Positions 1 to 64,000 of a stretch of DNA of 64,000 bases are shown one piece after another. The stretch lies in NCBI RefSeq assembly GCF_032460525.1, contig NZ_CP135963.1, positions 992,001 to 1,056,000 of the forward strand, written 5' to 3'. Position numbers and translations under genes: made by a program. The stretch comes from Geodermatophilus sp. DSM 44513 (GTDB lineage: Bacteria > Actinomycetota > Actinomycetes > Mycobacteriales > Geodermatophilaceae). The notes below the pieces were generated by a model, which saw nothing but the letters and a program-made list of their open reading frames with translations, ran no database searches and had not been told where the DNA came from. Positions within the stretch are counted from its first letter, which is position 1. Every line of letters begins with the position of its first letter.

Positions 1-65
1 CCCAGGACCACGGCCGCACCGACGACGACGTCCTCGCGCTGGCCCTGGTCCTCGCCGGCGGGTGA
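1..65 (+). CDS. C-terminal end of an upstream gene (partial)
   Basis: An open frame enters from the left edge and ends in TGA. The last 20 residues include HGRTDDDVLALALVLAGG. The piece is too short to identify. Its stop overlaps a possible GTG start at base 62 in a GTGA arrangement, which would couple it to the transporter gene, although a better start for that gene lies at 158. Confidence 0.5.
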   Translation, partial: QDHGRTDDDVLALALVLAGG

Positions 66-157
66 CCGCGGCCCCGGCGCCGCGGTTGACAGCCCGCCGG
101 GCAGCACCTGTGATGGAGGTCACCGGACACGGGCGCGGCCCGGACCTGGAGGGCGCG

Positions 158-1495
158 ATGAGCGACCGGACCGTGCAGCCGGGTGCCACCTGGACCACCG
201 CGGACCGCCGCCGCACCCGCCGGGCCGCGCTGGCCGGCGGGGTCGGCACGCTGATCGAGTACTACGACTTCAGCCTGTACGGCTACCTGGCGGTCGTCCT
301 CGCGCCGCTGTTCTTCCCCAGCGAGGACCCGGTCGTGTCGCTGCTGTCCGCGCTCGCCGTCTTCGGCACGGCCTACCTCATCCGCCCGCTCGGCGGCATC
401 GTCTTCGGGCACCTGGGGGACCGGTACGGCCGCAAGCGGGCGCTGCTGGCCACGCTGGTCTGCATGGGCGTGGGCAGCACCCTGATGGGCGTGCTGCCCA
501 CCTACGCCCAGGCGGGCGTGTGGGCGACCGTGCTGCTGGTCCTGGTGCGGCTGCTGCAGGGCTTCTCCGCCGGCGGTGAGGTCGGTGGGTCGGCCACCTT
601 CATCTCCGAGTCGACACCGCGGCACCTCAAGGCGACCTACGGGGCCTTCACGCCGCTGGGGTCGACCGGTGGCTTCGCGCTGGCCGCGGCGGTGGCCGGC
701 ACCACCACGGCGCTGACCACCGACGCGCAGATGGACTCCTGGGGCTGGCGGGTGCCCTTCCTGCTGGCCCTCCCGCTGACGCTGTTCTGCCTCTGGGCCC
801 GCACGCGGGTGGAGGAGACCCACGACGGCGGCAGCGGCCACCAGGAGCACTCGCCGGTCGGCCACGTCTTCCGCCGGCAGCCCCGGGCGCTGGCCCAGGC
901 GACCGCGATCAGCGCCGCCACCAACGGGACCGCCTACATCGGGCTGACCTACCTGAGCATCCACCTGATCACCCGGCTGGGGTACGAGCCGGCGCCGGTC
1001 TACTGGATCGCGACCGCGGCCATCGGCATCTCGGCGCTGTGCATGCCCCTCGGCGGGCTGCTCGGCGACCGCATCGGCCGGGTGCGACTGGCCGAGATCG
1101 GGTTCGTCGGCTACCTCCTGCTGACCTACCCGATGATGGCGCTGATGGACGACGGCCTGGCCGTCGCCGCCCTCGCCTACCTGGTGATCATGCTGAACAC
1201 CGTCGGCGCGCAGGTGGGCGCCTACACCCTGCTGCCCCTGCTGTTCGACCAGCGCTCGCGCTACACCGGGGTGGCGATGGGCTGGAACCTCGGCGTGATC
1301 ATGGCCGGCGGCACCGCGCCCTACCTGGCGGTGTGGCTCATCGAGCGCACCGGCAACGAGCTGGCGCCCGCCTTCTTCGTCATCGTGGTGAGCCTGGTCG
1401 GGCTGGCCGCGCTGGCCTCGATCCGGCGGAGCTCGCTGCAGCGGGTCGAGCACGGCCACGACCGGGAACCGGCCGGCGCCGTCGGACGCGGCTGA
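158..1495 (+). CDS. MFS transporter, metabolite:H+ symporter type
   Basis: Integral membrane proton symporter of the MHS branch of the major facilitator superfamily, whose members (ProP, ShiA, KgtP) import zwitterions or organic acids. The 445-residue product has the family signature IEYYDFSLYG at residues 33-42, the MFS motif A (GHLGDRYGRKR, about 84-94) after the second helix, and about twelve hydrophobic segments. An in-frame GTG at 62 would add 32 residues of low-complexity sequence. I prefer the ATG at 158 because GGAGGG sits four bases before it and the protein then begins as family members do. The substrate cannot be read from the sequence, and the neighbours give no pathway hint. Confidence 0.85.
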   Translation: MSDRTVQPGATWTTADRRRTRRAALAGGVGTLIEYYDFSLYGYLAVVLAPLFFPSEDPVVSLLSALAVFGTAYLIRPLGGIVFGHLGDRYGRKRALLATLVCMGVGSTLMGVLPTYAQAGVWATVLLVLVRLLQGFSAGGEVGGSATFISESTPRHLKATYGAFTPLGSTGGFALAAAVAGTTTALTTDAQMDSWGWRVPFLLALPLTLFCLWARTRVEETHDGGSGHQEHSPVGHVFRRQPRALAQATAISAATNGTAYIGLTYLSIHLITRLGYEPAPVYWIATAAIGISALCMPLGGLLGDRIGRVRLAEIGFVGYLLLTYPMMALMDDGLAVAALAYLVIMLNTVGAQVGAYTLLPLLFDQRSRYTGVAMGWNLGVIMAGGTAPYLAVWLIERTGNELAPAFFVIVVSLVGLAALASIRRSSLQRVEHGHDREPAGAVGRG

Positions 1496-1555
1496 GACCG
1501 CAGCACGGCCCGCCCCGACGCGGACCCCGCGACCCGGCCGACGCGGCCGGCAGGC

Positions 1556-2494
1556 TCACCGTGCCAGGGTCAGCCGGACCGTGTCCGGGCCGGCGTCCGA
1601 GGCGGCCCAGCCGCCGCCGGGGGTCCACTCCGAGCCGGCGAAGGCCACCGACGCCAGCCCCAGCCGCTCGGCCTGCGCGACCGCCCAGGTCGCCGTCGGC
1701 CAGCCGGCGGCCGGGTCGACCTCCACGGCGCCGAACCGCTCGGTGGTGGTCGCGCCGAGCTCCCGCTCCACCACGGCGGCGACCGCGGTGACCCGCTGGC
1801 TCAGCCGCCCGCCGGGAGCACGCGGCTCGAAGCTGCAGGTCAGCCGGCCGGGTTCGTCCGCGGTGAGGGCCGCGGTGAGCTCCTCGGCCAGCGCCGAGTG
1901 CTGCTGGTAGGCCTCCGGGAAGGCCGAGCGCTGCACGGCGTCCGCGGCCTCGGTGAGCCGGCGGGTCTGCCAGTCGCGGACCTCGACCAGGCCGTCGTAA
2001 AACCGGCCGGCCGCGTAGACCGGGTCGGTCACCTGCTCCGGGGTGCCCCACCCCTGGGAGGGCCGCTGCTGGAACAGGCCCAGGGAGTCCCGGTCGCCGT
2101 AGTCGAGGTTGCGCAGCGTCGACTCCTGCTGGGCGGTCGCCAGGGCGATGACGACCGCCCGCTCCGGCAGCCCGCGGGCGCGGCCGACCGCGGCGATCGT
2201 GGCGGCCGAGGACGCCTGCTCGGCGCTCAGCGTCCGGCCGGTGCCGGCCACGGTGCAGGAGCCGGTGAGCGCCGTCCCGTCCGGGCCCTCGATCCCGCGG
2301 ACCAGCACGACCACCCCCAGGACGACGAGCCCGACCAGGCCCAGCGGCAGCCACGAGCGCCACGAGGCGGCCGGCGCGCCCGGCCCCCCGCGCCCGGCCG
2401 GTGCCCGTCGTCGCGGCGGCCGGCGGCGGGCCGGGGCACGGCGGGAGGCCGTCGTACGGGTGCCCCGCCGTGCCGTCGCGCTGCCTGTGCCCAC
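1556..2494 (-). CDS. membrane-anchored lysozyme-like protein
   Basis: The protein has an Arg/Ala/Pro-rich cytoplasmic N-terminus, one membrane segment at about residues 48-67, and an extracytoplasmic part. That part holds a stretch (QQESTLRNLDYGDRDSLG, then LFQQRP) typical of transglycosylase/lysozyme-like folds common in actinomycete surface proteins. The Glu in QQES is the likely catalytic acid. The C-terminal part, with a Trp/Gly-rich GSEWTPGGGW segment, is unassigned. Start choice: two GTG codons are adjacent, and the one at 2494 has a TACAGT -10 element (2502-2507) seven bases upstream, the leaderless spacing used repeatedly in this window. A peptidoglycan-remodelling role is inference. 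Confidence 0.6.
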   Translation of the reverse strand: MGTGSATARRGTRTTASRRAPARRRPPRRRAPAGRGGPGAPAASWRSWLPLGLVGLVVLGVVVLVRGIEGPDGTALTGSCTVAGTGRTLSAEQASSAATIAAVGRARGLPERAVVIALATAQQESTLRNLDYGDRDSLGLFQQRPSQGWGTPEQVTDPVYAAGRFYDGLVEVRDWQTRRLTEAADAVQRSAFPEAYQQHSALAEELTAALTADEPGRLTCSFEPRAPGGRLSQRVTAVAAVVERELGATTTERFGAVEVDPAAGWPTATWAVAQAERLGLASVAFAGSEWTPGGGWAASDAGPDTVRLTLAR

Positions 2495-2501
2495 CACGTC
2501 G

Positions 2502-2507
2502 ACTGTA
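2502..2507 (-). promoter_or_regulatory. leaderless -10 of lysozyme-like gene
   Basis: TACAGT on the minus strand followed by seven bases and the GTG at 2494. Confidence 0.45.
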
Positions 2508-2555
2508 GGTGCGCAGGCCGGTGGAGCGGCGCTGCCGCGGAGGGGTGTCCGTCGC

Positions 2556-2561
2556 TAGCGT
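2556..2561 (+). promoter_or_regulatory. -10 element of hydrolase gene
   Basis: TAGCGT about 26 bases before the ATG at 2588. A GAGGAG Shine-Dalgarno lies between them, so this transcript would have a short leader. Confidence 0.4.
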
Positions 2562-2587
2562 GGGCCGCCCGACTGCGAGGAGACCCG

Positions 2588-3673
2588 ATGAGCGACGTCC
2601 TGCTGCCCGGCATCGCCGCCACCCGCGTGGCCACCCCGCGGCTGGTCCAGTCCGTGCTGCACCCCGAGGGGACGCAGCCGGCCGGTCCCGGGGAGGCCGT
2701 GCTGTTCGTACACGGCAACGTCAGCTCGTCGCTGTTCTGGCAGCCGACGCTGCTGGCGCTGGCCGACACCGGTCCGGTGCGGCCGCTGGCGGTGGACCTG
2801 CGCGGCTTCGGTGACACCGACCCGCTGCCGGTCGACGCACGCCGCGGCGTGCGCGACTGGGCCGACGACGTGGCCGCGCTGGTCGACACCCTGGGCCTGG
2901 CGCGGGTGCACCTGGTCGGCTGGAGCATGGGCGCCGGTGTCGTGCTGCAGTACCTGCTCGACGCGCCGGAACGGGTGGCCTCGATCGCACTGGTCGCGCC
3001 GGTCTCCCCGTACGGCTTCGGCGGGACGGCGGGCACGGAGGGACGGCGGCTGTCCGAGGACGGCGCCGGGTCGGGCGCGGGCGCGGCCAACCCGGCGTTC
3101 GTGGCGGCGCTGGCCGCCGGGGACACCACCGCCGACACCCCGGCCAGCCCGCGGTCGGTGCTGCGCGCCTTCTACGTGGCACCCGGCGCGCTGCCGCTGG
3201 ACCCGCAGCTGGAGGACGTGCACGTCGCGGCGATGCTGTCCACCCGCACCGGGGAGGACCACTACCCCGGCGACGCCGCCCCCTCCGCCACCTGGCCGGG
3301 CACCGCGCCGGGGCAGCGTGGCGTGCTCAACACCCTGGCGCCCACCGTGTTCGACGTGTCCGGGATCGCCGGCCTGCCGCACAAGCCACCCGTGCTGTGG
3401 GTCCGCGGCGACGCCGACGCCATCGTCTCCGACACCTCGCTGTTCGACCTGGCCCACCTGGGGTCCCTCGGCGCGGTGCCGGGCTGGCCGGGGCCCGAGG
3501 TGTGCCCACCCCAGCCGATGGTCACCCAAACCCGCGCCCTCCTGGACTGCTACGCGGCCGGCGGCGGGTCCTACCGCGAGCTCGTGCTGCCCGGCGTCGG
3601 CCACTCCCCGCACGTCGAGCGCCCGCAGGAGTTCGTCGTGGCGCTGCTCGAGCACCTCGACGCCGCCCGGTGA
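2588..3673 (+). CDS. alpha/beta hydrolase
   Basis: A 361-residue alpha/beta-fold hydrolase. An oxyanion-hole HGN motif (LFVHGNVSSS) is at about residues 41-50, the nucleophile elbow GWSMG at about 116-120, and the terminal catalytic His is in GVGHSPH near residue 340. A long lid insertion rich in Gly/Ala (about 150-250) sits between strands and may set substrate choice. The ATG follows GAGGAG at good spacing. The gene is divergent from the lysozyme-like gene and convergent with dapD, with a family A hairpin between. It could be an esterase, epoxide hydrolase or C-C hydrolase. The substrate is unknown. Confidence 0.8.
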   Translation: MSDVLLPGIAATRVATPRLVQSVLHPEGTQPAGPGEAVLFVHGNVSSSLFWQPTLLALADTGPVRPLAVDLRGFGDTDPLPVDARRGVRDWADDVAALVDTLGLARVHLVGWSMGAGVVLQYLLDAPERVASIALVAPVSPYGFGGTAGTEGRRLSEDGAGSGAGAANPAFVAALAAGDTTADTPASPRSVLRAFYVAPGALPLDPQLEDVHVAAMLSTRTGEDHYPGDAAPSATWPGTAPGQRGVLNTLAPTVFDVSGIAGLPHKPPVLWVRGDADAIVSDTSLFDLAHLGSLGAVPGWPGPEVCPPQPMVTQTRALLDCYAAGGGSYRELVLPGVGHSPHVERPQEFVVALLEHLDAAR

Positions 3674-3674
3674 G

Positions 3675-3744
3675 GTGCTGGAACGGCCCCCTCGCAGGGG
3701 TCCGCGCCGAGCGGAGCGAGGGGCGGGGGGCGAGGGGGTCCTCT
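3675..3744. repeat. family A intergenic hairpin repeat, copy 1
   Basis: An imperfect hairpin between two convergent genes. Outer arms are GGCCCCCTCGC (3685-3695) and GCGAGGGGGTC (3730-3740). It carries the family flank GTGCTGGAACGG on one side. Here it could act as a bidirectional terminator. It is in reverse orientation to the copies at 22.9 and 35.5 kb. Confidence 0.7.
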
Positions 3745-3745
3745 C

Positions 3746-4720
3746 TCAGTTGGCGTGCAGGGCGGCGTTCAGCTCGCCCCAGGTCCCGGTGCGGGGCAGC
3801 GCCTCCAGCGCGCCGGAGACCGAGTTGCGGCGGAACAGCAGGCCGTCGCGGCCGGAGAGCTCGGCGGCCTTGACGACCGAGCCGTCGGGCAGGGTGACGC
3901 GGGCGCCGGCGGTGACGTAGCAGCCGGCCTCGACGACGCAGTCGTCGCCCAGGGAGATGCCGATGCCGGCGTTGGCGCCGAGCAGGCAGCGCGCGCCGAT
4001 CGAGACGACCTCCCTGCCGCCGCCGGAGAGGGTGCCCATGATCGAGGCGCCGCCGCCGACGTCGCTGTCGGAGCCGACCACCACGCCGGCGCTGATCCGG
4101 CCCTCGACCATCGAGGGGCCCAGGGTGCCGGCGTTGTAGTTGACGAACCCCTCGTGCATGACCGTCGTCCCCTCGGCGAGGTGGGCGCCCAGCCGCACGC
4201 GGTCGCCGTCTGCGACGCGGACGCCGGAGGGGATGACGTAGTCGACCATCCGCGGGAACTTGTCGACGCCGTGCACGGTGACCTGCCCGTGCGCGGCGCG
4301 CAGCCGGTGCGGGTTGAACGTCGCCGCCTCGACCGGGCCGGCGCTGGTCCACGCGACGTTGCTGAGCAGGCCGAAGACGCCGTCCATGCTGATGCTGCGC
4401 GGGGTGACCAGCCGGTGCGAGAGCAGGTGCAGCCGCAGCCACACGTCGTGGGCGTCCGCCGGCGGTGCGGCGAGGTCGGCGATCACCGTGCGGACGGCGA
4501 CCACCTCGACGCCGCGGGACTCGTCGCTGCGCACCAGGCCGCCGTAGTCGGGGCCGAGCTCGCCGGCGATCTCCAGCGCGCCGAGCCGCTCGGTGCCGCC
4601 GCGGGCGCCCTCGGGCGCGCCCAGGCGGGGCTCGGGGTACCAGGTGTCGAGCACGGTGCCCGCGGGGGTCAGGGTGGCCAGGCCGGCGGCGACGGCGGAG
4701 CGCGAGGCGGGAGCGGTCAC
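3746..4720 (-). CDS. dapD: 2,3,4,5-tetrahydropyridine-2,6-dicarboxylate N-succinyltransferase
   Basis: Transfers succinyl from succinyl-CoA to tetrahydrodipicolinate in the succinylase branch of meso-diaminopimelate/lysine synthesis, in the cytoplasm. The 324-residue protein has the actinobacterial DapD layout: an N-terminal domain (WYPEPRLG near 35) followed by a left-handed beta-helix of hexapeptide repeats (residues about 160-290, e.g. [16 protein letters not shown]). Length matches the mycobacterial enzyme (about 317). The GTG at 4720 is chosen because TAGCGT lies seven bases upstream, a leaderless start. The gene is divergent from dapE with a palindrome between, as for dapD/dapE in mycobacteria. 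Confidence 0.93.
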
Positions 4721-4727
4721 GGCGCCG

Positions 4728-4733
4728 ACGCTA
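4728..4733 (-). promoter_or_regulatory. leaderless -10 of dapD
   Basis: TAGCGT on the minus strand, seven bases before the GTG start. Confidence 0.55.
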
Positions 4734-4793
4734 CCCAGCGCCCGGCGCGGCCTCCCGGCGTGGTCCGGAGCCGGGACGGTGTCCCCCGCGCAG

Positions 4794-4832
4794 GCTCGTG
4801 CTCTGCCCACCGGGAGTGGGCAGAGCACGAGC
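4794..4832. repeat. family B palindrome, copy 1
   Basis: Perfect 17-bp inverted repeat, GCTCGTGCTCTGCCCAC with its complement, around a CGGGA loop. It lies between the divergent dapD and dapE promoters, so it is not a terminator of either gene. A near-identical copy is at 56886-56923. Confidence 0.75.
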
Positions 4833-4927
4833 TTCCCGGGGACCAGGTGGTCGCCGCGCCGACCCAGCGGAGACGACCGGCGCGGAACCGACCGCGCGCT
4901 GCGGCGGCCCGCCCCGTGCGCCGCCCG

Positions 4928-4933
4928 TAGGCT
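4928..4933 (+). promoter_or_regulatory. leaderless -10 of dapE
   Basis: TAGGCT, eight bases before the GTG at 4942, with no Shine-Dalgarno between. Confidence 0.55.
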
Positions 4934-4941
4934 CGGGCGTC

Positions 4942-6050
4942 GTGAGTGCCCCGATCGTGCTGGACCCCGCCGCCGACGTGCTGGCGCTCACCCGCGCGCT
5001 GGTCGACGCCCCGTCGGTGTCCGGCGGCGAGGCCCCGCTGGCCGACGCGGTCGAGGCGGCGCTGCGGGGGCTCGGCGGGCTGGAGGTCGAGCGGGTGGGG
5101 AACACCGTCCTCGCCCGGACCGACCTGGGCCGGCCCACCCGCGTCGTCCTCGCCGGCCACCTGGACACCGTGCCGATCGCCGGCAACGTGCCCAGCCGGC
5201 TCGACGAGGGCACCGGCCGCCTCTACGGCTGCGGCACCAGCGACATGAAGGCCGGCGACGCGGTCATGCTGCGGCTGGCCGGGCGCTTCGGCGTCCCGGG
5301 TGCCGCGCCCGCGCACGACCTCACCTTCCTCTTCTACGACAACGAGGAGGTCGAGGCGGTGAAGAACGGCCTCGGCCGGGTCGCCCGCGAGCGCCGGGGG
5401 TGGCTCTACGGCGACCTGGCGATCCTGCTCGAGCCCACCGACGGCGAGATCGAGGCGGGCTGCCAGGGCACCCTGCGCGCCCGGCTGGAGACCACCGGCA
5501 GGCGGGCGCACAGTGCGCGCAGCTGGCTGGGTGTCAACGCCGTCCACGCGCTCGCCGGACCGCTCGCCACGCTGGCCGCCTACCGACCCCGCGAGGTGCA
5601 GATCGACGGCTGCCACTACCGCGAGGGCCTGAACGCCGTCGGCGTCTCCGGGGGCGTGGCCGGCAACGTCGTCCCGGACCAGGCCGCGCTGATGGTCAAC
5701 TTCCGCTACGCGCCCGACCGCGACGAGGACGCCGCCGAGGCGCACGTCCGCGAGGTCTTCGCCGAGGCGATCGCCGCCGGCGCCACGCTCACCGTCACCG
5801 ACAACGCCGGCGGCGCGCTGCCCGGCCTGGCCGAGCCCGCGGCCGCGGCCTTCGTCGCCGCCGTCGGCCGCCCGGCCCGGGCGAAGCTCGGCTGGACCGA
5901 CGTGGCCCGGTTCGCCGCCTTCGGCATCCCCGCCGTCAACTACGGCCCCGGCGACCCCCAGCTCGCCCACACCCGCGAGGAGCACGTGCTGGTCGAGCGA
6001 CTGCAGCCGGCCGAGGACGCGCTCGTCGCCTACCTGTCCGGGAGGCCCGC

Positions 6051-6054
<4 letters not shown>
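4942..6054 (+). CDS. dapE: succinyl-diaminopimelate desuccinylase
   Basis: Zinc amidohydrolase of the M20 family that removes succinate from N-succinyl-LL-diaminopimelate, the step after the DapC aminotransferase in lysine/cell-wall DAP synthesis. Metal-site residues are visible: H73-x-D75 (AGHLDTVP), D101 (GTSDMKAG), the E135/E136 pair (DNEEVE), a Glu in LLEPTDG, and the terminal His in QLAHTREEH. The 370-residue length is normal. The stop overlaps the next start as ATGA, so the LOG-family gene is translationally coupled. Confidence 0.92.
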
Positions 6055-6890
<836 letters not shown>

Positions 6891-6974
6891 GGACAGCCGA
6901 GGGAGCATCGCAGCGAGCGCCCGCGAGCGAGGAGCGGACCGCGGCGCGGGATCACGCCGTGGGGAGGGCCTGAG

Positions 6975-7349
6975 GTGCTCGACGCGGTCGTCGTCGTCCT
7001 CACCGTGCTGGTCGTGGGGGCGCTGCTGTTCCTCGGCGGGTCCGTCCTGCTCGGCCGTGGGGAGACGTCCCCGCCGGCCGACGCGGACCGCTCGCCGCTG
7101 GAGCTGCCGGTCGACCGGCCGGTCACGGCGGACGACGTCCGCGGGGTGCGCATGTCGGTGACCGTCCGGGGCTACCGGATGACCGAGGTCGACTGGCTGC
7201 TCGAGGAGTTGGCCCGGGCGCTCGAGGAGCGCGACGGGGAGGTCGCGGCGCTGCGCGCCCGGCTGGAGGAGGCCGGGCGGGCCACGCCCGGTGCCGAGGA
7301 CGCGCCGCCCGTCGGGGCCGGCGGGAACGGGAGTCACGGGGATGCCTGA
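6975..7349 (+). CDS. DivIVA domain-containing membrane protein
   Basis: A 124-residue protein with one N-terminal hydrophobic helix (residues about 3-23). It is followed by a DivIVA-type segment, VRMSVTVRGYRMTEVDWLLE at about 56-75, that continues into a short coiled coil (ARALEERDGEVAALRARLEE). DivIVA-like proteins mark curved membranes or septa. This one is much shorter than Wag31 and membrane-tethered, matching the small protein upstream of tag in mycobacteria (Rv1209). The GTG start follows GGAGGG. The last codons overlap the SRPBCC gene by eight bases. Confidence 0.75.
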   Translation: MLDAVVVVLTVLVVGALLFLGGSVLLGRGETSPPADADRSPLELPVDRPVTADDVRGVRMSVTVRGYRMTEVDWLLEELARALEERDGEVAALRARLEEAGRATPGAEDAPPVGAGGNGSHGDA

Positions 7350-7800
7350 ACTACGCGTGTCGGTCGACGTCGAGGCGCCGGTGCCGATGGTGTGGCGCGC
7401 GCTGGTCGACTGGGAGCGGCAGGGTGAGTGGATGCCGCTGACCGACGTCCGGGTCGTCGGCGGTGACCCACACGGCGTCGGCGGCCGGATCGAGGCGCGC
7501 ACCGGGGTGCCGACCGGCGACGGCCGGCACGCCGGCCTGCTGGACACCCTGGAGATCACCGGCTGGGACCCGCCGCGCCGGGTCGACGTGCTGCACACCG
7601 GCCGGGTGGTGCGCGGCCCCGGCGTGTTCGAGGTCGTGCCCCGCAACGCGGGCGCCACGGTGGTGTGGACCGAGCACCTCGACCTGCCGCTGGGCCGCCT
7701 CGGCCGCCTGGCGTGGCCGCTGGTGCGCCCGTTCGCGGCCTACGCGCTGCACTTCGGGCTCAGCCGGTTTCGCGACTTCGCCCGCCGCTACCCGAGCTGA
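7342..7800 (+). CDS. SRPBCC family protein
   Basis: A 152-residue START/Bet v1-like helix-grip protein. It begins with the usual beta-strand LRVSVDVEAPVPMVWRALVD and W-x(4)-G-EWMPLT, then strands that form a ligand-binding cavity, and ends in an amphipathic helix (HFGLSRFRDFARR). Such proteins bind small hydrophobic molecules or act as cyclase/aromatase-like enzymes. No catalytic residues can be assigned. The ATG is inside the end of the DivIVA-like gene, with GGGAG upstream, so the two are probably co-expressed. Confidence 0.7.
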   Translation: MPELRVSVDVEAPVPMVWRALVDWERQGEWMPLTDVRVVGGDPHGVGGRIEARTGVPTGDGRHAGLLDTLEITGWDPPRRVDVLHTGRVVRGPGVFEVVPRNAGATVVWTEHLDLPLGRLGRLAWPLVRPFAAYALHFGLSRFRDFARRYPS

Positions 7801-7807
7801 CCGGCCG

Positions 7808-7813
7808 TAGGCT
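7808..7813 (+). promoter_or_regulatory. leaderless -10 of Uma2 gene
   Basis: TAGGCT exactly seven bases before the ATG at 7821. There is no ribosome-binding site. Confidence 0.5.
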
Positions 7814-7820
7814 GGGCGCC

Positions 7821-8378
7821 ATGTCCACTGCGCCGGCCCTGCAGCCCGCGCTGATGACCGCCGAGCAGCTCGTCGAGCTGCCCGACGCGGGCAAGCGCCA
7901 TGAACTCGTCGAAGGAGTGCTGCTGAGCATGGCACCGGCCGGCGGTCGGCACGGCAGCACCGGGGCGCGCCTGCTGATCCGGGTCGGGACCTTCGTGGAG
8001 GACCGCGACCTCGGTGACGTCTTCACCGCTGAGACCGGTTTCCTCCTCCGCCGTGACCCCGACACGGTCCGCGCTCCCGACGTCGCCTTCATCGCGTCCG
8101 ACCGGGTGGCCGAGGCCCGCGTGCCCGGCTTCATCCCGCTGGCGCCCGACCTCGTCGCCGAGGTGGTCAGCCCGTCCGACCGGGCCACGGACGTCACGGC
8201 GAAGGCGTTGGCCTGGCTGGACGCCGGGGTGCGGCTGGTCTGGGTGGTCGACCCGGAGACCCGCACGGTGACGGTGTACCGGCCGGACGGCGTACGCGTG
8301 CTGCGCGGCGCGGACGCCCTCGACGGCGGGGACGTGCTGCCCGGGTTCACCCTCCCGCTGACCGGGCTGTGGGGGTAA
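7821..8378 (+). CDS. Uma2 family (PD-(D/E)XK-like) protein
   Basis: A 185-residue protein of the Uma2/DUF820 family, which shares the restriction-endonuclease core fold. Family landmarks are present in order: MTAEQLVELPDAGKRHELVEG (about 12-32, with the first acidic residue in ELVEG), RAPDVAFI (about 87-94) and LVAEVVSPSD (about 112-121). A VKAxAW-like helix and a DPETRTVTVYRP strand follow. Uma2 proteins occur in large paralogous sets in actinomycetes and cyanobacteria. Their biological role is not established, and nuclease action is predicted from fold only. Confidence 0.8.
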   Translation: MSTAPALQPALMTAEQLVELPDAGKRHELVEGVLLSMAPAGGRHGSTGARLLIRVGTFVEDRDLGDVFTAETGFLLRRDPDTVRAPDVAFIASDRVAEARVPGFIPLAPDLVAEVVSPSDRATDVTAKALAWLDAGVRLVWVVDPETRTVTVYRPDGVRVLRGADALDGGDVLPGFTLPLTGLWG

Positions 8379-8384
8379 GCCGGG

Positions 8385-8717
8385 TCAGGGGCGCGCGGTG
8401 CGGGTGAAGTCCAGCGCCTCGCGGGCCAGCGGCAGGTCGGTGGCCGGCTCGCCCTGGGGCAGGGACACCCACTCCCGGTAGGGCCGTCCCGCGTCCGTGC
8501 CGAACGGTCGGCCGGTGCCATCGGCGAGCAACGCGGTCACCCGGGCCTCGGGGACCTTCAGCACCAGGGCACCGCCCACCACCATCGCGAACGTCGCCCC
8601 GTGGACCGTGAGCGTGCGTGACCCGAACCGGCGGGGCCCGGCGGTGTCCGGTGGGGTCACCCCGGGCTCCCCGGCCAGGGCGTCGACGAGGGCGGTCAGG
8701 CGGGCGGCGGCGTCCAC
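8385..8717 (-). CDS. TfoX/Sxy N-terminal-like or MmcQ/YjbR-like small protein
   Basis: A 110-residue protein with the short alpha/beta core (FGSRTLTVHGATFAMVVGGALVLKV style) seen in TfoX N-terminal-domain and YjbR-type proteins. It ends with a YREWVSLP strand. The function in actinomycetes is unknown, and a competence role should not be assumed. It starts at GTG 8717, seven bases beyond the last base of the ctaG-like stop, so it is probably the last gene of the DUF2243-CtaG transcript. It converges on the Uma2 gene with only six bases between stops. Confidence 0.55.
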   Translation of the reverse strand: MDAAARLTALVDALAGEPGVTPPDTAGPRRFGSRTLTVHGATFAMVVGGALVLKVPEARVTALLADGTGRPFGTDAGRPYREWVSLPQGEPATDLPLAREALDFTRTARP

Positions 8718-8721
8718 GGGG

Positions 8722-9459
8722 TCATGCTCGCCGGCCCAGGGCCGCCGCGGAGGACTCCGCGGCGCGGACCGCTCCCCGGCTGACGTACCAGCGCCGCCAC
8801 AGCACCGCCGCGGTGACCAGGGTGACCACCGTGCCGCCGTCCCACATCAGCCGGGCGCCCTCCTCGGCGGCCCGCACCCCGGCCGGCGGCGCGGCGTAGA
8901 GCGCCGTGGCCAGCACGTCGTGGGCGGCCGCCCCGGCGGCCAGCGCGCCGGCGCGCACCCCGACGGAGCGGCGGTGCGGCGCGGGGTCGACGGCGAGCAC
9001 CGCGGCGGTCGCCAGGTAGCCGCTCACCAGCACGTGCACCGCGACCGCGGCGGCGACGCCCGGCCGGTGGCTGAGCGCGGCGTGCAGGCCGGTGCCGTAC
9101 AGCAGCCACAGCCCGGCGGCGTTGGCCGGGACGGCGACCACCGGGTCGGCCGCCCAGCGCAGCGGCGCCGTCCGCAGCAGCCGGGCCAGCCGCCGGGCCG
9201 CGGCGACCGGCAGCGCCCGCAGCGCCAGGGTGACCGGGGCGGCCAGGACCAGCAGGAGTGGGGCGACCATGCCCAGCAGCAGGTGGCCGGCCACGTGCGT
9301 GCGCAGGTCCCCGTGGGCGGCCGACAGCACGGCGCCGCCGGCGGCCGCGGCCAGCCCGGCCAGCCAGGACGCCGTCCGCAGCAGAGGCCACGCCGTGCGC
9401 CCGGCGGCCGCGACGTACAGCGCCCCGGCGGCCAGCAGCGCGAGGACGACGGCGCTCAC
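8722..9459 (-). CDS. CtaG-like cytochrome c oxidase assembly/copper membrane protein
   Basis: A 245-residue polytopic membrane protein of the caa3_CtaG type. About seven hydrophobic helices are visible, with His-containing turns (SAAHGDLRTHVAGHLLLGM near 45-65) typical of this family, and a C-terminal WDGGTVVTLVTAAVLWRRWY helix. Family members are implicated in cytochrome c oxidase assembly and copper delivery. The GTG start overlaps the stop of the DUF2243 gene by four bases (GTGA), and the two families are often paired in actinobacteria, so a joint membrane function is likely. Confidence 0.75.
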   Translation of the reverse strand: MSAVVLALLAAGALYVAAAGRTAWPLLRTASWLAGLAAAAGGAVLSAAHGDLRTHVAGHLLLGMVAPLLLVLAAPVTLALRALPVAAARRLARLLRTAPLRWAADPVVAVPANAAGLWLLYGTGLHAALSHRPGVAAAVAVHVLVSGYLATAAVLAVDPAPHRRSVGVRAGALAAGAAAHDVLATALYAAPPAGVRAAEEGARLMWDGGTVVTLVTAAVLWRRWYVSRGAVRAAESSAAALGRRA

Positions 9460-9911
9460 CGCGCGGGACGGCGCCGGGCCTGCAGCAGCAGCGCCGCGCC
9501 GGCGCCCAGCAGGAGCACGCCGCTGCCGATCCACGCGACGTCGTAGCCGGTGAGGTCCACCCCGTAGCGGACCTGGTGCACCCGCAGCACCTTGTGGTCG
9601 ACCACGCCGTCGAACAGCTGGAAGCTCCCGGCACCGAGCAGCACCAGTGCCCACCACCGGCCGGCGTCGAACGCGCCGCGGCGGCGCAGGTCGGCCAGCA
9701 GCGCGAGCCCGGCCACGACGGCCGACAGCGTGGCCGCGTGCAGCAGGCCGTCGGAGACCAGCCCGACGGTGCCACCGGCACGGTCGTAGAACATGTGCCA
9801 GGCCAGCAGCTGGTGGAACACGATCTCGTCGACCGAGCCCATCAGCCCGGCGCCGACCAGCAGCCCCGAGGTCGCCAGTCGCCGTCCGGACTCGGGAGGG
9901 GCGCCGCGCAC
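9456..9911 (-). CDS. DUF2243 membrane protein
   Basis: A 151-residue membrane protein with four predicted helices and the DUF2243 landmarks GSVDEIVFHQLLAWHHM-like (here FHQLLAWHMF) and LFDGVVDHKVLRVHQVR. The conserved His and Asp residues face the membrane interface and could bind metal or haem. That is inference. The first member of a two- or three-gene minus-strand operon with the CtaG-like gene. The start is taken as GTG 9911. Longer in-frame versions would add an Arg-rich tail. Confidence 0.75.
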   Translation of the reverse strand: MRGAPPESGRRLATSGLLVGAGLMGSVDEIVFHQLLAWHMFYDRAGGTVGLVSDGLLHAATLSAVVAGLALLADLRRRGAFDAGRWWALVLLGAGSFQLFDGVVDHKVLRVHQVRYGVDLTGYDVAWIGSGVLLLGAGAALLLQARRRPAR

Positions 9912-9978
9912 CGTCCGGCGGTGCCCGGTGCGGCAGCCGGGAAACGCCGGGGCAGGATGACGCCGTGCGAGGGCAGCG

Positions 9979-10878
9979 GTGAGCCGGCGGGGCTGGGCCC
10001 TGTTCCTCACGATGTCGGTCGTCTGGGGCGTCCCCTACCTGTTGATCAAGGTCGCGGTCGAGGACCTCTCCCCGGTCGTCGTCGTCTTCGGCCGGTGCCT
10101 GCTCGGCGCGGCGCTGCTGCTGCCCTGGACCGTCGCGCGCGGCCGGCTGCGTCCCGCGCTGCGGCGCTGGCGGCCGCTGCTGGCCTTCACCGTGCTGGAG
10201 ATGACCGGCCCCTGGCTGCTGATCGCCTACGCCGAGCAGACCCTGTCCAGCTCGCTCACCGGCCTGCTGATCGCCGCCGTGCCGTTCGCGGCGGCGCTGG
10301 CCGCCCGGCTGAGCGGCGACGGGGAGCGGCTGGGCCCGGTCCGGCTGCTCGGCATGGGCCTGGGCGTGGCCGGCATCGCCGTGCTGCTCGGCCTGGACGT
10401 GGAGGCGGTCGCGCCGCTGCCGCTGCTGGCCATGGCGCTGGTCGTCGTCGGGTACGCCACCGCGCCGCTGATCGTCACCCGGTCGCTGCCCGACGTGTCC
10501 GGGGTGGCCGCCAGCGCGGTCGCCCTGACGGTCACCACGGTGGTCTACGCGCCGTTCGCCGTCCCGCGGCTGGGGCAGGTGGCGCGGGCGCCGTCGGACG
10601 CGCTGCTGGCCGTGCTGGTCCTCGGGGTCGTGTGCACGGCGCTGGCCCTGGCGGTGTTCTTCGCGCTCATCCGCGAGGTCGGCCCGCAGCGGGCGCTGGT
10701 CATCACCTTCCTCAACCCCGGGGTCGCCGTCCTGCTCGGCGTCCTGGTGCTCGACGAGCCGCTCACCCTGGGGCTCGCCGTCGGCCTGCCGGTCGTCGTG
10801 CTCGGTTGCGTGCTGGCCACCCGCCGCAGCCCGGCGCGGCGCGCCCGTGCCGAGGACGTCGACGTCGCCGTGCCCTGA
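9979..10878 (+). CDS. EamA/DMT family transporter
   Basis: A 299-residue drug/metabolite transporter with ten hydrophobic helices in two EamA repeats. The first opens with GWALFLTMSVVWGVPYLLIK and the second begins near residue 150. Such proteins export amino acids, purines or drugs, and no substrate can be assigned. The GTG follows GAGGG at six bases. It is divergent from DUF2243, and the tag gene has its own promoter just downstream. Confidence 0.85.
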   Translation: MSRRGWALFLTMSVVWGVPYLLIKVAVEDLSPVVVVFGRCLLGAALLLPWTVARGRLRPALRRWRPLLAFTVLEMTGPWLLIAYAEQTLSSSLTGLLIAAVPFAAALAARLSGDGERLGPVRLLGMGLGVAGIAVLLGLDVEAVAPLPLLAMALVVVGYATAPLIVTRSLPDVSGVAASAVALTVTTVVYAPFAVPRLGQVARAPSDALLAVLVLGVVCTALALAVFFALIREVGPQRALVITFLNPGVAVLLGVLVLDEPLTLGLAVGLPVVVLGCVLATRRSPARRARAEDVDVAVP

Positions 10879-10896
10879 ACCGTCGGCCCGCGGCGC

Positions 10897-10902
10897 TAGC
10901 GT
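10897..10902 (+). promoter_or_regulatory. leaderless -10 of tag
   Basis: TAGCGT seven bases before the GTG at 10910. Confidence 0.55.
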
Positions 10903-10909
10903 CCCGGCC

Positions 10910-11464
10910 GTGGACGCCGAGCCGACCCGCTGCGCCTGGGCGGACAGCACCCCGGACTACCGGGCCTACCACGACGAGGAGTGGGGCACGCCGCTGCACG
11001 GCGACGACGCCCTGTTCGAGCGGCTCTGCCTCGAGGCCTTCCAGTCCGGGCTGTCCTGGCTGACCATCCTGCGCAAGCGCCCGGCGTTCCGCGCCGCCTT
11101 CGCCGGGTTCTCGATCGACGCGGTGGCCGGGTTCACCGCCGAGGACGAGGCGCGGCTGCTCGCCGACGCCGGCATCGTCCGCAACCGCGCCAAGGTCGCC
11201 GCCGCGATCGGCAACGCCCGCGCGGCACAGCGGGTGCCGGAGGGGCTGTCCGCGCTGCTGTGGTCGTTCGCGCCGACGGGGCACCGGCCCCGCCCGGCCA
11301 CCCTCGCCGACGTCCCGGCCACCAGCCCGGAGTCGACCGCGATGGCCCGCGAGCTCAAGCGCCGCGGGTTCGTCTTCGTCGGTCCCACGACCGCCTACGC
11401 GCTCATGCAGGCCACCGGCATGGTCGACGACCACGTGGCCTCGTGCTTCCGCGCGGCCGAGTGA
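10910..11464 (+). CDS. tag: DNA-3-methyladenine glycosylase I
   Basis: Base-excision repair enzyme that removes 3-methyladenine from alkylated DNA. The 184-residue protein carries the zinc-snap residues of the family: C8 and H21 at the N-terminus (RCAWADSTPDYRAYHDEEWG) and H175 with C179 at the C-terminus (DDHVASC). It also has the helix-hairpin-helix region LSWLTILRKRPAFR and the family block GFVFVGPTTAYALMQA. Start at GTG with a leaderless promoter. It is followed by the DUF3117 gene, the same pair as Rv1210-Rv1211 in M. tuberculosis. Confidence 0.93.
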   Translation: MDAEPTRCAWADSTPDYRAYHDEEWGTPLHGDDALFERLCLEAFQSGLSWLTILRKRPAFRAAFAGFSIDAVAGFTAEDEARLLADAGIVRNRAKVAAAIGNARAAQRVPEGLSALLWSFAPTGHRPRPATLADVPATSPESTAMARELKRRGFVFVGPTTAYALMQATGMVDDHVASCFRAAE

Positions 11465-11486
11465 CGCCGGAGCGGGTGGACCCGGG

Positions 11487-11515
11487 TTGGACCTGCGCCG
11501 GGGATACGGGATCAT
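11487..11515 (+). promoter_or_regulatory. candidate promoter of the DUF3117 gene
   Basis: TTGGAC and GATCAT separated by 17 bases, giving a leader of about 70 bases before the strong AAGGAGG site at 11590. Confidence 0.35.
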
Positions 11516-11589
11516 TGACCGGAGCTCACAGCTATCGACGACGCCGCGCCGCAGCCCACGGGCACGCGCGGCCGACGAAGGAGGCACGC

Positions 11590-11757
11590 ATGGCGGCCAT
11601 GAAGCCGCGCACTGGTGAAGGTCCCCTCGAGGTCACCAAGGAGGGGCGTGGCCTGGTCATGCGCGTGCCGCTCGAGGGCGGCGGTCGCCTGGTCGTCGAG
11701 CTGTCGCCCGACGAGGCGGCGGCGCTCTCGGAGGCACTGAAGGGCGCGACCAGCTGA
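11590..11757 (+). CDS. DUF3117 small conserved protein
   Basis: A 55-residue protein, MAAMKPRTGEGPLEVTKEGR at its start, almost invariant across actinomycetes and known only as DUF3117. It is predicted to be small, soluble and acidic-basic mixed, with one beta-rich core and a C-terminal helix (SPDEAAALSEALKG). It has one of the strongest Shine-Dalgarno sites in the window (AAGGAGG, five bases before the ATG), unlike its leaderless neighbours, which suggests high expression. A stable 17-bp hairpin follows it. The function is unknown. Confidence 0.9.
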   Translation: MAAMKPRTGEGPLEVTKEGRGLVMRVPLEGGGRLVVELSPDEAAALSEALKGATS

Positions 11758-11802
11758 ACACCGCAGCGAGCCTGCCCCCGGGCAGCCCCGCACAGCACGA
11801 CA

Positions 11803-11841
11803 CGGCCCCGGCCGCCGGCGACCTGCCGGCGACCGGGGCCG
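11803..11841 (+). terminator. 17-bp hairpin after DUF3117, abutting the aminopeptidase start
   Basis: Arms at 11803-11819 (CGGCCCCGGCCGCCGGC) and 11825-11841 are complementary at 16 of 17 positions around a five-base loop. There is no T-run, as is usual in high-GC actinomycetes. It ends only five bases before the assigned TTG start of the next gene, so it may also affect that gene's translation. Confidence 0.65.
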
Positions 11842-11846
11842 CGCCG

Positions 11847-13361
11847 TTGCCGCGGGTCGAGGTCCACACCACCCTCCCGGCCCTCGGCGAGGACGACGTC
11901 CTCGCCGTGCCCGTCGGCACCGGCGCGGCGCTGCCCGCCTGGGTGACCGGCCCGGGCGCACCGGTCGACGCCGGGCTGCTCGCCGCCGCCCTGGCCGACA
12001 CGGGCAACAGCGGCCGGCCCGGTACCGCCACCGACCTCCCGGTCCCCGGGCGCCGGCCGCGCAGCGTGGTGGCCGTCGGGGTCGGCGACGCGACGCTGCC
12101 GGACCTGCGCGGCTACGTGGCCGCGGCCGTCCGCCGTGCGCAGGCCCTCGCCGAACACGGCGCGCGCCGGCTGGTGCTGCCGGTGGACGACCCCGCCGCC
12201 CCCGCGGGCGCGGAGGAGGTGCGCCTGGCCGTCGAGGCCGCGTTGCTGGCCGGCTACCGGTTCCGGGACACCTCCACGCCGCACCCGCCGCGGCTGGGGA
12301 CGGTCACGGTCGTCGCCGCCGACGGCGCGGACCCGGCGGTCACCGCCGCCGCGCGCGCCGGCGAGGTGGCCGCCCGGGCGGTGGCCTGGGCGCGCGACCT
12401 GGTCAACACCCCGAGCAACACCAAGGACCCCGCCTGGCTGGCCGGGCAGGCCGTCGAGCGGCTGGCCGGGCTGGAGCACGTGACGGTGCGCGTCCTCGAC
12501 GTCGAGGACCTGCGCGCCGGGGGCTTCGGCGGCGTGCTCGCCGTCGGCGGCGGCTCGGCCTCCCCGCCGCGGGTGGTCGCGGCCTCCTACCGGCCCCCGG
12601 GCGCCGGGGCCGGGCACGCCGTGCTGGTCGGCAAGGGCATCACCTTCGACACCGGCGGCATCTCCATCAAGCCCACCGCCGGGATGCGGGAGATGAAGAC
12701 CGACATGGCCGGCGGTGCCGCCGTCCTCGCCGCCGTCGACGCCGCGGCCCGCCTCGGGCTGCCGGTCGCGGTCACCGCCGTCGTCCCGGCCGCGGAGAAC
12801 GCCGTCTCCGGCTCGGCCTACCGCCCGGCCGACGTGGTGCGCCACGTCGGCGGCCGCACGACCGAGGTGCTCAACACCGACGCCGAGGGCCGCATGGTGC
12901 TCGCCGACGGGCTGGCGTGGGCGCGCCTGGAGCTGGGCGCCACCGTGCTGGTCGACGTGGCCACGCTGACCGGCGCGATGAAGGTCGCGCTGGGCACGCG
13001 CACCGCCGGGCTGTACGCGACCACCGACGGGCTGGCCGACGCCCTGCGCACCGCCGCCGGGCACGCCGGCGAGGCGGTGTGGCGGATGCCGCTGGCCGAG
13101 GAGCACGCCGACCTCCTCGACAGCACGGTCGCCGACGCCAACAACGCCCCGGGCAACCCCGGGAGCACGACCGCCGCGCTGTTCCTGCGACCCTTCGCCG
13201 GCGACCTGCCGTGGGCGCACCTGGACGTCGCCGGCCCGGCGCGAGCCGGCAGCGACGACGCCGAGGTGGTCAAGGGCGGCACCGGCTTCGGCGCCCGGCT
13301 CCTGCTGCGCTGGCTGGAGGCCGGTGCGCCGGTCGACGCGCCGGTGGTGGTCGACCGGTGA
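11847..13361 (+). CDS. pepA: leucyl aminopeptidase (M17)
   Basis: Di-metal cytosolic exopeptidase that frees N-terminal residues from peptides. The C-terminal catalytic domain has GKGITFDTGG (metal-binding K263 and D268), KTDMAGG, and the family signature NTDAEGRM at about 343-350 with its metal-binding Asp and Glu. The N-terminal macro-like domain is intact, and 504 residues is the usual length. Start uncertain: there is no ATG or GTG at the N-terminus, only TTG 11847 directly after a strong hairpin, or CTG codons within and before the hairpin. The final codons overlap the next gene as GTGA. Confidence 0.88.
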   Translation: MPRVEVHTTLPALGEDDVLAVPVGTGAALPAWVTGPGAPVDAGLLAAALADTGNSGRPGTATDLPVPGRRPRSVVAVGVGDATLPDLRGYVAAAVRRAQALAEHGARRLVLPVDDPAAPAGAEEVRLAVEAALLAGYRFRDTSTPHPPRLGTVTVVAADGADPAVTAAARAGEVAARAVAWARDLVNTPSNTKDPAWLAGQAVERLAGLEHVTVRVLDVEDLRAGGFGGVLAVGGGSASPPRVVAASYRPPGAGAGHAVLVGKGITFDTGGISIKPTAGMREMKTDMAGGAAVLAAVDAAARLGLPVAVTAVVPAAENAVSGSAYRPADVVRHVGGRTTEVLNTDAEGRMVLADGLAWARLELGATVLVDVATLTGAMKVALGTRTAGLYATTDGLADALRTAAGHAGEAVWRMPLAEEHADLLDSTVADANNAPGNPGSTTAALFLRPFAGDLPWAHLDVAGPARAGSDDAEVVKGGTGFGARLLLRWLEAGAPVDAPVVVDR

Positions 13362-14788
13362 CCGACGCTGGCGTGGTCTTCCCGGCCGGTCCCGACGGGC
13401 GGCGCAGCACCGCGGCGCTGGGGCGGGCCGTGGTCGCCGACGCGCTGCGCCCGGTCGACCCGGCCGGCGCCGGGGCCGCCGAGCGGGAGACGAACTGGCG
13501 GGCCGGCTACCTGACGCACGTCCGCCGGCTGGTGGAGGCCGGGCTGCCCTCCCGCCGCGCCGCGCTGACCATCGCCGACGCGGGCCTCACCTCGCTGCAC
13601 CGGCGGCTGCGGGTCGCCGGTCCGGACGGCGCCGAGACCCCGCTGGGCGAGCTGGCCGGGGCCCCCGCCGGCCGGGCCCTGGCCACGGCGGAGGTCCGCG
13701 GCACCGCCGAGCCCGAGCGGGAGCTGTCGCTGCCCTTCCGCGGCGAGCGGCTGCGCGGCGACGCCCTGCTGCGCCGGTTGGACGACTGGGTGGAGCGGGG
13801 GATCGCGGAGCCCTCGGCGGCCGAGGCGGTGCGCACCGTCGCCGCGCACCCGGAGTGGCTGGCCCTGCCGGACACCACGGTCGTCGTGCTCGGCGCCGGC
13901 GCGGAGATGGGACCACTGACCGCGCTGCTGCGCTGGGGCGCCCGGGTGGCCGGGGTCGACCTGCCCTCCCCGCCGCTGTGGGAGCGGGTGCTGGGCACCG
14001 CCCGCCGGGGGGCCGGCACGCTGCTGCACCCCGGCGGGGGAGCGGACCTGGTCACCGAGGTGCCCGCCGTCGCCGACTGGGTCGCCGGACTGCCCGGGCG
14101 CCTCGTGCTCGGCGACTACGTCTACGCCGACGGCGCCACCAACGTCCGGGTGTCGGCGGCCGTCGACGCGCTCACCGTACGGCTGGCCGCGGCCCGTGCG
14201 GACCTCGCCCTGGCCTTCCTCGCCACCCCGACCGACGTCTTCGCCGTCCCCGCGGACGCCGTCGAGCAGTCGGTGCGGGCCTACGCCGGGCGGTCACGGC
14301 CGGGCAAGCTGCTGGGCCGGCCGTTGCGCACGCTGTCGGCCGGGCGGCTGCTGCAGCGCGCCTACCTGCCCGGCAGCGACCCGGGCATCGCCGACAGCCT
14401 GGTGCCCCAGCAGGGCCCGAACTACGCGCTGGCCAAGCGCCTGCAGCGGTGGCGGGCCACCGTCGCCCGGGCGGCCGGGACCACCGTGTCGATGAACGTC
14501 GCGCCGCCGACCCGCACCCGCTCGGTGGTGCGCAACCGCGCGCTGGCCGCGGCCTACGCCGGCGCCCACCGGTTCGGCGTCGAGGTGTTCGACCCGGCGA
14601 CGTCCAACGTGCTCATGGCCGCGCTGCTGGTGCACGACCTGCACACCGGTGGGGGGCCGGTGCACGAGCACCCGTGGCAGGACGAGGCGTACGCCGCGGT
14701 GCACGGCGGGCTGTGGCGGACGGCCTACGCCCCGCGCAGCGCGCTCGGCCTGGCCGCCGTGCTCGGCTACGGCGCCGCCCGCAGCTGA
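13358..14788 (+). CDS. unknown protein with a Rossmann-like nucleotide-binding motif
   Basis: A 476-residue soluble protein I cannot name. It has an N-terminal helical region with WRAGYLTHVRRLVEAGLPSR (about 47-66). A probable dinucleotide-binding stretch follows at about residues 170-195 (TTVVVLGAGAEMGPL, then an acidic turn in VAGVDLP). A C-terminal region holds conserved-looking MNVAPPTRTRSVVRN and FGVEVFDPATSNVLMAALLVHDL. The stop-start GTGA overlap with leucyl aminopeptidase implies co-translation. No signal peptide or membrane helix. Possible roles are an oxidoreductase or a NAD-dependent ligase-like enzyme, but nothing visible decides this. Confidence 0.6.
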   Translation: MTDAGVVFPAGPDGRRSTAALGRAVVADALRPVDPAGAGAAERETNWRAGYLTHVRRLVEAGLPSRRAALTIADAGLTSLHRRLRVAGPDGAETPLGELAGAPAGRALATAEVRGTAEPERELSLPFRGERLRGDALLRRLDDWVERGIAEPSAAEAVRTVAAHPEWLALPDTTVVVLGAGAEMGPLTALLRWGARVAGVDLPSPPLWERVLGTARRGAGTLLHPGGGADLVTEVPAVADWVAGLPGRLVLGDYVYADGATNVRVSAAVDALTVRLAAARADLALAFLATPTDVFAVPADAVEQSVRAYAGRSRPGKLLGRPLRTLSAGRLLQRAYLPGSDPGIADSLVPQQGPNYALAKRLQRWRATVARAAGTTVSMNVAPPTRTRSVVRNRALAAAYAGAHRFGVEVFDPATSNVLMAALLVHDLHTGGGPVHEHPWQDEAYAAVHGGLWRTAYAPRSALGLAAVLGYGAARS

Positions 14789-14859
14789 GGAAGGCCCCCG
14801 GTGCCCCCCGTCACTCGCACGCTCGCGCCGGGGCCCTGCACGGGGGCCGTTCCAGCCCC
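14789..14859. repeat. family A intergenic hairpin repeat, copy 2
   Basis: Fills the gap between two convergent genes. Arms are GGCCCCCGGTGC (14793-14804) and GCACGGGGGCC (14838-14848), a stem sequence different from copy 1 but still complementary. The inner part has the family core CACTCGCACGCTCGCG, and GTTCCAGC follows the right arm. Confidence 0.7.
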
Positions 14860-16365
14860 TCACTCGGCCGGGCCGACGAGGCCGGCGACGATCTGCGCCG
14901 ACAGCGCCACCAGCGGCAGCCCGCCGCCGGGGTGCGACGAGCCGCCGACGAGGAACAGGCCGGGCACCGGGGAGGCGTTGGCCGGGCGCAGGAAGGCCGC
15001 GCGGGCGCCGTTGCTCGACGTCCCGTAGATCGACCCGCCGACGCTGCGGGTGCCGCGCTCCAGGTCGGCCGGGGTGCGCGTCGAGCACCAGCGCACCCGG
15101 TCGCGGACGTCGAGGCCGCGGCGGGCCATCACCTCGAGCACCCGCTGCGCGTACCGGTCGGCCAGCCCCGGGGCGTCCCAGTCCACGCCGCCGCGGGGGT
15201 CGTGGCGGGGCGCGTTGACCAGCACGAACCACGACTCGCTGTCCTCGTCCGGCCGGGTCGCCGGGTCGTCGGGCGCGCTGACGTAGACGGTCGGGTCGTC
15301 GACCGGCCGGGGCGCCCCGCGGTGCCGGCCGACGCCGAACACCGCGTCGAACTCCGCGTCGTAGTCCTCGGGGAACAGCACGGTGTGGTGCGCCAGCCCG
15401 GGCGTCCGCCCGCGCAGCGCCAGCAGCAGCACGAACCCCGACAGCGACGGCGTGCCGCGGCCCAGGTCGCGGCGCACCCGCCGGGTCGACCGCGACGGCG
15501 GCACCAGGTCGGCGTAGACCGCGGCGGCGTCCGCGCCGGAGACCACGACGTCGGCGCGCACCACCTCACCGCCGGCCAGCCGCACCCCGGCCGCGCGGCC
15601 GCCCTCCACCAGCACCCGCTCCACGGCGCACCCCGTGCGCACGACCGCGCCGCGCTCGACCGCCCGCTGCGCGACCGCCTCGCCCAGCCGGCGCAGCCCG
15701 CCGCGCACGTACCAGGAGCCGAAGGCCTGCTCCACGTACGGCACCGTCGCCAGCACCGCCGGCGCCCGCCGCGGGTCGGAGCCGGAGTAGGTGGCGTAGC
15801 GGTCCAGCAGCGTGCGCAGCCGCGGGTCGCGCAGGTACGCCGTCCCCAGGCCGCGCAGCGTGCGCCACGGCGCCACCGTGGCGACGTCGGCCCGGCTGCG
15901 GGCCAGCCGGGCCAGCGTGGCCGCCCCGGCCAGCGGCGAGCGCAGGAACGGCTGCTCGGTGACCCGCCACATCTCGGCGGCCCGGGCCATGAGCGCCGCC
16001 CACTGCGCGCCGCTGCCGGCGCCGAGCGCGGCGTCCAGCGCGGCCGGGACCGCGGCGGCCTCGCCGGGCACGGACAGTCCGGCGCCGTCGGCGAACCGGT
16101 AGGCGACGGCGGGGTCCAGGCGCACCAGGTCCACGGCGTCCTCCAGCGGGCCACCGGTGGCCGCGAACAGGTCCCGGTACAGCTGCGGGAGGGTCACCAG
16201 GCTCGGGCCGGTGTCGAAGCCGTGCCCGTCGCGGGCATACCAGCCCAGCTTGCCGCCGATCTCGGGGGCCTGCTCCAGCACGGTCACCGCGTGGCCGAGC
16301 GCGGCCAGCCGGGCCGCCGCCGCGAGACCGCCGAGGCCGGCGCCGACCACCGCCACCCGAGCCAC
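14860..16365 (-). CDS. carotenoid/phytoene desaturase family FAD oxidoreductase
   Basis: A 501-residue FAD-dependent desaturase or isomerase of the CrtI family. It has an N-terminal dinucleotide-binding motif VVGAGLGGLAAAARLAALG (about 5-23), the adjacent EIGGKLGWY substrate-domain start, SESWFVLVNAPRHDP in the middle, and the C-terminal carotenoid-desaturase signature GGSSHPGGGLPLV. CrtI enzymes introduce double bonds into phytoene or diapophytoene. CrtD- or CrtN-like specificity cannot be separated from sequence alone. No other carotenoid gene is nearby, so this is a solitary gene. The GTG start has TACCGT six bases upstream (leaderless). Confidence 0.85.
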   Translation of the reverse strand: MARVAVVGAGLGGLAAAARLAALGHAVTVLEQAPEIGGKLGWYARDGHGFDTGPSLVTLPQLYRDLFAATGGPLEDAVDLVRLDPAVAYRFADGAGLSVPGEAAAVPAALDAALGAGSGAQWAALMARAAEMWRVTEQPFLRSPLAGAATLARLARSRADVATVAPWRTLRGLGTAYLRDPRLRTLLDRYATYSGSDPRRAPAVLATVPYVEQAFGSWYVRGGLRRLGEAVAQRAVERGAVVRTGCAVERVLVEGGRAAGVRLAGGEVVRADVVVSGADAAAVYADLVPPSRSTRRVRRDLGRGTPSLSGFVLLLALRGRTPGLAHHTVLFPEDYDAEFDAVFGVGRHRGAPRPVDDPTVYVSAPDDPATRPDEDSESWFVLVNAPRHDPRGGVDWDAPGLADRYAQRVLEVMARRGLDVRDRVRWCSTRTPADLERGTRSVGGSIYGTSSNGARAAFLRPANASPVPGLFLVGGSSHPGGGLPLVALSAQIVAGLVGPAE

Positions 16366-16371
16366 GCCGCC

Positions 16372-16377
16372 ACGGTA
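16372..16377 (-). promoter_or_regulatory. leaderless -10 of carotenoid desaturase gene
   Basis: TACCGT on the minus strand, six bases before the GTG at 16365. Confidence 0.5.
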
Positions 16378-16441
16378 ACCGGGCGCAGGCGGGCGACCGT
16401 CCGGTGCCCGGGCGGCTGACCGCCGTCTGCCCCGGGACCGG

Positions 16442-18160
16442 TCAGCCGGGCGGGTCGCCTCGACGCGGCCGTCCCCGGGCACCGCTCCCCGCGGGGACGG
16501 CGAGGGCGAGGACGGCGAGGTCGTCGGCCTGGAACCGCGATCCCCGGAGCTGTTGCTCGACCGCTGCGGTGACCGCCTCGACGGTCTCCTCGGCCCCCCG
16601 CGGGGCCCCGGCGAGCACCTGCCGCAACCCCTCCTCGCCGAACTGCCGGCCGGCGTCGTCACGCGCCTCGGTGACCCCGTCGGTGTAGAGCACGAGCGTC
16701 GCGCCCGGCGACAGGTCCACCTCCACGACCGGCACGTCCAGGTCCGGGTCGATGCCCAGCGGGCGGCCCGGCGCGCCGACCTCCCGCGGGCCGCCCGGGC
16801 CGGTGAGCACCGGCAGCGGGTGGCCGGCGACACCGATGCCGGCGCGGACGCCGTCCGGGCCGGGGGTCAGCACCAGGCAGCAGGCGGTCACGAAGCGCAG
16901 GGGGCCGTCGGCCTGCGCGTGCAGCAGCGCCGCGTTCACCGCCCGCAGCACCTGCGCCGGGCCGGCGGTCGTCCCGCCCACGGGGCCGGCCGCGGCCCGC
17001 GCGGTGTGCCGGGTGAGCGCGGTGACGGCGGCGGCCTCGGCGCCGTCACCGCACACGTCCGCGATCAGCACCATCCACCGGCCATCGGACAGGGGCACGA
17101 CGTCGTAGGTGTCCCCGCCGACCAGCGCGGCACCCCCCCCGGGCCGGTAGCGGGCGGCCAGCTCGACGCCCGGGACGGCCGGCAGGTGGGAGGGCAGCAG
17201 GCTGCGCTGCAGGGTGTCGGCAAGCCGGCGCACCTCGGACTCGGCGCGCAGCCGGCCGAGGAACTGGCCGATCTGGCGGCCGGCGGAGGCCAGCACCTCC
17301 ACCAGCTCGGCCGGCACGGGCCGCTCCTCGCGGGAGAACAGCTCGCAGACCGCCAGCAGGTCGTCCCCGTGCAGCACCGGGAAGGCCACGCCGGTGCGGA
17401 TCCGGTCGCAGCGGGCCGCCTCACCGCGGAGGAAGCGGGGGTCGCTCCACAGGTCCTCCGCGACCACCGGGGCCCGCTGCGCCCAGGCCAGCCCGGGCAG
17501 CCCCTGGCCGCGGGCGAAGCGGTGCCCGCAGGACGCGACGTGCAGGGCGCCGGGAGTGGCGCCGGAGGAGACCCAGGTGGCCGCGTGCCGCAGCCGGCCG
17601 GTGTGCCCGTCGGGCTGCCACAGCGTGGCGGTGTCCCAGTCCAGCTCGGTGCACAGCGTGGGCAGCAGGTCGCGGAAGGCGACGTCGGCGTCAGCGGCCT
17701 CGGTGAGTGCGGTGGTGACCCGCTGGGTGGCCGCCAGGTAGCGGCTGACCATGAGCTGGCGCTCCAGCAGGACGGTGGTGCTGGCGTCGCGGAGGACGGC
17801 GACCACCAGCGCGTCGTCCGCAGCCGCGTCGGCCTGCATCAGCCGGGCCAGCGTCAGGTCGACGGTGACCTCGTGTCCGGCGGCGTGCAGCGCGGGCACC
17901 TGCGTGGTGGACCCGACCAGCCGGCCCTCGCCGGTGGCCCGGAACCGGGCGAAGCCGTTGCTGTGCGCGCCGTGGAAGCGGCGCGGCATGAGCACGGTCA
18001 GCGGTCGTCCGACCAGCTCCCCGGGGTCGTGCCCCAGCAGGGTGCTGACCGCCGGGTTGGCGTAGGCGATCCGGCCGTCGGCGTCGGCCACCACCACGGC
18101 GTCGGGGAGCGCGGCCAGCAGCGCCGGTGCGGCGAGGACCGCGTCGACCGTCGGCAGCAC
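16442..18160 (-). CDS. PAS-GAF-SpoIIE PP2C-type protein phosphatase
   Basis: A 572-residue signalling phosphatase. Order of domains: PAS at about 10-115 (LPDAVVVADADGRIAYANPAV), GAF at about 165-320, then a SpoIIE/RsbU PP2C domain. The phosphatase metal-site motifs are GGDTYDVVPL, ADVCGDGAEAAA and YTDGVTEARD. It probably dephosphorylates an anti-sigma-factor antagonist in response to ligand or redox cues sensed by PAS/GAF. No anti-sigma partner is adjacent. The start is taken at the GTG directly behind GGAGGAGG. A GTG 30 bases further upstream is possible. No membrane helix. Confidence 0.85.
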   Translation of the reverse strand: MLPTVDAVLAAPALLAALPDAVVVADADGRIAYANPAVSTLLGHDPGELVGRPLTVLMPRRFHGAHSNGFARFRATGEGRLVGSTTQVPALHAAGHEVTVDLTLARLMQADAAADDALVVAVLRDASTTVLLERQLMVSRYLAATQRVTTALTEAADADVAFRDLLPTLCTELDWDTATLWQPDGHTGRLRHAATWVSSGATPGALHVASCGHRFARGQGLPGLAWAQRAPVVAEDLWSDPRFLRGEAARCDRIRTGVAFPVLHGDDLLAVCELFSREERPVPAELVEVLASAGRQIGQFLGRLRAESEVRRLADTLQRSLLPSHLPAVPGVELAARYRPGGGAALVGGDTYDVVPLSDGRWMVLIADVCGDGAEAAAVTALTRHTARAAAGPVGGTTAGPAQVLRAVNAALLHAQADGPLRFVTACCLVLTPGPDGVRAGIGVAGHPLPVLTGPGGPREVGAPGRPLGIDPDLDVPVVEVDLSPGATLVLYTDGVTEARDDAGRQFGEEGLRQVLAGAPRGAEETVEAVTAAVEQQLRGSRFQADDLAVLALAVPAGSGARGRPRRGDPPG

Positions 18161-18254
18161 CACTCCTCCTCCGGGGACGTCTCCGGTCACGATCCCACAC
18201 GGGCAGTCAACGGCCGGGCACCGACAGTCGACGAGTCGCCATGTCGACACGTGG

Positions 18255-19367
18255 TCAAAACGCGTACCGGATCCGCAGCCACGGGGCGTGTGCGGCCACC
18301 AGCTGGTGCACCTGCGCCACACCGGCCCGCTTGACGTCGTTGCGGTAGCGCACGTTCCAGCTGCCGTTCTGGCTGAGCTTGGGCTGCTGCAGGTCCGGCC
18401 GCCACAGCAGCTCCTCGGCCCTCGGGTGCCAACCCAGGTTCACCTGGTGCAGGTCCCGGTTGTGGGTGAGCAGGATGACCTCGGCGGCCGCCTGCGCCTT
18501 GGCCGCGGGGGACAGCTCGTCGTCCAACCGCTGCAGCAGCTGCGCCCAGTCGGCCTCCCAGCCCTCCCGCAGGACGACGGGGGAGAGGTTCAGGTGCACC
18601 TCGTACCCGGCGGCCACGAAGTCGTCGACCGCCGCGATGCGCTCGCCGACCCGGCTGGTGCGGATGTCGAGCACCTTCGCGTCGTCCTCGGGCATCACCG
18701 AGAAGCGGATGCGGGTGCGCCCGCGCGGGTCGAGGTCGAGCAGTTCGCGGTTGACGTACTTGGTGGCGAAGGAGGCCTTGGCCGTCGGCAGCCCGGCGAA
18801 GGTGGCGACGAGGTCGGCGACGTTGTCGCTGACCAGCGCGTCGACCGAGCAGTCGCTGTTCTCGCCCAGGTCGTAGACCCAGGCCACCGGGTCGCACTGG
18901 TCGGGCTCGGTCTTCGGGCCCTGCCGGGCGACGTGCCGGCGCAGGTAGCCGGTGATCTGCTCGATGTTGGTGAAGACGGTGACCGGGTTGGCGTAGCCCT
19001 TCTGCCGGGGCACGTAGCAGTACGCGCAGGCCATGGCGCAACCGTTGGCCGTCGACGGGGCGATCCAGTTCGCCGAGCGGCCGTTGGGCCGGGCGGTCAG
19101 CGACTTCTTGACCCCGAGCACCAGCGTCTCGGACTTCACCCGCACCCAGCGTTCGACGTTGCCCTCGTTGCCGTGCAGCTCGGGGATCTGCCAGTGCGAC
19201 GGCACCTCGACCACCTCCGCGCCGGGGAGGCGGGCGAGCACCTGCTGCCCGCGGGGCGACGCGAGCGCGGCCGGCTCGGCGTACACCCGGCGCACCGGCA
19301 GGAGGCGGGCGAGCTCACCGCCGGCGGGGCTCGCGGACTCGGACGGCACGGTGACGGGGTTCCCCAC
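18255..19367 (-). CDS. spore photoproduct lyase family radical SAM protein
   Basis: Radical S-adenosylmethionine enzyme with the SPL-type cluster motif CxxxCxYC at C110, C114 and C117 (CAMACAYCYVPR). Downstream it keeps SPL-like blocks such as SFATKYVNRELLDLD, RIRFSVMP and VHLNLSPVV. Endospore SPL repairs the thymine dimer 5-thyminyl-5,6-dihydrothymine, but this organism is not an endospore former by its other genes, so repair of UV lesions during desiccation is only a guess. About 370 residues. Start at GTG 19367, or 18 bases later. Its direct neighbour encodes a SpoIIE-type phosphatase. Confidence 0.8.
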   Translation of the reverse strand: MGNPVTVPSESASPAGGELARLLPVRRVYAEPAALASPRGQQVLARLPGAEVVEVPSHWQIPELHGNEGNVERWVRVKSETLVLGVKKSLTARPNGRSANWIAPSTANGCAMACAYCYVPRQKGYANPVTVFTNIEQITGYLRRHVARQGPKTEPDQCDPVAWVYDLGENSDCSVDALVSDNVADLVATFAGLPTAKASFATKYVNRELLDLDPRGRTRIRFSVMPEDDAKVLDIRTSRVGERIAAVDDFVAAGYEVHLNLSPVVLREGWEADWAQLLQRLDDELSPAAKAQAAAEVILLTHNRDLHQVNLGWHPRAEELLWRPDLQQPKLSQNGSWNVRYRNDVKRAGVAQVHQLVAAHAPWLRIRYAF

Positions 19368-19425
19368 GCCGGGCTGCAGCAGCGCGGTGTCCGGCGGTGT
19401 TCCCGCTGGTCGGCGCGTCGCCGGG

Positions 19426-20181
19426 TCAGTTCCCGGCAGCGGGTGGCAGCTCGCCGACCGGTCGCAGGTCCGCGGGGCCGACCCGTCCGGCGACGACGTC
19501 CCCGGCGAGGTCGTCGACGGTGCGTCCGGTCGCCCGTGCCGCCGAGCGCAGCAGCTCCAGCGCGGCCGGTGGCGAGGTGCCACGGGCCATCGCGACCCGG
19601 CCGGCCGCCGTCCACACGTCCTGCCGGCGCCGCGCCGCGGGACCGTGCAGCCACGCCGGCCCGCCCTCGGGGGCCCACGGCGCCCAGACGGCGGCGTCCC
19701 CGAGCGCCGAGGCGACGAGGTCCCCGACGGCCATGGCCTCGAACACCTCCAGGGAGGTCACGGCCGACTCGTCGGTGAAGTAGAGGTCCAGCGCGCCGGG
19801 GCCGGCCAGCGTCTCGCCGATCGGCAGGGCCACCACCGCGCGGTAGGGCGTCTGACCGGTGAGCAGGCGGGCGAACACCGGCCAGCGCCGCTGCAGGTCG
19901 GCGGTGGCGGCGAACACCGGCTCCCGGTGCCGCTCGGCGGCTGTGCAGGGGCCGTCCCCGGCGGTGAACTGCAGGCGCTCGGCCAGGTCCGCGGTCGTCG
20001 AGCTGGCGCCGAGGGGGAGCCGGCCCTGTCCGGCGGCGCGCACGCTGAGCCCCGCGCCGTCCACGTCCAGCGTCCGGGCGCAGGCCCGCGCCAGCAGCGA
20101 CGGCAACAGCTCGGGGCCGGTGGGCGAGGGGTCGCCGACCTCCTCCAGCGCGGCCCGGAACCGAGCGGCGATCGACGACAC
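19426..20181 (-). CDS. GAF and ANTAR domain protein
   Basis: A 251-residue cytoplasmic regulator with a GAF sensor at about residues 20-165 and a C-terminal ANTAR RNA-binding domain (RRQDVWTAAGRVAMARG and the following helices). ANTAR proteins bind paired hairpins in nascent RNA and act as antiterminators. GAF-ANTAR fusions are abundant in actinomycetes. The conserved Ala and Gly of ANTAR are present. The GTG start has GATGAT six bases upstream, so it too is probably leaderless. No ANTAR-type double hairpin was recognised beside the gene. Confidence 0.8.
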   Translation of the reverse strand: MSSIAARFRAALEEVGDPSPTGPELLPSLLARACARTLDVDGAGLSVRAAGQGRLPLGASSTTADLAERLQFTAGDGPCTAAERHREPVFAATADLQRRWPVFARLLTGQTPYRAVVALPIGETLAGPGALDLYFTDESAVTSLEVFEAMAVGDLVASALGDAAVWAPWAPEGGPAWLHGPAARRRQDVWTAAGRVAMARGTSPPAALELLRSAARATGRTVDDLAGDVVAGRVGPADLRPVGELPPAAGN

Positions 20182-20329
20182 GCACCGATCATCCGGCACG
20201 CCCGCAGCACGGGCCGCACCGGATCCGGATCTCACCCGGCCGGATCCAGGGGCGAGGGGGCACGGCGAGGCCCGGCCATCGCGGCCTACGACACCCGGTC
20301 CCTCCGCGGCGACGACGTCCGGCCGCCGG

Positions 20330-21502
20330 TCACCCCCGGGCGGCGAGGACGGCGGCGTAGACGTCGACGGTCTGCTGCGCGATGGCCGGCCAGCCGAACT
20401 CGGCGAGCACCCGCTCCCGCCCGGCGGCACCCATGCGCGCGGCCCGCTCCGGGTCGTGCAGCAGCTCGGTCACCCGCTCGGCCAGCCCGGCCTCGAAGGC
20501 GGCGGCGTCCGCGGGGTCGTAGGGCACCAGCAGACCGGTGCGCCCGTCGGCGACCACCTCGGGGATGCCGCCCACCGCGCTGGCGACGACGGCGGTGCCG
20601 CAGGCGGCGGCCTCCAGGTTCACGATGCCCAGCGGCTCGTACACCGACGGGACGACGAACACCGTGGCGCCGGTGATCAGCGGCACCAGCCGCTCGCGCG
20701 GCAGCATCGCCTCGATCCACACGACGCCGTCCCGGCGAGCCTGCAGCTCGGCCACCGCGTCGGCGACCTGCTGGCGCTCACCCGGGGTGTCCGCGGCGCC
20801 GGCGCACAGCACCAGGCCGGCGTCGGCGGGCAGCTGCTCGGCCGCGCGCAGCAGGTGGACGACGCCCTTCTGCCGGGTGATCCGCCCGACGAACAGCGCG
20901 TAGGGCCGGTCGGGGTCCACGCCGAGCGAGCGGACGACGTCCGGGTCGGGCATGGGCCGGTAGGCCGCGGCGTCGACCCCGTTGCCCACGACGTGCACCC
21001 GCGCCGGGTCCAGGTCGGGGTAGGCGTCCAGCACGTCGTCGCGCATGCCGCGGCTGACCGCCACCACCCCGTCGGCGGCGAGGTAGGCGGTGCGCTCGAC
21101 CCACGACGACAACCGGTAGCCGCCGCCGAGCTGGTCGGCCTTCCACGGCCGGCGCGGCTCCAGCGAGTGCGCCGTCACCACGTGCGGGGTGCCGTGCACC
21201 AGCGAGGCGAACAGGCCCGCGCCGTTGGCGTACCAGGTGTGGCTGTGCACCAGGTCGGCCTCGGCCAGCGCGCCGGCGATCTCCACGTCCACCCCGAGGG
21301 CCTGCAGCGCCCCGTTGGCGCCCTGCAGCCCGGCCGGGACCTGGTGCCCGGTCGCGTCCGCGCGCGGGCCCCCGAAGCAGTGGACGTCGAGCTGCGGCCC
21401 GTCGGGCAGCGCGCGCAACGCTGCCGCCAGGTGCTCCACGTGCACGCCTGCGCCGCCGTAGACGTCCGGCGGCCACTCCCGGGTCACCATGCCGATGCGC
21501 AC
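20330..21502 (-). CDS. glgA: glycogen synthase / ADP-glucose-dependent GT4 glycosyltransferase
   Basis: GT-B family-4 glucosyltransferase using ADP-glucose. The mycobacterial counterpart (GlgM, Rv1212c) makes maltose-1-phosphate for the GlgE pathway, so either glycogen elongation or M1P synthesis is possible. The 390-residue protein has the N-terminal glycine loop VYGGAGVHVEHL (about 14-25), FVGRITRQKGV as start of the C-terminal domain, and the GT4 acceptor-to-donor motif PSVYEPLGIVNLEAAACG with its catalytic Glu pair. It is divergent from glgC, which supplies ADP-glucose. The GTG start has TAGGGT six bases upstream. Confidence 0.9.
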   Translation of the reverse strand: MRIGMVTREWPPDVYGGAGVHVEHLAAALRALPDGPQLDVHCFGGPRADATGHQVPAGLQGANGALQALGVDVEIAGALAEADLVHSHTWYANGAGLFASLVHGTPHVVTAHSLEPRRPWKADQLGGGYRLSSWVERTAYLAADGVVAVSRGMRDDVLDAYPDLDPARVHVVGNGVDAAAYRPMPDPDVVRSLGVDPDRPYALFVGRITRQKGVVHLLRAAEQLPADAGLVLCAGAADTPGERQQVADAVAELQARRDGVVWIEAMLPRERLVPLITGATVFVVPSVYEPLGIVNLEAAACGTAVVASAVGGIPEVVADGRTGLLVPYDPADAAAFEAGLAERVTELLHDPERAARMGAAGRERVLAEFGWPAIAQQTVDVYAAVLAARG

Positions 21503-21508
21503 CGGGTC

Positions 21509-21514
21509 ACCCTA
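21509..21514 (-). promoter_or_regulatory. leaderless -10 of glgA
   Basis: TAGGGT on the minus strand, six bases before the GTG at 21502. Confidence 0.5.
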
Positions 21515-21617
21515 AGAGGACCCCGTCCTCCTCACCGCTCGCACGCTCGCGGCGAGCCTCTGGACGGGGCCGCCCGTTCCCCCCGCCCCTCGCACGCTCG
21601 GCGCGGGCCCCCGGAGG
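21515..21617. repeat. family A repeat, copy 3, plus a second partial copy
   Basis: Arms GGACCCCGTCC (21518-21528) and GGACGGGGCC (21562-21571) flank the core CGCTCGCACGCTCGCGGCG. A truncated second copy (CCCCTCGCACGCTCGGCGCGGG) follows up to 21617. It lies between divergent glgA and glgC, so it cannot be a terminator for either. Confidence 0.65.
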
Positions 21618-21662
21618 ATGGCCGCCGCGCAGCGCGGTGGAGCGCCCGCGCCGGGCAGCCGA

Positions 21663-21668
21663 TACGTT
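21663..21668 (+). promoter_or_regulatory. leaderless -10 of glgC
   Basis: TACGTT six bases before the ATG at 21675. Confidence 0.45.
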
Positions 21669-21674
21669 GCGACC

Positions 21675-22895
21675 ATGCGTGGCGGTCCCCGGGTCCTCGG
21701 CATCGTCCTGGCCGGCGGTGAGGGCAAGCGACTGGCCCCGCTGACCCAGGACCGGGCCAAACCAGCGGTGCCCTTCGGGGGCAACTACCGGCTCATCGAC
21801 TTCGTGCTGTCCAACCTGGTGAACGCCGAGATCCGGCAGATCGCCGTGCTGACCCAGTACAAGAGCCACAGCCTGGACCGGCACATCACCACCACGTGGC
21901 GGCTGTCGCAGATGCTCGGCAACTACATCACCCCGGTGCCCGCCCAGCAGCGCCTCGGCCCCCGCTGGTACACCGGCAGTGCCGACGCGATCCTGCAGAG
22001 CCTGAACCTGATCTACGACGCCCGGCCCGACATCGTCGTCGTCTTCGGCGCCGACCACGTCTACCGGATGGACCCGGCGCAGATGATCGACCAGCACCTG
22101 AAGACCGGTGCGGGCGTCACCATCGCCGGGCTGCGGGTTCCCCGTCACGAGGCCACCCAGTTCGGGGTCATCGACGCCGACGCCGAGGGCAGGGTGCGCG
22201 GCTTCCTGGAGAAGCCGGCCGACCCGCCCGGGCTGCCGGACTCCCCGGAGCAGAGCTTCGCCTCCATGGGCAACTACGTGTTCAGCACCGACGCGCTGCT
22301 CGAGGCGCTGCGCCGGGACGGCGAGGACGAGACCTCCGCGCACGACATGGGCGGCTCGATCATGCCGATGTTCGCCGAGGCCGGGGACGCCTGGGTCTAC
22401 GACTTCTCCACCAACGTCGTCCCGGGCGCCACCGAGCGCGACCACGGCTACTGGCGCGACGTCGGGACGATCGACTCCTACTTCGACGCGCACATGGACC
22501 TGGTGTCGGTCACCCCGGTCTTCAACCTCTACAACGACCGCTGGCCCATCCTCACCCTGCCGCCGCAGCAGCCGCCGGCGAAGTTCGTGCTCGGCGGGCG
22601 GGCCGAGGAGTCGATGGTCAGCGCCGGCGCGATCATCGGTGGCGGCTCGGTGCACAGCTCGGTGGTCTCGCCCGGGGTGCGCGTCGAGCGGGGTGCGCGG
22701 GTGGAGGACAGCGTGCTCATGGACGGCGTGTACGTCGGCGAGGGCGCCTACGTCCGGCGCGCCATCCTGGACAAGAACGTCGTCGTCCCCGACTGGGCGC
22801 GCATCGGCGTGGACCTGGCCGCCGACCACGAGCGCTACCACGTCAGCGCCGGCGGGGTGACCGTGCTCGGCAAGGGAGCCCGGGCACACAGGTGA
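21675..22895 (+). CDS. glgC: glucose-1-phosphate adenylyltransferase
   Basis: Makes ADP-glucose from ATP and glucose-1-phosphate, the committed step of bacterial glycogen/maltosyl-phosphate synthesis. The 406-residue protein has the nucleotidyltransferase start [22 protein letters not shown] (about 7-28), the catalytic Asp in [15 protein letters not shown], and a C-terminal left-handed beta-helix ([18 protein letters not shown]). It starts at ATG with a close -10 element and no Shine-Dalgarno. The stop overlaps a GTG (GTGA) that opens the next frame through a family A repeat. Confidence 0.93.
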
Positions 22896-23458
22896 AGGAC
22901 CCTGTCGCCCCCCACCACTCGCAAGCTCGCGGCGGGTCCCTGCGGCAGGGCCGTTCCAGCACGTCACCTCTGATCGTCACCCTGCTGCTGGAGCCGGGGG
23001 CGCAGGAGCGGTTCGATCGGCTGCGGGCCGCGCACTTCCCGGCCGCCCGCAACCAGCTGGCCGCGCACGTGACGCTGTTCCACGCGCTGCCCGGCGACCA
23101 CGAGGGCGCGGTGTCCGCCGACCTCGCCGACGCCGCCCGCCGGCCGGCCTTCGACGTCGCCGTCACCGGCGTGCGGTCGCTCGGCCGCGGGGTCGCCCTC
23201 ACGCTCGACGCCCCGGAGCTGACCGCGCTGCGGGCCGGGCTGGCCGCGGCCTGGGAGCAGTGGCTGACCCCGCAGGACCGGCAGCGGCACGCACCGCACG
23301 TCACCGTGCAGAACAAGGTGGAGCCCGCGGTCGCCCGCGCGCTGCGGGACCGACTGGCCGCCGGGTTCACGCCGCACCGGGTGGGGGCCCGCGGCCTCGG
23401 GCTGTGGCGCTACCTCGGCGGCCCGTGGGAGCCGGTGGCCGAGCACCCGTTCGGCTGA
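22892..23458 (+). CDS. 2'-5' RNA ligase / LigT-like phosphoesterase
   Basis: Small enzyme of the 2H phosphoesterase superfamily. The two HxT motifs are HVTLFH and HVTVQNK, spaced about 75 residues apart. Family members ligate or hydrolyse 2',5' and cyclic phosphates in RNA or nucleotides. The conserved fold begins at [12 protein letters not shown]. The only in-frame ATG/GTG/TTG start I see upstream is the GTG overlapping the glgC stop, and from there residues 2-24 would be encoded by a family A repeat. A CTG at 22970 right at the domain boundary is the other candidate. Length is 188 or about 162 residues. Confidence 0.75.
22895..22965. repeat. family A intergenic hairpin repeat, copy 4
   Basis: Arms GGACCCTGTCGC (22897-22908) and GCGGCAGGGCC (22942-22952) pair with one G-U, core CCACTCGCAAGCTCGCGGCGGG, flank GTTCCAGCAC. 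It overlaps the apparent 5' end of the LigT-like frame. Confidence 0.7.
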
Positions 23459-23493
23459 CGCCGGCCGCGCGTGCCTGTGAGGTCCCTGTGAAC

Positions 23494-23523
23494 GGGAACA
23501 CGGTCGCGCCGCCGGCCCGTTGA
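23494..23523 (+). promoter_or_regulatory. ECF (sigma-E type) promoter upstream of sigE
   Basis: GGGAACA, 17 bases, then CGTTGA: the classic GGAAC-N-CGTT pattern of ECF sigma factors of the SigE/SigH class. It suggests that the sigma factor transcribes its own operon. A second, leaderless-type element (GATCCT, 23600-23605) lies six bases before the gene start. Confidence 0.6.
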
Positions 23524-23611
23524 CCAGGACGTGCGCCCCAAGACAATCGTTCCCACCCGAGCCGCCGGCATCGGGCGGTCGTCGGCGGCGCCGATCTGCG
23601 ATCCTGGGACC

Positions 23612-24202
23612 GTGCCCGACACCGCCGACCCCGCCGCCCCCACCGAGGCGTGGGTGGCGCCGACCTGGGAGCAGGTCGTGCGCGACCACTCCGCGCGCGT
23701 GTACCGGCTGGCCTACCGGCTCTCGGGCAATCCGCAGGACGCCGAGGACCTCACCCAGGAGACGTTCGTCCGGGTGTTCCGCTCGCTCGCGGACTTCTCG
23801 CCCGGCACCTTCGAGGGCTGGCTGCACCGCATCACCACGAACCTCTTCCTGGACATGGTGCGCCGCCGGCAGCGGATCCGGTTCGACGCCCTGCCCGAGG
23901 ACACCGAGCGGCTGCCCGGGACGGCCCCCAGCCCGGAGCAGGTGTACTCCGACACCCACCTGGACCCGCAGGTGCAGGCCGCGCTGGACGCGCTGTCCCC
24001 GGAGTTCCGCGTGGCCGTCGTCCTGTGCGACATCGAGGGGCTGACCTACGAGGAGATCGCGGCGACCCTCGGCATCAAGCTCGGCACGGTGCGCAGCCGC
24101 ATCCACCGCGGCCGGGTTCAGCTGCGCGAGGCGCTGGCGCACCTGGCGCCGCGCCGGTCGGTGACCGGTCGGGACGCCGTCCCGGAGGGGAGCGCGGGGT
24201 GA
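23612..24202 (+). CDS. sigE: ECF RNA polymerase sigma factor SigE
   Basis: Extracytoplasmic-function sigma factor, 196 residues. Region 2 is at about 25-95 ([25 protein letters not shown], the core-binding and -10 recognition helices). Region 4 is at about 130-180 ([28 protein letters not shown], then [16 protein letters not shown]). The neighbours anti-sigma, HtrA and TatB fix the identity by synteny with sigE-rseA-htrA-tatB of mycobacteria, where it controls the response to envelope stress. GTG start. The stop overlaps the anti-sigma start as GTGA, which keeps the two proteins stoichiometric. Confidence 0.92.
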
Positions 24203-24777
24203 ACATCCCGGAGAGCCACCTGGCCCAGGAGGCCGTCGCCGCCCTGGTCGACGGCGAGCTGGGTGGCGGCCCGGCGGCCCGCGCGGCCCGCCACCTCACC
24301 GGCTGCGCCCAGTGCCGCATGGCGGTGCAGGCCCAGCGGGAGGCCAAGGAGGCCCTGCACGCCTCCTGCGACGTCACCGTCCCCGGCGACCTGCTGTCCC
24401 GGCTGCGCGCCATCCCGTTCACCGCCGACGTGCCCGGCCCCGGCGGTTCGCTGACCGCCGGCCCGGGGCAGCTCACCATCAGCGGGTCCGGCGGCGCCTG
24501 GTCGGTGCCGCTGGAGCCCACCTCCGCCGGCGGCGACCGGCCCGGCCACGCCCGCTGGCTGCGCCGGGGCTTCCTGGGCGCCCTGGGGGTCCTCGGCGCC
24601 GGGGTCACCACCCTGGCGCTGAACCTGCCCAGCGACGGCCCCGACGGCCCCGGCCCGGCGCCGGTGGCCCGCGGCGGTGTCGAGGAGCGGACCGAGATCG
24701 TGCCGCCCGTGGTGCGCACCACCACCGTCGGCACCGGAGGCGCCCAGCCGTCCGTCACCCCGGGCGGGACGCCCTGA
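24199..24777 (+). CDS. rseA: zinc-finger anti-sigma factor RseA-like
   Basis: A 192-residue anti-sigma factor. The N-terminal ASD-type region holds the zinc motif HxxxCxxC (HLTGCAQC at about 33-40). A hydrophobic stretch at about residues 120-137 ([19 protein letters not shown]) could anchor it, and the tail is Pro/Gly-rich. Coupled to sigE by a four-base overlap, it should hold SigE inactive until the envelope signal or phosphorylation-dependent proteolysis frees it, as known for the mycobacterial protein. The regulatory mode here is inferred from family. Confidence 0.85.
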
Positions 24778-24811
24778 CCACGCGGGCCGGTGCCCGTCGG
24801 GGGAGGACCCG

Positions 24812-26404
24812 CTGACCGACGAACCGCACGCCTCCGGCTCGGCGCCCCGGCCGCTCGACGGGGACGACCGCAGCGACGGGACACCGCCGCTGCCCGAGGA
24901 GGCCTTCGCGCGCCCCCGGGACGGCGTCGGCGGCTTCGACCCGCCGGACCGGCCGCAGCCCCCGTCACCCGCGCGGCCCGCGCCCACCCCCGCCCAGCAG
25001 GCCGCCTTCGGGCGGCCCACCGCCGCCCGCGACGGCTTCGCCGGGGACCGGCCGGTCGTCCCGGCGCGTCCCCTGCCCCCGCCACCCCCCGAGGCGGTGC
25101 TGCGCGCCTTCGCGCCGTCCACGGCCGGCCAGCGCGGCCTGCAGGAGCCGCCCGGCGGGCGGCCCGGGCGGCGGCGCACGGCCAGCGGCCCCTGGTGGAA
25201 GGCCGACGCCCGCTCCGACCCGTGGCGCGACCCGCACGCCCCCGCCGGCCTCACCGGCCCAGCGGTGTACGACGAGCCCGAGCAGCAGGCCGGCCCGGTG
25301 GTCGTCGATGCGCGGGGGCGTCGCCGGCTGCGGCTGGGCGACGTGTCGGTCCGCCTGTCGGTCCTCGCCCTGCTCGCGGTGCTGCTGACCGGGCTGGTCA
25401 GCGGCGCCACCGGCTACTGGCTGACCCGTACGGCCGACGAGTCGCCGCTGCTGGCGCCCGGCACGCAGCTCAACACGACCGACGAGGGCATCGCCCGCGA
25501 ACCCGGCTCGGTGTCCGACATCGCCTCGCGGGTGACCCCGGCCGTCGTCTCCGTCGAGGTGCGCATCGGGGAGGCCGGCGCCACCGGGTCGGGGGTCGTC
25601 GTCGACGGCGAGGACGGCTACATCGTCACCAACAACCACGTCATCTCCGGGGCCGACGGCGTCGAGGGCGCCGAGATCCGCGCCGTCTTCGCCGACGGCA
25701 GCGGCTCCGCGGCGCGCATCGTCGGCCGCGACCCGGCCAGCGACCTCGCCGTCCTCAAGGTGGAGAAGCCCGGCCTGCTCACCGCCGCGCTCGGCAGGTC
25801 CGGCGCCGTCGTCGTCGGCGACCCGGTCGTGGCGATCGGCTCGCCGCTGGGGCTGGCCAGCACCGTCACCAGCGGCATCGTGAGCGCGCTGGAGCGCCCG
25901 GTGCGCCTGGCCGGTGAGGGCAGCGACACCAACGCGGTGATCAGCGCGGTGCAGACCGACGCCCCGATCAACCCGGGCAACTCCGGCGGCGCGCTGGTCA
26001 ACGCCGCCGGTGAGGTCATCGGCATCAACACCGCCATCGCCTCGCTCGGCGGGGGCAGCGTCGGCCTCGGCTTCGCCATCCCCGTCGACACCGTCCGCAC
26101 CGTCTCCGAGCAGCTGATCAGCACCGGGCGCGCGGTGCACGCCTCCCTCGGCGTCAACGCCCGCTCGGTCACCGACGGCACCCGCGACGGGGCGCTGGTG
26201 GTCAACGTGGAGCCCGGCAGCGCCGCGGCCGAGGCCGGCATCCGCGAGCAGGACGTCGTCATCGCCGTCGACGGCGAGCCGGTGGGCAGCTCGGAGGAGC
26301 TGGTCGTGGCGGTGGACGCCCACGAGCCCGGAGAGACCATCAGCATCGAGCTGATCCGCGACGGCGCCTCGACGACGGTGGACGCCACCCTCGACCAGGC
26401 CTGA
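24812..26404 (+). CDS. htrA: HtrA/DegP-like S1C serine protease with PDZ domain
   Basis: Membrane-anchored envelope quality-control protease of 530 residues. A Pro/Arg-rich cytoplasmic N-terminus is followed by one membrane helix at about 181-205, a trypsin-like domain with the triad H276 (NNHVIS), D311 (ASDLAVLK) and S391 (GNSGGAL), then a PDZ domain (VEPGSAAAEAGIREQDVVIAVDG). No ATG/GTG/TTG start fits. The best start is CTG 24812, six bases after GGGGGAGGA and giving the expected acidic N-terminus TDEPHA. Third gene of the sigE operon. Confidence 0.88.
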   Translation: MTDEPHASGSAPRPLDGDDRSDGTPPLPEEAFARPRDGVGGFDPPDRPQPPSPARPAPTPAQQAAFGRPTAARDGFAGDRPVVPARPLPPPPPEAVLRAFAPSTAGQRGLQEPPGGRPGRRRTASGPWWKADARSDPWRDPHAPAGLTGPAVYDEPEQQAGPVVVDARGRRRLRLGDVSVRLSVLALLAVLLTGLVSGATGYWLTRTADESPLLAPGTQLNTTDEGIAREPGSVSDIASRVTPAVVSVEVRIGEAGATGSGVVVDGEDGYIVTNNHVISGADGVEGAEIRAVFADGSGSAARIVGRDPASDLAVLKVEKPGLLTAALGRSGAVVVGDPVVAIGSPLGLASTVTSGIVSALERPVRLAGEGSDTNAVISAVQTDAPINPGNSGGALVNAAGEVIGINTAIASLGGGSVGLGFAIPVDTVRTVSEQLISTGRAVHASLGVNARSVTDGTRDGALVVNVEPGSAAAEAGIREQDVVIAVDGEPVGSSEELVVAVDAHEPGETISIELIRDGASTTVDATLDQA

Positions 26405-26405
26405 G

Positions 26406-26453
26406 CAGGGACCCCTGCCCCCCACCGCTCGTCGGCCGCCGCTCAGGGGGGCC
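26406..26453. repeat. family A repeat, short copy 5
   Basis: GGGACCCCTG (26408-26417) pairs with CAGGGGGGCC (26444-26453) around CCACCGCTCGTCGGC. A shortened member placed between htrA and the tatB promoter, where it may end the sigE transcript. Confidence 0.5.
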
Positions 26454-26456
26454 GCT

Positions 26457-26462
26457 TAGGCT
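26457..26462 (+). promoter_or_regulatory. -10 element of tatB
   Basis: TAGGCT directly behind the family A hairpin, giving a leader of about 30 bases that contains GAGGACGGGAG. Confidence 0.4.
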
Positions 26463-26498
26463 GGGGGTGCCGGAGCGGGGTGAGGACGGGAGCAGCGG

Positions 26499-26864
26499 GT
26501 GTTCGACTCGATCGGCTGGGGCGAGATCATCGTCCTGGCACTCCTCGCGCTGTTCATCTTCGGGCCCGAACGGCTGCCCGACCTCGCCAAGGAGGCCGCC
26601 GCCGGCCTGAAGAAGCTGCGCACGGCCCTCACCGGTGTGCGCGCCCAGGTCGACGAGTCACTCGGGGACGACTTCGCCGGCCTGCGGGACCTGGACCTGC
26701 GCCAGTACCACCCGCGGACCTTCATCAAGAACCAGCTGCTCACCGATGACGAGGACGGTCCGCGGCGCCCCAGCGGGGCCACCGCCGCGACCACGGTCGC
26801 CGCGGCCGCAGCCCGCGCCCGCAACGACTCCGCCCCACCCCCGTTCGACCCCGACGCGACGTAG
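26499..26864 (+). CDS. tatB: Sec-independent (Tat) translocase protein TatB
   Basis: Component of the twin-arginine export receptor complex. The 121-residue protein shows the TatA/B layout: a single N-terminal helix with a hinge (IIVLALLALFIFGPERLPDL; the FGPERLP hinge at about 21-27), an amphipathic helix, and a polar Ala-rich tail. The long DDFAGLRDLD segment is typical of actinobacterial TatB rather than TatA. The adjacency to htrA matches mycobacteria. A perfect 8-bp hairpin follows. A Tat substrate with a twin-arginine signal (PhoD) is encoded later in this window. Confidence 0.88.
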   Translation: MFDSIGWGEIIVLALLALFIFGPERLPDLAKEAAAGLKKLRTALTGVRAQVDESLGDDFAGLRDLDLRQYHPRTFIKNQLLTDDEDGPRRPSGATAATTVAAAAARARNDSAPPPFDPDAT

Positions 26865-26871
26865 TGACGAC

Positions 26872-26890
26872 GGGAGGCCGGAGGCCTCCC
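26872..26890 (+). terminator. hairpin after tatB
   Basis: Perfect 8-bp stem GGGAGGCC/GGCCTCCC with a three-base loop, five bases after the stop region. Confidence 0.55.
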
Positions 26891-27055
26891 CGAGGAGCTA
26901 CGTGTCCGCGGCGCGGCACCTGGGTGGAGACGTGCCCGGTCGCGGGCGGTTGGTGAGCCGCCCCGCGAGGCGAGCCGAGGAGCGGGGCCCGGAGGGTCCC
27001 CGACGAGGCGCGGGCAGCGGCTCAGCGCAGGTCGGGAACGGTGATTGGCCGCGGT

Positions 27056-27073
27056 GTCGCCCGGTAGGGCGAC
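27056..27073 (-). terminator. hairpin after mrp
   Basis: Perfect stem GTCGCCC/GGGCGAC with a GGTA loop, four bases beyond the mrp stop. The 165 bases between this and the tatB hairpin hold no gene that I can support. Confidence 0.55.
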
Positions 27074-27077
27074 GATG

Positions 27078-28229
27078 TCAGTGACGCACCGGGGTGAGGC
27101 CCAGGGACAGGCCGGACAGCCCGCGCTGGCGGGTGGCCAGGCCGTCGGCGATCCGGGTCAGCGCCTGGGCGGCGGGGGAGTCGGGGTCGGCCAGCACCAC
27201 CGGGGCACCGGCGTCCCCGGCCTCGCGGACGCGGGTGTCCAGCGGGATCTGGCCGAGCAGCGGCACCCGCGCACCGAGGGTCTGGGTCAGCGCGTCGGAG
27301 ACCGCCTCGCCGCCGCCGGAGCCGAAGACCTCCATGCGGGTGCCGTCGGGCAGGTCCATCCAGGACATGTTCTCGATGACGCCGACCACCTGCTGGTGGG
27401 TCTGGGTGGCGATGGCCCCGGCGCGCTCGGCGACCTCGGCGGCGGCCAGCTGCGGCGTGGTCACCACCAGGATCTCGGCGTTGGGCAGCAGCTGGGCGAT
27501 GGAGATCGCCACGTCGCCGGTGCCGGGCGGGAGGTCCAGCAGCAAGACGTCGAGGTCGCCCCACCACACGTCGGCGAGGAACTGCTGCAGCGCGCGGTGC
27601 AGCATCGGCCCGCGCCACACCACCGGGGTGTTGCCCGGGGTGAACATGCCGATCGAGATGACCCGCACGCCGTAGGCCTGCGGCGGCATGATCATGTTGT
27701 CGACCTGGGTGGGCTTGTCGTCGACCCCGAGCATCCGCGGCACCGAGTGGCCGTAGATGTCGGCGTCCACGACGCCCACCGACAGCCCCCGCTTGGACAG
27801 CGCCGCGGCGAGGTTCACCGTGACCGAGGACTTGCCCACCCCGCCCTTGCCCGAGGCGACCGCGTACACGCGGGTCAGCGAGCCGGGCTGGGCGAACGGG
27901 ATGACCGGCTCGGCGGCGTCGGAGCCGCGCACCGTGCGGCGCAGCTCGGCACGCTGCTCGTCGTTCATCACGTCCAGGCCGACCTGGACCGACGTGACGC
28001 CGGGGACGGCGGACACGGCCTGGGTGACCCGGTTGGTGATCGTCTCGCGCATCGGGCAGCCGGAGACGGTCAGGTAGACCTCGACGCGGACGGCGCCGCC
28101 GGCCCCGATCTGCACGTCCTTGACCATGCCGAGCTCGGTGAGCGGACGGTTGATCTCGGGGTCCTGGACGGTGGCCAGGGCGGCGGTGATGGCGTCGAGC
28201 GCCGGCGCGCCGGTCATCGGGGCGGACAT
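27078..28229 (-). CDS. mrp: Mrp/ApbC-type P-loop iron-sulfur carrier ATPase
   Basis: A 383-residue protein of the Mrp/NBP35 family, which assembles or carries iron-sulfur clusters. An N-terminal MIP18/DUF59 domain (about 8-95, with SGCPM carrying a Cys) precedes the deviant Walker A ASGKGGVGKSS at 125-135 and the Walker B region LLLDLPPGTGD. The CxxC cluster motif usual near ENMS in ApbC is absent here (ENMSWMDLPDG), so cluster binding may use other residues. The ATG follows AAGGAGA, and a TACAGT -10 lies about 85 bases upstream. Synteny with Rv1229c. Confidence 0.9.
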   Translation of the reverse strand: MSAPMTGAPALDAITAALATVQDPEINRPLTELGMVKDVQIGAGGAVRVEVYLTVSGCPMRETITNRVTQAVSAVPGVTSVQVGLDVMNDEQRAELRRTVRGSDAAEPVIPFAQPGSLTRVYAVASGKGGVGKSSVTVNLAAALSKRGLSVGVVDADIYGHSVPRMLGVDDKPTQVDNMIMPPQAYGVRVISIGMFTPGNTPVVWRGPMLHRALQQFLADVWWGDLDVLLLDLPPGTGDVAISIAQLLPNAEILVVTTPQLAAAEVAERAGAIATQTHQQVVGVIENMSWMDLPDGTRMEVFGSGGGEAVSDALTQTLGARVPLLGQIPLDTRVREAGDAGAPVVLADPDSPAAQALTRIADGLATRQRGLSGLSLGLTPVRH

Positions 28230-28311
28230 CGCTGCAGCTGTCTCCTTCGACGGGGGACCCGGTCGGTGTCCGCCGAGGGCGGCGGCGACCTGCGTTCACG
28301 GGCCTGCCGCC

Positions 28312-28317
28312 ACTGTA
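28312..28317 (-). promoter_or_regulatory. candidate -10 of mrp
   Basis: TACAGT on the minus strand, leaving an 80-base leader with AAGGAGA close to the ATG. Confidence 0.3.
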
Positions 28318-28358
28318 CGGCCGTCCCGGGGGCCGACCGCCGTCCGGAGGGTGATCTG

Positions 28359-29501
28359 CTACGCAACCCCGACGGGCGCCGGCGTCCACGGGCCGGCACA
28401 GACGGTGTTGCGGGTCGCCTTCGCGCGGTAGAGGTGGGCGTCGGCCTCGGCAGTCAGCCGTTCCGGGACCGCCTGGTCGCCGCGGGCGACCGCGACCCCC
28501 AGGGACAGCGTCAGCGAGCCGGGACCGGCGCCGCACGGGTCCAGCCCGAGTGCCGCGCTGCGCAGCTCCTCGGCCAGCGCGACCGCCCGGTCGGGGCGCG
28601 TGCCGGGGAGGAGCACGGCCAGCTCGTCCCCGCCGAGGCGGGCGACGACGTCCCCGGTCCGGACGCGGGAGCGCAGTGCCCCGGCGATCAGCCGCAGCGC
28701 CCGGTCGCCGCCGGTGTGGCCGTAGAGGTCGTTGACCTGCTTGAAGTGGTCGACGTCGGCGAGGACGACGGCCAGCGACGTCCCGGACCCGCGGGCGGTG
28801 GCGCAGGCGGCGGCCAGCTCGTCGTCCCACCGCCGGCGGTTGGCCAGGCCGGTGAGCGGGTCCTCGTGGCTGAGCCGGTCCAGGCGGGCCAGCAGCGCCC
28901 GCGTGCGCCGCTGCTCGGCCTCCAGCCGGAGCCGCGCGCTGGACTCGTGGCCGGTCAGCCGGTAGCGCTGGGCGTGCGCCAGCACCGCGATCACCGACGC
29001 GGTGACCAGGTAGAAACCGGCGGCGAGCACGTCCTCCGCCGGCATGGACGTCGGCGCGGTGAGCACCGCGGAGCCGAAGGCCGTCCAGGTGACGCCGACC
29101 AGGGCGCCGGTCCAGCCCGGCCGGGACACCATCAGGCAGCCGCTGGCGAACAGCGCCAGGGTGAAGCCGAGCAGGTAGAACTCGACGTGCTGGACGCGCG
29201 GGACCATCCAGGCGATCTCGGCCTGCACCGTGGCGAGCACCGTGCAGGCCAGCAGTTCCGGCTGGCGGCGTCCCAGCGGCCGGCGCCACAGCACCCACAG
29301 CGCGACCAGCATCGGGACGAGGCCGGCCACCCGGACGGCGAGGAAGGACCCGGCCACCTCCGGCTCGAGCAGGAGGTCGAAGCCGGACCAGGCCGGACAG
29401 ATGGCGGTCGCCAGCCCGGAGGTCAGCAGGGCGGACTCCCGTGCACGGGCCAGCCGGTCCTCGTCGAGGGTCGGCCGACGCGGCGCCGCGGGAGTGCTCA
29501 C
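28359..29501 (-). CDS. membrane-bound GGDEF diguanylate cyclase
   Basis: Makes cyclic di-GMP from two GTP. The 380-residue protein has six or so hydrophobic helices in its first 190 residues, forming an uncharacterised sensor. A short linker helix and a GGDEF domain follow (DPLTGLANRR start, ADVDHFKQVNDLYGH, active-site loop GGDEL). Leu replaces the last Phe of GGDEF, a tolerated change. An RxxD inhibitory I-site (RTGD) lies five residues before the loop, so product inhibition is likely. GTG start at 29501 behind GGGAGGG. No EAL domain is present. Confidence 0.85.
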   Translation of the reverse strand: MSTPAAPRRPTLDEDRLARARESALLTSGLATAICPAWSGFDLLLEPEVAGSFLAVRVAGLVPMLVALWVLWRRPLGRRQPELLACTVLATVQAEIAWMVPRVQHVEFYLLGFTLALFASGCLMVSRPGWTGALVGVTWTAFGSAVLTAPTSMPAEDVLAAGFYLVTASVIAVLAHAQRYRLTGHESSARLRLEAEQRRTRALLARLDRLSHEDPLTGLANRRRWDDELAAACATARGSGTSLAVVLADVDHFKQVNDLYGHTGGDRALRLIAGALRSRVRTGDVVARLGGDELAVLLPGTRPDRAVALAEELRSAALGLDPCGAGPGSLTLSLGVAVARGDQAVPERLTAEADAHLYRAKATRNTVCAGPWTPAPVGVA

Positions 29502-29586
29502 CCCCTCCCATCGGGACCGGGGGCGCGTCCCTGGAGCGCGGTCCGCCGGTGCCACCCGTCCGGGGGTCGCCGCCCCGGGCCCTGGC

Positions 29587-29592
29587 TAGCCT
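29587..29592 (+). promoter_or_regulatory. leaderless -10 of azlC
   Basis: TAGCCT seven bases before the GTG at 29600. Confidence 0.5.
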
Positions 29593-29599
29593 CGCTGCC

Positions 29600-30289
29600 G
29601 TGTCCACCCGCGCCGCCACCCTCCGGGACGCCGTCGGGCTCGGGCTGGCGGTGGGCCTGTACGGGGTCGCGTTCGGCGCCGCCGCCGACGCGGCCGGCCT
29701 GGACGTCTGGCAGGCGCTCGCGCTGTCCGCGCTGATGTTCACCGGCGCCTCGCAGTTCGCCCTGGTCGGCGTCCTGGGGGCCGGCGGCAGCGGCGCGGCC
29801 GCCGTCGGCAGCGCGCTGCTGCTGGGCACCCGGAACACCGTCTACGGCGTGCGGCTGGCCCCGCTGCTCGCCCCGCGCGGCCCGCTGCGCCGGGCCGGTG
29901 CGGCGCACTGGGTGATCGACGAGACCACCGCGATGGCCGTCGCCGCGCCCGACCGCGAGCTGGGCCGGCTCGCGTTCTGGGCCACCGGCGCGACCATCTA
30001 CCTCGGGTGGAACACGACCACGGTGCTCGGCGCGCTCGGCGCCTCCGGCCTCGGCGGGACGGCGCAGGCGGCGCTGGACGCCGTCGTCCCCGCGGCGTTC
30101 CTCGCCCTGCTGTGGCCACGGCTGCAGCGCGGCTGGCCGGAGGCGGCGGTGCAGCGGCGGGTCGCCGTCGCCGGGGCGGCCGTGGCGCTGGTGCTCACCC
30201 CGGTCGTGCCCGCGGGGGTGCAGGTGGTCGCGGCCGTCGTCGCGGTGGCGCTCGCGGGACGGCCGCGGCGCGCGGAGCCGGCCGGGTGA
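29600..30289 (+). CDS. azlC: AzlC family branched-chain amino acid exporter subunit
   Basis: Large subunit of an AzlCD (LIV-E) exporter for branched-chain amino acids or analogues. The 229-residue polytopic protein has the family blocks LALSALMFTGASQFALVG near 35-52 and GTRNTVYGVRLAPLL near 75-89, plus HWVIDETTAMA. It is coupled to the small subunit by a GTGA overlap. Leaderless start. Substrate assignment comes from the family only. Confidence 0.85.
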   Translation: MSTRAATLRDAVGLGLAVGLYGVAFGAAADAAGLDVWQALALSALMFTGASQFALVGVLGAGGSGAAAVGSALLLGTRNTVYGVRLAPLLAPRGPLRRAGAAHWVIDETTAMAVAAPDRELGRLAFWATGATIYLGWNTTTVLGALGASGLGGTAQAALDAVVPAAFLALLWPRLQRGWPEAAVQRRVAVAGAAVALVLTPVVPAGVQVVAAVVAVALAGRPRRAEPAG

Positions 30290-30603
30290 GCGACGGGGCG
30301 CTGTGGGCGGTCGTGCTGGTCGCCGCGCTCGGCTGCTACGCGCTCAAGCTGGCCGGGCTGTCCGTGCCGGCCGCCTGGGTCGAGCGCCCGTGGGTCACCC
30401 GCGTCGTGGAGTTCGTGCCCGCGGCGCTGCTGGCCGCGCTGGTCGCGGTGCAGGCCGCCACCAGCGGCCCCGCGCTGGTCGTCGACGGGCGGCTGGCCGG
30501 GCTCGCGGTGGCCGCACTCGCCCTGGCGCTGCGGGCGCCGTTCGTCGTCGTCCTGGTGCTCGCCGGGGTCGCGGGGGCGCTGGTGCACGTCCTCACCGGC
30601 TGA
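30286..30603 (+). CDS. azlD: AzlD family exporter small subunit
   Basis: A 105-residue membrane protein with four hydrophobic helices and the AzlD pattern ALGCYALKLAGL and FVPAALLAALVA. It pairs with AzlC to form the exporter. GTG start overlaps the azlC stop by four bases. The 148 bases after it, up to the MerR gene end, hold only a hydrophobic open stretch without a credible stop, which I do not call. Confidence 0.82.
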   Translation: MSDGALWAVVLVAALGCYALKLAGLSVPAAWVERPWVTRVVEFVPAALLAALVAVQAATSGPALVVDGRLAGLAVAALALALRAPFVVVLVLAGVAGALVHVLTG

Positions 30604-30751
30604 GCGCGGGAGCGGGCAGGACCGCCGACGTGCCGTCGACCCGGGACCGCGTGTCCGCGCCGGGCCTGCTGGTGTGCGCCGGCCTCGGCCTGCTCGCCGG
30701 TGTGGTCGCCGAGGCCGCCTGGACGTCCTGGCGGTGTTGCTGCGCTGACCG

Positions 30752-31366
30752 TCAGCCGTCGGTGGGGAACCGGCGGCGGGAGGCGTCCTCCTGGGCCAGC
30801 CGGCGCAGCGCGAGCAGCACCGGCTCGAAGAGCACGGTGTTGACCACCACGAAGCGGACCGCCTCGGCCACCGAGGAGGTCGGGACGCCGGCCACGTCCT
30901 GCGCGCCGATCCGGCCGGCGGCCTCGGCGTAGCGGTCCAACACCTCGTCCGGCGGTGCGGCCCCCGTCGCGGCCAGCGCCTCCAGCGCCGCGGCCAGGGC
31001 GTGCAGGGCGGGGGAGTCCTCGGCCACCCGCCAGCCCCGGCGGTCCAGGACGGCGCGGGCCGGCGCCAGGTCGGCGGCGCCCCCGGCACCCACCCCGGGC
31101 AGCGCCCGGTGGGCGGCACCGAGGGCGGCGTGGACGGAGGTGCCCGGGTCCTCGACGGCGGCCAGCACCGCGCGTGCGCGGGCGACCGACAGGCCCCCGG
31201 GTCCCAGCAGCGCGCGGACCAGGCGCAGCCGCTCCAGGTGCTCCTCGCCGTACCGCGCGCGGGTCGCGCCGGTCAGCTCACCGGCCGGCACGAGCCCCTC
31301 GCGCAGGTAGTACTTCACGGTGGCGACCGGGACGCCGGCCCGGCGGGCCAGCTCGGAGATCTGCAC
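30752..31366 (-). CDS. MerR family transcriptional regulator
   Basis: A 204-residue regulator with an N-terminal winged-helix MerR domain (VQISELARRAGVPVATVKYYLREGLVP, with recognition helix and wing) and a helical coupling region (about 50-80). The C-terminal effector domain of unknown ligand has no Cys-rich metal loop, so metal sensing is unlikely. GTG 31366 follows AGGGG. A GTG 30 bases upstream is in frame but would lie inside the operator. It is divergent from the DUF4188 gene across two tandem palindromes that are its likely binding sites. Confidence 0.8.
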   Translation of the reverse strand: MQISELARRAGVPVATVKYYLREGLVPAGELTGATRARYGEEHLERLRLVRALLGPGGLSVARARAVLAAVEDPGTSVHAALGAAHRALPGVGAGGAADLAPARAVLDRRGWRVAEDSPALHALAAALEALAATGAAPPDEVLDRYAEAAGRIGAQDVAGVPTSSVAEAVRFVVVNTVLFEPVLLALRRLAQEDASRRRFPTDG

Positions 31367-31382
31367 GCCGGACCCCTTGACG

Positions 31383-31426
31383 TTGGGTAGTGCCACTCTC
31401 CAAGATTGGGTAGCGACACTATCCAA
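31383..31426. promoter_or_regulatory. tandem 21-bp palindromic operators between MerR and DUF4188 genes
   Basis: Two copies of TTGGGTAG-N-G-N-CACT-N-TCCAA, at 31383-31403 and 31406-31426, each a dyad on its own and offset by 23 bp. They fill nearly the whole gap between the divergent starts and overlap where both promoters must lie. Confidence 0.75.
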
Positions 31427-31439
31427 CCAGGAGGACGCC

Positions 31440-31910
31440 ATGGCGCGCACAGCCCGGGGCCGGTGGACCCACTCCCACGAGGGGGACCTGACCGTCTTCC
31501 TGATCGGCATGACCGTCAACCGCCCGTGGCGCCCGGACGCCTGGCTCCCGACGTTCGCGGCCATGGGCCCCATGCTGCGCGAGCTGTCGGCCGACCCGGA
31601 CTCCGGCTTCCTCGGCTCCCACGTCTCCCTGGGCCGGAGGGGGCCGGTGCTGGTGCAGTACTGGCGCCGTCCGGAGGACGTCTACCGCTACGCCGCCGAC
31701 ACCGGTGCCCGGCACCGTCCCGCCTGGACCGCGTTCAACCGGCGCGCCCGCCGGGTGCCCGGCGCGGTCGGGGTCTGGCACGAGACCTACCAGGTCGCGC
31801 GGGCGGAGACCGTGTACGTCGACGTGCCGGCGTTCGGCCTGGCCGCGGCGACGGCGTCCCGGCCGGTGTCCGGCCGCCTGGACCGGGCCGAGGCCCGCCT
31901 CGCCGGTTAG
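31440..31910 (+). CDS. DUF4188 (monooxygenase-like) protein
   Basis: A 156-residue protein of the DUF4188 family, with FLIGMTVNRPWRPDAWLP at about 20-37, VLVQYWRRPEDVYRYA and HRPAWTAFNRR in the middle, and GVWHETYQV. The fold resembles dimeric ABM-type monooxygenases or haem-containing aldoxime-dehydratase-like proteins. Activity is unproven. It has a strong Shine-Dalgarno (AGGAGG, five bases before ATG) and sits under the tandem operators, so it is the probable target of the MerR regulator. The stop overlaps the convergent DUF1003 stop. Confidence 0.78.
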   Translation: MARTARGRWTHSHEGDLTVFLIGMTVNRPWRPDAWLPTFAAMGPMLRELSADPDSGFLGSHVSLGRRGPVLVQYWRRPEDVYRYAADTGARHRPAWTAFNRRARRVPGAVGVWHETYQVARAETVYVDVPAFGLAAATASRPVSGRLDRAEARLAG

Positions 31911-32437
31911 CCGGCCGCCTCGCGCGCGGCGGCCTCGCGCTTCTTGCGGGCCTTGCGCTCCCGCCGCTCGGCGTCCTCGGCCCCGTCCGCGGTGAGCCGG
32001 GTGAGCTCGCTGCGGATGAAGTCCCGGGTCGCCAGCTCGCCGACCGCGATCCGCAGGGCGGCCAGCTCCCGGGCCAGGTACTCGGTGTCGGCGCGGGTGG
32101 TCGCGGCGCGGGCCCGGTCCTCCTCCAGTGCCACCCGGTCCCGGTCGGCCTGCCGGTTCTGCGCGAGCAGGATCAGCGGCGCGGCGTAGGCGGCCTGGGT
32201 GGAGAAGGCCAGGTTGAGCAGGATGAACGGGTAGGGGTCCCACTGCAGCCGCAGGGCGAAGACGTTGAGCAGGATCCAGACGACCACCAGCACCGTCTGG
32301 ACGGCGAGGAAGCGCCCGGTGCCCAGGAAGCGGGCGATGCCCTCGGCGAAGCGGCCGATCGCGTCGGGGTCCGGCCGCAGCCGGGCGGCCCACCCGGAGG
32401 CACCGCGCGGGACGTCGAGCCGGCGGCGGTCAGCCAC
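31907..32437 (-). CDS. DUF1003 membrane protein
   Basis: A 176-residue protein with two transmembrane helices (about 45-65 and 70-92) separated by the DUF1003 motif WDPYPFILLNLAFSTQAAYAAP. A long charged C-terminal helix follows, ending in Lys/Arg/Ala-rich sequence. The GTG start lies inside the end of the MgtE/CBS gene, so the two are translated together, as are Rv1232c-Rv1231c of mycobacteria. The function is unknown, and a link to magnesium or ion handling follows only from this pairing. Confidence 0.82.
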   Translation of the reverse strand: MADRRRLDVPRGASGWAARLRPDPDAIGRFAEGIARFLGTGRFLAVQTVLVVVWILLNVFALRLQWDPYPFILLNLAFSTQAAYAAPLILLAQNRQADRDRVALEEDRARAATTRADTEYLARELAALRIAVGELATRDFIRSELTRLTADGAEDAERRERKARKKREAAAREAAG

Positions 32438-33668
32438 GGCGGGCCCGCTCGCGCCAGTCCTCGGGCAGCAGGTGGTCCAGGACGTCGTCCACGCTCACCG
32501 CGCCGACCAGCCGGCCCTGGGCGTCGACGACCGGCGCGGCGACCAGGTTGTAGGTGGCGAAGTAGCGGGTGACCTCGGCCAGCGGCGCCTCGGGTCGCAG
32601 TGGCCCCAGGTCGTCGAGCACCCCGCTGACCAGGGTGGACGGCGGTTCGCGCAGCAACCGCTGGGTGTGCGCCAGGCCCAGGTAGCGCCCGGTCGGCGTG
32701 GCCGACGGCGGCCGGCACACGTACACCTGGCTGGCCAGCGCCGGGGTCAGCTCCGGTTCCCGGACGCGGGCCAGGGCCTCCGCGATCGTGGCGTCCGGGG
32801 TGAGCACCACCGGCTCGCTGGTCATGATCCCGCCGGCGGTGTCCTCGGTGTACTGCAGCAGCCGGCGCACCGGGTCGGCCTCGTCGGGCTCCATGAGCTC
32901 CAGCAGCCGGTCGCGGTCCACGTGGGACAGCTCGGCCAGCAGGTCGGCGGCGTCGTCGGTGTCCATGACCTCGAGCACGTCGGCGGCGCGGCTCTCGGGC
33001 AGCGTGCCGAGGATGGCGATCTGGTCGGCCTCGGGCAGCTCGCCGAGCACGTCGGCCAGCCGCTCGTCGTCGAGGGCCTCGGCGACCTCCTGCCGCCGGG
33101 TCACCGGCAGGTCCTGCAGCGCGTGGGCGAGGTCGGCGGCGTTGAGCTCGCGGTAGGTGGCGATCAGCGTCTCCGCGCCCTGACCGGTCGGGGACAGCTC
33201 CAGGCCGCCCACCTCGTCCCAGGCCACCTGGTGCAGCTGACCGCGCCGGCCCAGCCGCCCCGGCTCCTGGACGGCGAGCCGGGACAGCACCCAGTCGCCG
33301 GTGCGGGTCTGCTCGATGCCGGCGTCCACCACGGCCGCCGTCCGCCCGGACTCCGTCAACTGCACCCGGCGGTCCAGCAGCTCGCCGAGCACCAGGGTCT
33401 CCCCGCGGCGCTGCTCGAAGCGCTTCAAGCTCAGCGTGCCGGCGGACAGCACCACCGACGCGGGGTCCAGCGTCGTCACCCGGCCCATCGGCACGAAGGT
33501 GCGCCGGCGGGCGACCACCTCGACCACCAGGCCGAGCACCCGCGGCGCCGCCGTCCCCACGCGCAGCGCCACCACCACGTCGCGCACCTTGCCGACCCGG
33601 TCGCCGTCGGGGTCGAGGACGGGCAGGCCGGCGAGCCGGGAGACGTACGCCCTGCTCACCGTGGTCAC
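32430..33668 (-). CDS. MgtE N-terminal/CBS domain protein without a membrane channel
   Basis: A 412-residue cytosolic protein. A PRC-barrel-like start (residues about 1-160, LAGLPVLDPDGDRVGKV) is followed by an MgtE_N helical domain (about 185-285, with repeats such as LPESRAADVLEVMDTDDAADLL) and a pair of CBS motifs (about 290-405). This is the magnesium-sensing half of MgtE without the transmembrane pore, so it may regulate a partner. The DUF1003 membrane protein is coupled downstream. The GTG start is leaderless, with TAGCCT eight bases upstream. Confidence 0.85.
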   Translation of the reverse strand: MTTVSRAYVSRLAGLPVLDPDGDRVGKVRDVVVALRVGTAAPRVLGLVVEVVARRRTFVPMGRVTTLDPASVVLSAGTLSLKRFEQRRGETLVLGELLDRRVQLTESGRTAAVVDAGIEQTRTGDWVLSRLAVQEPGRLGRRGQLHQVAWDEVGGLELSPTGQGAETLIATYRELNAADLAHALQDLPVTRRQEVAEALDDERLADVLGELPEADQIAILGTLPESRAADVLEVMDTDDAADLLAELSHVDRDRLLELMEPDEADPVRRLLQYTEDTAGGIMTSEPVVLTPDATIAEALARVREPELTPALASQVYVCRPPSATPTGRYLGLAHTQRLLREPPSTLVSGVLDDLGPLRPEAPLAEVTRYFATYNLVAAPVVDAQGRLVGAVSVDDVLDHLLPEDWRERARRG

Positions 33669-33676
33669 GGAGGCCG

Positions 33677-33686
33677 AGGCTACCGT
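33677..33686. promoter_or_regulatory. bidirectional promoter with overlapping -10 elements
   Basis: AGGCTACCGT holds a minus-strand TAGCCT (33677-33682) and a plus-strand TACCGT (33681-33686) that share a TA step. They lie eight and six bases from the two divergent GTG starts. The entire gap is 24 bp. Confidence 0.6.
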
Positions 33687-33692
33687 CGGGCC

Positions 33693-34556
33693 GTGGCCGC
33701 AGAGCTGGACTACGAGGTCGTCGACGTGTTCGCGCCGCGCGCCTTCGCCGGCAACCCGCTGGCCGTGGTCTTCGACGCCGACGGGCTGAGCACCGACCAG
33801 TGCCAGGCGCTGGCCAACGAGTTCGCCCTGTCGGAGACGTCCTTCCTCACCGCGCCCCGGGCCGAGGGTGCCGACTACCGGGTGCGGATCTTCACCCCGT
33901 CGGCCGAGCTGCCCTTCGCCGGGCACCCCAGCGTCGGCGCGGCGCACACCCTGGTGCGCACCGGCCGGCTGCCCGCCGGCACGCTGCGCCAGGAGTGCGG
34001 GGCCGGCGTCCTCGACGTGGTGGTCGACGACGACGGCGCGACGCTGTCCGGTGGGGCGCCCACCCTGGAGGACGGCCCGGACCCGGCCGCCCTGGCGCAG
34101 GCGGTGGGTCTGTCGGTCGCCGACCCGGTCGGCCTGCCCGCGCACGTCGCCGGCTGCGGGCTGCCGTTCGCGCTGCTGGCGGTGCGCCCGGAGGTGGTCG
34201 ACGTCGCCGCGCCGGTGCCGGCCCTGCTCGGCGGGCTCGGCGTGGGGGAGGGCGTGTCGGTGCTGTCCTGGGACGCCGCCACCTCCACCGCCCGCGCCCG
34301 GGTGTTCGCCGGCGACCTGGCCTGGGGCGAGGACCCGGCGACCGGCTCGGCCGCGCTGGGCACGGGGGTGTGGCTGGTCGCGACCGGACTGCTGGCACCG
34401 GAGGGGACGTCGTCCTACGTCGTGCACCAGGGCGAGGCGATGGGGCGGCCGTCGGTGCTGGCGTGCACGGTCACCGCCGCGGCCGGCCGCGCGGTCGCCG
34501 CCACGGTGCGCGGCGCGGTGGTGCCGGTCGCCCGCGGCCGCATCCGGGTGCCTTGA
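33693..34556 (+). CDS. PhzF family isomerase/epimerase
   Basis: A 287-residue protein of the PhzF/diaminopimelate-epimerase fold. The conserved start (YEVVDVFAPRAFAGNPLAVVFDA) precedes the active-site Glu in LSETSFLT (about 48), the GHPSVGAAHTL loop near 74-84, and a C-terminal GEDPATGSAALG motif. Known members isomerise phenazine or related precursors. Most genomic homologues have no known substrate. Its TTGA stop overlaps the following EamA gene start. Confidence 0.87.
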   Translation: MAAELDYEVVDVFAPRAFAGNPLAVVFDADGLSTDQCQALANEFALSETSFLTAPRAEGADYRVRIFTPSAELPFAGHPSVGAAHTLVRTGRLPAGTLRQECGAGVLDVVVDDDGATLSGGAPTLEDGPDPAALAQAVGLSVADPVGLPAHVAGCGLPFALLAVRPEVVDVAAPVPALLGGLGVGEGVSVLSWDAATSTARARVFAGDLAWGEDPATGSAALGTGVWLVATGLLAPEGTSSYVVHQGEAMGRPSVLACTVTAAAGRAVAATVRGAVVPVARGRIRVP

Positions 34557-35500
34557 CCGACACCCCCGCCCCCCTGCGGACGGGGCCGGACCGGGCCGAC
34601 GCGTGGGCGGTGCACCGGCCCGGCGGGCGGGACGCCGCCGTCATGGCGGTGGCGGTCCTCGGCATCTCGCTGTCCGCGCCGCTGACCACGCTGCTGGCCG
34701 CGCCCATGCTGGCGCTGGCCTTCTGGCGCAACCTGGGCGGGGCCGCCGTCCTGCTGCCACTGGTGCTCCGCGAGCGCCCGGGCCTGGCCGGCCTGCGCCC
34801 GCGCGACCTGGCCACCTCCGCGGTCGCCGGGCTGTTCCTCGCCGCGCACTTCGCCGCCTGGCTGCCCAGCCTGTCCATGACGACGGTCGCCGCCTCCACC
34901 GCGCTGGTCACCACCACCCCGGTCTGGACCGCGCTGGCCGCCCGCGCCAGCGGTGTGCGGCTGCCCGCGGCGACCTGGTGGGGGCTGGCGCTCGCGGTGC
35001 TCGGCGTCGCGCTGATCGCCGGGGTGGACCTCACGGTCAGCCCACGCGCGCTGGCCGGCGACGGGCTGGCGTTGCTGGGCGCGGTCTGCGCCGGCGGGTA
35101 CGTGCTGGCCGGTGCGCGGGCGCGGCAGCGGATGTCGACGTCGGCGTACGCGGTCGTCTGCTACTCGGTGTGCGCGGCGGCGATCGCGGTCGCCGCGGCC
35201 GTGGTGGGGGACCCGCTGGTCGGCTTCTCCGGCCGCGACTGGCTGCTCATCGCCGCCATCACCGTGTGCGCCCAGCTGCTCGGGCACACGCTGTTCAACC
35301 GGCTGCTGTCCTCGGTCGGACCCACGATGGTGAGCCTGGCGATCCTGCTGGAGGTGCCCGGCGCCCTGCTGTTCGCACTGGTGCTGCTGGGGCAGGTGCC
35401 GCCGCTGCTGGCCCTGCCCGGGCTCGCGCTGGTCGTCGTCGGCGTCGGCCTGGTGGTGCGGGCCAGCCGCCCGGCGGGCCTGGCCGAGCCGGGCACCTGA
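34553..35500 (+). CDS. EamA/DMT family transporter
   Basis: A 315-residue membrane exporter with ten helices in two EamA repeats (residues about 30-165 and 175-300). It has the conserved HFAAWLPSLSMTTVAASTALV stretch and LLGHTLFNRLLSSVGPT near the end. TTG start overlapping the phzF stop by four bases indicates coupling, so the PhzF-like enzyme and this exporter may handle the same metabolite. A family A hairpin follows as a probable terminator. Confidence 0.85.
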   Translation: MTDTPAPLRTGPDRADAWAVHRPGGRDAAVMAVAVLGISLSAPLTTLLAAPMLALAFWRNLGGAAVLLPLVLRERPGLAGLRPRDLATSAVAGLFLAAHFAAWLPSLSMTTVAASTALVTTTPVWTALAARASGVRLPAATWWGLALAVLGVALIAGVDLTVSPRALAGDGLALLGAVCAGGYVLAGARARQRMSTSAYAVVCYSVCAAAIAVAAAVVGDPLVGFSGRDWLLIAAITVCAQLLGHTLFNRLLSSVGPTMVSLAILLEVPGALLFALVLLGQVPPLLALPGLALVVVGVGLVVRASRPAGLAEPGT

Positions 35501-35501
35501 C

Positions 35502-35563
35502 GAAGGACCCCCTCGCCCCCCACCACTCGCTCCGCTCGTGGCGGGACCCTGCGAGGGGGCCGA
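35502..35563. repeat. family A intergenic hairpin repeat, copy 6
   Basis: Arms GGACCCCCTCGC (35505-35516) and GCGAGGGGGCC (35551-35561), inner CCACCAC/GTGGCGG pairing around TCGCTCCGCTC. The arms are the same as copy 1. Downstream TACCCT (35575-35580) is a possible -10 of the lyase gene, followed by a GATCACC direct repeat. Confidence 0.72.
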
Positions 35564-35608
35564 CGGGTCGTCACTACCCTCCGATCACCGATCACCACTG
35601 GAGGCACC

Positions 35609-36562
35609 GTGGCCGAGCTCCGCTCCCGTCGTTCCAACCTCGCCGTCCCGGGCAGCAACCCACGCTTCCTGGACAAGGCCAAGGGGCTGGACGCCGACCA
35701 GGTCTTCCTCGACCTGGAGGACGCGTGCGCGCCGCTGGCCAAGCCGGGGGCCCGCAAGAACATCGTCGCGGCGCTCACCGAGGGCGGCTGGGGGGACAAG
35801 ATCCGCACCGTCCGGGTCAACGACTGGACGACGGAGTGGACCTACCAGGACGTGGTCGAGGTCGTCGGCGGGGCGGGGGCGGACCTCGACTGCATCATGC
35901 TGCCGAAGGTCGCCGACGCCGGCCAGGTGCAGGCCCTGGACATGCTGCTCTCCCAGGTCGAGCGGGCGCACGGCCTGCCGGTCGGCCGGATCGGCATCGA
36001 GGCGCAGATCGAGACCGCCCAGGGCCTGGTCAACGTCAACCAGATCGCGTTCGCCAGCCCGCGGATCGAGACGATCATCTTCGGCCCGGCCGACTTCATG
36101 GCCTCGATCAACATGAAGTCGCTGGTCGTCGGCGCCCTGCACCCGGACTACCCGGGCGACCCGTTCCACTACATCCTCATGCAGATCCTCATGGCCGCCC
36201 GCGCCCGCGGCGTGCAGGCCATCGACGGCCCGTTCCTGCAGGTGCGCGACGTGGACGCCTTCCGCGAGGTGGCCCGCCGCTCGGCGATGCTCGGCTTCGA
36301 CGGCAAGTGGGTGCTGCACCCGGGCCAGATCGACGCGGCCAACGAGATCTACGCCCCCTCGCAGGAGGACTACGACCACGCGGAGCTGATCCTCGACGCC
36401 TACGACTGGGCCACCTCCGAGGCCGGCGGCGCGAAGGGCTCGGCGATGCTCGGCGACGAGATGATCGACGAGGCCAGCCGCAAGATGGCGCTGGTCATCG
36501 CCGGCAAGGGCCGCGCCGCGGGCCTGTCCCGCACGTCGTCGTTCACCCCGCCCGAGGGGTGA
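35609..36562 (+). CDS. HpcH/HpaI aldolase, CitE-like CoA ester lyase
   Basis: TIM-barrel lyase of 317 residues in the CitE/malyl-CoA lyase group. Visible blocks are NLAVPGSNPRFLDKA at 9-23, the metal-binding DLEDACAP (Glu and Asp) near 35-42, IGIEAQIETAQGL (Glu) near 130-142 and FGPADFMA (Asp). The sequence looks most like (3S)-malyl-CoA/beta-methylmalyl-CoA lyases of the ethylmalonyl-CoA or 3-hydroxypropionate routes, which split malyl-CoA to acetyl-CoA and glyoxylate. That specific call is inference. GTG start behind TGGAGG. Confidence 0.82.
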   Translation: MAELRSRRSNLAVPGSNPRFLDKAKGLDADQVFLDLEDACAPLAKPGARKNIVAALTEGGWGDKIRTVRVNDWTTEWTYQDVVEVVGGAGADLDCIMLPKVADAGQVQALDMLLSQVERAHGLPVGRIGIEAQIETAQGLVNVNQIAFASPRIETIIFGPADFMASINMKSLVVGALHPDYPGDPFHYILMQILMAARARGVQAIDGPFLQVRDVDAFREVARRSAMLGFDGKWVLHPGQIDAANEIYAPSQEDYDHAELILDAYDWATSEAGGAKGSAMLGDEMIDEASRKMALVIAGKGRAAGLSRTSSFTPPEG

Positions 36563-36575
36563 CCGCGCCGGTCCG

Positions 36576-36609
36576 GACGGGGGCGCAGGCCGGTGGGGGA
36601 GGCCCCGTC
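36576..36609 (+). terminator. weak hairpin after the CoA ester lyase gene
   Basis: GACGGGG (36576-36582) and CCCCGTC (36603-36609) form a 7-bp stem with a 20-base loop. It may be a decayed family A member. Nothing else is recognised up to 36703. Confidence 0.3.
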
Positions 36610-36703
36610 GGCCGCGCGGCCGAGCGCGGATCGGCGGTACGGCCGATGTCGCGGCAGCGGCGGGACCGCGACGGTGGGGACCCCATCGGACGTGGAGGTC
36701 CTC

Positions 36704-37405
36704 GTGCTCGACAGCAACCCCATCCCCACCCGGCCCGCACCGGCCGGTGAGCGCCCCGGCGGGCCGGCTCTCGCCGTCCGGCGCTGGGCCCTGGTCGCCG
36801 CCCCGGCCCTCGCCGGGCTGTGCGCGGTGGTGGCCGCCGCCGCCGACCCAGCGGCCGGCCGGGACGGCGCCGCACTCGTCGTCGCCTACGCGGAGAACCC
36901 CGGCCCGCTGCAGGTCAAGTCGGTGGCCTACCACTTCTCGTACGCCCTCTGGGGGGTCACCGCGCTGTGGCTGGCCCTGCTGGTGCGCCGCCGCGGGGCC
37001 TGGACGGCCGACCTGGCGCTCCTGCTGGCCTTCCTCGGCGCGACGTCGGTGCCCGGGTTCCTCGTCGTCGACTTCTACGACTCCGCGATCGGGCAGACCG
37101 TCGGCCTGGACGGGGACGCACGCATCCAGGAGCTGCTCGCCGGCATGTGGGGGATGAGCCTGCTGCAGACCACCGGGGTCGCCGGCCTGCTGCTCTGCCT
37201 GCCGGTGGCCGCGCTCGCCGGCTGGCGCGCCGGGTTCCTCACCTGGTGGGCGCCGGCGGGCGTCACCCTCGGCATCTTCGGCGGCTTCATGCTGGTCGGC
37301 GCCACCGTGCCCGGGGCGCTGGTCATGACGGCCGGGTTCGCGGTGCTCTCGGTGGACCTGGCCCGGTCCGCCGGACGGTGGGACCCCCCGCCGGCCGCGG
37401 CGTGA
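36704..37405 (+). CDS. hypothetical polytopic membrane protein
   Basis: A 233-residue protein with six predicted membrane helices, the first at about 25-47 (RRWALVAAPALAGLCAVVAAAA), and a conserved-looking loop NPGPLQVKSVAYHFSYALWGV before the second. It ends with a short cytoplasmic tail. No family recognised. GTG 36704 is preceded by GTGGAGGTC at good spacing. It lies 46 bases upstream of the histidine kinase on the same strand and may be a sensor partner or target of that system. Confidence 0.6.
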   Translation: MLDSNPIPTRPAPAGERPGGPALAVRRWALVAAPALAGLCAVVAAAADPAAGRDGAALVVAYAENPGPLQVKSVAYHFSYALWGVTALWLALLVRRRGAWTADLALLLAFLGATSVPGFLVVDFYDSAIGQTVGLDGDARIQELLAGMWGMSLLQTTGVAGLLLCLPVAALAGWRAGFLTWWAPAGVTLGIFGGFMLVGATVPGALVMTAGFAVLSVDLARSAGRWDPPPAAA

Positions 37406-37451
37406 TGGCGTTGCACCGCAGCCGGGCCCGCGCAGGCTGGCTTCGCCGACC

Positions 37452-38591
37452 GTGCTCCGTACCCTCGCCGGACGGCCCGCCGTCGTGGACTCCCTCCTCG
37501 CCGGTGGGCTGTCCGCGCTCACGGTCGTGGAGGCGTACACGACCGACACCGCGCGCCCGCCGTGGCTGCACGCCGCGCTGTCGGTCGCCGCGATCTCCGC
37601 GCTGGCGCTGCGACGCCGGTACCCGCTCGCCGTCCTGTGCTGGGTCGTCGCCGGGATGATGGTCGTCTCGCCGGAGAGCCAGCTGTCGATCTTCGGGGCG
37701 ACGGTCGTCGCCGCCTTCACCGCCGGCGTGGAGCTCACCCCGCCGCGGTCCTGGATCGCCCTCGGGGTGGCGACGCTCCCCTTCTTCGCCTTCTACGCGC
37801 TGCTGCCCGAGGGCGGCGTGAGCGACTACGTCGCGGTGTCGCTGCTCTACGGCGGCCCGTGGGCGGTGGGGCGGATCATCCGGGACCGGACGGCCCGCGC
37901 GGTCGAGGCCGCAGCCCGCGCCGAGCGCGCCGAGGTGGAGCGCGAGCAGGCGGCGGCCCGCGCGGTCGCCGACGAGCGGGCGCGCATCGCTCGGGAGCTG
38001 CACGACGTCGTGTCCCACTCGATCAGCGTCATCACGGTGCAGACCCAGGCGGTGCGCCGGCGGCTGGCCACCGACCACCAGCGCGAGGCCGATGACCTGC
38101 GCGCGGTGGAGGCCACCGCGCGCCAGGCCATGGCCGAGATGCGCCGGCTGTTCGGCATCCTGCGGGCCGACGGCGAGCGCCCGTCGCTGGCACCGCAGCC
38201 GGGGCTGGACCAGCTGGACCGGCTGGTCGCGGACACCCGGGCGGCCGGCGTGACGGTGGCGCTGACCGTCGAGGGGGAGCCGGTGCCGCTGCCGCCGGGC
38301 CTGGACCTGGCGGCCTACCGGGTCGTGCAGGAGGCGCTGACCAACGTCCGCCGGCACGCCCCGGGCGGACGGGTCGGCGTGCGGCTGGCCTACGGCGGGG
38401 GAGGGCTGGAGGTGCAGGTGGAGAACGGTCCCGGCGCGGGCCCGGCCGGCCCGGGCGGCGGCGGTCTCGGGCTGGTCGGCATGCGGGAGCGGGTGGTGCT
38501 CTACGGCGGCTCCCTGGAGGCCGGTCCGCAGCCGGGCGGCGGGTTCGCCGTCCACGCCCGGCTGCCCTTCCGCGAGGGGGTGAGCGCGTGA
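37452..38591 (+). CDS. NarL-family sensor histidine kinase
   Basis: A 379-residue membrane kinase. Four to five helices in residues 10-140 form the sensor, followed by a HisKA_3 dimerisation helix with the phosphoacceptor H184 (IARELHDVVSHS) and a HATPase_c domain with the N-box region YRVVQEALTNVRRHA and glycine-rich GGGGLGLVGMRERV. It pairs with the response regulator through a four-base GTGA overlap. The signal is unknown. Confidence 0.9.
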   Translation: MLRTLAGRPAVVDSLLAGGLSALTVVEAYTTDTARPPWLHAALSVAAISALALRRRYPLAVLCWVVAGMMVVSPESQLSIFGATVVAAFTAGVELTPPRSWIALGVATLPFFAFYALLPEGGVSDYVAVSLLYGGPWAVGRIIRDRTARAVEAAARAERAEVEREQAAARAVADERARIARELHDVVSHSISVITVQTQAVRRRLATDHQREADDLRAVEATARQAMAEMRRLFGILRADGERPSLAPQPGLDQLDRLVADTRAAGVTVALTVEGEPVPLPPGLDLAAYRVVQEALTNVRRHAPGGRVGVRLAYGGGGLEVQVENGPGAGPAGPGGGGLGLVGMRERVVLYGGSLEAGPQPGGGFAVHARLPFREGVSA

Positions 38592-39247
38592 GCACCACCG
38601 TGGTGGTCGCCGACGACCAGCCGATGGTGCGCGCCGGGCTGCGCTCGCTGCTGGAGGGGGAGGACGACGTCGTCGTCGTGGCCGAGGCGGTCGACGGGGA
38701 GCAGGCGCTGGCCGCCGTCCGCAGGCACCGCCCCGACGTCGTCCTCATGGACATCCGCATGCCGCGGCTCGACGGGCTGGCCGCCACCCGGCAGCTGGTC
38801 GCGGAGGGATCGCCGACCCGGGTGCTCGTGCTGACCACCTTCGACCTCGACGAGTACGTGTTCGACGCGCTGCGGGCCGGCGCGAGCGGCTTCCTGCTCA
38901 AGGACGCCACCGCCGAGGAACTGGTGGCGGCGGTGCGCACCCTCGCCGCCGGCGAGGCGGTCCTGGCGCCCGCGGTGACCCGGCGGGTGATCGAGGCGTT
39001 CGGCCGCGCCCCCCGGCCGGACGGCGGGCTGGCCGCCAGGCTGGCGGCGCTGAGCCCCCGGGAGGTCGAGGTGCTGCGCTGCCTGGCCCGCGGGTCGAGC
39101 AACGCCGAGGTGGCCGCCGAGCTGTTCATCAGCGACGCGACGGCGAAGACCCACGTCAGCAACGTGCTGACCAAGCTGGGGTTGCGCGACCGCGTGCAGG
39201 CGGTGGTGTTCGCCTACGAGTCCGGTCTGCTGACACGGGGCAGCTGA
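38588..39247 (+). CDS. NarL/FixJ-type response regulator
   Basis: A 219-residue two-component regulator. The receiver domain has phospho-acceptor D55 (VVLMDIRMP), acidic D9/D10 and the switch Thr/Lys (TTF, LLKD). The C-terminal LuxR-type helix-turn-helix is at about 148-205 (LSPREVEVLRCLARG, ATAKTHVSNVLTKLGL). Start overlaps the kinase stop. Targets are unknown; the membrane-protein gene upstream and the DUF4190 gene downstream are adjacent candidates. Confidence 0.92.
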   Translation: MSTTVVVADDQPMVRAGLRSLLEGEDDVVVVAEAVDGEQALAAVRRHRPDVVLMDIRMPRLDGLAATRQLVAEGSPTRVLVLTTFDLDEYVFDALRAGASGFLLKDATAEELVAAVRTLAAGEAVLAPAVTRRVIEAFGRAPRPDGGLAARLAALSPREVEVLRCLARGSSNAEVAAELFISDATAKTHVSNVLTKLGLRDRVQAVVFAYESGLLTRGS

Positions 39248-39260
39248 CCGGCTCCCGGGC

Positions 39261-39770
39261 TCAGGGGGCGAAGCCGCCCGAGCCGGCCGCGACGAGGGCC
39301 AGCGCGAAGACCAGGAAGGCGAGCACGACCAGTGCGGTGCCGATCCCGCCCACGATGATCCCGGCCAGTGCCAGGCCGTCGCCCTGCTCGCCGGTCTGCC
39401 GGATCTGCCGGCGGGCGAGGATGCCGAGCACCAGCCCCACCGGGCTGACGACGAAGGCCATCACCAGCGCCAGGATCGCGAAGGTGTTCGTCGGCACCGG
39501 GTAGCCGTACCCGGGTGGGTGGCCGTAGCCGGGAGGTGGCCCGTAGCCGGGAGGTGGGCCGTAGCCCGGCGGCGGGTTCGGGCCGGGAGGGGGCCAGCCG
39601 TACGGGGGCGGCGTGTCGCACCCCGGCGGGCCTGTGTGGTCCTGGCCGGCTGCGGCGGAGCCCTGCACGTCGTAGTACGGCGGCGGGTGACCGGGCTGTC
39701 GCTGGTCCGCACCGCCCGGGGACGGGTGCAGGGGGTCAGGGATGCCACGGTGGGCGTCGTCCTGGGGCAT
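39261..39770 (-). CDS. DUF4190 membrane protein with Pro/Gly/Tyr repeats
   Basis: A 169-residue protein. The N-terminal half is Pro/Gly/Tyr-rich with tandem PPPGYG units at about 67-88, visible in the DNA as 18-bp repeats around 39510-39575. The C-terminal half has two membrane helices (about 96-117 and 140-165) with the DUF4190 pattern VVSPVGLVLGILARRQIRQTGE-like. Such proteins are common actinomycete membrane proteins of unknown role. ATG behind GGGAGGA. TAGCGT at 39806-39811 is the probable -10. Confidence 0.75.
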   Translation of the reverse strand: MPQDDAHRGIPDPLHPSPGGADQRQPGHPPPYYDVQGSAAAGQDHTGPPGCDTPPPYGWPPPGPNPPPGYGPPPGYGPPPGYGHPPGYGYPVPTNTFAILALVMAFVVSPVGLVLGILARRQIRQTGEQGDGLALAGIIVGGIGTALVVLAFLVFALALVAAGSGGFAP

Positions 39771-39805
39771 CGTCGTCCTCCCGCGGTCGGTGCCTGTCGC
39801 GCCGA

Positions 39806-39811
39806 ACGCTA
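39806..39811 (-). promoter_or_regulatory. -10 of DUF4190 gene; gap to 40089 otherwise empty
   Basis: TAGCGT on the minus strand, about 36 bases before the ATG. The rest of the 319-base gap to the TetR stop holds no gene, repeat or strong hairpin that I can support. Confidence 0.4.
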
Positions 39812-40089
39812 GACGTGTGGCGCCCCCGGGAGTGGGCAGGCGCACCCGGGCGTCGGGCGACCCGCGGACGGTGCGGCCCAGGACTCCCGCACCTTCGACG
39901 CGATGAGGGGCCCCGGCGGGCACGGCCACGCAACCGGGTCGGCGGACGGGCGCTGCTCCCGGGATGCACCGCTGGCGACTGCGGGGGAGGGGCAACGGCG
40001 GCCCCCGGCGTGCGTCATCGGCGCGCAGCCAGGGGCGCGGGTGGCGCGGCCGGGCGTGTCACCCTCGGCGGCACTCCCGGCCGGGTGGC

Positions 40090-40701
40090 TCAGCCTCCTG
40101 CCTCCGCAGCCGTCGGCCGTCGCGCCGCGACCGACGACGCCTCCAGCATCGCGAGGACATAGCGGACGTGGACGTCGGCGAGTTCTGCGAGGGACAGTGG
40201 CCCGTCGGGGCGGTACCAGGTGGGCACCGCCGCGCAGACGGAGACGATCGCTCGGGTCGCGCCGTCCGGGTGCGGCGTGCGGAACTCCCCGGTGCGGACC
40301 CCGTCCACGATGACTCTGCGGAAGATGCTTTCGGTGGTGTCGCGCGCCTCGACGACCGCCAAACGGCCCTCGCCCCGCAGGTAGCGGAACTCGCTCAGGG
40401 CGAGCACCGCCGCCGTCTGGCACTCGCCGGAGAACGTCACGTACGCCCGGACGCCGGCGGCCATGCGCTCGGTCGCTCCCGGACCCGCCGTGTCGAGTTC
40501 CGCACGGATCCGCCGCAGCAACTCGTCGTTGGCGTCGCGCAGCAGGGCGACCAGGACGTCGGACTTGGACGAGAAGTGGTTGTAGAGGTTGGACAGGCTG
40601 GTCTCGGCGGCGCGGGCGATGTCCCGCATCGACGTCCCGTTGAAGCCGTCGCTGGCCATCAGGTCCAGCGCCGCGGCCAGGCAGCGCGCGCGGGCGCTCA
40701 C
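40090..40701 (-). CDS. TetR family regulator of the catabolic module
   Basis: A 203-residue one-component regulator. The TetR_N helix-turn-helix is at about residues 5-50 (GTSMRDIARAAETSLSNLYNHFSSK). The helical C-terminal domain would bind a ligand, probably the substrate or a CoA ester. It is the third gene of the minus-strand operon that starts at 42439, so it controls its own synthesis if it binds the twin palindromes at 42541 and 42666. GTG start. The sub-family could not be fixed from sequence. Confidence 0.85.
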   Translation of the reverse strand: MSARARCLAAALDLMASDGFNGTSMRDIARAAETSLSNLYNHFSSKSDVLVALLRDANDELLRRIRAELDTAGPGATERMAAGVRAYVTFSGECQTAAVLALSEFRYLRGEGRLAVVEARDTTESIFRRVIVDGVRTGEFRTPHPDGATRAIVSVCAAVPTWYRPDGPLSLAELADVHVRYVLAMLEASSVAARRPTAAEAGG

Positions 40702-40781
40702 CGGTCCCCCGCCGTCGTCATCTCGCCGTCCTGTCGAGCCGGGGCCTCAGGGCCCCGGACGTGCCGCGTCCCGCCATCCGC

Positions 40782-41624
40782 TCACTCCTCTGCGCGCGTG
40801 CTGCCCCGCCCCGCCGTCGCGGTGCGCCCCGCATCGAGCTCCACCAACCAGCCGTGGAGGAGGGCAGCGAAGTCATCGATCTCCTCCATGGGGTAGTGGC
40901 CGATGCCCTGCAGCACGGTCATCCCACCGTGCGGGATCTGCTCGGCAGTCCACACCACGTCGGCCACATCCAGCCACAGATCGTCGTCACCCACCACGAG
41001 GTGCGTCGGGCACGGGATGCGGTGCACCGACGCGCGCAGGTCGTGGGTCGCCCAGCCGAGCAGGTCGGACGTGGAGACCACCGGGTCCTCGCGCCGGTGC
41101 ATGGTCGCGACGAGCTCGGCGCGCTCCGCGGGCATCCGGCGTCCCACGACGGCCAGGGTGCCGAAGTAGGTGCGGTCGCTCCTGCTGGGGGCGGCGGCGT
41201 CCTCCAGTTCGCGCCGCAGGCTGGACACGCTGGCTCGACTGTTCCTGGCGTCGGCCGCCATGGCGACGATCCCGGCCAGCCGGGCGCCGGCCCGTACACC
41301 CAGGTCCAGGGCGATCTTGCCGCCGATGGAGCAGCCGACCACGAAGGGTTCGTGGACCTCGAGGAGTTCCAGCAGCTCGAGGCACCACTCGGCGTAGTCG
41401 CCCAGGTCGCGTACCGGGCCCCCGATGGCCGGCTCCGAGCGCCCGTGGCCCGGGAGGTCCGGGACGATCACCCGGTGACCCAGCGCCGCCAGCCGTTCCG
41501 TCGTCCGCCGCCACTGGACCCCGCTCTGGCCCGCGGTGTGCAGGCAGAGGACGGGACGACCGCTCCCGCTCTGCTCGACGTACGCCAGGGCGCCGCGGAC
41601 GGTGACGTAGCTCGCCCGGATCAT
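40782..41624 (-). CDS. alpha/beta hydrolase of the catabolic module
   Basis: A 280-residue alpha/beta hydrolase. The HTAG oxyanion region is at about 29-32 (VLCLHTAGQSG), the nucleophile elbow GCSIGG at about 96-101, the acid in VVGDDDLWLD, and the catalytic His in GIGHYPMEE. Shape and length fit enol-lactonases, thioesterases and C-C bond hydrolases of ring-cleavage pathways. The ATG overlaps the stop of the hotdog-SCP2 gene as ATGA. Its place opposite a CoA-dependent degradation operon suggests cleavage or activation of the same substrate. Confidence 0.82.
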   Translation of the reverse strand: MIRASYVTVRGALAYVEQSGSGRPVLCLHTAGQSGVQWRRTTERLAALGHRVIVPDLPGHGRSEPAIGGPVRDLGDYAEWCLELLELLEVHEPFVVGCSIGGKIALDLGVRAGARLAGIVAMAADARNSRASVSSLRRELEDAAAPSRSDRTYFGTLAVVGRRMPAERAELVATMHRREDPVVSTSDLLGWATHDLRASVHRIPCPTHLVVGDDDLWLDVADVVWTAEQIPHGGMTVLQGIGHYPMEEIDDFAALLHGWLVELDAGRTATAGRGSTRAEE

Positions 41625-42439
41625 CCCCGTCCTCCCGTCGCCAGCTCGCGAGCGGCGTCGATCAGCGCCATCAGTGCCTTGGACATCCGCAGGTACTCGT
41701 AGGCGTTGCCGGTCACGGTGAACGCGTCCCCGCTCATGGCCCTGCGGAAGAAGTCGTTGGACGGACCGGTGACCAGGTCCGTCCAGAGTCGCTCGGAGCC
41801 CTCGAGGGTGAAGGTGGCGCCCAGCGGAGTCCGTCCGGCGACCTCGATGACCCGTCCCCGGTAGACGCGCAGGTGCACCTCGTCCTTCCCGGCGCGGAGG
41901 CCGATGGTCCCGTCCCAGGTGGCCGTGGCCGACCGGAAGCCCTCATCGCCGGCCAGCCGTCGGGCCAGCGACTCCGCCCAGGGCCGGCTGCAGAAGGCCC
42001 GTTCCGCGGCGTCGGCGGCCCCGTCGGATCCCGGCCGCGCCGGCAGCAGGACCTCGATGGTCCCCTCCTGCACGGTGCGCCCCGCCCGGTCGTGCACCTG
42101 CAGATGCCACTGCACCGAGCCCGCGTCCTCGGCGGGGACCCGCCGGCACCGGGTCACGGTGAACGTCGCCTCGACCGGCTCGCCGACGGGCACGGGGGAG
42201 AGGTTCGACCAGTGCGTCTCCAGCACACGCAGCAGCGACGGGGGGAGGAGCCCACCGTCGGACGCGAGGGCGACGACCGTGGTCAGCCCGGCCGTGGGTG
42301 TGCGCCGAGCGGCGCGGTCGTCCGGGTCGGGAGGTCGACGGACTGAGCCGGCGCCGCGCTGGCCGACGGAGAAGTCCTCGTAGTACGGGCCCGTCGGCGT
42401 CGCGGTCGTGCTGTCGCGCTGCTGCGCCCCCACGCTCAT
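41621..42439 (-). CDS. hotdog (MaoC-like)-SCP2 fusion protein
   Basis: A 272-residue two-domain protein. The N-terminal half (about 15-140) starts with YYEDFSVGQ like MaoC hydratases and keeps the later strands (LPPSLLRVLETHW, VPVGEPVEATFTVTR). The segment that should hold the catalytic Asp-x4-His is replaced by an Arg/Pro-rich stretch, so hydratase activity is unlikely. The C-terminal half (about 155-270) matches the SCP2/sterol-carrier fold (GTIGLRAGKDEVHLRV, TGNAYEYLRMSKALM). It may carry a hydrophobic acyl-CoA. First gene of the minus-strand operon. Confidence 0.65.
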   Translation of the reverse strand: MSVGAQQRDSTTATPTGPYYEDFSVGQRGAGSVRRPPDPDDRAARRTPTAGLTTVVALASDGGLLPPSLLRVLETHWSNLSPVPVGEPVEATFTVTRCRRVPAEDAGSVQWHLQVHDRAGRTVQEGTIEVLLPARPGSDGAADAAERAFCSRPWAESLARRLAGDEGFRSATATWDGTIGLRAGKDEVHLRVYRGRVIEVAGRTPLGATFTLEGSERLWTDLVTGPSNDFFRRAMSGDAFTVTGNAYEYLRMSKALMALIDAARELATGGRG

Positions 42440-42540
42440 GTGCGGCTGTCCCCTCGGGTGTGCGGTCCACCGGCCCGGCCGGTCGGCGGGGGCGGGGTGC
42501 CCTGGTCGTCCGCTCACGAAGAGGTGTCGATCTGGGGCGT

Positions 42541-42556
42541 ACGAACGATCGTTCGT
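42541..42556. promoter_or_regulatory. operator palindrome O1 (minus operon)
   Basis: ACGAACGATCGTTCGT, a perfect 16-bp palindrome of the kind bound by TetR-family dimers. It sits just downstream of the presumed minus-strand -10 region, so bound repressor would block that promoter. Confidence 0.8.
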
Positions 42557-42558
42557 CC

Positions 42559-42588
42559 AAGGAAAGCGCCTGGCTCCCCGGTCGTCAA
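42559..42588 (-). promoter_or_regulatory. promoter of the minus catabolic operon
   Basis: TTGACG (42588-42583) preceded by ACCCCC, with a weak TTCCTT -10 after 18 bases, followed directly by O1. The leader to the ATG at 42439 is about 100 bases and contains GAGGGGA. Confidence 0.45.
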
Positions 42589-42629
42589 GGGGGTGCGGGC
42601 GGGCCGGGAGCGGATCGTCGCCAACCCCC

Positions 42630-42659
42630 TTGACGTGTGATCGCCCTCACTCGTACGTT
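42630..42659 (+). promoter_or_regulatory. promoter of the plus catabolic operon
   Basis: TTGACG, 18 bases, TACGTT. The predicted start point falls inside the second palindrome. Confidence 0.6.
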
Positions 42660-42665
42660 ACCGGA

Positions 42666-42681
42666 ACGAACGATCGTTCGT
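42666..42681. promoter_or_regulatory. operator palindrome O2 (plus operon)
   Basis: The same perfect 16-mer as O1, 125 bp away, at about +1 of the plus-strand promoter. Confidence 0.8.
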
Positions 42682-42743
42682 GCAGCGAGGTCGCCCGATG
42701 GCCGGCCCACAGCCGGGACACCGATCCAGGACGGGAGAAGCAC

Positions 42744-43925
42744 ATGCGGGTGCAGGCACGGAACCGACTGGTCGCCACGGCGGCCGCGGTCGCGGCCACG
42801 GTCGTCGTGACGGGCTGCGGGACGAGCACCGGGTCCGAGGCAGGGTCCGCCGCCGCCGGCGGGGGCGGCGGTGAGGGGTACCCCTGCGACGCCGACGAGG
42901 TGACCATCGGCGGCCTCTGGGCGCAGAGCGGGCCCCAGGCGGCCTACGGCGAGTGGTTCGCCAACGGCACCGAGATGGCGGTCGAGGACGTCAACGCCGA
43001 GGGCGGGATCGGTGGGCAGACCCAAATCCGGCTCCAGGTCGAGGACACCCGCGCGCTCCCTGAGCCGGCCGTGGTGGCCTTCCAGGGCATGGTCGCGGAC
43101 GGCATCCAGTACGTGCTGAGCTCCTTCTCCAGCCAGACGCTGGCCCTCGCGCCGATCGCGGCCAACGAGGAGGTCGTCCTCGTCAACGGGGGCGCGCAGA
43201 GCGACGCCCTGGGTGAGCAGGGGCCCTTCCTCTTCAACACCATCCCGCTCCTGCGCAACGAGAGCGCGGCGCTGGCCGAGAAGCTCTACGAGGACGGCGT
43301 CCGGAGCGCGGCGATCATCTACACCAGCGACGACGGCGGAGAGGCCGCTCGCGAGAACTTCGAGGCGGCCTTCACCGAGCTGGGCGGAGAGATCGCCGGT
43401 GTCGAGAGTGCCGAGTTCGGCGGGACCGACTTCCGCTCGCAGCTGACCAAGCTGCGCTCGACCGACCCCGAGGTGCTGCTGCTCGGCGCGTTCGGCCAGG
43501 ACTCGAACAACATCATCAGCCAGGTCCGCGAGATCGGCTGGGACGTGCCGCTGGCCAACACCTCCTGGGTGGCCATCCCGGCCGTGCTGGAGAACCCCGC
43601 GGCCGAGGGGCTGCGGCTCACCACCATCCCGTTCGAGCCGAGCGAGGAGTTCCAGCAGGAGTACCAGGAGAAGTACGGCGAGGCCCCCGAGAGCGCGTTC
43701 ATCGGCAACTACTACGACGGGGTCACGATCTTCGCCGAGGCGTTCCAGCACGTGTGCGACTCCGGTGCCGAGACGGTGAGCGGCGCCGCGCTGGCGGACG
43801 CCATCCGAGAGATCGGCACGTTCGACTCCGTCTACGGCTCCGAGCTGACCTTCGAGGAGGGCACGGCCAGCCGCCCCATCGACCTCGCCGTCATCGAGGG
43901 CGGCGCCGTCAGGCCGGTCGGGTAA
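42744..43925 (+). CDS. branched-chain amino acid-type ABC transporter substrate-binding lipoprotein
   Basis: A 393-residue periplasmic-type binding protein of the Peripla_BP_6 (LivJ-like) family. The lipoprotein signal peptide ends at VVTGC with acylated C25, followed by a Gly/Ser/Ala linker, then the mature fold beginning TIGGLWAQSGPQAAYGEW. In catabolic clusters this family often binds aromatic or short carboxylic acids rather than amino acids. First gene of the plus operon, with GGGAGAAG before the ATG. A hairpin directly after its stop may raise its level relative to the permeases. Confidence 0.9.
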   Translation: MRVQARNRLVATAAAVAATVVVTGCGTSTGSEAGSAAAGGGGGEGYPCDADEVTIGGLWAQSGPQAAYGEWFANGTEMAVEDVNAEGGIGGQTQIRLQVEDTRALPEPAVVAFQGMVADGIQYVLSSFSSQTLALAPIAANEEVVLVNGGAQSDALGEQGPFLFNTIPLLRNESAALAEKLYEDGVRSAAIIYTSDDGGEAARENFEAAFTELGGEIAGVESAEFGGTDFRSQLTKLRSTDPEVLLLGAFGQDSNNIISQVREIGWDVPLANTSWVAIPAVLENPAAEGLRLTTIPFEPSEEFQQEYQEKYGEAPESAFIGNYYDGVTIFAEAFQHVCDSGAETVSGAALADAIREIGTFDSVYGSELTFEEGTASRPIDLAVIEGGAVRPVG

Positions 43926-43946
43926 CCGGCCGCGGCCCGGCCGGTT
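43924..43946 (+). terminator. intra-operon hairpin after the binding-protein gene
   Basis: AACCGGCC/GGCCGGTT, 8-bp perfect stem with a 7-base loop, beginning in the stop codon. It is probably an attenuating or mRNA-stabilising element rather than a full stop, because the permease gene follows 28 bases later. Confidence 0.5.
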
Positions 43947-43973
43947 CGCCGCACGCCTCAATGGAGGAGACGC

Positions 43974-44861
43974 ATGGACCTCTTCGTCCAGTTGCTGCTC
44001 AACGGGCTCGTCGCAGGCAGCCTGTACGCGCTCGTCGCGGTCGGTTTCGCGCTCATCTTCGCGGCGACCCGGCACTTCCACATCGCCCACGCCGCGGTCT
44101 TCGCCGCCGGCGGCTACCTCGCCTACTTCCTGGCCGACTTCCTCCCCGTCGGGCCGGCCGTGGCCGTCGCGGTGCTGCTGTCGGTGGTCCTGGGCGTGGT
44201 GCTGGTGACGCTCCTCTACCGGCCGTTGGAACGGCGGGGCGGGGCGGGCTTCGTGCTGTTCCTCGTCTCCCTGGGAGCACTCATCGTGATCGACAACATC
44301 TTCACGGTGGGGCTCGGGGCCCAGCCGGCCCGCCTCGCGGCGGGGAGCTGGTTCACCACGACCGTCGACATCGGGCAGTGGTCCCTGATCGCCGGTCAGG
44401 TGGCGCTCATCGTGCTGGCCTTCGCGCTCTTCGGCGGGCTGGTCACGTTGCTCGCCAGGACCCGGATGGGCAAGCTCGTCCAGGCGTTCTCCGGCAACCC
44501 GGAGTTCGTCCAGATCGTCGGCCGCAAGCCGCAGGTGGTCCTCGTGGTCGTCTACGCGCTGGGATCGCTGCTCGCCGCGGTGGCCGGGGTCTACGTGGCC
44601 GCGGACACCGGCATGCAGCCCGGCCTCGGCGAGACCTTCTTCATCGTCTCGGTCATGGCCGTGATCATCGGCGGCATCGGGAGCATCACGGGGGCGTTCG
44701 TCGCGGCGATGCTCCTCGGCCTGCTGCAGAACGTGCTGCTCCTGGTCATGGGCGCCGAGTGGACGCTCGCCGCCATCTTCGTCCTCTTCCTCGTGCTCAT
44801 CACGGTGAGCCCTGAGGGGCTGGCGAGGATCGATCTGCGGAGGGCCCGGACCCTGGCATGA
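43974..44861 (+). CDS. branched-chain-type ABC transporter permease (LivH-like)
   Basis: A 295-residue inner-membrane permease with about eight helices, starting LFVQLLLNGLVAGSLYALVAVGFALIFAATR as LivH proteins do. The cytoplasmic coupling region (MGKLVQAFSGNPEFVQIVGRKP) is near residues 163-185. It forms the channel with the LivM-like protein. Good Shine-Dalgarno (TGGAGGAG). The stop overlaps the next ATG. Confidence 0.9.
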   Translation: MDLFVQLLLNGLVAGSLYALVAVGFALIFAATRHFHIAHAAVFAAGGYLAYFLADFLPVGPAVAVAVLLSVVLGVVLVTLLYRPLERRGGAGFVLFLVSLGALIVIDNIFTVGLGAQPARLAAGSWFTTTVDIGQWSLIAGQVALIVLAFALFGGLVTLLARTRMGKLVQAFSGNPEFVQIVGRKPQVVLVVVYALGSLLAAVAGVYVAADTGMQPGLGETFFIVSVMAVIIGGIGSITGAFVAAMLLGLLQNVLLLVMGAEWTLAAIFVLFLVLITVSPEGLARIDLRRARTLA

Positions 44862-45790
44862 ACGAGTACATCCTCTCGATCGCGACGCTGATCGCGATCT
44901 ACGCAATCCTCTCCGTCTCGCTGAGCCTGCTGGTGGGGCACACGGGCATCTTCTCGATGGCGCACGCGGCACTGTTCGGCGTCGGTGCGTACACGTACGC
45001 CGTGCTGACCGTCCAGCTCGGCTGGGGTCCCGGTCCGGCGCTCGTGGTGGCCCTCCTGCTCGCGGCGCTGGCCGGTGCGGTGATGGCCATCCCGTCGCTG
45101 CGGGTCTCCGGCGACTACTTCCTCGTGGCGTCGTTCGCGCTGCAGGTCGTCGCGGGCAGCGTCTTCGAGAACTGGACGTCGGTCACCGGTGGCACCGGCG
45201 GGATCCCCGGGATCCAGCGGCCCACCATCGGGCCGCTGGACTTCGGTGACAACACCGCCTTCCTCGGCCTCGCCGTGGCCGTGGCGGTGCTGGTGGTGGC
45301 CGTCTCGCTGTGGCTCGTCCGCTCGCCCTACGGGCGGATGCTGCACGTGGTCCGGGACGACGAGGTCGTCGCCGCGACGCTCGGCAAGCCGGTCCGCTTC
45401 GCCAAGGTCTCGGTCACCGTCCTGTCCGGTGCCTTCGCCGGTCTCGCCGGCGTGCTCTACGCCCAGTACCTGCTGTACCTGAGCCCCGGCACGTTCGAGG
45501 TCGCCACGTCCGTCTCGATCATCACGATGGTCGTCCTGGGCGGCATGACCTCGGTGGCGGGCTCGGTCATCGGAGCCGCCGTCATCGTCCTCATCCCGCA
45601 GGGCCTGCGGCAGCTCGACATCGCCAGTTCCGTGGCCGGGCCGCTCGAGCAGGTCTTCTTCGGCCTGCTGCTGGTCCTGCTGATGTTCGTCCGGCCCCAG
45701 GGACTGCTGGGCGGGTCCCGGCGGCGCCCGCGGCCGGCGACGGACGACGTCGGCGACGCTGCGAGGGGGGAGACGGTCCATGCTGCTTGA
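44858..45790 (+). CDS. branched-chain-type ABC transporter permease (LivM-like)
   Basis: A 310-residue polytopic permease, with YAILSVSLSLLVGHTGIFSMAHAALFGVGAY near the start and the EAA-like coupling loop SPYGRMLHVVRDDEVVAATLGKPV near 150-171. Coupled by ATGA to the LivH-like gene. Its C-terminus overlaps the ATPase gene by 11 bases, so the transport components are translated as a unit. Confidence 0.9.
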   Translation: MNEYILSIATLIAIYAILSVSLSLLVGHTGIFSMAHAALFGVGAYTYAVLTVQLGWGPGPALVVALLLAALAGAVMAIPSLRVSGDYFLVASFALQVVAGSVFENWTSVTGGTGGIPGIQRPTIGPLDFGDNTAFLGLAVAVAVLVVAVSLWLVRSPYGRMLHVVRDDEVVAATLGKPVRFAKVSVTVLSGAFAGLAGVLYAQYLLYLSPGTFEVATSVSIITMVVLGGMTSVAGSVIGAAVIVLIPQGLRQLDIASSVAGPLEQVFFGLLLVLLMFVRPQGLLGGSRRRPRPATDDVGDAARGETVHAA

Positions 45791-46535
45791 GGTCGAGGAC
45801 GTCTCGAAGAGCTTCGGTGGCCTGCAGGCGGTCAAGAACGCCACCTTCGAGGTCCCCGAGGCCCAGGTCACCGGACTGGTCGGCCCGAACGGCGCCGGCA
45901 AGACCACGGTGTTCAACATGATCTCGGGGACCATCCGGGCCGACGCCGGGTCCATCCGGTACCGGGACACGGAGATCACCGGCCTGTCGCCCCAGGCCCG
46001 CATCGGCCGCGGGATCGCGCGCTCGTTCCAGGACGTGCGCCTGCTGCCGAAACTCACCGTCCTGGAGAACGTCGTGGTCGGCGTCCAGGGCCAGCCCGGC
46101 GAGCGGCTGCGGAACGTGTTCACCCGCCCCTGGCACAGCCTCCGCAGCGAGCAGGCGAGCCGCCGGCGGGCGGCCCAGTGCCTGGACTACGTGGGCATGC
46201 CGGCCTCGGTCCACCACGAGCTGGCGGGGAGTCTGTCCTACGGGGAGCAGAAACTGGTCGCGATCGCCCGGCTGCTCGCCACGGGTGCCGACCTGCTCCT
46301 GCTCGACGAGCCGACCTCCGGTCTGGACGAGGGATCCCTCGACGAGTTCCGCGCGGTGCTGCGGCGGCTGATCTCCGAGGGCCGCACCGTGCTGCTCGTC
46401 GAGCACAACATGCTGCTGGTGCGAGAGCTGTGCGACCGGGCGGTGTTCCTGAGCACCGGGGAGGTGCTGGCCGTCGACACCCCCAGCCGGCTGATGGAGA
46501 ACGAGGAGCTGCGCGATGTCTACTTCGGTGCCTGA
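45780..46535 (+). CDS. ABC transporter ATP-binding protein (LivG-like)
   Basis: A 251-residue ATPase with Walker A GPNGAGKTT (35-43), signature LSYGEQK (second Gly of LSGGQ replaced by Tyr, usual in LivG), Walker B LLLLDEP and the switch His in VEHNM. Long insertion around RNVFTRPWHSLR typical of LivG. Powers import together with the LivF-like subunit, whose gene overlaps the end of this one by 20 bases. Confidence 0.9.
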   Translation: MLLEVEDVSKSFGGLQAVKNATFEVPEAQVTGLVGPNGAGKTTVFNMISGTIRADAGSIRYRDTEITGLSPQARIGRGIARSFQDVRLLPKLTVLENVVVGVQGQPGERLRNVFTRPWHSLRSEQASRRRAAQCLDYVGMPASVHHELAGSLSYGEQKLVAIARLLATGADLLLLDEPTSGLDEGSLDEFRAVLRRLISEGRTVLLVEHNMLLVRELCDRAVFLSTGEVLAVDTPSRLMENEELRDVYFGA

Positions 46536-47283
46536 CGGGGGCGTCTCGGTGCCTGGCCGTGGCGCTGCCCCGGTCGCGCGACCGTCGTCCGCCACGCCCG
46601 TGCTGCTGCGTCTCGCCGACGTGCACGCCGAGGTGGCCGGCCAGCCGGTGCTGCGCGGCATCTCCCTGGACGTGGCGGAAGGGGAGTTCATCGCCGTGCT
46701 CGGGCACAACGGCGCCGGCAAGAGCACGCTGCTGCGCACCGTCCTCGGCCTGGTGCCGGCGCGCCGCGGCCGGATCTGGCTCGGGGAGGACGACATCACC
46801 CGCACCGCGACACCGCAGATCGTGCGGAAGGGGGTGAGCCTGGTCCCGCAGCAGCGTGGCTACTTCGAGAACCTCTCCGTCGCCGACAACCTCGCCTTCG
46901 GTGCCCGCGCGGACGGCCGGATCGGCCTGGACGAGATCCACGAGCTCTTCCCGGTCATGCGGGAGCGGCGGGCACAGCTGGTCGGCACGATGAGCGGCGG
47001 GCAGCGGCAGATGGTCGCCATCTCGATCGCGCTCATGTCCAGCCCGCGCCTGCTGATGCTCGACGAGCCTTCGGTGGGGCTGCAGCCGAACCTGGTTGCG
47101 CGGGTCATGGAGGTCGCCACGCACGTGAACACGGAGCTCGGCATCACCGTGGTGCTGGTGGAGCAGAACATCGAGAAGGTGCTGCAGGTGGCGCGGCGGG
47201 TGGTCGTCATCAACCAGGGCCTCGTGCAACTCGACGAGCCCGTGGCCGAGGTGACTGCGGACCGCATCTGGCAGCTGCTGTGA
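46516..47283 (+). CDS. ABC transporter ATP-binding protein (LivF-like)
   Basis: A 255-residue ATPase with Walker A GHNGAGKST (63-71), signature MSGGQRQM, Walker B LLMLDEPSVGL and switch region VLVEQNIEK. It carries an unusual 28-residue Ser/Pro/Ala N-terminal extension before the ATPase fold. This arises because its ATG lies well inside the LivG-like gene. The GTG of the CoA ligase overlaps its stop. Confidence 0.9.
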   Translation: MSTSVPDGGVSVPGRGAAPVARPSSATPVLLRLADVHAEVAGQPVLRGISLDVAEGEFIAVLGHNGAGKSTLLRTVLGLVPARRGRIWLGEDDITRTATPQIVRKGVSLVPQQRGYFENLSVADNLAFGARADGRIGLDEIHELFPVMRERRAQLVGTMSGGQRQMVAISIALMSSPRLLMLDEPSVGLQPNLVARVMEVATHVNTELGITVVLVEQNIEKVLQVARRVVVINQGLVQLDEPVAEVTADRIWQLL

Positions 47284-48926
47284 GCACGGCGGTGCGCAGC
47301 GGTGCGGCCGGCGAGGTCCCGCACGAGGCGACCTTCCCCGCGATGCTGGAGTGGCTCGCCGCCGAGCACGGCGCCGTGACCTGCCTGGTCGATGGGGACC
47401 GCGCGACGTCCTTCGCCGAGCTCGACGACAGGTCGCGGCGGCTGGCCGCCGGGCTGGCCACGCTCGGTGTCCGGCGAGGTGACGTGGTGGCCGCCTGGCT
47501 GCCCAACGGCACCGCGTGGGTGGAGCTGCAGTTCGCCGCCGCACGCCTGGGCGCCGTCGTCCTGAGCGTGAACACCAAGCTGCGCTCGCACGACGTCGGC
47601 CAGTTGCTGCGACAGGGCCGGGCCGACGTGCTGGCGCTCTGGCCGTCCTTCCACGGGATCGACTTCCTGGACGTGCTGGGCCACCTCGCGGAGGACCCGC
47701 CCGGCTGGCTGCGTCACGTGCTGCTCGTCGGTGATCCCGTGGACCCCGACCGGGTCCCGCCGGGGATCCGTTCCCTGGCCCGCCCGTACGCGGAGCTGTT
47801 CGGGTCCGGCCGGCACGAGCAGTCGGCAGCCGCGCCCGACCTGCTGGTCAACACCTTCACGTCCTCGGGCACCACGTCCGCCCCCAAGCTCGTGGGCCAC
47901 GTCCACCGGGCGCTGGTCGGGCACGCGCACGCGGTGGCGGACGCCTTCGGCTACCGGGCGCCCGACGCCGTGGTGCTGGGCATGCTGCCGTTCGCCGGCG
48001 TCTTCGGGTTCAACACGCTCATCGCGGCCCTGGCGGCAGGTCGCCCGCTCGTCGTCCAGGCGTTGTTCGACGGGCAGGAGGCGACCGGGCTGATCGAGCG
48101 GCACCGGGTCACGCACACCACCGGTGCCGACGAGATGCTGCGCCGGATCCTGGCGGCCGGCGATCCGCCCGAGCGCATCGGCTCCCTGCGGGAGGCGGCC
48201 TTCGCGAGCTTCGGCGGCGACCCGCACGCCCTCGTCACCGCCGCCGAGGCCCGCGGGATGACGTTCTTCCAGACCTACGGATCCAGCGAGGTGCAGGCGC
48301 TGATGTGCTACCCGCCGCCCGGCGCGGACGTCGAGCGGCGCAGCCTCGGCGGCGGCGTGCCGGTGCACCCCGGGATCTCGGTGCGGATCCGCGACACCAC
48401 GACCGGTGAGCTCGTGGCCGAGGGCGGGGGCGAGGGCGAGATCGAGATCGCTGGGCCGAACGTGAGCGGGGGCTACCTCCACCAGCCCGACGCCACCGCC
48501 GCGAGTCGCACCGACGACGGGTACTTCCGGACCGGCGACCTCGGGCGGCTGCGGCCGGGTCGGGACATGGTCTACCTCGCCCGGCTGGGTGACGCGCTGC
48601 GGCTGGGTGGCTACCTGGTCGCGCCCGTGGAGATCGAGTCCTACCTGGAGACCCTGCCCGGTGTCGGGACGGCGCAGGTGGTCGGCGTGCGCCGGCCGGA
48701 GGGCGACGTCGCCGTCGGGTTCGTGGTGGGCGACAGGTCCCACGCCCTCGCCGAGGAGGAGCTCATCGCCTCCTGCCGCGCCGAGTTGGCCAGGTTCAAG
48801 GTGCCGCGCCGGATCCTCGTCGTGGACGGGTTCCCGACGACCCGGAGCGCCAACGGCGACAAGATCCAGCGCGTGCGCCTGCGGGAGACGGCGGCCGCGG
48901 TGCTCGACCAGGAGGTGTCGCGGTGA
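47280..48926 (+). CDS. AMP-forming acyl-CoA ligase
   Basis: ANL-superfamily adenylating enzyme that should activate the imported acid to its CoA thioester. The 548-residue protein has the P-loop-like TSSGTTSAPK at 194-203, the adenine-binding YGSSEV, the hinge Asp region GYFRTGDLG, and the C-terminal catalytic Lys in SANGDKIQR. Several family blocks are less canonical (GSSEVQALM), placing it outside the usual fatty-acid or acetate ligases. It is coupled by four-base overlaps to the transporter before it and the dehydrogenase after it, which ties uptake to activation. Confidence 0.87.
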   Translation: MSTAVRSGAAGEVPHEATFPAMLEWLAAEHGAVTCLVDGDRATSFAELDDRSRRLAAGLATLGVRRGDVVAAWLPNGTAWVELQFAAARLGAVVLSVNTKLRSHDVGQLLRQGRADVLALWPSFHGIDFLDVLGHLAEDPPGWLRHVLLVGDPVDPDRVPPGIRSLARPYAELFGSGRHEQSAAAPDLLVNTFTSSGTTSAPKLVGHVHRALVGHAHAVADAFGYRAPDAVVLGMLPFAGVFGFNTLIAALAAGRPLVVQALFDGQEATGLIERHRVTHTTGADEMLRRILAAGDPPERIGSLREAAFASFGGDPHALVTAAEARGMTFFQTYGSSEVQALMCYPPPGADVERRSLGGGVPVHPGISVRIRDTTTGELVAEGGGEGEIEIAGPNVSGGYLHQPDATAASRTDDGYFRTGDLGRLRPGRDMVYLARLGDALRLGGYLVAPVEIESYLETLPGVGTAQVVGVRRPEGDVAVGFVVGDRSHALAEEELIASCRAELARFKVPRRILVVDGFPTTRSANGDKIQRVRLRETAAAVLDQEVSR

Positions 48927-49969
48927 CGTCGATGCGCGCCATCCGTATGCACGCGTTCGGCGGACCCGAGGTGCTGGTCGAGGAACGGGTCCCCCTCCCG
49001 ACCCCCGAGCTCGGGCAGCTGGTGATCGAGGTCGCCTACTGCGGGATCTGCCGCCACGACCTGCTCACCCGCGCCGGGGCGTTCCCGGCAATCTCGCTGC
49101 CGTTGACGCTCGGGCACCAGGTGAGTGGCCGGGTGGTCGAGGTCGGCCCAGAGGTCGAGGGGTTCGCCGTCGGCGACCGGGTCATGACGATGATCTACAC
49201 CGGCTGCGGCGCCTGCCCGAGCTGTCAGGCCGGCAACGACGCCCTCTGCGTCCGGACCCGGCCGCAGTTCCTCGGGGAGGACCGCGACGGCGGGTACGCC
49301 CAGTTCGTCGCCGTCGAGGCCCGGGTGACCGTGCCGTTGCCGGACGCCGTGTCGCTGCCCGAGGCGGCCATCGCCACCTGCACCCTGGGCACCGCTTACC
49401 ACGCCATCGCCACCCGCGGCGCGCTCCAGGCCGGTGAGACCGTGGCGATCACGGGTGCCAGCGGCGGGGTCGGCGTCCACGCCGTCCGCATCGCGCGCAT
49501 GCTCGGCGCGACGGTCGTCGGCATCGTGTCGAGCGAGGAGAAGGCGCGGCCGGTCGAGGAGGCCGGTGCCGACCACGTCCTGGTGTCACCGACGCGCACC
49601 TTCGCCCGGGAGCTCCGCGGCCGGCTGGGCCGCCAGGTGGACCTGGTGGCCGACGTCGTCGGCGCGCCCACCCTCCGCGAGTCCCTGCACGCCGTCCGGC
49701 CCGGTGGCCGGATCGTCGTCGTGGGCAACGTCGAGGGCAAGGAGGTCTCGATCCCGCCCGCGTACCTGATCCTCAAGGAGGTCGCCCTGCTCGGGACCAA
49801 GTCCTGCACCACTGGCGAGATGACCGCGCTGCTCGACGCCGTGGCGAGCGGGGAGCTGACGGCCGAGGTGACCGACGTCGTGCTGCTCTCCGACGCCCGT
49901 GGAGTGCACGAGGACATGGAAGCGGGACGCGGCAGCGGCCGCTCCGTCCTGGCGGTGGCCGGTGGCTGA
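48923..49969 (+). CDS. zinc-dependent alcohol dehydrogenase (MDR)
   Basis: A 348-residue medium-chain dehydrogenase. The catalytic-zinc residues are C43 (GICRHD) and H65 (LGHQVSG). The four structural-zinc cysteines are C95, C98, C101 and C109. The NAD(P)-binding loop is GASGGVGVHAVR. It may oxidise a hydroxyacyl-CoA or reduce an enoyl-CoA double bond; some zinc MDR enzymes in CoA pathways (6-hydroxycyclohexene-carboxyl-CoA dehydrogenase, acryloyl-CoA reductase) do each. The substrate is not fixed by sequence. Confidence 0.85.
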   Translation: MTSMRAIRMHAFGGPEVLVEERVPLPTPELGQLVIEVAYCGICRHDLLTRAGAFPAISLPLTLGHQVSGRVVEVGPEVEGFAVGDRVMTMIYTGCGACPSCQAGNDALCVRTRPQFLGEDRDGGYAQFVAVEARVTVPLPDAVSLPEAAIATCTLGTAYHAIATRGALQAGETVAITGASGGVGVHAVRIARMLGATVVGIVSSEEKARPVEEAGADHVLVSPTRTFARELRGRLGRQVDLVADVVGAPTLRESLHAVRPGGRIVVVGNVEGKEVSIPPAYLILKEVALLGTKSCTTGEMTALLDAVASGELTAEVTDVVLLSDARGVHEDMEAGRGSGRSVLAVAGG

Positions 49970-50351
49970 CCCGACCGGGGAGATCGGCCCCACCCGTCAG
50001 TACCTGGACGCCCTGCGCGAGGGCCGGCTGGTCTACCAGCGGTGCGAGCAGTGCAGCGCGGCGGTCTTCCCGCCGCGGGTGCTGTGCCCGGTCTGCAGCG
50101 CCGACGTGCTGGCCTGGCAGCCCAGCGAGGGCGCGGGCACGGTCTACTCGGCCAGCACGCTCACCCCTCGGGACGAAGACCCCTACACCGTCGTCCTCGT
50201 GGACCTGGACGAGGGCTTCCGGGCGATGAGTGCGGTGGCCGGGACGACCGCACCGATCGGTTCGCGGGTGCGGCTGACGGCCCGGCCGGCGGACGACGCC
50301 ACGGGCGAGCCGCGGCTGGTCGCCGTCCTCGACGGGGTGCGGGATGGGTGA
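49962..50351 (+). CDS. DUF35 OB-fold/rubredoxin-like zinc-ribbon protein
   Basis: A 129-residue acyl-CoA-associated protein: a zinc ribbon with C28, C31, C42 and C45 (CEQC and CPVC) followed by an OB fold (GAGTVYSASTLTPRD). DUF35 proteins partner with SCP2-type thiolases or lyases. The best known is ChsH2-DUF35 activating the retro-aldolase Ltp2 in steroid side-chain degradation. The GTG lies eight bases inside the dehydrogenase gene, and the thiolase-like gene starts eight bases inside this one, so a complex is very likely. Confidence 0.85.
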   Translation: MADPTGEIGPTRQYLDALREGRLVYQRCEQCSAAVFPPRVLCPVCSADVLAWQPSEGAGTVYSASTLTPRDEDPYTVVLVDLDEGFRAMSAVAGTTAPIGSRVRLTARPADDATGEPRLVAVLDGVRDG

Positions 50352-51492
50352 GCTGCGGAGCCGCGCGGCGGTCGTCGGCGTCGGCGAGGACGGCATCGGC
50401 CTGGCGGTGCCGGGCAGCACGCCGCTGGACCTGGTGGCCCGCGCGACCCGGGTGGCGCTCGACGACGCGGGGCTGGCGATGTCTGACGTCGACGGCCTGT
50501 TCACGGCCTCGGCGTACTACCAGCTCCCGGCGCTGAACACCGGCGAGTACCTCGGGCTCCGGCCGCGCTACACCGACAGCACGGCGCTCGGCGGGAGCTC
50601 GTTCGTGGCCCACGTGGGCCACGCGGCGGCCGCCATCGCCGCCGGGCTGTGCGACGTCGCGCTCGTCGTCTACGGCAGCACCCAGCGGTCGGACTCGGGC
50701 CGGCTGGTCTCCCAGTCCGAGGCGTCGCCGCACGAGCGCCCGTACCGGCCCCGGTACCCGGTGACCTCCTACGCGCTGGCCGCCGCCCGGCACATGTACG
50801 AGTTCGGCACCACCCGCGAGCAGCTGGCCGCGGTCGCCGTGGCGGCCCGGCAGTGGGCGCAGCTGAACCCGGCGGCGTTCGCCCGCGACCCGCTGACCGT
50901 GGACGAGGTGCTCTCGTCGAGGACGGTGTCCTCGCCGCTGACCGTGCGCGACTGCTGCCTGGTCACCGACGGAGGCGGCGCACTGCTCGTCACGTCGACG
51001 GAACGGGCCGCCGACCTGCGCCGGCCCCCGGTGCACCTGCTGGGGTACGGCGAGGCGCAGTGGCACCGGAACATCACCCACATGCCGGACCTCACGGTCA
51101 CCGCGGCCGTGGACTCCGGCCGCCGGGCCTATGAGCAGGCCGGGCTCTCGCCGTCGGACGTCGACCTGCTCGAGCTCTACGACGCCTTCACCATCAACCC
51201 GATCCTCTTCCTGGAGGACCTCGGTTTCTGCGCGAAGGGCGAGGGCGGTGAGCTCGTCGCCTCCGGCGCCATCGCGCCCGGGGGCGGGCTGCCGGTGAAC
51301 ACCAACGGCGGGGGCCTGTCCTGCTGCCACCCCGGCATGTACGGGATCTTCGCGTTGATCGAGGCGGTGCGGCAGCTCCGTGGCGAGGCGGGGGAGCGGC
51401 AGGTACCCGGTGACGTGGCCCTCGTCCACGGCAACGGTGGCGTCCTGTCCAGCCAGGTGACCGCCATCTTCGGCACCTCCGCCACCCAGTGA
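50344..51492 (+). CDS. SCP2-type thiolase-like protein (possible retro-aldolase)
   Basis: A 382-residue thiolase-fold protein of the lipid-transfer/SCP2 group. The usual nucleophilic Cys is absent: the corresponding position reads GGSSFVAH (about 83-90). The later NTNGGG and HPG block reads SCCHPGMYG, with Cys where many thiolases have GHP. Ltp2-type enzymes that lack the nucleophile cleave beta-hydroxy-acyl-CoA by retro-aldol reaction and need a DUF35 partner, which is encoded next to it here. Thiolytic activity through another Cys cannot be excluded. Confidence 0.78.
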   Translation: MGELRSRAAVVGVGEDGIGLAVPGSTPLDLVARATRVALDDAGLAMSDVDGLFTASAYYQLPALNTGEYLGLRPRYTDSTALGGSSFVAHVGHAAAAIAAGLCDVALVVYGSTQRSDSGRLVSQSEASPHERPYRPRYPVTSYALAAARHMYEFGTTREQLAAVAVAARQWAQLNPAAFARDPLTVDEVLSSRTVSSPLTVRDCCLVTDGGGALLVTSTERAADLRRPPVHLLGYGEAQWHRNITHMPDLTVTAAVDSGRRAYEQAGLSPSDVDLLELYDAFTINPILFLEDLGFCAKGEGGELVASGAIAPGGGLPVNTNGGGLSCCHPGMYGIFALIEAVRQLRGEAGERQVPGDVALVHGNGGVLSSQVTAIFGTSATQ

Positions 51493-51507
51493 CAGGGAGG
51501 ATCTGCA

Positions 51508-51963
51508 GTGAGCCTGTTCTACGACGACCTCGAGGTCGGCCAGGTGCTCCGCACGCCGGCGCGGACGGTCACCGAGACGGACCTGGTGACGTTCTCCATG
51601 GTGTCCGGTGACTGGGCGGCCATCCACAGCGACGCGGAGTTCGCCCGCAGCACCTTCTACGGGCAGCGCGTCGTGCACGGGCTGTTCGGTCTGTCGATGC
51701 TGACCGGTCTGCTGGAGCGTGCCGGGTGGTTCAGCGAGTCGGCGCTCGCGATGCTCGACATCGAGCGGTGGGCCTTCGCGAGCCCGATCTTCCTCGGCGA
51801 CACCCTGCGCGGGGAGATGGAGATCCTGTCCAAGCGCGTCACGAGCAGCGGGGACCGCGGGATCGTGGGGCGCCGGTTCACGCTGGTCAACCAGCGTGAC
51901 GAGGTGGTGCAGACCGGCGACGTCGGCATGATGATCAAGATGGCGCCGGACGTGACGGCGTGA
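51508..51963 (+). CDS. MaoC-like (R)-specific enoyl-CoA hydratase
   Basis: A 151-residue single-hotdog hydratase. The catalytic pair D35 and H40 is intact (SGDWAAIHSD), with FYGQRVVHGLFGLSM as the following helix. It should hydrate a 2-enoyl-CoA intermediate to the 3-hydroxy form, the substrate for the DUF35-thiolase retro-aldolase if that pair works as proposed. GTG behind GGGAGG. Its stop overlaps the SDR remnant by four bases. Confidence 0.87.
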   Translation: MSLFYDDLEVGQVLRTPARTVTETDLVTFSMVSGDWAAIHSDAEFARSTFYGQRVVHGLFGLSMLTGLLERAGWFSESALAMLDIERWAFASPIFLGDTLRGEMEILSKRVTSSGDRGIVGRRFTLVNQRDEVVQTGDVGMMIKMAPDVTA

Positions 51964-52208
51964 GGCTGCCCGAGGGTCGCGACGCGGTCGGCGGCGGTGC
52001 GCGGAGCACCAGCCGGCCGCTCGCCGAGCACGGTGCCCGCGTCGTGGCCGCCGATCCGGACGCCGACGCGGCGCAGGCCGCCGTCGCCAGGGCCGCGGTG
52101 GCCGCCTGCCGGGAGTCGAGCTCGGTCGACGAGGTGGTCCTCACCTGCGATCCCTCCGGCCACCTCACCGCTAGGGTCCTCCAGGTCACCGGCGGGCGGT
52201 TCACGTGA
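51960..52208 (+). pseudogene. internally deleted short-chain dehydrogenase remnant
   Basis: An 82-codon frame that opens like an SDR (MRLPEGRDAV, GGARS, then LAEHGARVVAADPDADAAQAAVA at about 22-44). It ends like an SDR C-terminus (EVVLTCDPSGHLTARVLQVTGGRFT). The whole middle, including the Ser-Tyr-Lys active site, is missing, about 160-170 residues. The frame is kept and both ends still overlap their neighbours as GTGA, so translational coupling survives. Could still be a small protein, but a deletion derivative of a 3-hydroxyacyl-CoA dehydrogenase is the simplest reading. Confidence 0.6.
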
Positions 52209-53392
52209 TCGGCTTCGACCTCGACGACGAGCACCGCGACCTGCAGGAGCGGGCCCGCCAGGTCGCGGATGCCGTCCGCCCCCTGGCCCGGCGGTGGGAC
52301 GAGGACGAGGTCTTCCCGGAGGCCTCGCTCGACGTCCTGCGGTCGTCGGGCCTGCTGGGACTGACCGTGCCGGTCGAGCACGGCGGCCACGGCAAGGGGG
52401 TGTTCGAGGCCTGCCTGGTGCTGGAGGAGATCGCGGCCGGCTGCATGGCCACGGCGATCGTGGCCCAGATGTTCCTCAACGGCCCGCCCCGGGCGCTGGC
52501 CGTCGTGGGCACCGCCGAGCAGCAGGCCCGGCTGCTGCCCGGCGTCGGCCGGGGCGAGCGGTACTTCGCGATCGCGATGACCGAGCCCGGCGCAGGCTCC
52601 AGTGGCACCGAGCTCGTCACCCGGCTGACCCGCGGCGCGGACGGCGTGCTGCGGCTGACCGGGACCAAGTGCTACATCACGGGGGGAGACCGCGCCGACA
52701 CGCTGCTGGTTTTCTGCCGGGCGGCCGGCTCGTCGGGCGCCCGCGGCATCGGTGCGGTCGTGGTGGAGCGCGGGCAGCCGGGCTTCGACGTCGTCGAGAC
52801 GTCGCCGAAGATGGGCAGCCGCGGCGTCGCCGAGGCCACCCTCCGCTTCGAGGGCGTCGAGATCGACGGCGCCCAGGTCGTGGTCCCACCGGACCCGGAC
52901 TCGACGGCCGGCGCCCGGCTCCTGCTGCGCCAGTTCAACCCCGAGCGGTGCGGCAACGCGGCGATGTGCCTCGGGGTGGCGCGAGCCGCGCTGGAGGACT
53001 CGGTCGCCTACACCGCCCAGCGGGAACAGTTCGGCCGCCCGATCGTCGAGTTCCAGGGCCTGCAGTGGAAGCTCGCCGACATGGCGGTCCGCCTCGAGAC
53101 CGCCCGGCTGGCGCTGTGGCGGGCCGCGGTCTCGACCGAGGACGGTTTCCCGGCGCTGCGGCACACGGCGGTGGCCAAGCTCGTCGCGAACGAGGCGGCG
53201 CAGTTCGTCACGAACGAGGCGATCCAGCTGCACGGCCACCGCGGCTACACCCGGGACGTGCCCGTCGAGCGGTACTTCCGCGACGTCCGCGGCATGGCGC
53301 TGGCCGGCGGCACGTCGGAGGTCCTGCGGAACATCATCGCCGAGCAGGTGACCGGCCGACGGTTCGCGCAGCGCCCGGCAGGCGCGCCGTGA
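52205..53392 (+). CDS. acyl-CoA dehydrogenase of the catabolic module
   Basis: A 395-residue flavoenzyme for alpha,beta-dehydrogenation of an acyl-CoA. The FAD/substrate blocks ITGGDRADTL, MTEPGAGSSG and QREQFGRPI are present. At the usual catalytic Glu position (YEGT in most family members) there is Gly369 (LAGGTSEV). A Glu at 247 (FNPERCGN) is placed where isovaleryl- and long-chain acyl-CoA dehydrogenases keep their base. That pattern suggests a branched or bulky acyl substrate. Coupled by GTGA overlaps on both sides. Confidence 0.85.
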   Translation: MIGFDLDDEHRDLQERARQVADAVRPLARRWDEDEVFPEASLDVLRSSGLLGLTVPVEHGGHGKGVFEACLVLEEIAAGCMATAIVAQMFLNGPPRALAVVGTAEQQARLLPGVGRGERYFAIAMTEPGAGSSGTELVTRLTRGADGVLRLTGTKCYITGGDRADTLLVFCRAAGSSGARGIGAVVVERGQPGFDVVETSPKMGSRGVAEATLRFEGVEIDGAQVVVPPDPDSTAGARLLLRQFNPERCGNAAMCLGVARAALEDSVAYTAQREQFGRPIVEFQGLQWKLADMAVRLETARLALWRAAVSTEDGFPALRHTAVAKLVANEAAQFVTNEAIQLHGHRGYTRDVPVERYFRDVRGMALAGGTSEVLRNIIAEQVTGRRFAQRPAGAP

Positions 53393-54165
53393 CCGGGGTG
53401 CACGGCCGGGTCGGTGACGACGGGGTCGCCGTCGTCACCATCGACCGGCCGCAGGCCCGCAACGCCCTGGACTGGGACGCCTGGGAGTCGCTGGGACGCC
53501 TCGTGGCCGAGCTCGACCGAGACGACGTCCGCGCCGTGGTGCTCACCGGCGGGGACCGGTGGTTCTCCGCCGGCGGCGACGTGACCTCGATGGGATCCCG
53601 GCAGGGGAGCGGGGTGACCGGGCCCGCAGCCCGCGTCCGGCTGGCGCACCGCGTCGTCCGTGCGTTGACGGGGTGCCGTGCGCCGGTGGTAGCCGCGGTG
53701 GAGGGGTTCGCCATTGGCGCCGCCTGGGGGCTGGTGCTCGCCTGCGACCTGGTCGTGGCCAGCCGTGAGGCGTTCTTCCTCGCCCCGTTCGCCCAGCGCG
53801 CCCTCGTCGCCGACGCCGGCCTGGCGTGGTCGCTGTCCCGGCACGTCGGACACCAGCGCGCCGCGGAGCTGCTGCTCGTCGGCGCCCGCCTACCGGCGGT
53901 CCGGGCGCAGGAGCTGGGTCTGGTCAACCGGGTCGTGGAGCCGGGCGAGGCCGGGGAGCAGGCCCTGGAACTGGCCCGCGGGCTCGCCGCCGGGCCGGCG
54001 GATGCGGTTCAGCTGACCAAGGCGCTGCTCTGCCGGGCGCCCCAGCTGTCGCTCGACAGCTTCCTCGACGAGGAGCACGTCCACGTCGCCCTCAACGGTC
54101 ACAGTCCCGACGTCGCCGAGGGACGGCAGACGTTCCTCGACAAGCGACCGCCCCGGTTCCGGTGA
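53389..54165 (+). CDS. crotonase-fold enoyl-CoA isomerase (PaaG-like)
   Basis: A 258-residue enoyl-CoA hydratase/isomerase. The oxyanion-hole regions are FSAGGDVTSMG and GFAIGAAWGLVLACDL. Neither hydratase Glu is present (AAWGL and FAQRAL in place of the Glu-containing segments). The VADAGLAWSL block carries the Asp typical of PaaG-type double-bond isomerases. Isomerisation of an unsaturated acyl-CoA is therefore likelier than hydration, which the MaoC protein can do. GTG start overlapping the dehydrogenase stop. Confidence 0.82.
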   Translation: MTGVHGRVGDDGVAVVTIDRPQARNALDWDAWESLGRLVAELDRDDVRAVVLTGGDRWFSAGGDVTSMGSRQGSGVTGPAARVRLAHRVVRALTGCRAPVVAAVEGFAIGAAWGLVLACDLVVASREAFFLAPFAQRALVADAGLAWSLSRHVGHQRAAELLLVGARLPAVRAQELGLVNRVVEPGEAGEQALELARGLAAGPADAVQLTKALLCRAPQLSLDSFLDEEHVHVALNGHSPDVAEGRQTFLDKRPPRFR

Positions 54166-54193
54166 CGGCGCTGACCGGCAGGAGGTGCACCCG

Positions 54194-55426
54194 ATGACCG
54201 GGTCGGACCCGGCCGTCGGCCGGCCGCTGGCCGATCTGTCCGTCGTGGAGTTCGCGTCGTTCGTCGCGGGGCCGTCCGCGGGGATGGGGCTGGCCCAGCT
54301 CGGCGCGCTGGTCGTCCGCATCGACCCGCTGGGCGGCGGCAACGACCACCTCCGCTGGCCCCTGGCGGCCAACGGCGCGAGCCTCTACTGGGCGTCGTTG
54401 AACAAGGGCAAGCGCTCGGTCGCGGTCGACGTCCGGTCGGCGGCTGGACGGGAACTGGTGGCGGCGCTGGCCACCGCGGGCAGCGGGATCTTCCTCGACA
54501 ACGCCGTGGGCCGGTCGTGGTTGTCCTATGAGGTGCTCTCGGCCCGGCGCGCCGACTTGGTCCACGTCCGCGTGCAGGGCCACCGGGACGGGCGGCCGGC
54601 CGTCGACTACACGGTGAACGCCGAGGTCGGCGTGCCCCACCTCACCGGGCCGGAGTCCATGGAGGCGCCGGTCAACCACGTGCTGCCCGCGTGGGACCTG
54701 CTCACCGGCGCCACCGCGGCGGTGGGGCTCCTGTCGGCGGTCCACGAGCGGTCGGTCACCGGCCGCGGTGCCCACCTGCAGATCGCGCTGGCCGACGTGG
54801 CGACGGCCGGGGTCGCCAACCTGGGGTGGCTGGCGGACGCCGAGCTGACCGGCCGGGACCGGCCGCGGCTCGGCAACCACGTCCACGGCAGCTTCGGCAC
54901 CGATTTCACGACGGCCGACGGTCAGCGTGTGATGGTGGTGGCGCTCACCGAGAAGCAGTGGCACGCGCTGTGCCGGGTGACCTCCACCGAGGAGGTGTTC
55001 CGGGCGCTGGCGGTCGCGCTGGACGCCGACCTCGACAGCGAGTCCGAGCGGTACCGGCTGCGCGAGACGATCGCCGCGGTGCTGCGTCCGTGGTTCGCCA
55101 CCCGGACGCTCGCCGAGCTGGCCGGCCGGCTCGACGTCGCCCGGGTGCTGTGGAGTCCCTACCGCACCCTCCGCCAGGCCGCCGCCAAGTACGCCTCGGA
55201 CGAGGACCCGGTCGTGCGGCACGTCGACCAGCCCGGCATCGGCCGGATGCTGGCTGCCGGCTCGCCGCTGCGCTGGCCGGAGGGCAGCCTGCCGCCGCAG
55301 GCCGCTCCCCGCCTCGGGGCCGACACGGCGGAGGTGCTGTCCTCGCTCCTCGGGTTGACCGACGCCGAGCTCGGCCGACTGCTCGACGACGACGTCATCC
55401 GTCTCGCGGACCGGGGGACCGGGTGA
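54194..55426 (+). CDS. CaiB/BaiF (family III) CoA-transferase
   Basis: A 410-residue CoA-transferase. It opens with LADLSVVEFASFVAGPSAGMGLAQLGA, holds the catalytic Asp D138 (AVDYTVNAEVG) and the TGRGAHLQIALADVA block. It could move CoA from a pathway product to the incoming acid, saving ATP against the ligase. The ATG at 54194 lies six bases after AGGAGGTG. A GTG nine bases earlier overlaps that site and is unlikely. Last intact gene of the plus operon. Confidence 0.85.
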   Translation: MTGSDPAVGRPLADLSVVEFASFVAGPSAGMGLAQLGALVVRIDPLGGGNDHLRWPLAANGASLYWASLNKGKRSVAVDVRSAAGRELVAALATAGSGIFLDNAVGRSWLSYEVLSARRADLVHVRVQGHRDGRPAVDYTVNAEVGVPHLTGPESMEAPVNHVLPAWDLLTGATAAVGLLSAVHERSVTGRGAHLQIALADVATAGVANLGWLADAELTGRDRPRLGNHVHGSFGTDFTTADGQRVMVVALTEKQWHALCRVTSTEEVFRALAVALDADLDSESERYRLRETIAAVLRPWFATRTLAELAGRLDVARVLWSPYRTLRQAAAKYASDEDPVVRHVDQPGIGRMLAAGSPLRWPEGSLPPQAAPRLGADTAEVLSSLLGLTDAELGRLLDDDVIRLADRGTG

Positions 55427-55478
55427 CCGACGAGAACCGGTCGGCGTCCGTGCCCGGCAGGCGCGAGGAGGAGCAGAC

Positions 55479-55560
55479 GTGCGCGAGGCCATGGACACCA
55501 CCTCGCTGCGGCTGTCCCCGGATCAGAACGAGGCGGCGCACGCAGGACTCCGGCTCGCGC
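55479..55560 (+). pseudogene. possible broken start of an acyl-CoA dehydrogenase
   Basis: Behind GAGGAGGAG, a GTG opens VREAMDTTSLRLSPDQNEAA, which resembles acyl-CoA dehydrogenase N-termini (LSPEQxxL). Then the sequence runs into low-complexity coding with a hairpin and reaches the next gene without a domain. It probably marks a truncated last gene of the module. The similarity is short, so this is tentative. Confidence 0.3.
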
Positions 55561-55579
55561 CCTCCCGCCGGGCGGGAGG
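55561..55579 (+). terminator. hairpin ending the catabolic operon
   Basis: CCTCCCGCC and GGCGGGAGG are perfectly complementary around one central G, giving in practice a 7-bp stem with a 5-base loop. Confidence 0.55.
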
Positions 55580-55668
55580 CGAGACCCGGACCTGCGCGGC
55601 CGGAGGATCCGGCCGGTGGCCCATACTCGCCGGTAACCCCGGACACCGGAGTCCCCGAGGAGCGTGCG

Positions 55669-56868
55669 ATGACCCGCCTGGCGCAGACCGCCGACCTGAC
55701 CGACGTCCAGCAGGAGATCCTCGCGACGGTCAGGACCTTCGTCGACAAGGAGATCATCCCGCACGCCCAGGAGTTGGAGCACGCCGACGCGTACCCGACC
55801 GACATCGTCGAGGGCCTCAAGGACCTGGGCATCTTCGGGTTGACGATCCCCGAGGAGCACGGCGGCCTGGGCGAGTCGCTGCTGACCTACGCGCTGGTGG
55901 TCGAGGAGATCGCCCGGGGCTGGATGAGCGTGTCGGGGGTGATCAACACCCACTTCATCGTGGCCTACATGGTCATGCAGCACGGCACGCCGGAGCAGAA
56001 GGAGCGGCTGCTGCCGCGGATGGCCGCCGGCGAGCTGCGCGGGGCGTTCTCCATGTCCGAGCCGGGGCTGGGCTCCGACGTCGCCGGCATCCGCACCAGG
56101 GCGGTGCCGCAGGACGACGGCGGGTACGTCGTCGACGGGCAGAAGATGTGGCTGACCAACGGGGCGAGCTCCACGCTGGTCGCCGCGCTGGTGCGCACCG
56201 ACCTGGGGGCGCCCAAGGCCCACCAGAACCTGACCACCTTCCTGGTGGAGAAGCCGGCCGGCTTCGGCGAGGTCGTCCCGGGCCTCACCATCCCCGGCAA
56301 GATCGACAAGATGGGCTACAAGGGCGTGGACACCACCGAGCTGGTGTTCGACGGCTACCGGGCCTCCGCCGACGACGTGCTGGGTGGGACGCCGGGCCGC
56401 GGGTTCGCGCAGATGATGGACGGCGTCGAGGTCGGGCGGGTGAACGTCGCCGCCCGGGCGTGCGGCATCTCCATCCGCGCCTTCGAGCTGGCCATCGCCT
56501 ACGCCCAGCAGCGGGAGACCTTCGGCAAGCCGATCGCCGAGCACCAGGCGATCGCCTTCCAGCTGGCGGAGATGGCGACCAAGGTCGAGGCCGCGCACGC
56601 GATGATGGTCAAGGCCGCGCGGCTCAAGGACGCCGGTGCGCGCAACGACGTCGAGGCCGGCATGGCCAAGCTGCTGGCCAGTGAGTACTGCGCGGAGGTG
56701 ACCACCGCCTCCTTCCGGATCCACGGCGGCTATGGGTACTCCAAGGAGTACGAGATCGAGCGGCTGATGCGCGAGGCACCGTTCCTGCTCATCGGCGAGG
56801 GCACCAGCGAGATCCAGAAGACGATCATCAGCCGCGGGCTGCTCAAGGAGTACGCCCTCAAGCGCTGA
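55669..56868 (+). CDS. acyl-CoA dehydrogenase
   Basis: A 399-residue flavin dehydrogenase outside the catabolic operon, with its own GAGGAG site and a CATACT -10-like element at 55622. All catalytic features are conventional: MSEPGLGSDVAG, WLTNGASS, QRETFGKPI, and the base E377 in IGEGTSEIQ. The sequence is well conserved and resembles dehydrogenases linked with the ethylmalonyl-CoA route (methylsuccinyl-CoA dehydrogenase type). With the CitE-like lyase 19 kb upstream it might complete such a route, but that is inference. A family B palindrome follows it. Confidence 0.85.
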   Translation: MTRLAQTADLTDVQQEILATVRTFVDKEIIPHAQELEHADAYPTDIVEGLKDLGIFGLTIPEEHGGLGESLLTYALVVEEIARGWMSVSGVINTHFIVAYMVMQHGTPEQKERLLPRMAAGELRGAFSMSEPGLGSDVAGIRTRAVPQDDGGYVVDGQKMWLTNGASSTLVAALVRTDLGAPKAHQNLTTFLVEKPAGFGEVVPGLTIPGKIDKMGYKGVDTTELVFDGYRASADDVLGGTPGRGFAQMMDGVEVGRVNVAARACGISIRAFELAIAYAQQRETFGKPIAEHQAIAFQLAEMATKVEAAHAMMVKAARLKDAGARNDVEAGMAKLLASEYCAEVTTASFRIHGGYGYSKEYEIERLMREAPFLLIGEGTSEIQKTIISRGLLKEYALKR

Positions 56869-56885
56869 GGGTGCGGGTGCACGGT

Positions 56886-56923
56886 GCTCGTGCGCTGCCC
56901 ACCGTGGTGGGCAGAGCACGAGC
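56886..56923. repeat. family B palindrome, copy 2
   Basis: GCTCGTGCGCTGCCCACC and GGTGGGCAGAGCACGAGC, 17 of 18 bp complementary, two-base loop. It stands between two convergent genes, where it can act as a terminator. Same sequence as the dapD-dapE copy apart from the loop and one base. Confidence 0.75.
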
Positions 56924-56938
56924 GCGCGGGCAGCGGCC

Positions 56939-57649
56939 TCAGCCGGCGCTGTCGGCGGGCTCCTCGAAGGTCACCTCGACCTGCTGCACGCCGAGGGACC
57001 GCGCCAGGCCGGTGAGCATCCCCCGGGTGTTGTCCTCGGCCCGCTGCCGCAGGTCACTCGCGGCGGCCGCGGCGGCCAGCTGGTCCTCGGCCAGCGCGTA
57101 GAGCTCGCCGTCGTCGACCGGGTTGTCCCCCAGGGCGTCACCGACCCGCTCCACCAGCCCGCGGTCACGGTCCAGCACCCGGCTCTCGGCCGGGTCGATG
57201 CGCGGCTCGTCCACCCGCGGGGCGGGCAGCTCGAAGGTGGCCGACGTCCCGTCGGGGGAGAGGGTCACCCGGCCGGCGTCCAGCTCGGAGAGGTCGACGT
57301 AGGCGTCGGCGGTGCCGGTGGCCAGGAAGCTCACCCGCTCACCGCTGAGCAGCGACGGCACGTACCGGGTGTCGACCTCGCGCTCGACGACGACCTGGAA
57401 GGTGCCGGTGGCCGCGTGGTACTCCGCGAGGTCCTCCAGGGCCAGGAGCAGCGGCGGGGTGCTGTCGACGACGACGTCCTGCCCCGGCGGCTCGGGCACC
57501 CACCCGGCCACCCGGTCGGCCACCTGGAACCCGGCCGGCACCAGCACGGCCAGACTGATGCCCGCCGCGAGCAGCCGGCGGCGGACGCGCCGCCGGCGGC
57601 GCGGGGCGGGGTCTCCGAGGACGGGGTGCGGCGGCAGCAGCGTGGGCAT
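56939..57649 (-). CDS. DUF4230 membrane-anchored protein
   Basis: A 236-residue protein with an Arg-rich cytoplasmic start, one membrane helix (about 27-47) and an extracytoplasmic DUF4230 domain. Blocks are EDLAEYHAATGTFQVVVE at about 72-89, VSFLATGTADAYVDLSELD, VTLSPDGTSATFELPAP, and a long C-terminal helix. The role is unknown; the family is widespread in actinomycetes and firmicutes as a surface-exposed protein. ATG start. Convergent with the acyl-CoA dehydrogenase. Confidence 0.82.
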   Translation of the reverse strand: MPTLLPPHPVLGDPAPRRRRRVRRRLLAAGISLAVLVPAGFQVADRVAGWVPEPPGQDVVVDSTPPLLLALEDLAEYHAATGTFQVVVEREVDTRYVPSLLSGERVSFLATGTADAYVDLSELDAGRVTLSPDGTSATFELPAPRVDEPRIDPAESRVLDRDRGLVERVGDALGDNPVDDGELYALAEDQLAAAAAASDLRQRAEDNTRGMLTGLARSLGVQQVEVTFEEPADSAG

Positions 57650-57762
57650 GCGCGGCCTCTCAGGGCTCGGGGTCGGCGTGCGGTGCTCCCGGTGTACAGC
57701 GACCGGCGGTCCCGCGCCATTCCCGGGAGGCGGCGCGACGGCGCGTCGGCGAGGCTCGGGGG

Positions 57763-58701
57763 GTGCGAGCCGTCGGGGTGACCGCGTTCGGGGGGCCGGA
57801 GGCCCTGCACGTCGTCGACGTCCCGCCCGAGCCGCTGGGCCCGGGCCAGGTGCGCGTGCGGGTCACCGCGGCCGCGGTGAGCCCCACCGACACCCACCTG
57901 CGCGAGGGCGCCTACACCGGGCGCGACCCGGTGCAGCAGTTCCCCTACGTGCCCGGGATGGACGCCGCCGGGGTGCTCGCCGAGGTCGGCCCGGACACCG
58001 ACACCGACCTGCGGGTGGGCGACCGGGTCATGGCGATCGTGGTGCCCTCCGGCGCGCACGGCGCCTACCGGGAGGACCTGGTGCTGCCGGTCGGGTCGGT
58101 GGTCCGGTCCCCGCAGGGCAGCACGGACGCCGAGGCCGCGACCCTGCCGATGAACGGGCTCACCGCGCGCCTGGCGCTGGACCTGATGGGCCTGCGGGCG
58201 GGCCAGGTGCTGGCGGTGACCGGCGCAGCCGGGGCGTTCGGCGGCTACGCCGTCCAGCTGGGGCGGGCCGACGGGCTGACCGTGGTCGCCGACGCGTCGG
58301 AGGCCGACGAGCAGCTGGTGCGCGACCTGGGCGCCCACGTCGTCGTCCGGCGGGGGGACGACGTCGCCGCGCGGATCCGGGAGGCGTTCCCCGACGGCGC
58401 CGACGGGCTGGCCGACGGCGCGGTGCAGGACGCGCTGGTGCTCCCCGCCGTGCGGGACGGCGGGGCGGTGGCCACCGTGCGCGGCTACCGGGGCGACGGG
58501 TCGGGCCGGGTCGCGGTGCACCCCACGCTGGTGCGGCGGGTCGCGCAGGACCGGGCGGCGCTCGACCGGCTGCGCGAGCAGGCCGAGCAGGGCGTGCTCA
58601 CCCTCCGGGTCGCCCGGACGCTGCCCGCCGAGGACGCCGCCGAGGCGCACCGGCTGCTCGCCCGCGGCGGCGTCCGCGGGCGGCTGGTGCTCACCTTCTG
58701 A
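57763..58701 (+). CDS. NADP-dependent quinone oxidoreductase-like MDR protein
   Basis: A 312-residue zinc-free medium-chain reductase: [16 protein letters not shown] start, [13 protein letters not shown] at about 39-51, [14 protein letters not shown], and nucleotide-binding [14 protein letters not shown] at about 149-162. No zinc cysteines. Reduces quinones or activated double bonds in related proteins. GTG start with GAGGCT six bases before it, a leaderless-like layout. A small GC hairpin (GCGGGG/CCCCGC near 58706-58721) follows, before the EthD gene. Confidence 0.82.
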
Positions 58702-58783
58702 GGTCGCGGGGGCGGCCCCGCACCTGCCAGGGTGGGGGTGTCCCGGGCAGCACGGCCCGGCCCGGCGTGCGGAGGTCCAGCAG

Positions 58784-59104
58784 ATGGTGCACAGGCTCGT
58801 CGTCAGCTACGGGCAGCCCGACGACCCGGCTGCGTTCGACGCGTACTACCGCGACACGCACACGCCGCTGGCCATGCGGATGCCCGGCCTGGTCCGGTAC
58901 ACCGTCGGCTCCCCGCAGGCGCTGGACCCCGCCCAGGCCACGCCGTACCTGGTGGCCGAGCTCGACTTCGACTCCGAGCAGGCGATGGGCGCGGCGTTCG
59001 GGTCCGCGGAGGGGAAGGCCGCGGCCGGTGACGTCGCCAACTTCGCCACCGGCGGCGCGACCATGACGCACTTCGAGGTGACCGAGGTCCCGGTCTCCCG
59101 GTGA
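58784..59104 (+). CDS. EthD family protein
   Basis: A 106-residue dimeric alpha-beta barrel protein of the EthD family (LVVSYGQPDDPAAFDAYYRD, then HTPLAMRMPGL). EthD is needed for ether degradation by a P450 in Rhodococcus, but most homologues have no known function and may be small reductases or monooxygenase helpers. GGAGGT lies before the ATG. The stop overlaps the ThDP-enzyme start as GTGA, so the two act together. Confidence 0.8.
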   Translation: MVHRLVVSYGQPDDPAAFDAYYRDTHTPLAMRMPGLVRYTVGSPQALDPAQATPYLVAELDFDSEQAMGAAFGSAEGKAAAGDVANFATGGATMTHFEVTEVPVSR

Positions 59105-60645
59105 ACGGCGCCCAGGCACTCATCCGGACCCTCGTCGGCGCGGGCGTCGACGTCTGCTTCGCCAACCCCGGCACCTCGGAGATGCACTTCGTCGCCGCGC
59201 TGGACGACGTCCCCGAGATGCGCGGCGTCCTCACCCTGTTCGAGGGCGTGGCCACCGGCGCCGCCGACGGGTACGCCCGGATGGCCGGGCGGCCCGCGGC
59301 CACCCTGCTGCACCTGGGCCCGGGGATGGCCAACGGCCTGGCCAACCTGCACAACGCCCGCCGGGGCCGGGCGCCCCTGGTCAACGTGGTCGGCGACCAC
59401 GCCCGCTCGCACAAGCGGCTGGACGCCCCGCTGGAGTCCGACCTCGACGGCATCGCCGGTGCGGTGTCGGGCTGGCTGCGCCGCTCGCTGACCCCCGAGG
59501 ACGTCGCCGCCGACGCCGCGGAGGCGGTCGCTGCGTCCGCGCGGCGCGGCATCGCCACGCTGGTGCTGCCCGCCGACGTCTCCTGGTCCGACGGCGCCGC
59601 GCCGGCCGACCCCACGCCGGTGCGCCCCGCACCGCAGGTGGCGCCGTCGGTGGTCGACGACGTGGCCGCCGTCCTGGGCTCCGGCGAGCCCGTGGTGCTG
59701 TTCCTCGGCGGGGACGCCGTCGGCAGCGAGGACGCGCTGCTGGCCGCCGGCCGGGTCGCCGCGGCCACCGGCACCCGCCTGATGGCCGAGACCTTCTCCG
59801 CCCGGACGGTGCGCGGCGCCGGACTGCCCGACCTGCCCAAGCTGCCCTACCCGCCGGAGATGGCGATCGCCGCGCTGGCCGGCACCCGCCACCTGGTGCT
59901 GGCGGGGGCCACCTCGCCGGTGCACTTCTTCGGCTACCCCGGCGTGCCCGGCACCCCGGTGCCGGAGGACTGCACGGTGCACGTGCTGGCCGCCCCCGGG
60001 GAGGACGCCGCCACCGCGGTGCGGGCACTGGCCGAGGCCGCCGCGCCGGACGCCGAGCCGGAGCTGCTGGAGGCGTCCCGGCCCGAGCTGCCGACCGGCG
60101 AGCTGACCCCGCGGGCGGTGTCGGCCGTGGTCGGCGCCCTGCTGCCCGAGCGGGCCGTCGTCATCGACGAGGCGCTGACCTCCGGCGTGGGCCTGGCCGA
60201 GCTGACCTCCGGGGCGCCGCGGCACGACTGGCTGTCGCTGACCGGCGGGGCGATCGGCGACGGGCTGCCCATGGCCGTCGGCGCCGCGGTGGCCTGCCCG
60301 GACCGGCCGGTGCTCGCCCTGCAGGCCGACGGCAGCGCGATGTACACCCTCCAGGCGCTGTGGACGATGGCCCGCGAACAGCTCGACGTCACCGTGCTGC
60401 TGTACGACAACGGCTCCTACGCGATCCTGCAGCACGAGCTGTCCCGGGTGGGCGCGGCCGAGGACGGCAAGCGCGCCGGCGAGCTGCTGCACCTGGGCAC
60501 CCCGTCGCTGGACTTCGTCGCGCTGGCCACCGGGATGGGCGTGCCGGCGACCCGCGCCACGACCGCCGGGGAGCTGGCCGACCAGCTGCGCGAGGCGCTG
60601 GCCGCGCCCGGCCCGCACCTGGTCCAGGCGGTCCTGCGCGGCTGA
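59101..60645 (+). CDS. thiamine diphosphate-dependent enzyme (acetolactate synthase/benzoylformate decarboxylase-like)
   Basis: A 514-residue ThDP enzyme. The catalytic Glu E48 is in LFEGVATGAADGYAR, the ThDP-pyrophosphate motif is ADGSAMYTLQALWTM ending in YDN (about 410-440), and there are three domains. No regulatory small-subunit gene is near, and the length is below catabolic or anabolic ALS (about 560-590). A decarboxylase or a 2-hydroxyacyl lyase acting on an aromatic or short oxo acid is therefore possible. Coupled to the EthD gene. Confidence 0.82.
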   Translation: MNGAQALIRTLVGAGVDVCFANPGTSEMHFVAALDDVPEMRGVLTLFEGVATGAADGYARMAGRPAATLLHLGPGMANGLANLHNARRGRAPLVNVVGDHARSHKRLDAPLESDLDGIAGAVSGWLRRSLTPEDVAADAAEAVAASARRGIATLVLPADVSWSDGAAPADPTPVRPAPQVAPSVVDDVAAVLGSGEPVVLFLGGDAVGSEDALLAAGRVAAATGTRLMAETFSARTVRGAGLPDLPKLPYPPEMAIAALAGTRHLVLAGATSPVHFFGYPGVPGTPVPEDCTVHVLAAPGEDAATAVRALAEAAAPDAEPELLEASRPELPTGELTPRAVSAVVGALLPERAVVIDEALTSGVGLAELTSGAPRHDWLSLTGGAIGDGLPMAVGAAVACPDRPVLALQADGSAMYTLQALWTMAREQLDVTVLLYDNGSYAILQHELSRVGAAEDGKRAGELLHLGTPSLDFVALATGMGVPATRATTAGELADQLREALAAPGPHLVQAVLRG

Positions 60646-60702
60646 CCCGGGGCGGCGCGGGGTCGTCGTCCCGGGGTCGCCCGGCGTTCACCGGGGGACC
60701 GG

Positions 60703-60717
60703 CCGGACGTCGTCCGG
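60703..60717. promoter_or_regulatory. palindrome and GTTCACC box before phoD
   Basis: CCGGACG-T-CGTCCGG dyad 20 bases before the ATG. A GTTCACC heptamer at 60686-60692 matches one half of an actinomycete PHO box. A second in-register heptamer is not seen, so PhoP control is only suggested. Confidence 0.3.
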
Positions 60718-60736
60718 ACCCGTCACCGTCTCCGCC

Positions 60737-62587
60737 ATGACGACTCCGCGCGAGGTCTCCCGCCGGTCCGTGCTGCAGGGCGCCGGGGCGGCCGCGGCCC
60801 TGCTGGCGGTCGGTGGCCTGTCCCCGGAGGCAGCCCGCGCGGCGGTCGCCGAGACCGCCCGCGCGGGGGTGTTCGGCTTCGGCGTGGCCAGCGGTGACCC
60901 GACCGGCACCTCGGTGCTGCTGTGGACCCGGGTCACCCCCGACCCCGCCGCCGTCCCGGGCAGCGGGCTCGGCGCGCCGACGACGGTGCGCTGGGAGCTC
61001 GCCGCCGACGAGGGCTTCCGGCACGTGCTCCGCCGTGGGACGACGCGCACCGGCCTCGAGCGCGACCACACCGTCAAGGTCGTCGTCGACCGGCTGGATC
61101 CCTACACCCGCTACTTCTACCGCTTCTCCGCCCTCGGCCAGACCTCCCCGGTGGGCCGCACGCAGACCTCGCCGGACGAGCCGGGCACCCCGCACGCGCT
61201 GCGGCTGGCCTTCGTCTCCTGCAGCAACTACACCGGCGGGTGGTTCACCGCCTACCGCGGGATCGCCGAGCGCGACGACCTGGACCTGGTGCTGCACCTG
61301 GGCGACTACCTCTACGAGTACGGCAACGAGCCGCGGGCCGGCACCGGCGACGCCCGCACCGGTGACCGCTACGGCCCGGACGCGCTGGCCGGCGTCCGCG
61401 ACCACCAGCCGCCGGTGGAGATCGTCAGCCTCGAGGACTACCGGGTCCGGCACGCGCTGTACAAGGCCGACCCGGACCTGCAGGCCGCCCACCTCCGGCA
61501 CCCGTGGGTGACCATCTTCGACGACCACGAGATCACCAACGACGCGTACGACACCGGCGCGGAGAACCACGAGCCCGCCGACGACCCGGACACCGCCTAC
61601 ACCGGCCCGATGGAGCCGCCCGGCGTGCTGCCCGAGGGTGACTTCCTCGCCCGCCGCCAGCGGGCGTTCCGGGCCTACCTGGAGTGGATGCCGATCCGCG
61701 AGCCCGGCGACCTGGGCGAGCACCCGCACCGCGGCACCCAGTTCTTCCGGCGCTTCCGCTTCGGCGACCTGGCCGCGCTGTCGGTCATCGACACCCGGCA
61801 GAACCGCAGCCAGCAGGTGCCCGCGACCGCCGGGGGCGCGCCCAACCCGGCGCTGGCCGACCCGGCCCGGGTGCTGCCCGAGCCCGAGCAGCTGGACTGG
61901 CTCGTCGACGGCATCACCGGCGGTGGCACCGCGTGGCACCTGGTCGGCAACCAGACGGTGTTCACCCGCGTCTACGCCGTCCCCCGCGCCGGGGTGCTGC
62001 CCGGCCAGGTGTTCAACACCGACCAGTGGGACGGCTACCAGGACGACCAGGGCGAGCTGCTGGCCGCCATGGCCGGCTCCGGGGACACCGACCCGGTGGT
62101 GCTCAGCGGCGACATCCACTCCTCCTGGGCCAACGACCTCCCGGCCGACCCCGACGGCTACCGGACCGACGGCGGCTCGTCGGTCGGCGTGGAGTTCGTC
62201 TGCCCGTCGATCACCAGCGACGGGTTCAAGGAGGTGCTGGGCAGCGCCGCCGCCGCGCAGACCGCGACCGCGGCCTTCCAGGCCACCAACCCGTGGATCC
62301 GCTACCTCGAGGGCATCGGCCACGGCTTCGCCGTCATCGACGTGACGCCCGAGCGCGTGCAGACCGACTGGTGGTTCATCCGGGTGGGCGGGGACAAGGG
62401 CCTGGCGGTCGACCCGCGGCTGGACCCGGCCGCCACCGTCGGCTACGAGACGTCCTTCCAGTCGGTCAAGGGCAGCCGGCGGGTCACCGGGCCGGTCGGG
62501 CAGCTTGGCCCGCGCGCGGACGAGCCCCGCACGGCCGGCACGCACCGCGGCCGGGACTGGGGCCGGGGCCGCGACGGCCACCGCTGA
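60737..62587 (+). CDS. phoD: PhoD-type alkaline phosphatase
   Basis: Secreted calcium/iron phosphatase or phosphodiesterase of the PhoD family. A Tat signal peptide (SRRSVLQG at 8-15, hydrophobic core, AARA cleavage region) leads to an N-terminal PhoD_N domain (GFGVASGDPTGTSVLLWTRV). The metallophosphatase core follows, with SCSN, HLGDYLYEYG and FDDHEITND. The 616 residues include a charged Arg-rich tail. Export would use the Tat system, of which TatB is encoded at 26.5 kb. Confidence 0.9.
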   Translation: MTTPREVSRRSVLQGAGAAAALLAVGGLSPEAARAAVAETARAGVFGFGVASGDPTGTSVLLWTRVTPDPAAVPGSGLGAPTTVRWELAADEGFRHVLRRGTTRTGLERDHTVKVVVDRLDPYTRYFYRFSALGQTSPVGRTQTSPDEPGTPHALRLAFVSCSNYTGGWFTAYRGIAERDDLDLVLHLGDYLYEYGNEPRAGTGDARTGDRYGPDALAGVRDHQPPVEIVSLEDYRVRHALYKADPDLQAAHLRHPWVTIFDDHEITNDAYDTGAENHEPADDPDTAYTGPMEPPGVLPEGDFLARRQRAFRAYLEWMPIREPGDLGEHPHRGTQFFRRFRFGDLAALSVIDTRQNRSQQVPATAGGAPNPALADPARVLPEPEQLDWLVDGITGGGTAWHLVGNQTVFTRVYAVPRAGVLPGQVFNTDQWDGYQDDQGELLAAMAGSGDTDPVVLSGDIHSSWANDLPADPDGYRTDGGSSVGVEFVCPSITSDGFKEVLGSAAAAQTATAAFQATNPWIRYLEGIGHGFAVIDVTPERVQTDWWFIRVGGDKGLAVDPRLDPAATVGYETSFQSVKGSRRVTGPVGQLGPRADEPRTAGTHRGRDWGRGRDGHR

Positions 62588-62666
62588 GCCACCGGCCCGG
62601 CCACGACCTGGCGGGCCCTGCCCGCGACCGCCAGCATGGGGGTCTCGACGACACGGGAGGCCCTCG

Positions 62667-63170
62667 ATGGACGCCGCAGCCCTGCGGGACGTGCAGGCAC
62701 CGATCAAGCAGCGCTACCGCGACGAGCCGTCCTCGGCGTGCGCGGAGATGCACGCCGAGGCCGCCTTCAGCGACCCTGGCATCACCGCCACCGTGCAGAC
62801 CTGGGCCGGCCCGACGCGGGCCGGCCTGCACCCCTCCACGGGCGGGGACGGCGCCGACGCCTGCTCCGGCGACATGCTGCTGCAGGCCCTGCTCGGCTGC
62901 GCCGGGGTGACCATGCGCAGCGTGGCCACCGCCATGGGTGTGGAGATCCGCTCGGCGCGGCTCACCGCCCGCGGCGAGATGGACGCCCGCGGCACGCTCG
63001 GCGTGTCCAAGGAGACCCCGGTCGGCCTGGGTTCCATCGCGGTGGACGCTGAGCTGGACACCGACGCCGACGACGCCACCCTCAGGCGGCTCGGCCAGCT
63101 CACCGAGCGGTACTGCGTGGTCGCCCAGACCCTCGCCCGGCCGCCGCAGATCACCGTCCGCCGCGCCTGA
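62667..63170 (+). CDS. OsmC family protein
   Basis: A 167-residue OsmC/Ohr-fold protein. One Cys sits in the OsmC helix (LLQALLGCAGVTMR, C78) and the second in ERYCVVAQTL near residue 150, giving the two-Cys arrangement of thiol peroxidases that reduce organic hydroperoxides. An extra C66 precedes the first. The family also contains non-peroxidase members, so activity is a prediction. ATG behind GGGAGG. Confidence 0.82.
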   Translation: MDAAALRDVQAPIKQRYRDEPSSACAEMHAEAAFSDPGITATVQTWAGPTRAGLHPSTGGDGADACSGDMLLQALLGCAGVTMRSVATAMGVEIRSARLTARGEMDARGTLGVSKETPVGLGSIAVDAELDTDADDATLRRLGQLTERYCVVAQTLARPPQITVRRA

Positions 63171-63188
63171 GCTCCCGGCGCGCAGCGC

Positions 63189-64000
63189 TCAGTCGCCGCC
63201 CGCCCGCGACGCCCGGTCGGCCGCCCGGTCCGGCGGCGGCACCTGGCCGCTGAGCACCGGGTCGGCCGGCGGGAAGGGCACCACCGGCTCGCCGGTGAGG
63301 ACCGGTGCCATGGCGTCGTGCCAGATGGTGGCGCCCTTGTCGCCGCCCCCACCGGGGACCTCCTGGTTCCGCTTGGGGTCGAACACCATGACGCTGGCGG
63401 AGTAGGCGGGCGTGAAGCCGGCGAAGGCGACCGAGAAGCCTCCCTGGGAGGTGCCGGTCTTGCCGGCGATCTGATGGCCGGGGACGTAGGCCGCCGCGCC
63501 GCTCTGCATGGGGTCCGCACCTGGTTCGACGACCGTGCGCAGCACCTGGGCCAGGGTGTCGGCCACGGCCGGTGCCACCGCGGCCGGTGTGCACATCGAG
63601 CCGGTGGGGAGCGGTCGCCCGCCCGGGCCGGTCAGCGGCCGGCCGTCGCGGTCGAGCACCGCGACGACCGGGGTGGGCTCGCACCGGGTCCCCCCGGCCG
63701 CGAGGGTCGCGAACGCTGTGGCCAGGTCCAGCGGGCTGGTCGGCTCCGCGCCGAGGGTGAACGAGCCCCGGTCCTGCGCGACGAGCGCGTCGGCCGAGGT
63801 CTCGGTGAAGTGCAGGCCCATCCGCTCGGCGACCCGCACCGGCCCCTCGACGCTGCCGAGCTGGTCCTGCAGCGCCATGAAGTAGGGGTTGGACGAGCGG
63901 TACAGCGCCTGCTCCATGGTCATCGTCCGGATGTCCGCGGCGGCGTACGCCCGCACCGTGTACGGCGCGCCGTCGTCCAGGTACACCCGGGAGACGTAGG
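63189..64000 (-). CDS. penicillin-binding protein, C-terminal transpeptidase part (partial)
   Basis: The gene runs off the right edge. The visible 270 residues are the C-terminal part of a penicillin-binding transpeptidase, with the SxN motif in RSSNPYFMAL and the KTGT motif in AGKTGTSQGG. The SxxK nucleophile must lie beyond the window. The order and the DLATAFATLAAGGTR stretch fit class A high-molecular-weight PBPs. The tail after the domain is Pro/Asp/Arg-rich. It converges on the OsmC gene. Confidence 0.87.
   Translation of the reverse strand, partial: YVSRVYLDDGAPYTVRAYAAADIRTMTMEQALYRSSNPYFMALQDQLGSVEGPVRVAERMGLHFTETSADALVAQDRGSFTLGAEPTSPLDLATAFATLAAGGTRCEPTPVVAVLDRDGRPLTGPGGRPLPTGSMCTPAAVAPAVADTLAQVLRTVVEPGADPMQSGAAAYVPGHQIAGKTGTSQGGFSVAFAGFTPAYSASVMVFDPKRNQEVPGGGGDKGATIWHDAMAPVLTGEPVVPFPPADPVLSGQVPPPDRAADRASRAGGD

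Follow-up and report, generated by a model that had tools for sequence, protein, structure and literature searches.

The order of the bbs operon is known from anaerobic toluene degradation, and its gene kinds overlap with those of the locus analysed here: a DUF35 gene adjoins a thiolase gene, and dehydrogenase, crotonase and CaiB kinds are common to both. A precedent for the pathway logic proposed below is the ThnP/ThnO route of anaerobic naphthalene degradation, for which the cited sections of PMC11659651 describe an intramolecular CoA move on a dicarboxylyl-CoA and a dehydrogenase whose catalytic Glu is preceded by Gly; hydration then yields a tertiary alcohol, followed by a lyase that is termed novel and whose reaction is left open there. 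According to section 4.3 of that article, Tyr usually precedes the catalytic base; Gly in this place is associated with a tertiary beta carbon, and Phe, Leu or Val with alpha substitution. The itaconate/methylsuccinate cluster (PMC12290011) follows a similar dehydrogenase, hydratase and lyase logic from methylsuccinyl-C4-CoA; unlike our locus, it relies on an intermolecular CoA transferase together with a citramalyl-CoA lyase, and the genes described here include no counterpart of its MmgE/PrpD isomerase. Ltp2 and Sal (PMC12329534) are DUF35-dependent steroid aldolases with a thiolase fold, and mesaconyl-CoA C1-C4 transferase (Mct) is a solved CoA transferase in which Phe101, Arg75 and Arg104 form a CoA cork, Leu/Ile43 being said to be conserved in intramolecular CoA transferases (PMC9813914).

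The window, a stretch of 64,000 nucleotides from the soil actinomycete Geodermatophilus sp. DSM 44513, contains a putatively TetR-controlled catabolic gene cluster of 17 genes at 40090-56868. The initial annotation had placed 14 intact genes at 40090..55426; the cluster is real, but that range actually holds 16, and its right edge was too short, since acyl-CoA dehydrogenase 2 (ACAD2; plus strand, 55669..56868) also belongs to the unit. Reading ACAD2 as an unrelated neighbour across a 242-base gap was rejected, because co-occurrence in related loci and its residue signature tie it to the module. On the minus strand lie the genes for the TetR regulator (203 aa, 40090..40701; PF17932 TetR_C_24 103 bits, PF00440 49.6 bits), the alpha/beta hydrolase abH (280 aa, 40782..41624; PF00561/PF12697) and the hotdog-SCP2 fusion hdSCP (272 aa, 41621..42439). 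The plus strand encodes a Liv-type importer, with a substrate-binding protein (42744..43925; PF13458 188.1 bits, scanned from 42717), permeases H (43974..44861) and M (44858..45790; both PF02653), and ATPases G (45780..46535) and F (46516..47283; both PF00005), the start of F being uncertain (46600 according to the gene caller). An AMP-forming acyl-CoA ligase (47280..48926; PF00501 196 bits) and a zinc alcohol dehydrogenase-type oxidoreductase (48923..49969; PF08240/PF00107) follow, and the remaining plus-strand genes are described below. Rfam gave no matches. All enzyme kinds are known, and their combination appears uncharacterised: a search of titles and abstract openings, with thin coverage of subscription journals, most of which lay outside its scope, returned none describing this gene set, in line with the earlier description of the module as undescribed.

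Two perfect and identical 16-bp palindromes, ACGAACGATCGTTCGT, lie in the divergent promoter region, at 42541..42556 on the side of the minus operon and at 42666..42681 on the side of the plus operon. They are the only such sites in the 4.63-Mb genome when up to two mismatches are allowed, and the motif recurs at module gene starts in 11 of 13 related loci. Both results support the earlier claim that the module is self-regulated, TetR presumably acting through these predicted operators. A promoter scan of 42400-42800 returned none above threshold; by eye, a weak TTGACG at 42630 is followed 18 bases on by TACGTT at 42654, and one weak minus-strand TTGACG lies at 42588.

The class III CoA transferase CaiB (plus strand, 54185..55426) is, judged by its structural matches, an Mct homologue. 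Mct entries scored 395-400 bits (8apq, the closest solved structure, 400), the next entry scored 105, and alpha-methylacyl-CoA racemases reached only 25-28 bits; its 411.9 bits on TIGR04253 (2-methylfumaryl-CoA isomerase) fell below the curated cut-off of 725. Catalytic Asp165 of Mct maps to Asp171 and is present in all 120 relatives listed. Of the cork residues, Arg75 and Arg104 are kept as Arg77 and Arg110 (in 116 and 101 of the relatives listed), whereas Phe101 is replaced by Ala107 and occurs in none. Leu/Ile43 is likewise replaced, by Asn53, and neither Leu nor Ile stands there in any of the 120 relatives listed, one being unaligned. Among six CaiB genes from related loci, two have Arg104 and four have Arg75. 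Because CaiB is an Mct homologue, the substrate is likely to be a dicarboxylic acid.

Where straight-chain acyl-CoA dehydrogenases carry Tyr, both dehydrogenases of the unit have small residues: GEGT in ACAD2, as in ThnO in the cited part of PMC11659651, and AGGT at the usual base site of ACAD1 (plus strand, 52205..53392), whose Glu lies in NPER. Several dehydrogenases that did not match the motif pattern were left out of this signature comparison. By these signatures, which are those of the isovaleryl/ThnO kind, both enzymes would be shaped for a tertiary beta carbon, which agrees with the earlier proposal of a branched or cyclic acid. The best structure for ACAD1 is 5af7. A role as 3-sulfinopropionyl-CoA desulfinase was nevertheless rejected: ACAD1 scored 335.3 bits on NF042439 against 600, has Glu where 5af7 has Gln, and carries Ile at the column of Arg84 of the 3-sulfinopropionyl-CoA enzyme.

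The DUF35 gene (plus strand, 49962-50351; ChsH2-type zinc ribbon and OB fold, PF12172 and PF01796) overlaps by 8 bases the gene for the thiolase-fold lyase THL (plus strand, 50344..51492; PF22691), and a DUF35 match accompanies THL in 79 of 80 loci. THL scored 626.6 bits on the thiolase subfamily model PRK06158 (cut-off 421). It has Gly84 at the nucleophile column, Tyr279 in YDAF, and His329. Across 85 THL loci, the nucleophile column never holds Cys, and the YDxF Tyr and the thiolase His (xHP) are always kept. Among solved structures THL matches 4u4e best (399 bits), an entry deposited as a thiolase that likewise has YDSF and GGSS; the lipid-transfer-type enzymes 9myr (214 bits) and Ltp2 (6ok1, 174 bits) follow. 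THL shares with Ltp2 and Sal the thiolase fold, the DUF35 partner and the YDxF Tyr, and with Ltp2 also the Gly replacing the nucleophile. In contrast to both, it lacks the second aldolase residue (His329 at the Ltp2 Tyr344 column, Ala281 at the Sal Cys304 column), and MaoC and DUF35 are separate genes here. A short-chain dehydrogenase (SDR) gene follows the THL relative in 22 of 80 loci, at most 145 bases away in 21 of them. This adjacency was counted from tblastn positions, contig ends not being allowed for, because a gene caller whose training set was this window recovered THL in no more than 44 of 84 loci. A retro-aldolase function for DUF35-THL is plausible: in the initial annotation's reading of a Cys-less thiolase as probable retro-aldolase, the missing nucleophile and the aldolase Tyr hold, while the missing second catalytic residue and the SDR neighbours weigh against it.

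Downstream of THL on the plus strand, a stand-alone MaoC hydratase (51508..51963; PF01575 77.5 bits) retains its loop as SGDWAAIHSD. It is followed, just before ACAD1, by 82 in-frame codons at 51960..52208 that overlap both neighbours by 4 bases and are probably an SDR relic with its middle missing, the local SDR having been lost. The gapped alignment of the relic to seven SDRs scored above all 500 of 500 shuffles. We grade it as no more than probable because Pfam shows no SDR match, its weak hits being to methyltransferases (E 0.07-0.11), and the FabG C-terminus match in NCBIfam is weak (19.6 bits, E 5e-4, cut-off 296). The crotonase (53389..54165; PF00378) is best matched in NCBIfam by oxepin_alt (218.5 bits, cut-off 300) and, on inspection of its motif, looks more like an isomerase than a hydratase.

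Related loci were collected through hdSCP, which has 17 matches in the order; besides the window itself, 13 with E of at most 3.1e-17 (L105-L117) were used, and three with E of 2e-4 to 1e-3 were dropped. The TetR, carrier, hydrolase and ligase core recurs in these other actinomycetes and is therefore no one-off. Regulator, operator motif, carrier, hydrolase and ligase are held in common, with CaiB and ACAD2 in some loci. In contrast to our locus, an MFS transporter replaces the Liv importer in ten of the 13, a canonical Cys thiolase is present in six, and DUF35-THL is present in none. Four of the loci have genes for an HpaB-type monooxygenase, a flavin reductase and a catechol 1,2-dioxygenase close to the core; these were rejected as regulon members, there being no operator at their starts. 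Within the 20 kb covered, two genus-mates (L103 and L104) have THL, DUF35, hdSCP and abH; their module genes lack the operator, and an Mct-like CaiB is absent.

Taken together, our preferred reading, held at a little short of an even chance, is that the unit degrades a carboxylic acid through retro-aldol cleavage by DUF35-THL; the acid is most likely dicarboxylic, one of its arms carrying a ring or branch at the beta position. In the order that we infer, the acid would be taken up by the Liv importer, and the acid or its CoA ester would release TetR from both operators and so derepress both operons. The ligase would form the CoA ester, and CaiB would shift CoA between the two carboxyls, placing the branch at the beta carbon. 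ACAD2, ACAD1 or both would give the enoyl-CoA, whose double bond the crotonase may move, and MaoC would add water to yield a tertiary beta-hydroxyacyl-CoA. Since this cannot be oxidised to a ketone, no 3-hydroxyacyl-CoA dehydrogenase would be needed, and the local one has probably decayed. DUF35-THL would then release acetyl-CoA and a keto acid or ketone, which may pass to the zinc dehydrogenase. In favour are the unique operators and the recurrence of their motif at module genes of related loci, the Mct-like CaiB, the tertiary-beta-carbon signatures, the Tyr of the Cys-less THL and the probable relic. Against it stand the absence from THL of Ltp2 Tyr344 or Sal Cys304 and from CaiB of Leu/Ile43 and Phe101, the genus-mates described above, the Ile of ACAD1 in place of Arg84, and the lack of an SDR match for the relic in Pfam. 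A relative of the Meh-like hydratase (43%) and one of the CitE-like lyase (43%) are encoded elsewhere in the genome and might take over the last steps instead. The SDR genes that follow THL relatives also count against it, since they fit ketone thiolysis; in five of the loci (L025, L028-L031) an ACADa homologue with the straight-chain signature YEGT lies nearby. The Thn precedent, in the cited part of PMC11659651, differs in being anaerobic and in using a family I transferase (ThnP), whereas CaiB belongs to family III.

A rather unlikely alternative casts DUF35-THL as a BbsAB-like thiolase that acts on an alpha-substituted 3-ketoacyl-CoA in ordinary branched-acid beta-oxidation; the oxidation step would then fall to the zinc dehydrogenase or to an SDR encoded elsewhere. 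In its favour, 22 of 80 loci have the order DUF35, thiolase, SDR, THL keeps the thiolase His, and 4u4e is deposited as a thiolase. In L147, L150, L153, L156 and L161 an ACADa-SDR pair (58-78% identical) goes together with a canonical Cys thiolase, in L025 and L028-L031 with DUF35-THL, as if the cleaving enzymes swap. The nucleophile Cys is nevertheless absent from all 85 loci, THL has Tyr where BbsB and 7yvy (HDAF) have the motif His, scores on the BbsA and BbsB models NF053627 and NF053628 are far under their cut-offs (25.3 of 250 and 145.7 of 750), and the SDR in the window is probably broken. A bulky monocarboxylic acid such as a steroid or terpenoid side chain is improbable; on this reading SCP2 and DUF35 would reflect the lipophilic nature of the substrate, and CaiB would be a racemase or an ordinary CoA transferase: the 9myr and Ltp2 matches of THL, the SCP2 domain and the two cork residues missing from CaiB would suit it, yet CaiB matches Mct and not the racemases (400 against 25-28 bits), no steroid ring genes occur among the 17, and the ligase scored 146 of 750 on the steroid-24-oyl-CoA synthetase model.

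We regard as equally improbable a funnel to methylsuccinyl-CoA or a close homologue, from methyl-catechol ortho cleavage or 3-methyladipate-like acids, in which CaiB and ACAD2 would lead to mesaconyl-C4-CoA and then citramalyl-CoA. Thiolysis of 4-methyl-3-oxoadipyl-CoA gives methylsuccinyl-CoA, and aromatic-type genes lie near the core in the four loci named above. Plasmid pSHV1 of Sphingobium carries, after an Mct-like CaiB, a FEGA dehydrogenase, a FAS1-DH/MaoC-type protein and a lyase (266 of 375 on the citramalyl-CoA lyase model RipC/Ccl), and L147 has the same gene kinds (lyase 159 of 375). The unit itself, however, has no aromatic genes, those of the four loci have no operator, CaiB is well under the TIGR04253 cut-off, and the Meh label for the FAS1-DH proteins is our own, NCBIfam naming neither.

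Building on retro-aldol cleavage by DUF35-THL, we raise, as a doubtful but testable generalisation, that dicarboxylic acids whose beta carbon is tertiary may be degraded aerobically as follows: a family III transferase shifts CoA onto the far carboxyl, a GEGT dehydrogenase with MaoC forms a tertiary alcohol, and retro-aldol cleavage by a Cys-less DUF35-THL takes the place of SDR plus thiolase. The THL family would then be a general tertiary 3-hydroxyacyl-CoA lyase, of the kind called for by the open lyase step of the ThnP/ThnO route. The family is spread over actinomycetes and proteobacteria. If true, a large DUF35-paired Cys-less "thiolase" family, which annotation calls acetyl-CoA acetyltransferase or thiolase, would gain a testable function, and the CoA-relocation logic of anaerobic naphthalene breakdown would have its aerobic counterpart.

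The conserved operator motif marks out a regulon with a constant set of regulator, carrier, hydrolase and ligase, whereas transporter and C-C cleaving enzyme vary by host; given this shared core, a substrate identified in one host would help to name it in others. Among solved structures, the best matches of the Liv substrate-binding protein are Leu/Ile/Val-binding proteins, none scoring above 67 bits, and the best NCBIfam model for the ligase is PRK06164 (571 bits, cut-off 677). hdSCP, the putative carrier, matched no Pfam or NCBIfam family; by fold comparison its C-terminus has the SCP2 fold, and this domain is conserved. Its hotdog domain has lost the MaoC catalytic loop: neither hdSCP of the window nor any of the 17 proteins nearest to it shows the SGDxHPLHxD pattern, which is intact in five of the 14 aligned relatives, all more distant ones. 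The part played by abH is likewise conjectural; its homologue, 53-68% identical, adjoins the carrier gene in all 13 related loci. In L105, the monooxygenase and dioxygenase genes follow the ligase gene on the same strand, and co-transcription is possible there.

Judged from its sequence and comparative context, the segment at 40090-56868 is a genuine, conserved and very likely self-regulated catabolic unit of 17 genes, in which every enzyme is of a known kind and the combination appears to be new. The window lies at 992001-1056000 on a single 4,628,844-base genome contig. Gene calling with codon statistics and Pfam resolved the two divergent operons that the initial annotation had proposed: three minus-strand genes (TetR, alpha/beta hydrolase and a hotdog-SCP2 fusion, hdSCP) and 14 plus-strand genes, namely a binding protein, two permeases, two ATPases, a CoA ligase and a zinc dehydrogenase, followed by DUF35, a thiolase-fold lyase (THL, 50344..51492), MaoC, an acyl-CoA dehydrogenase (ACAD1, 52205..53392), a crotonase, a class III CoA transferase (CaiB, 54185..55426) and a second acyl-CoA dehydrogenase (ACAD2, 55669-56868). 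The fourteen intact genes initially counted in 40090..55426 were too few, as this range holds 16 of the unit's 17. Overlaps of 4 to 20 bases occur there at 8 of the 12 junctions of adjoining intact plus-strand genes (7 of 12 if LivF starts at 46600). The flanks are of other gene kinds: to the left lie DUF4190 and a two-component pair, to the right a DUF4230 gene read from the opposite strand.

Gene order in related loci places ACAD2, which starts 242 bases past CaiB, within the unit. Its homologue in L114, from a genome of another family, is 75% identical and shares an overlap with CaiB; L150, L153 and L156 have ACAD2 genes of 78-79% identity directly after a CaiB homologue; and plasmid pDK3 of Rhodococcus sp. 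DK17 carries a 76% identical gene a few genes downstream of zinc dehydrogenase, thiolase and OB-fold genes.

Near relatives of the window's proteins are named Blastococcus, the genus to which the host is taken to belong; in one near relative, Blastococcus sp. SYSU DS0539, hdSCP and CaiB share a 422,204-base contig. Of 26 genomes of the genus, four have hdSCP (one matching only at 7e-4, with an internal stop), as do 17 of 298 genomes of the order, the host's own included in both counts. Thirteen loci of the order were fetched (L105-L117), with three weak hdSCP matches left out. All 13 carry the hydrolase (53-68% identical) and the ligase (34-40%); 12 have TetR, 10 an MFS transporter, seven SnoaL, six a canonical thiolase, three an Mct-like CaiB (Mct, mesaconyl-CoA C1-C4 transferase), two ACAD2 and none DUF35-THL. 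A core of TetR, hdSCP, hydrolase and ligase recurs in other actinomycetes. A search of 396 genomes of the phylum at 1e-60 gave the CaiB type in 22, own included; among 8000 scored database candidates, 7083 were of this type. THL at 1e-60 occurs in 6 of 26 genomes of the genus, and relatives of 57-75% identity were found in at least 80 loci of actinomycetes and proteobacteria.

The 304-base divergent region contains ACGAACGATCGTTCGT twice, at 42541 and 42666, and a whole-genome scan allowing up to two mismatches returned these two sites only; a backward-read control motif gave none in the genome at the same tolerance. When the window was pooled with 12 related loci, the 10,082 bases upstream of TetR and hdSCP contained 10 copies of the core GAACGnnCGTTC, and the remaining 290,550 bases 14. 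With a slightly relaxed motif, 24 of the 26 sites in L105-L117 are gene-start sites, belonging to TetR, hdSCP, ACADc5 (a dehydrogenase type of related cassettes), MFS or SnoaL genes, four of them within the first bases of the called gene, before its homology begins, and 11 of the 13 loci have at least one such gene-start site. No operator motif was found at the module genes of L109, L115, L147, L150, L153, L156 or the genus-mates L103 and L104. Because the TetR gene is part of the minus operon and one of the predicted operators precedes it, TetR very likely represses itself; the earlier proposal of self-regulation agrees with these identical, genome-unique predicted operators and with the retention of the motif in 11 of 13 loci.

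Several related loci have further gene content. L103 (G022, 1-19901) holds a further cluster with Liv ATPases, ligases, a citrate synthase-like protein, crotonases, zinc dehydrogenase, THL, DUF35, hdSCP, the alpha/beta hydrolase, a metallo-beta-lactamase protein and a CitE-like gene. In four of the 13 order loci (L105, L106, L113 and L114), genes for an HpaB-type monooxygenase, a flavin reductase and a catechol 1,2-dioxygenase lie close to the core regulon, in varying arrangement and without an operator at their starts. One stretch of Streptomyces antnestii (L025, 466-11907) combines a FAS1-DH-type hydratase, a CitE-like lyase, an MHS-like transporter, ACADa (another dehydrogenase type of related cassettes), a 722-aa succinyl-CoA-ligase-like CoA synthetase, DUF35, THL and a short-chain dehydrogenase (SDR).

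The best solved structures for CaiB are mesaconyl-CoA C1-C4 transferases (400 and 395 bits), other class III transferases scoring at most 105 bits. According to PMC9813914, Mct uses Asp165 as catalytic residue, intramolecular transferases conserve a Leu or Ile at position 43, and the CoA cork is held by Phe101, Arg75 and Arg104. Mapped by alignment, the window CaiB has Asp, Asn, Ala, Arg and Arg at 165, 43, 101, 75 and 104. Among the 120 CaiB matches listed, Asp is present in all, Arg75 in 116 and Arg104 in 101; Leu/Ile43 and Phe101 appear in none. The curated Mct score is 411.9 of 725, below the cut-off, and CaiB reads as an Mct homologue with an altered mouth, not as Mct by that score. The substrate is likely dicarboxylic; strictly intramolecular transfer would be one candidate mode.

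According to PMC11659651, the residue preceding the catalytic Glu of acyl-CoA dehydrogenases is usually Tyr; enzymes for alpha-substituted substrates have Phe, Leu or Val there, and a Gly goes with a tertiary beta carbon. By their motifs, the dehydrogenases of related cassettes follow this rule: ACADa has YEGT in 11 loci, ACADc5 has FEGT, and the dehydrogenase adjoining CaiB on the Sphingobium plasmid pSHV1 has FEGA. ACAD2 has GEGT in the window, L150, L153, L156 and pDK3 (the motif pattern yielded no reading for L113, L114 and L147), and ACAD1 has AGGT, its Glu being located in NPER instead. These tertiary-beta signatures are consistent with the branched or cyclic acid suggested initially.

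Between MaoC and ACAD1, an 82-codon plus-strand frame at 51960-52208 begins with a GTG overlapping the MaoC stop, ends across the ACAD1 start and has a GC3 of 0.92. Its ends resemble the SDR nucleotide-binding start and C-terminus (VTGGRF), SDR being the type found beside THL relatives, and it lacks the middle part, where SDRs carry catalytic residues. Aligned to seven SDRs with a long gap allowed, it scored at best 95.4; none of 500 shuffles exceeded 70.8, and the five remaining frames of this gap between the genes reached 26-51. The last 30 residues of its product match FabG in NCBIfam, weakly (E 5e-4); Pfam returned no SDR and only methyltransferase matches (E 0.07-0.11). The frame is probably a lost SDR gene that underwent an in-frame deletion with the operon's translational coupling kept, though it could be a small gene of other origin.

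THL has its best solved match in 4u4e (399 bits), deposited as a thiolase, which shares GGSS and has the motif YDSF. Gly84 aligns with the thiolase nucleophile of 7yvy, and none of 85 THL sequences has Cys in this column, in line with the Cys-less SCP2-type thiolase described earlier. Tyr279 takes the place of the base in Ltp2 (YDHF) and in Sal (YDCY), with Ala at the third position, and His329 occupies the column of Ltp2 Tyr344 (Ltp2 and Sal as described in PMC12329534). Because all 85 sequences combine the missing Cys with the motif Tyr and a His in xHP, the residue pattern favours retro-aldol chemistry.

Thiolysis by DUF35-THL is the less likely alternative, and the probable retro-aldolase of the initial annotation, favoured by the Tyr and Cys-less features, is weakened by an SDR gene downstream of THL in 22 of 80 loci (21 within 145 bases, one at 859). 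Moreover, one ACADa-SDR pair type accompanies a Cys thiolase in some genomes and DUF35-THL in others. The DUF35-thiolase-SDR gene order is reminiscent of the bbs operon. The THL family as a whole may be mixed; for the window, retro-aldol cleavage would rank first because the unit contains no straight-chain-type dehydrogenase, its SDR is probably broken and the tertiary-beta signatures remain.

hdSCP matched no recognised family in Pfam or NCBIfam. In its predicted structure (mean pLDDT 84.8), residues 14-137 match MaoC hotdogs and residues 148-267 match SCP2. SGDxHPLHxD, the loop bearing the MaoC catalytic pair, is missing from hdSCP and the 17 proteins closest to it, whereas a strict pattern finds it in 46 of the 120 matches listed; in an alignment of relatives it is intact in 5 of 14, all farther ones. 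As the separate MaoC of the unit retains a loop of this type, the fusion is here probably a binding or partner protein, hydration having shifted to the stand-alone MaoC.

Taken together, the findings narrow the chemistry to a substrate with a tertiary beta carbon, probably a dicarboxylic acid. The same logic of CoA relocation, dehydrogenation at a tertiary beta carbon, hydration and tertiary alcohol cleavage is described for ThnP/ThnO of anaerobic naphthalene degradation in PMC11659651, where the lyase is still termed novel and ThnP belongs to a different transferase family from CaiB. According to PMC12290011, the itaconate/methylsuccinate cluster differs in reaching citramalyl-CoA without CoA relocation and in cleaving with citramalyl-CoA lyase. 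The literature searched, of limited coverage, contained no description of this gene set, which agrees with its initial designation as undescribed.

Among THL-like loci, Polaromonas sp. JS666 plasmid 2 (L169, 20827-41960) carries a 64% identical THL within a long row of DUF35, SDR, MaoC, crotonases, several acyl-CoA dehydrogenases, CaiB, Liv genes and an AMP-binding ligase, on which a literature search listed nothing. The pDK3 locus (L171, 755528-778851) combines the GEGT ACAD2-like gene with two thiolase-OB-fold pairs, zinc dehydrogenase and F420-dependent oxidoreductases; the thiolase nearer to that gene has YDNF. Close THL relatives also occur in MAG records titled Bifidobacterium breve, Asaia bogorensis and Bordetella parapertussis (L023, L038, L088), titles that may be misassigned. 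About 3.5 kb from the unit, beyond an unknown gene, the two-component pair and the DUF4190 gene, an HpcH/HpaI aldolase/citrate lyase gene (35609-36562) is a possible lyase, though unlinked to the unit. The only tRNA called by ARAGORN, a 98-base tRNA-Arg (acg) at 38466-38563, sits inside a histidine kinase gene (37452-38591), towards its 3' end, and is probably a false call.
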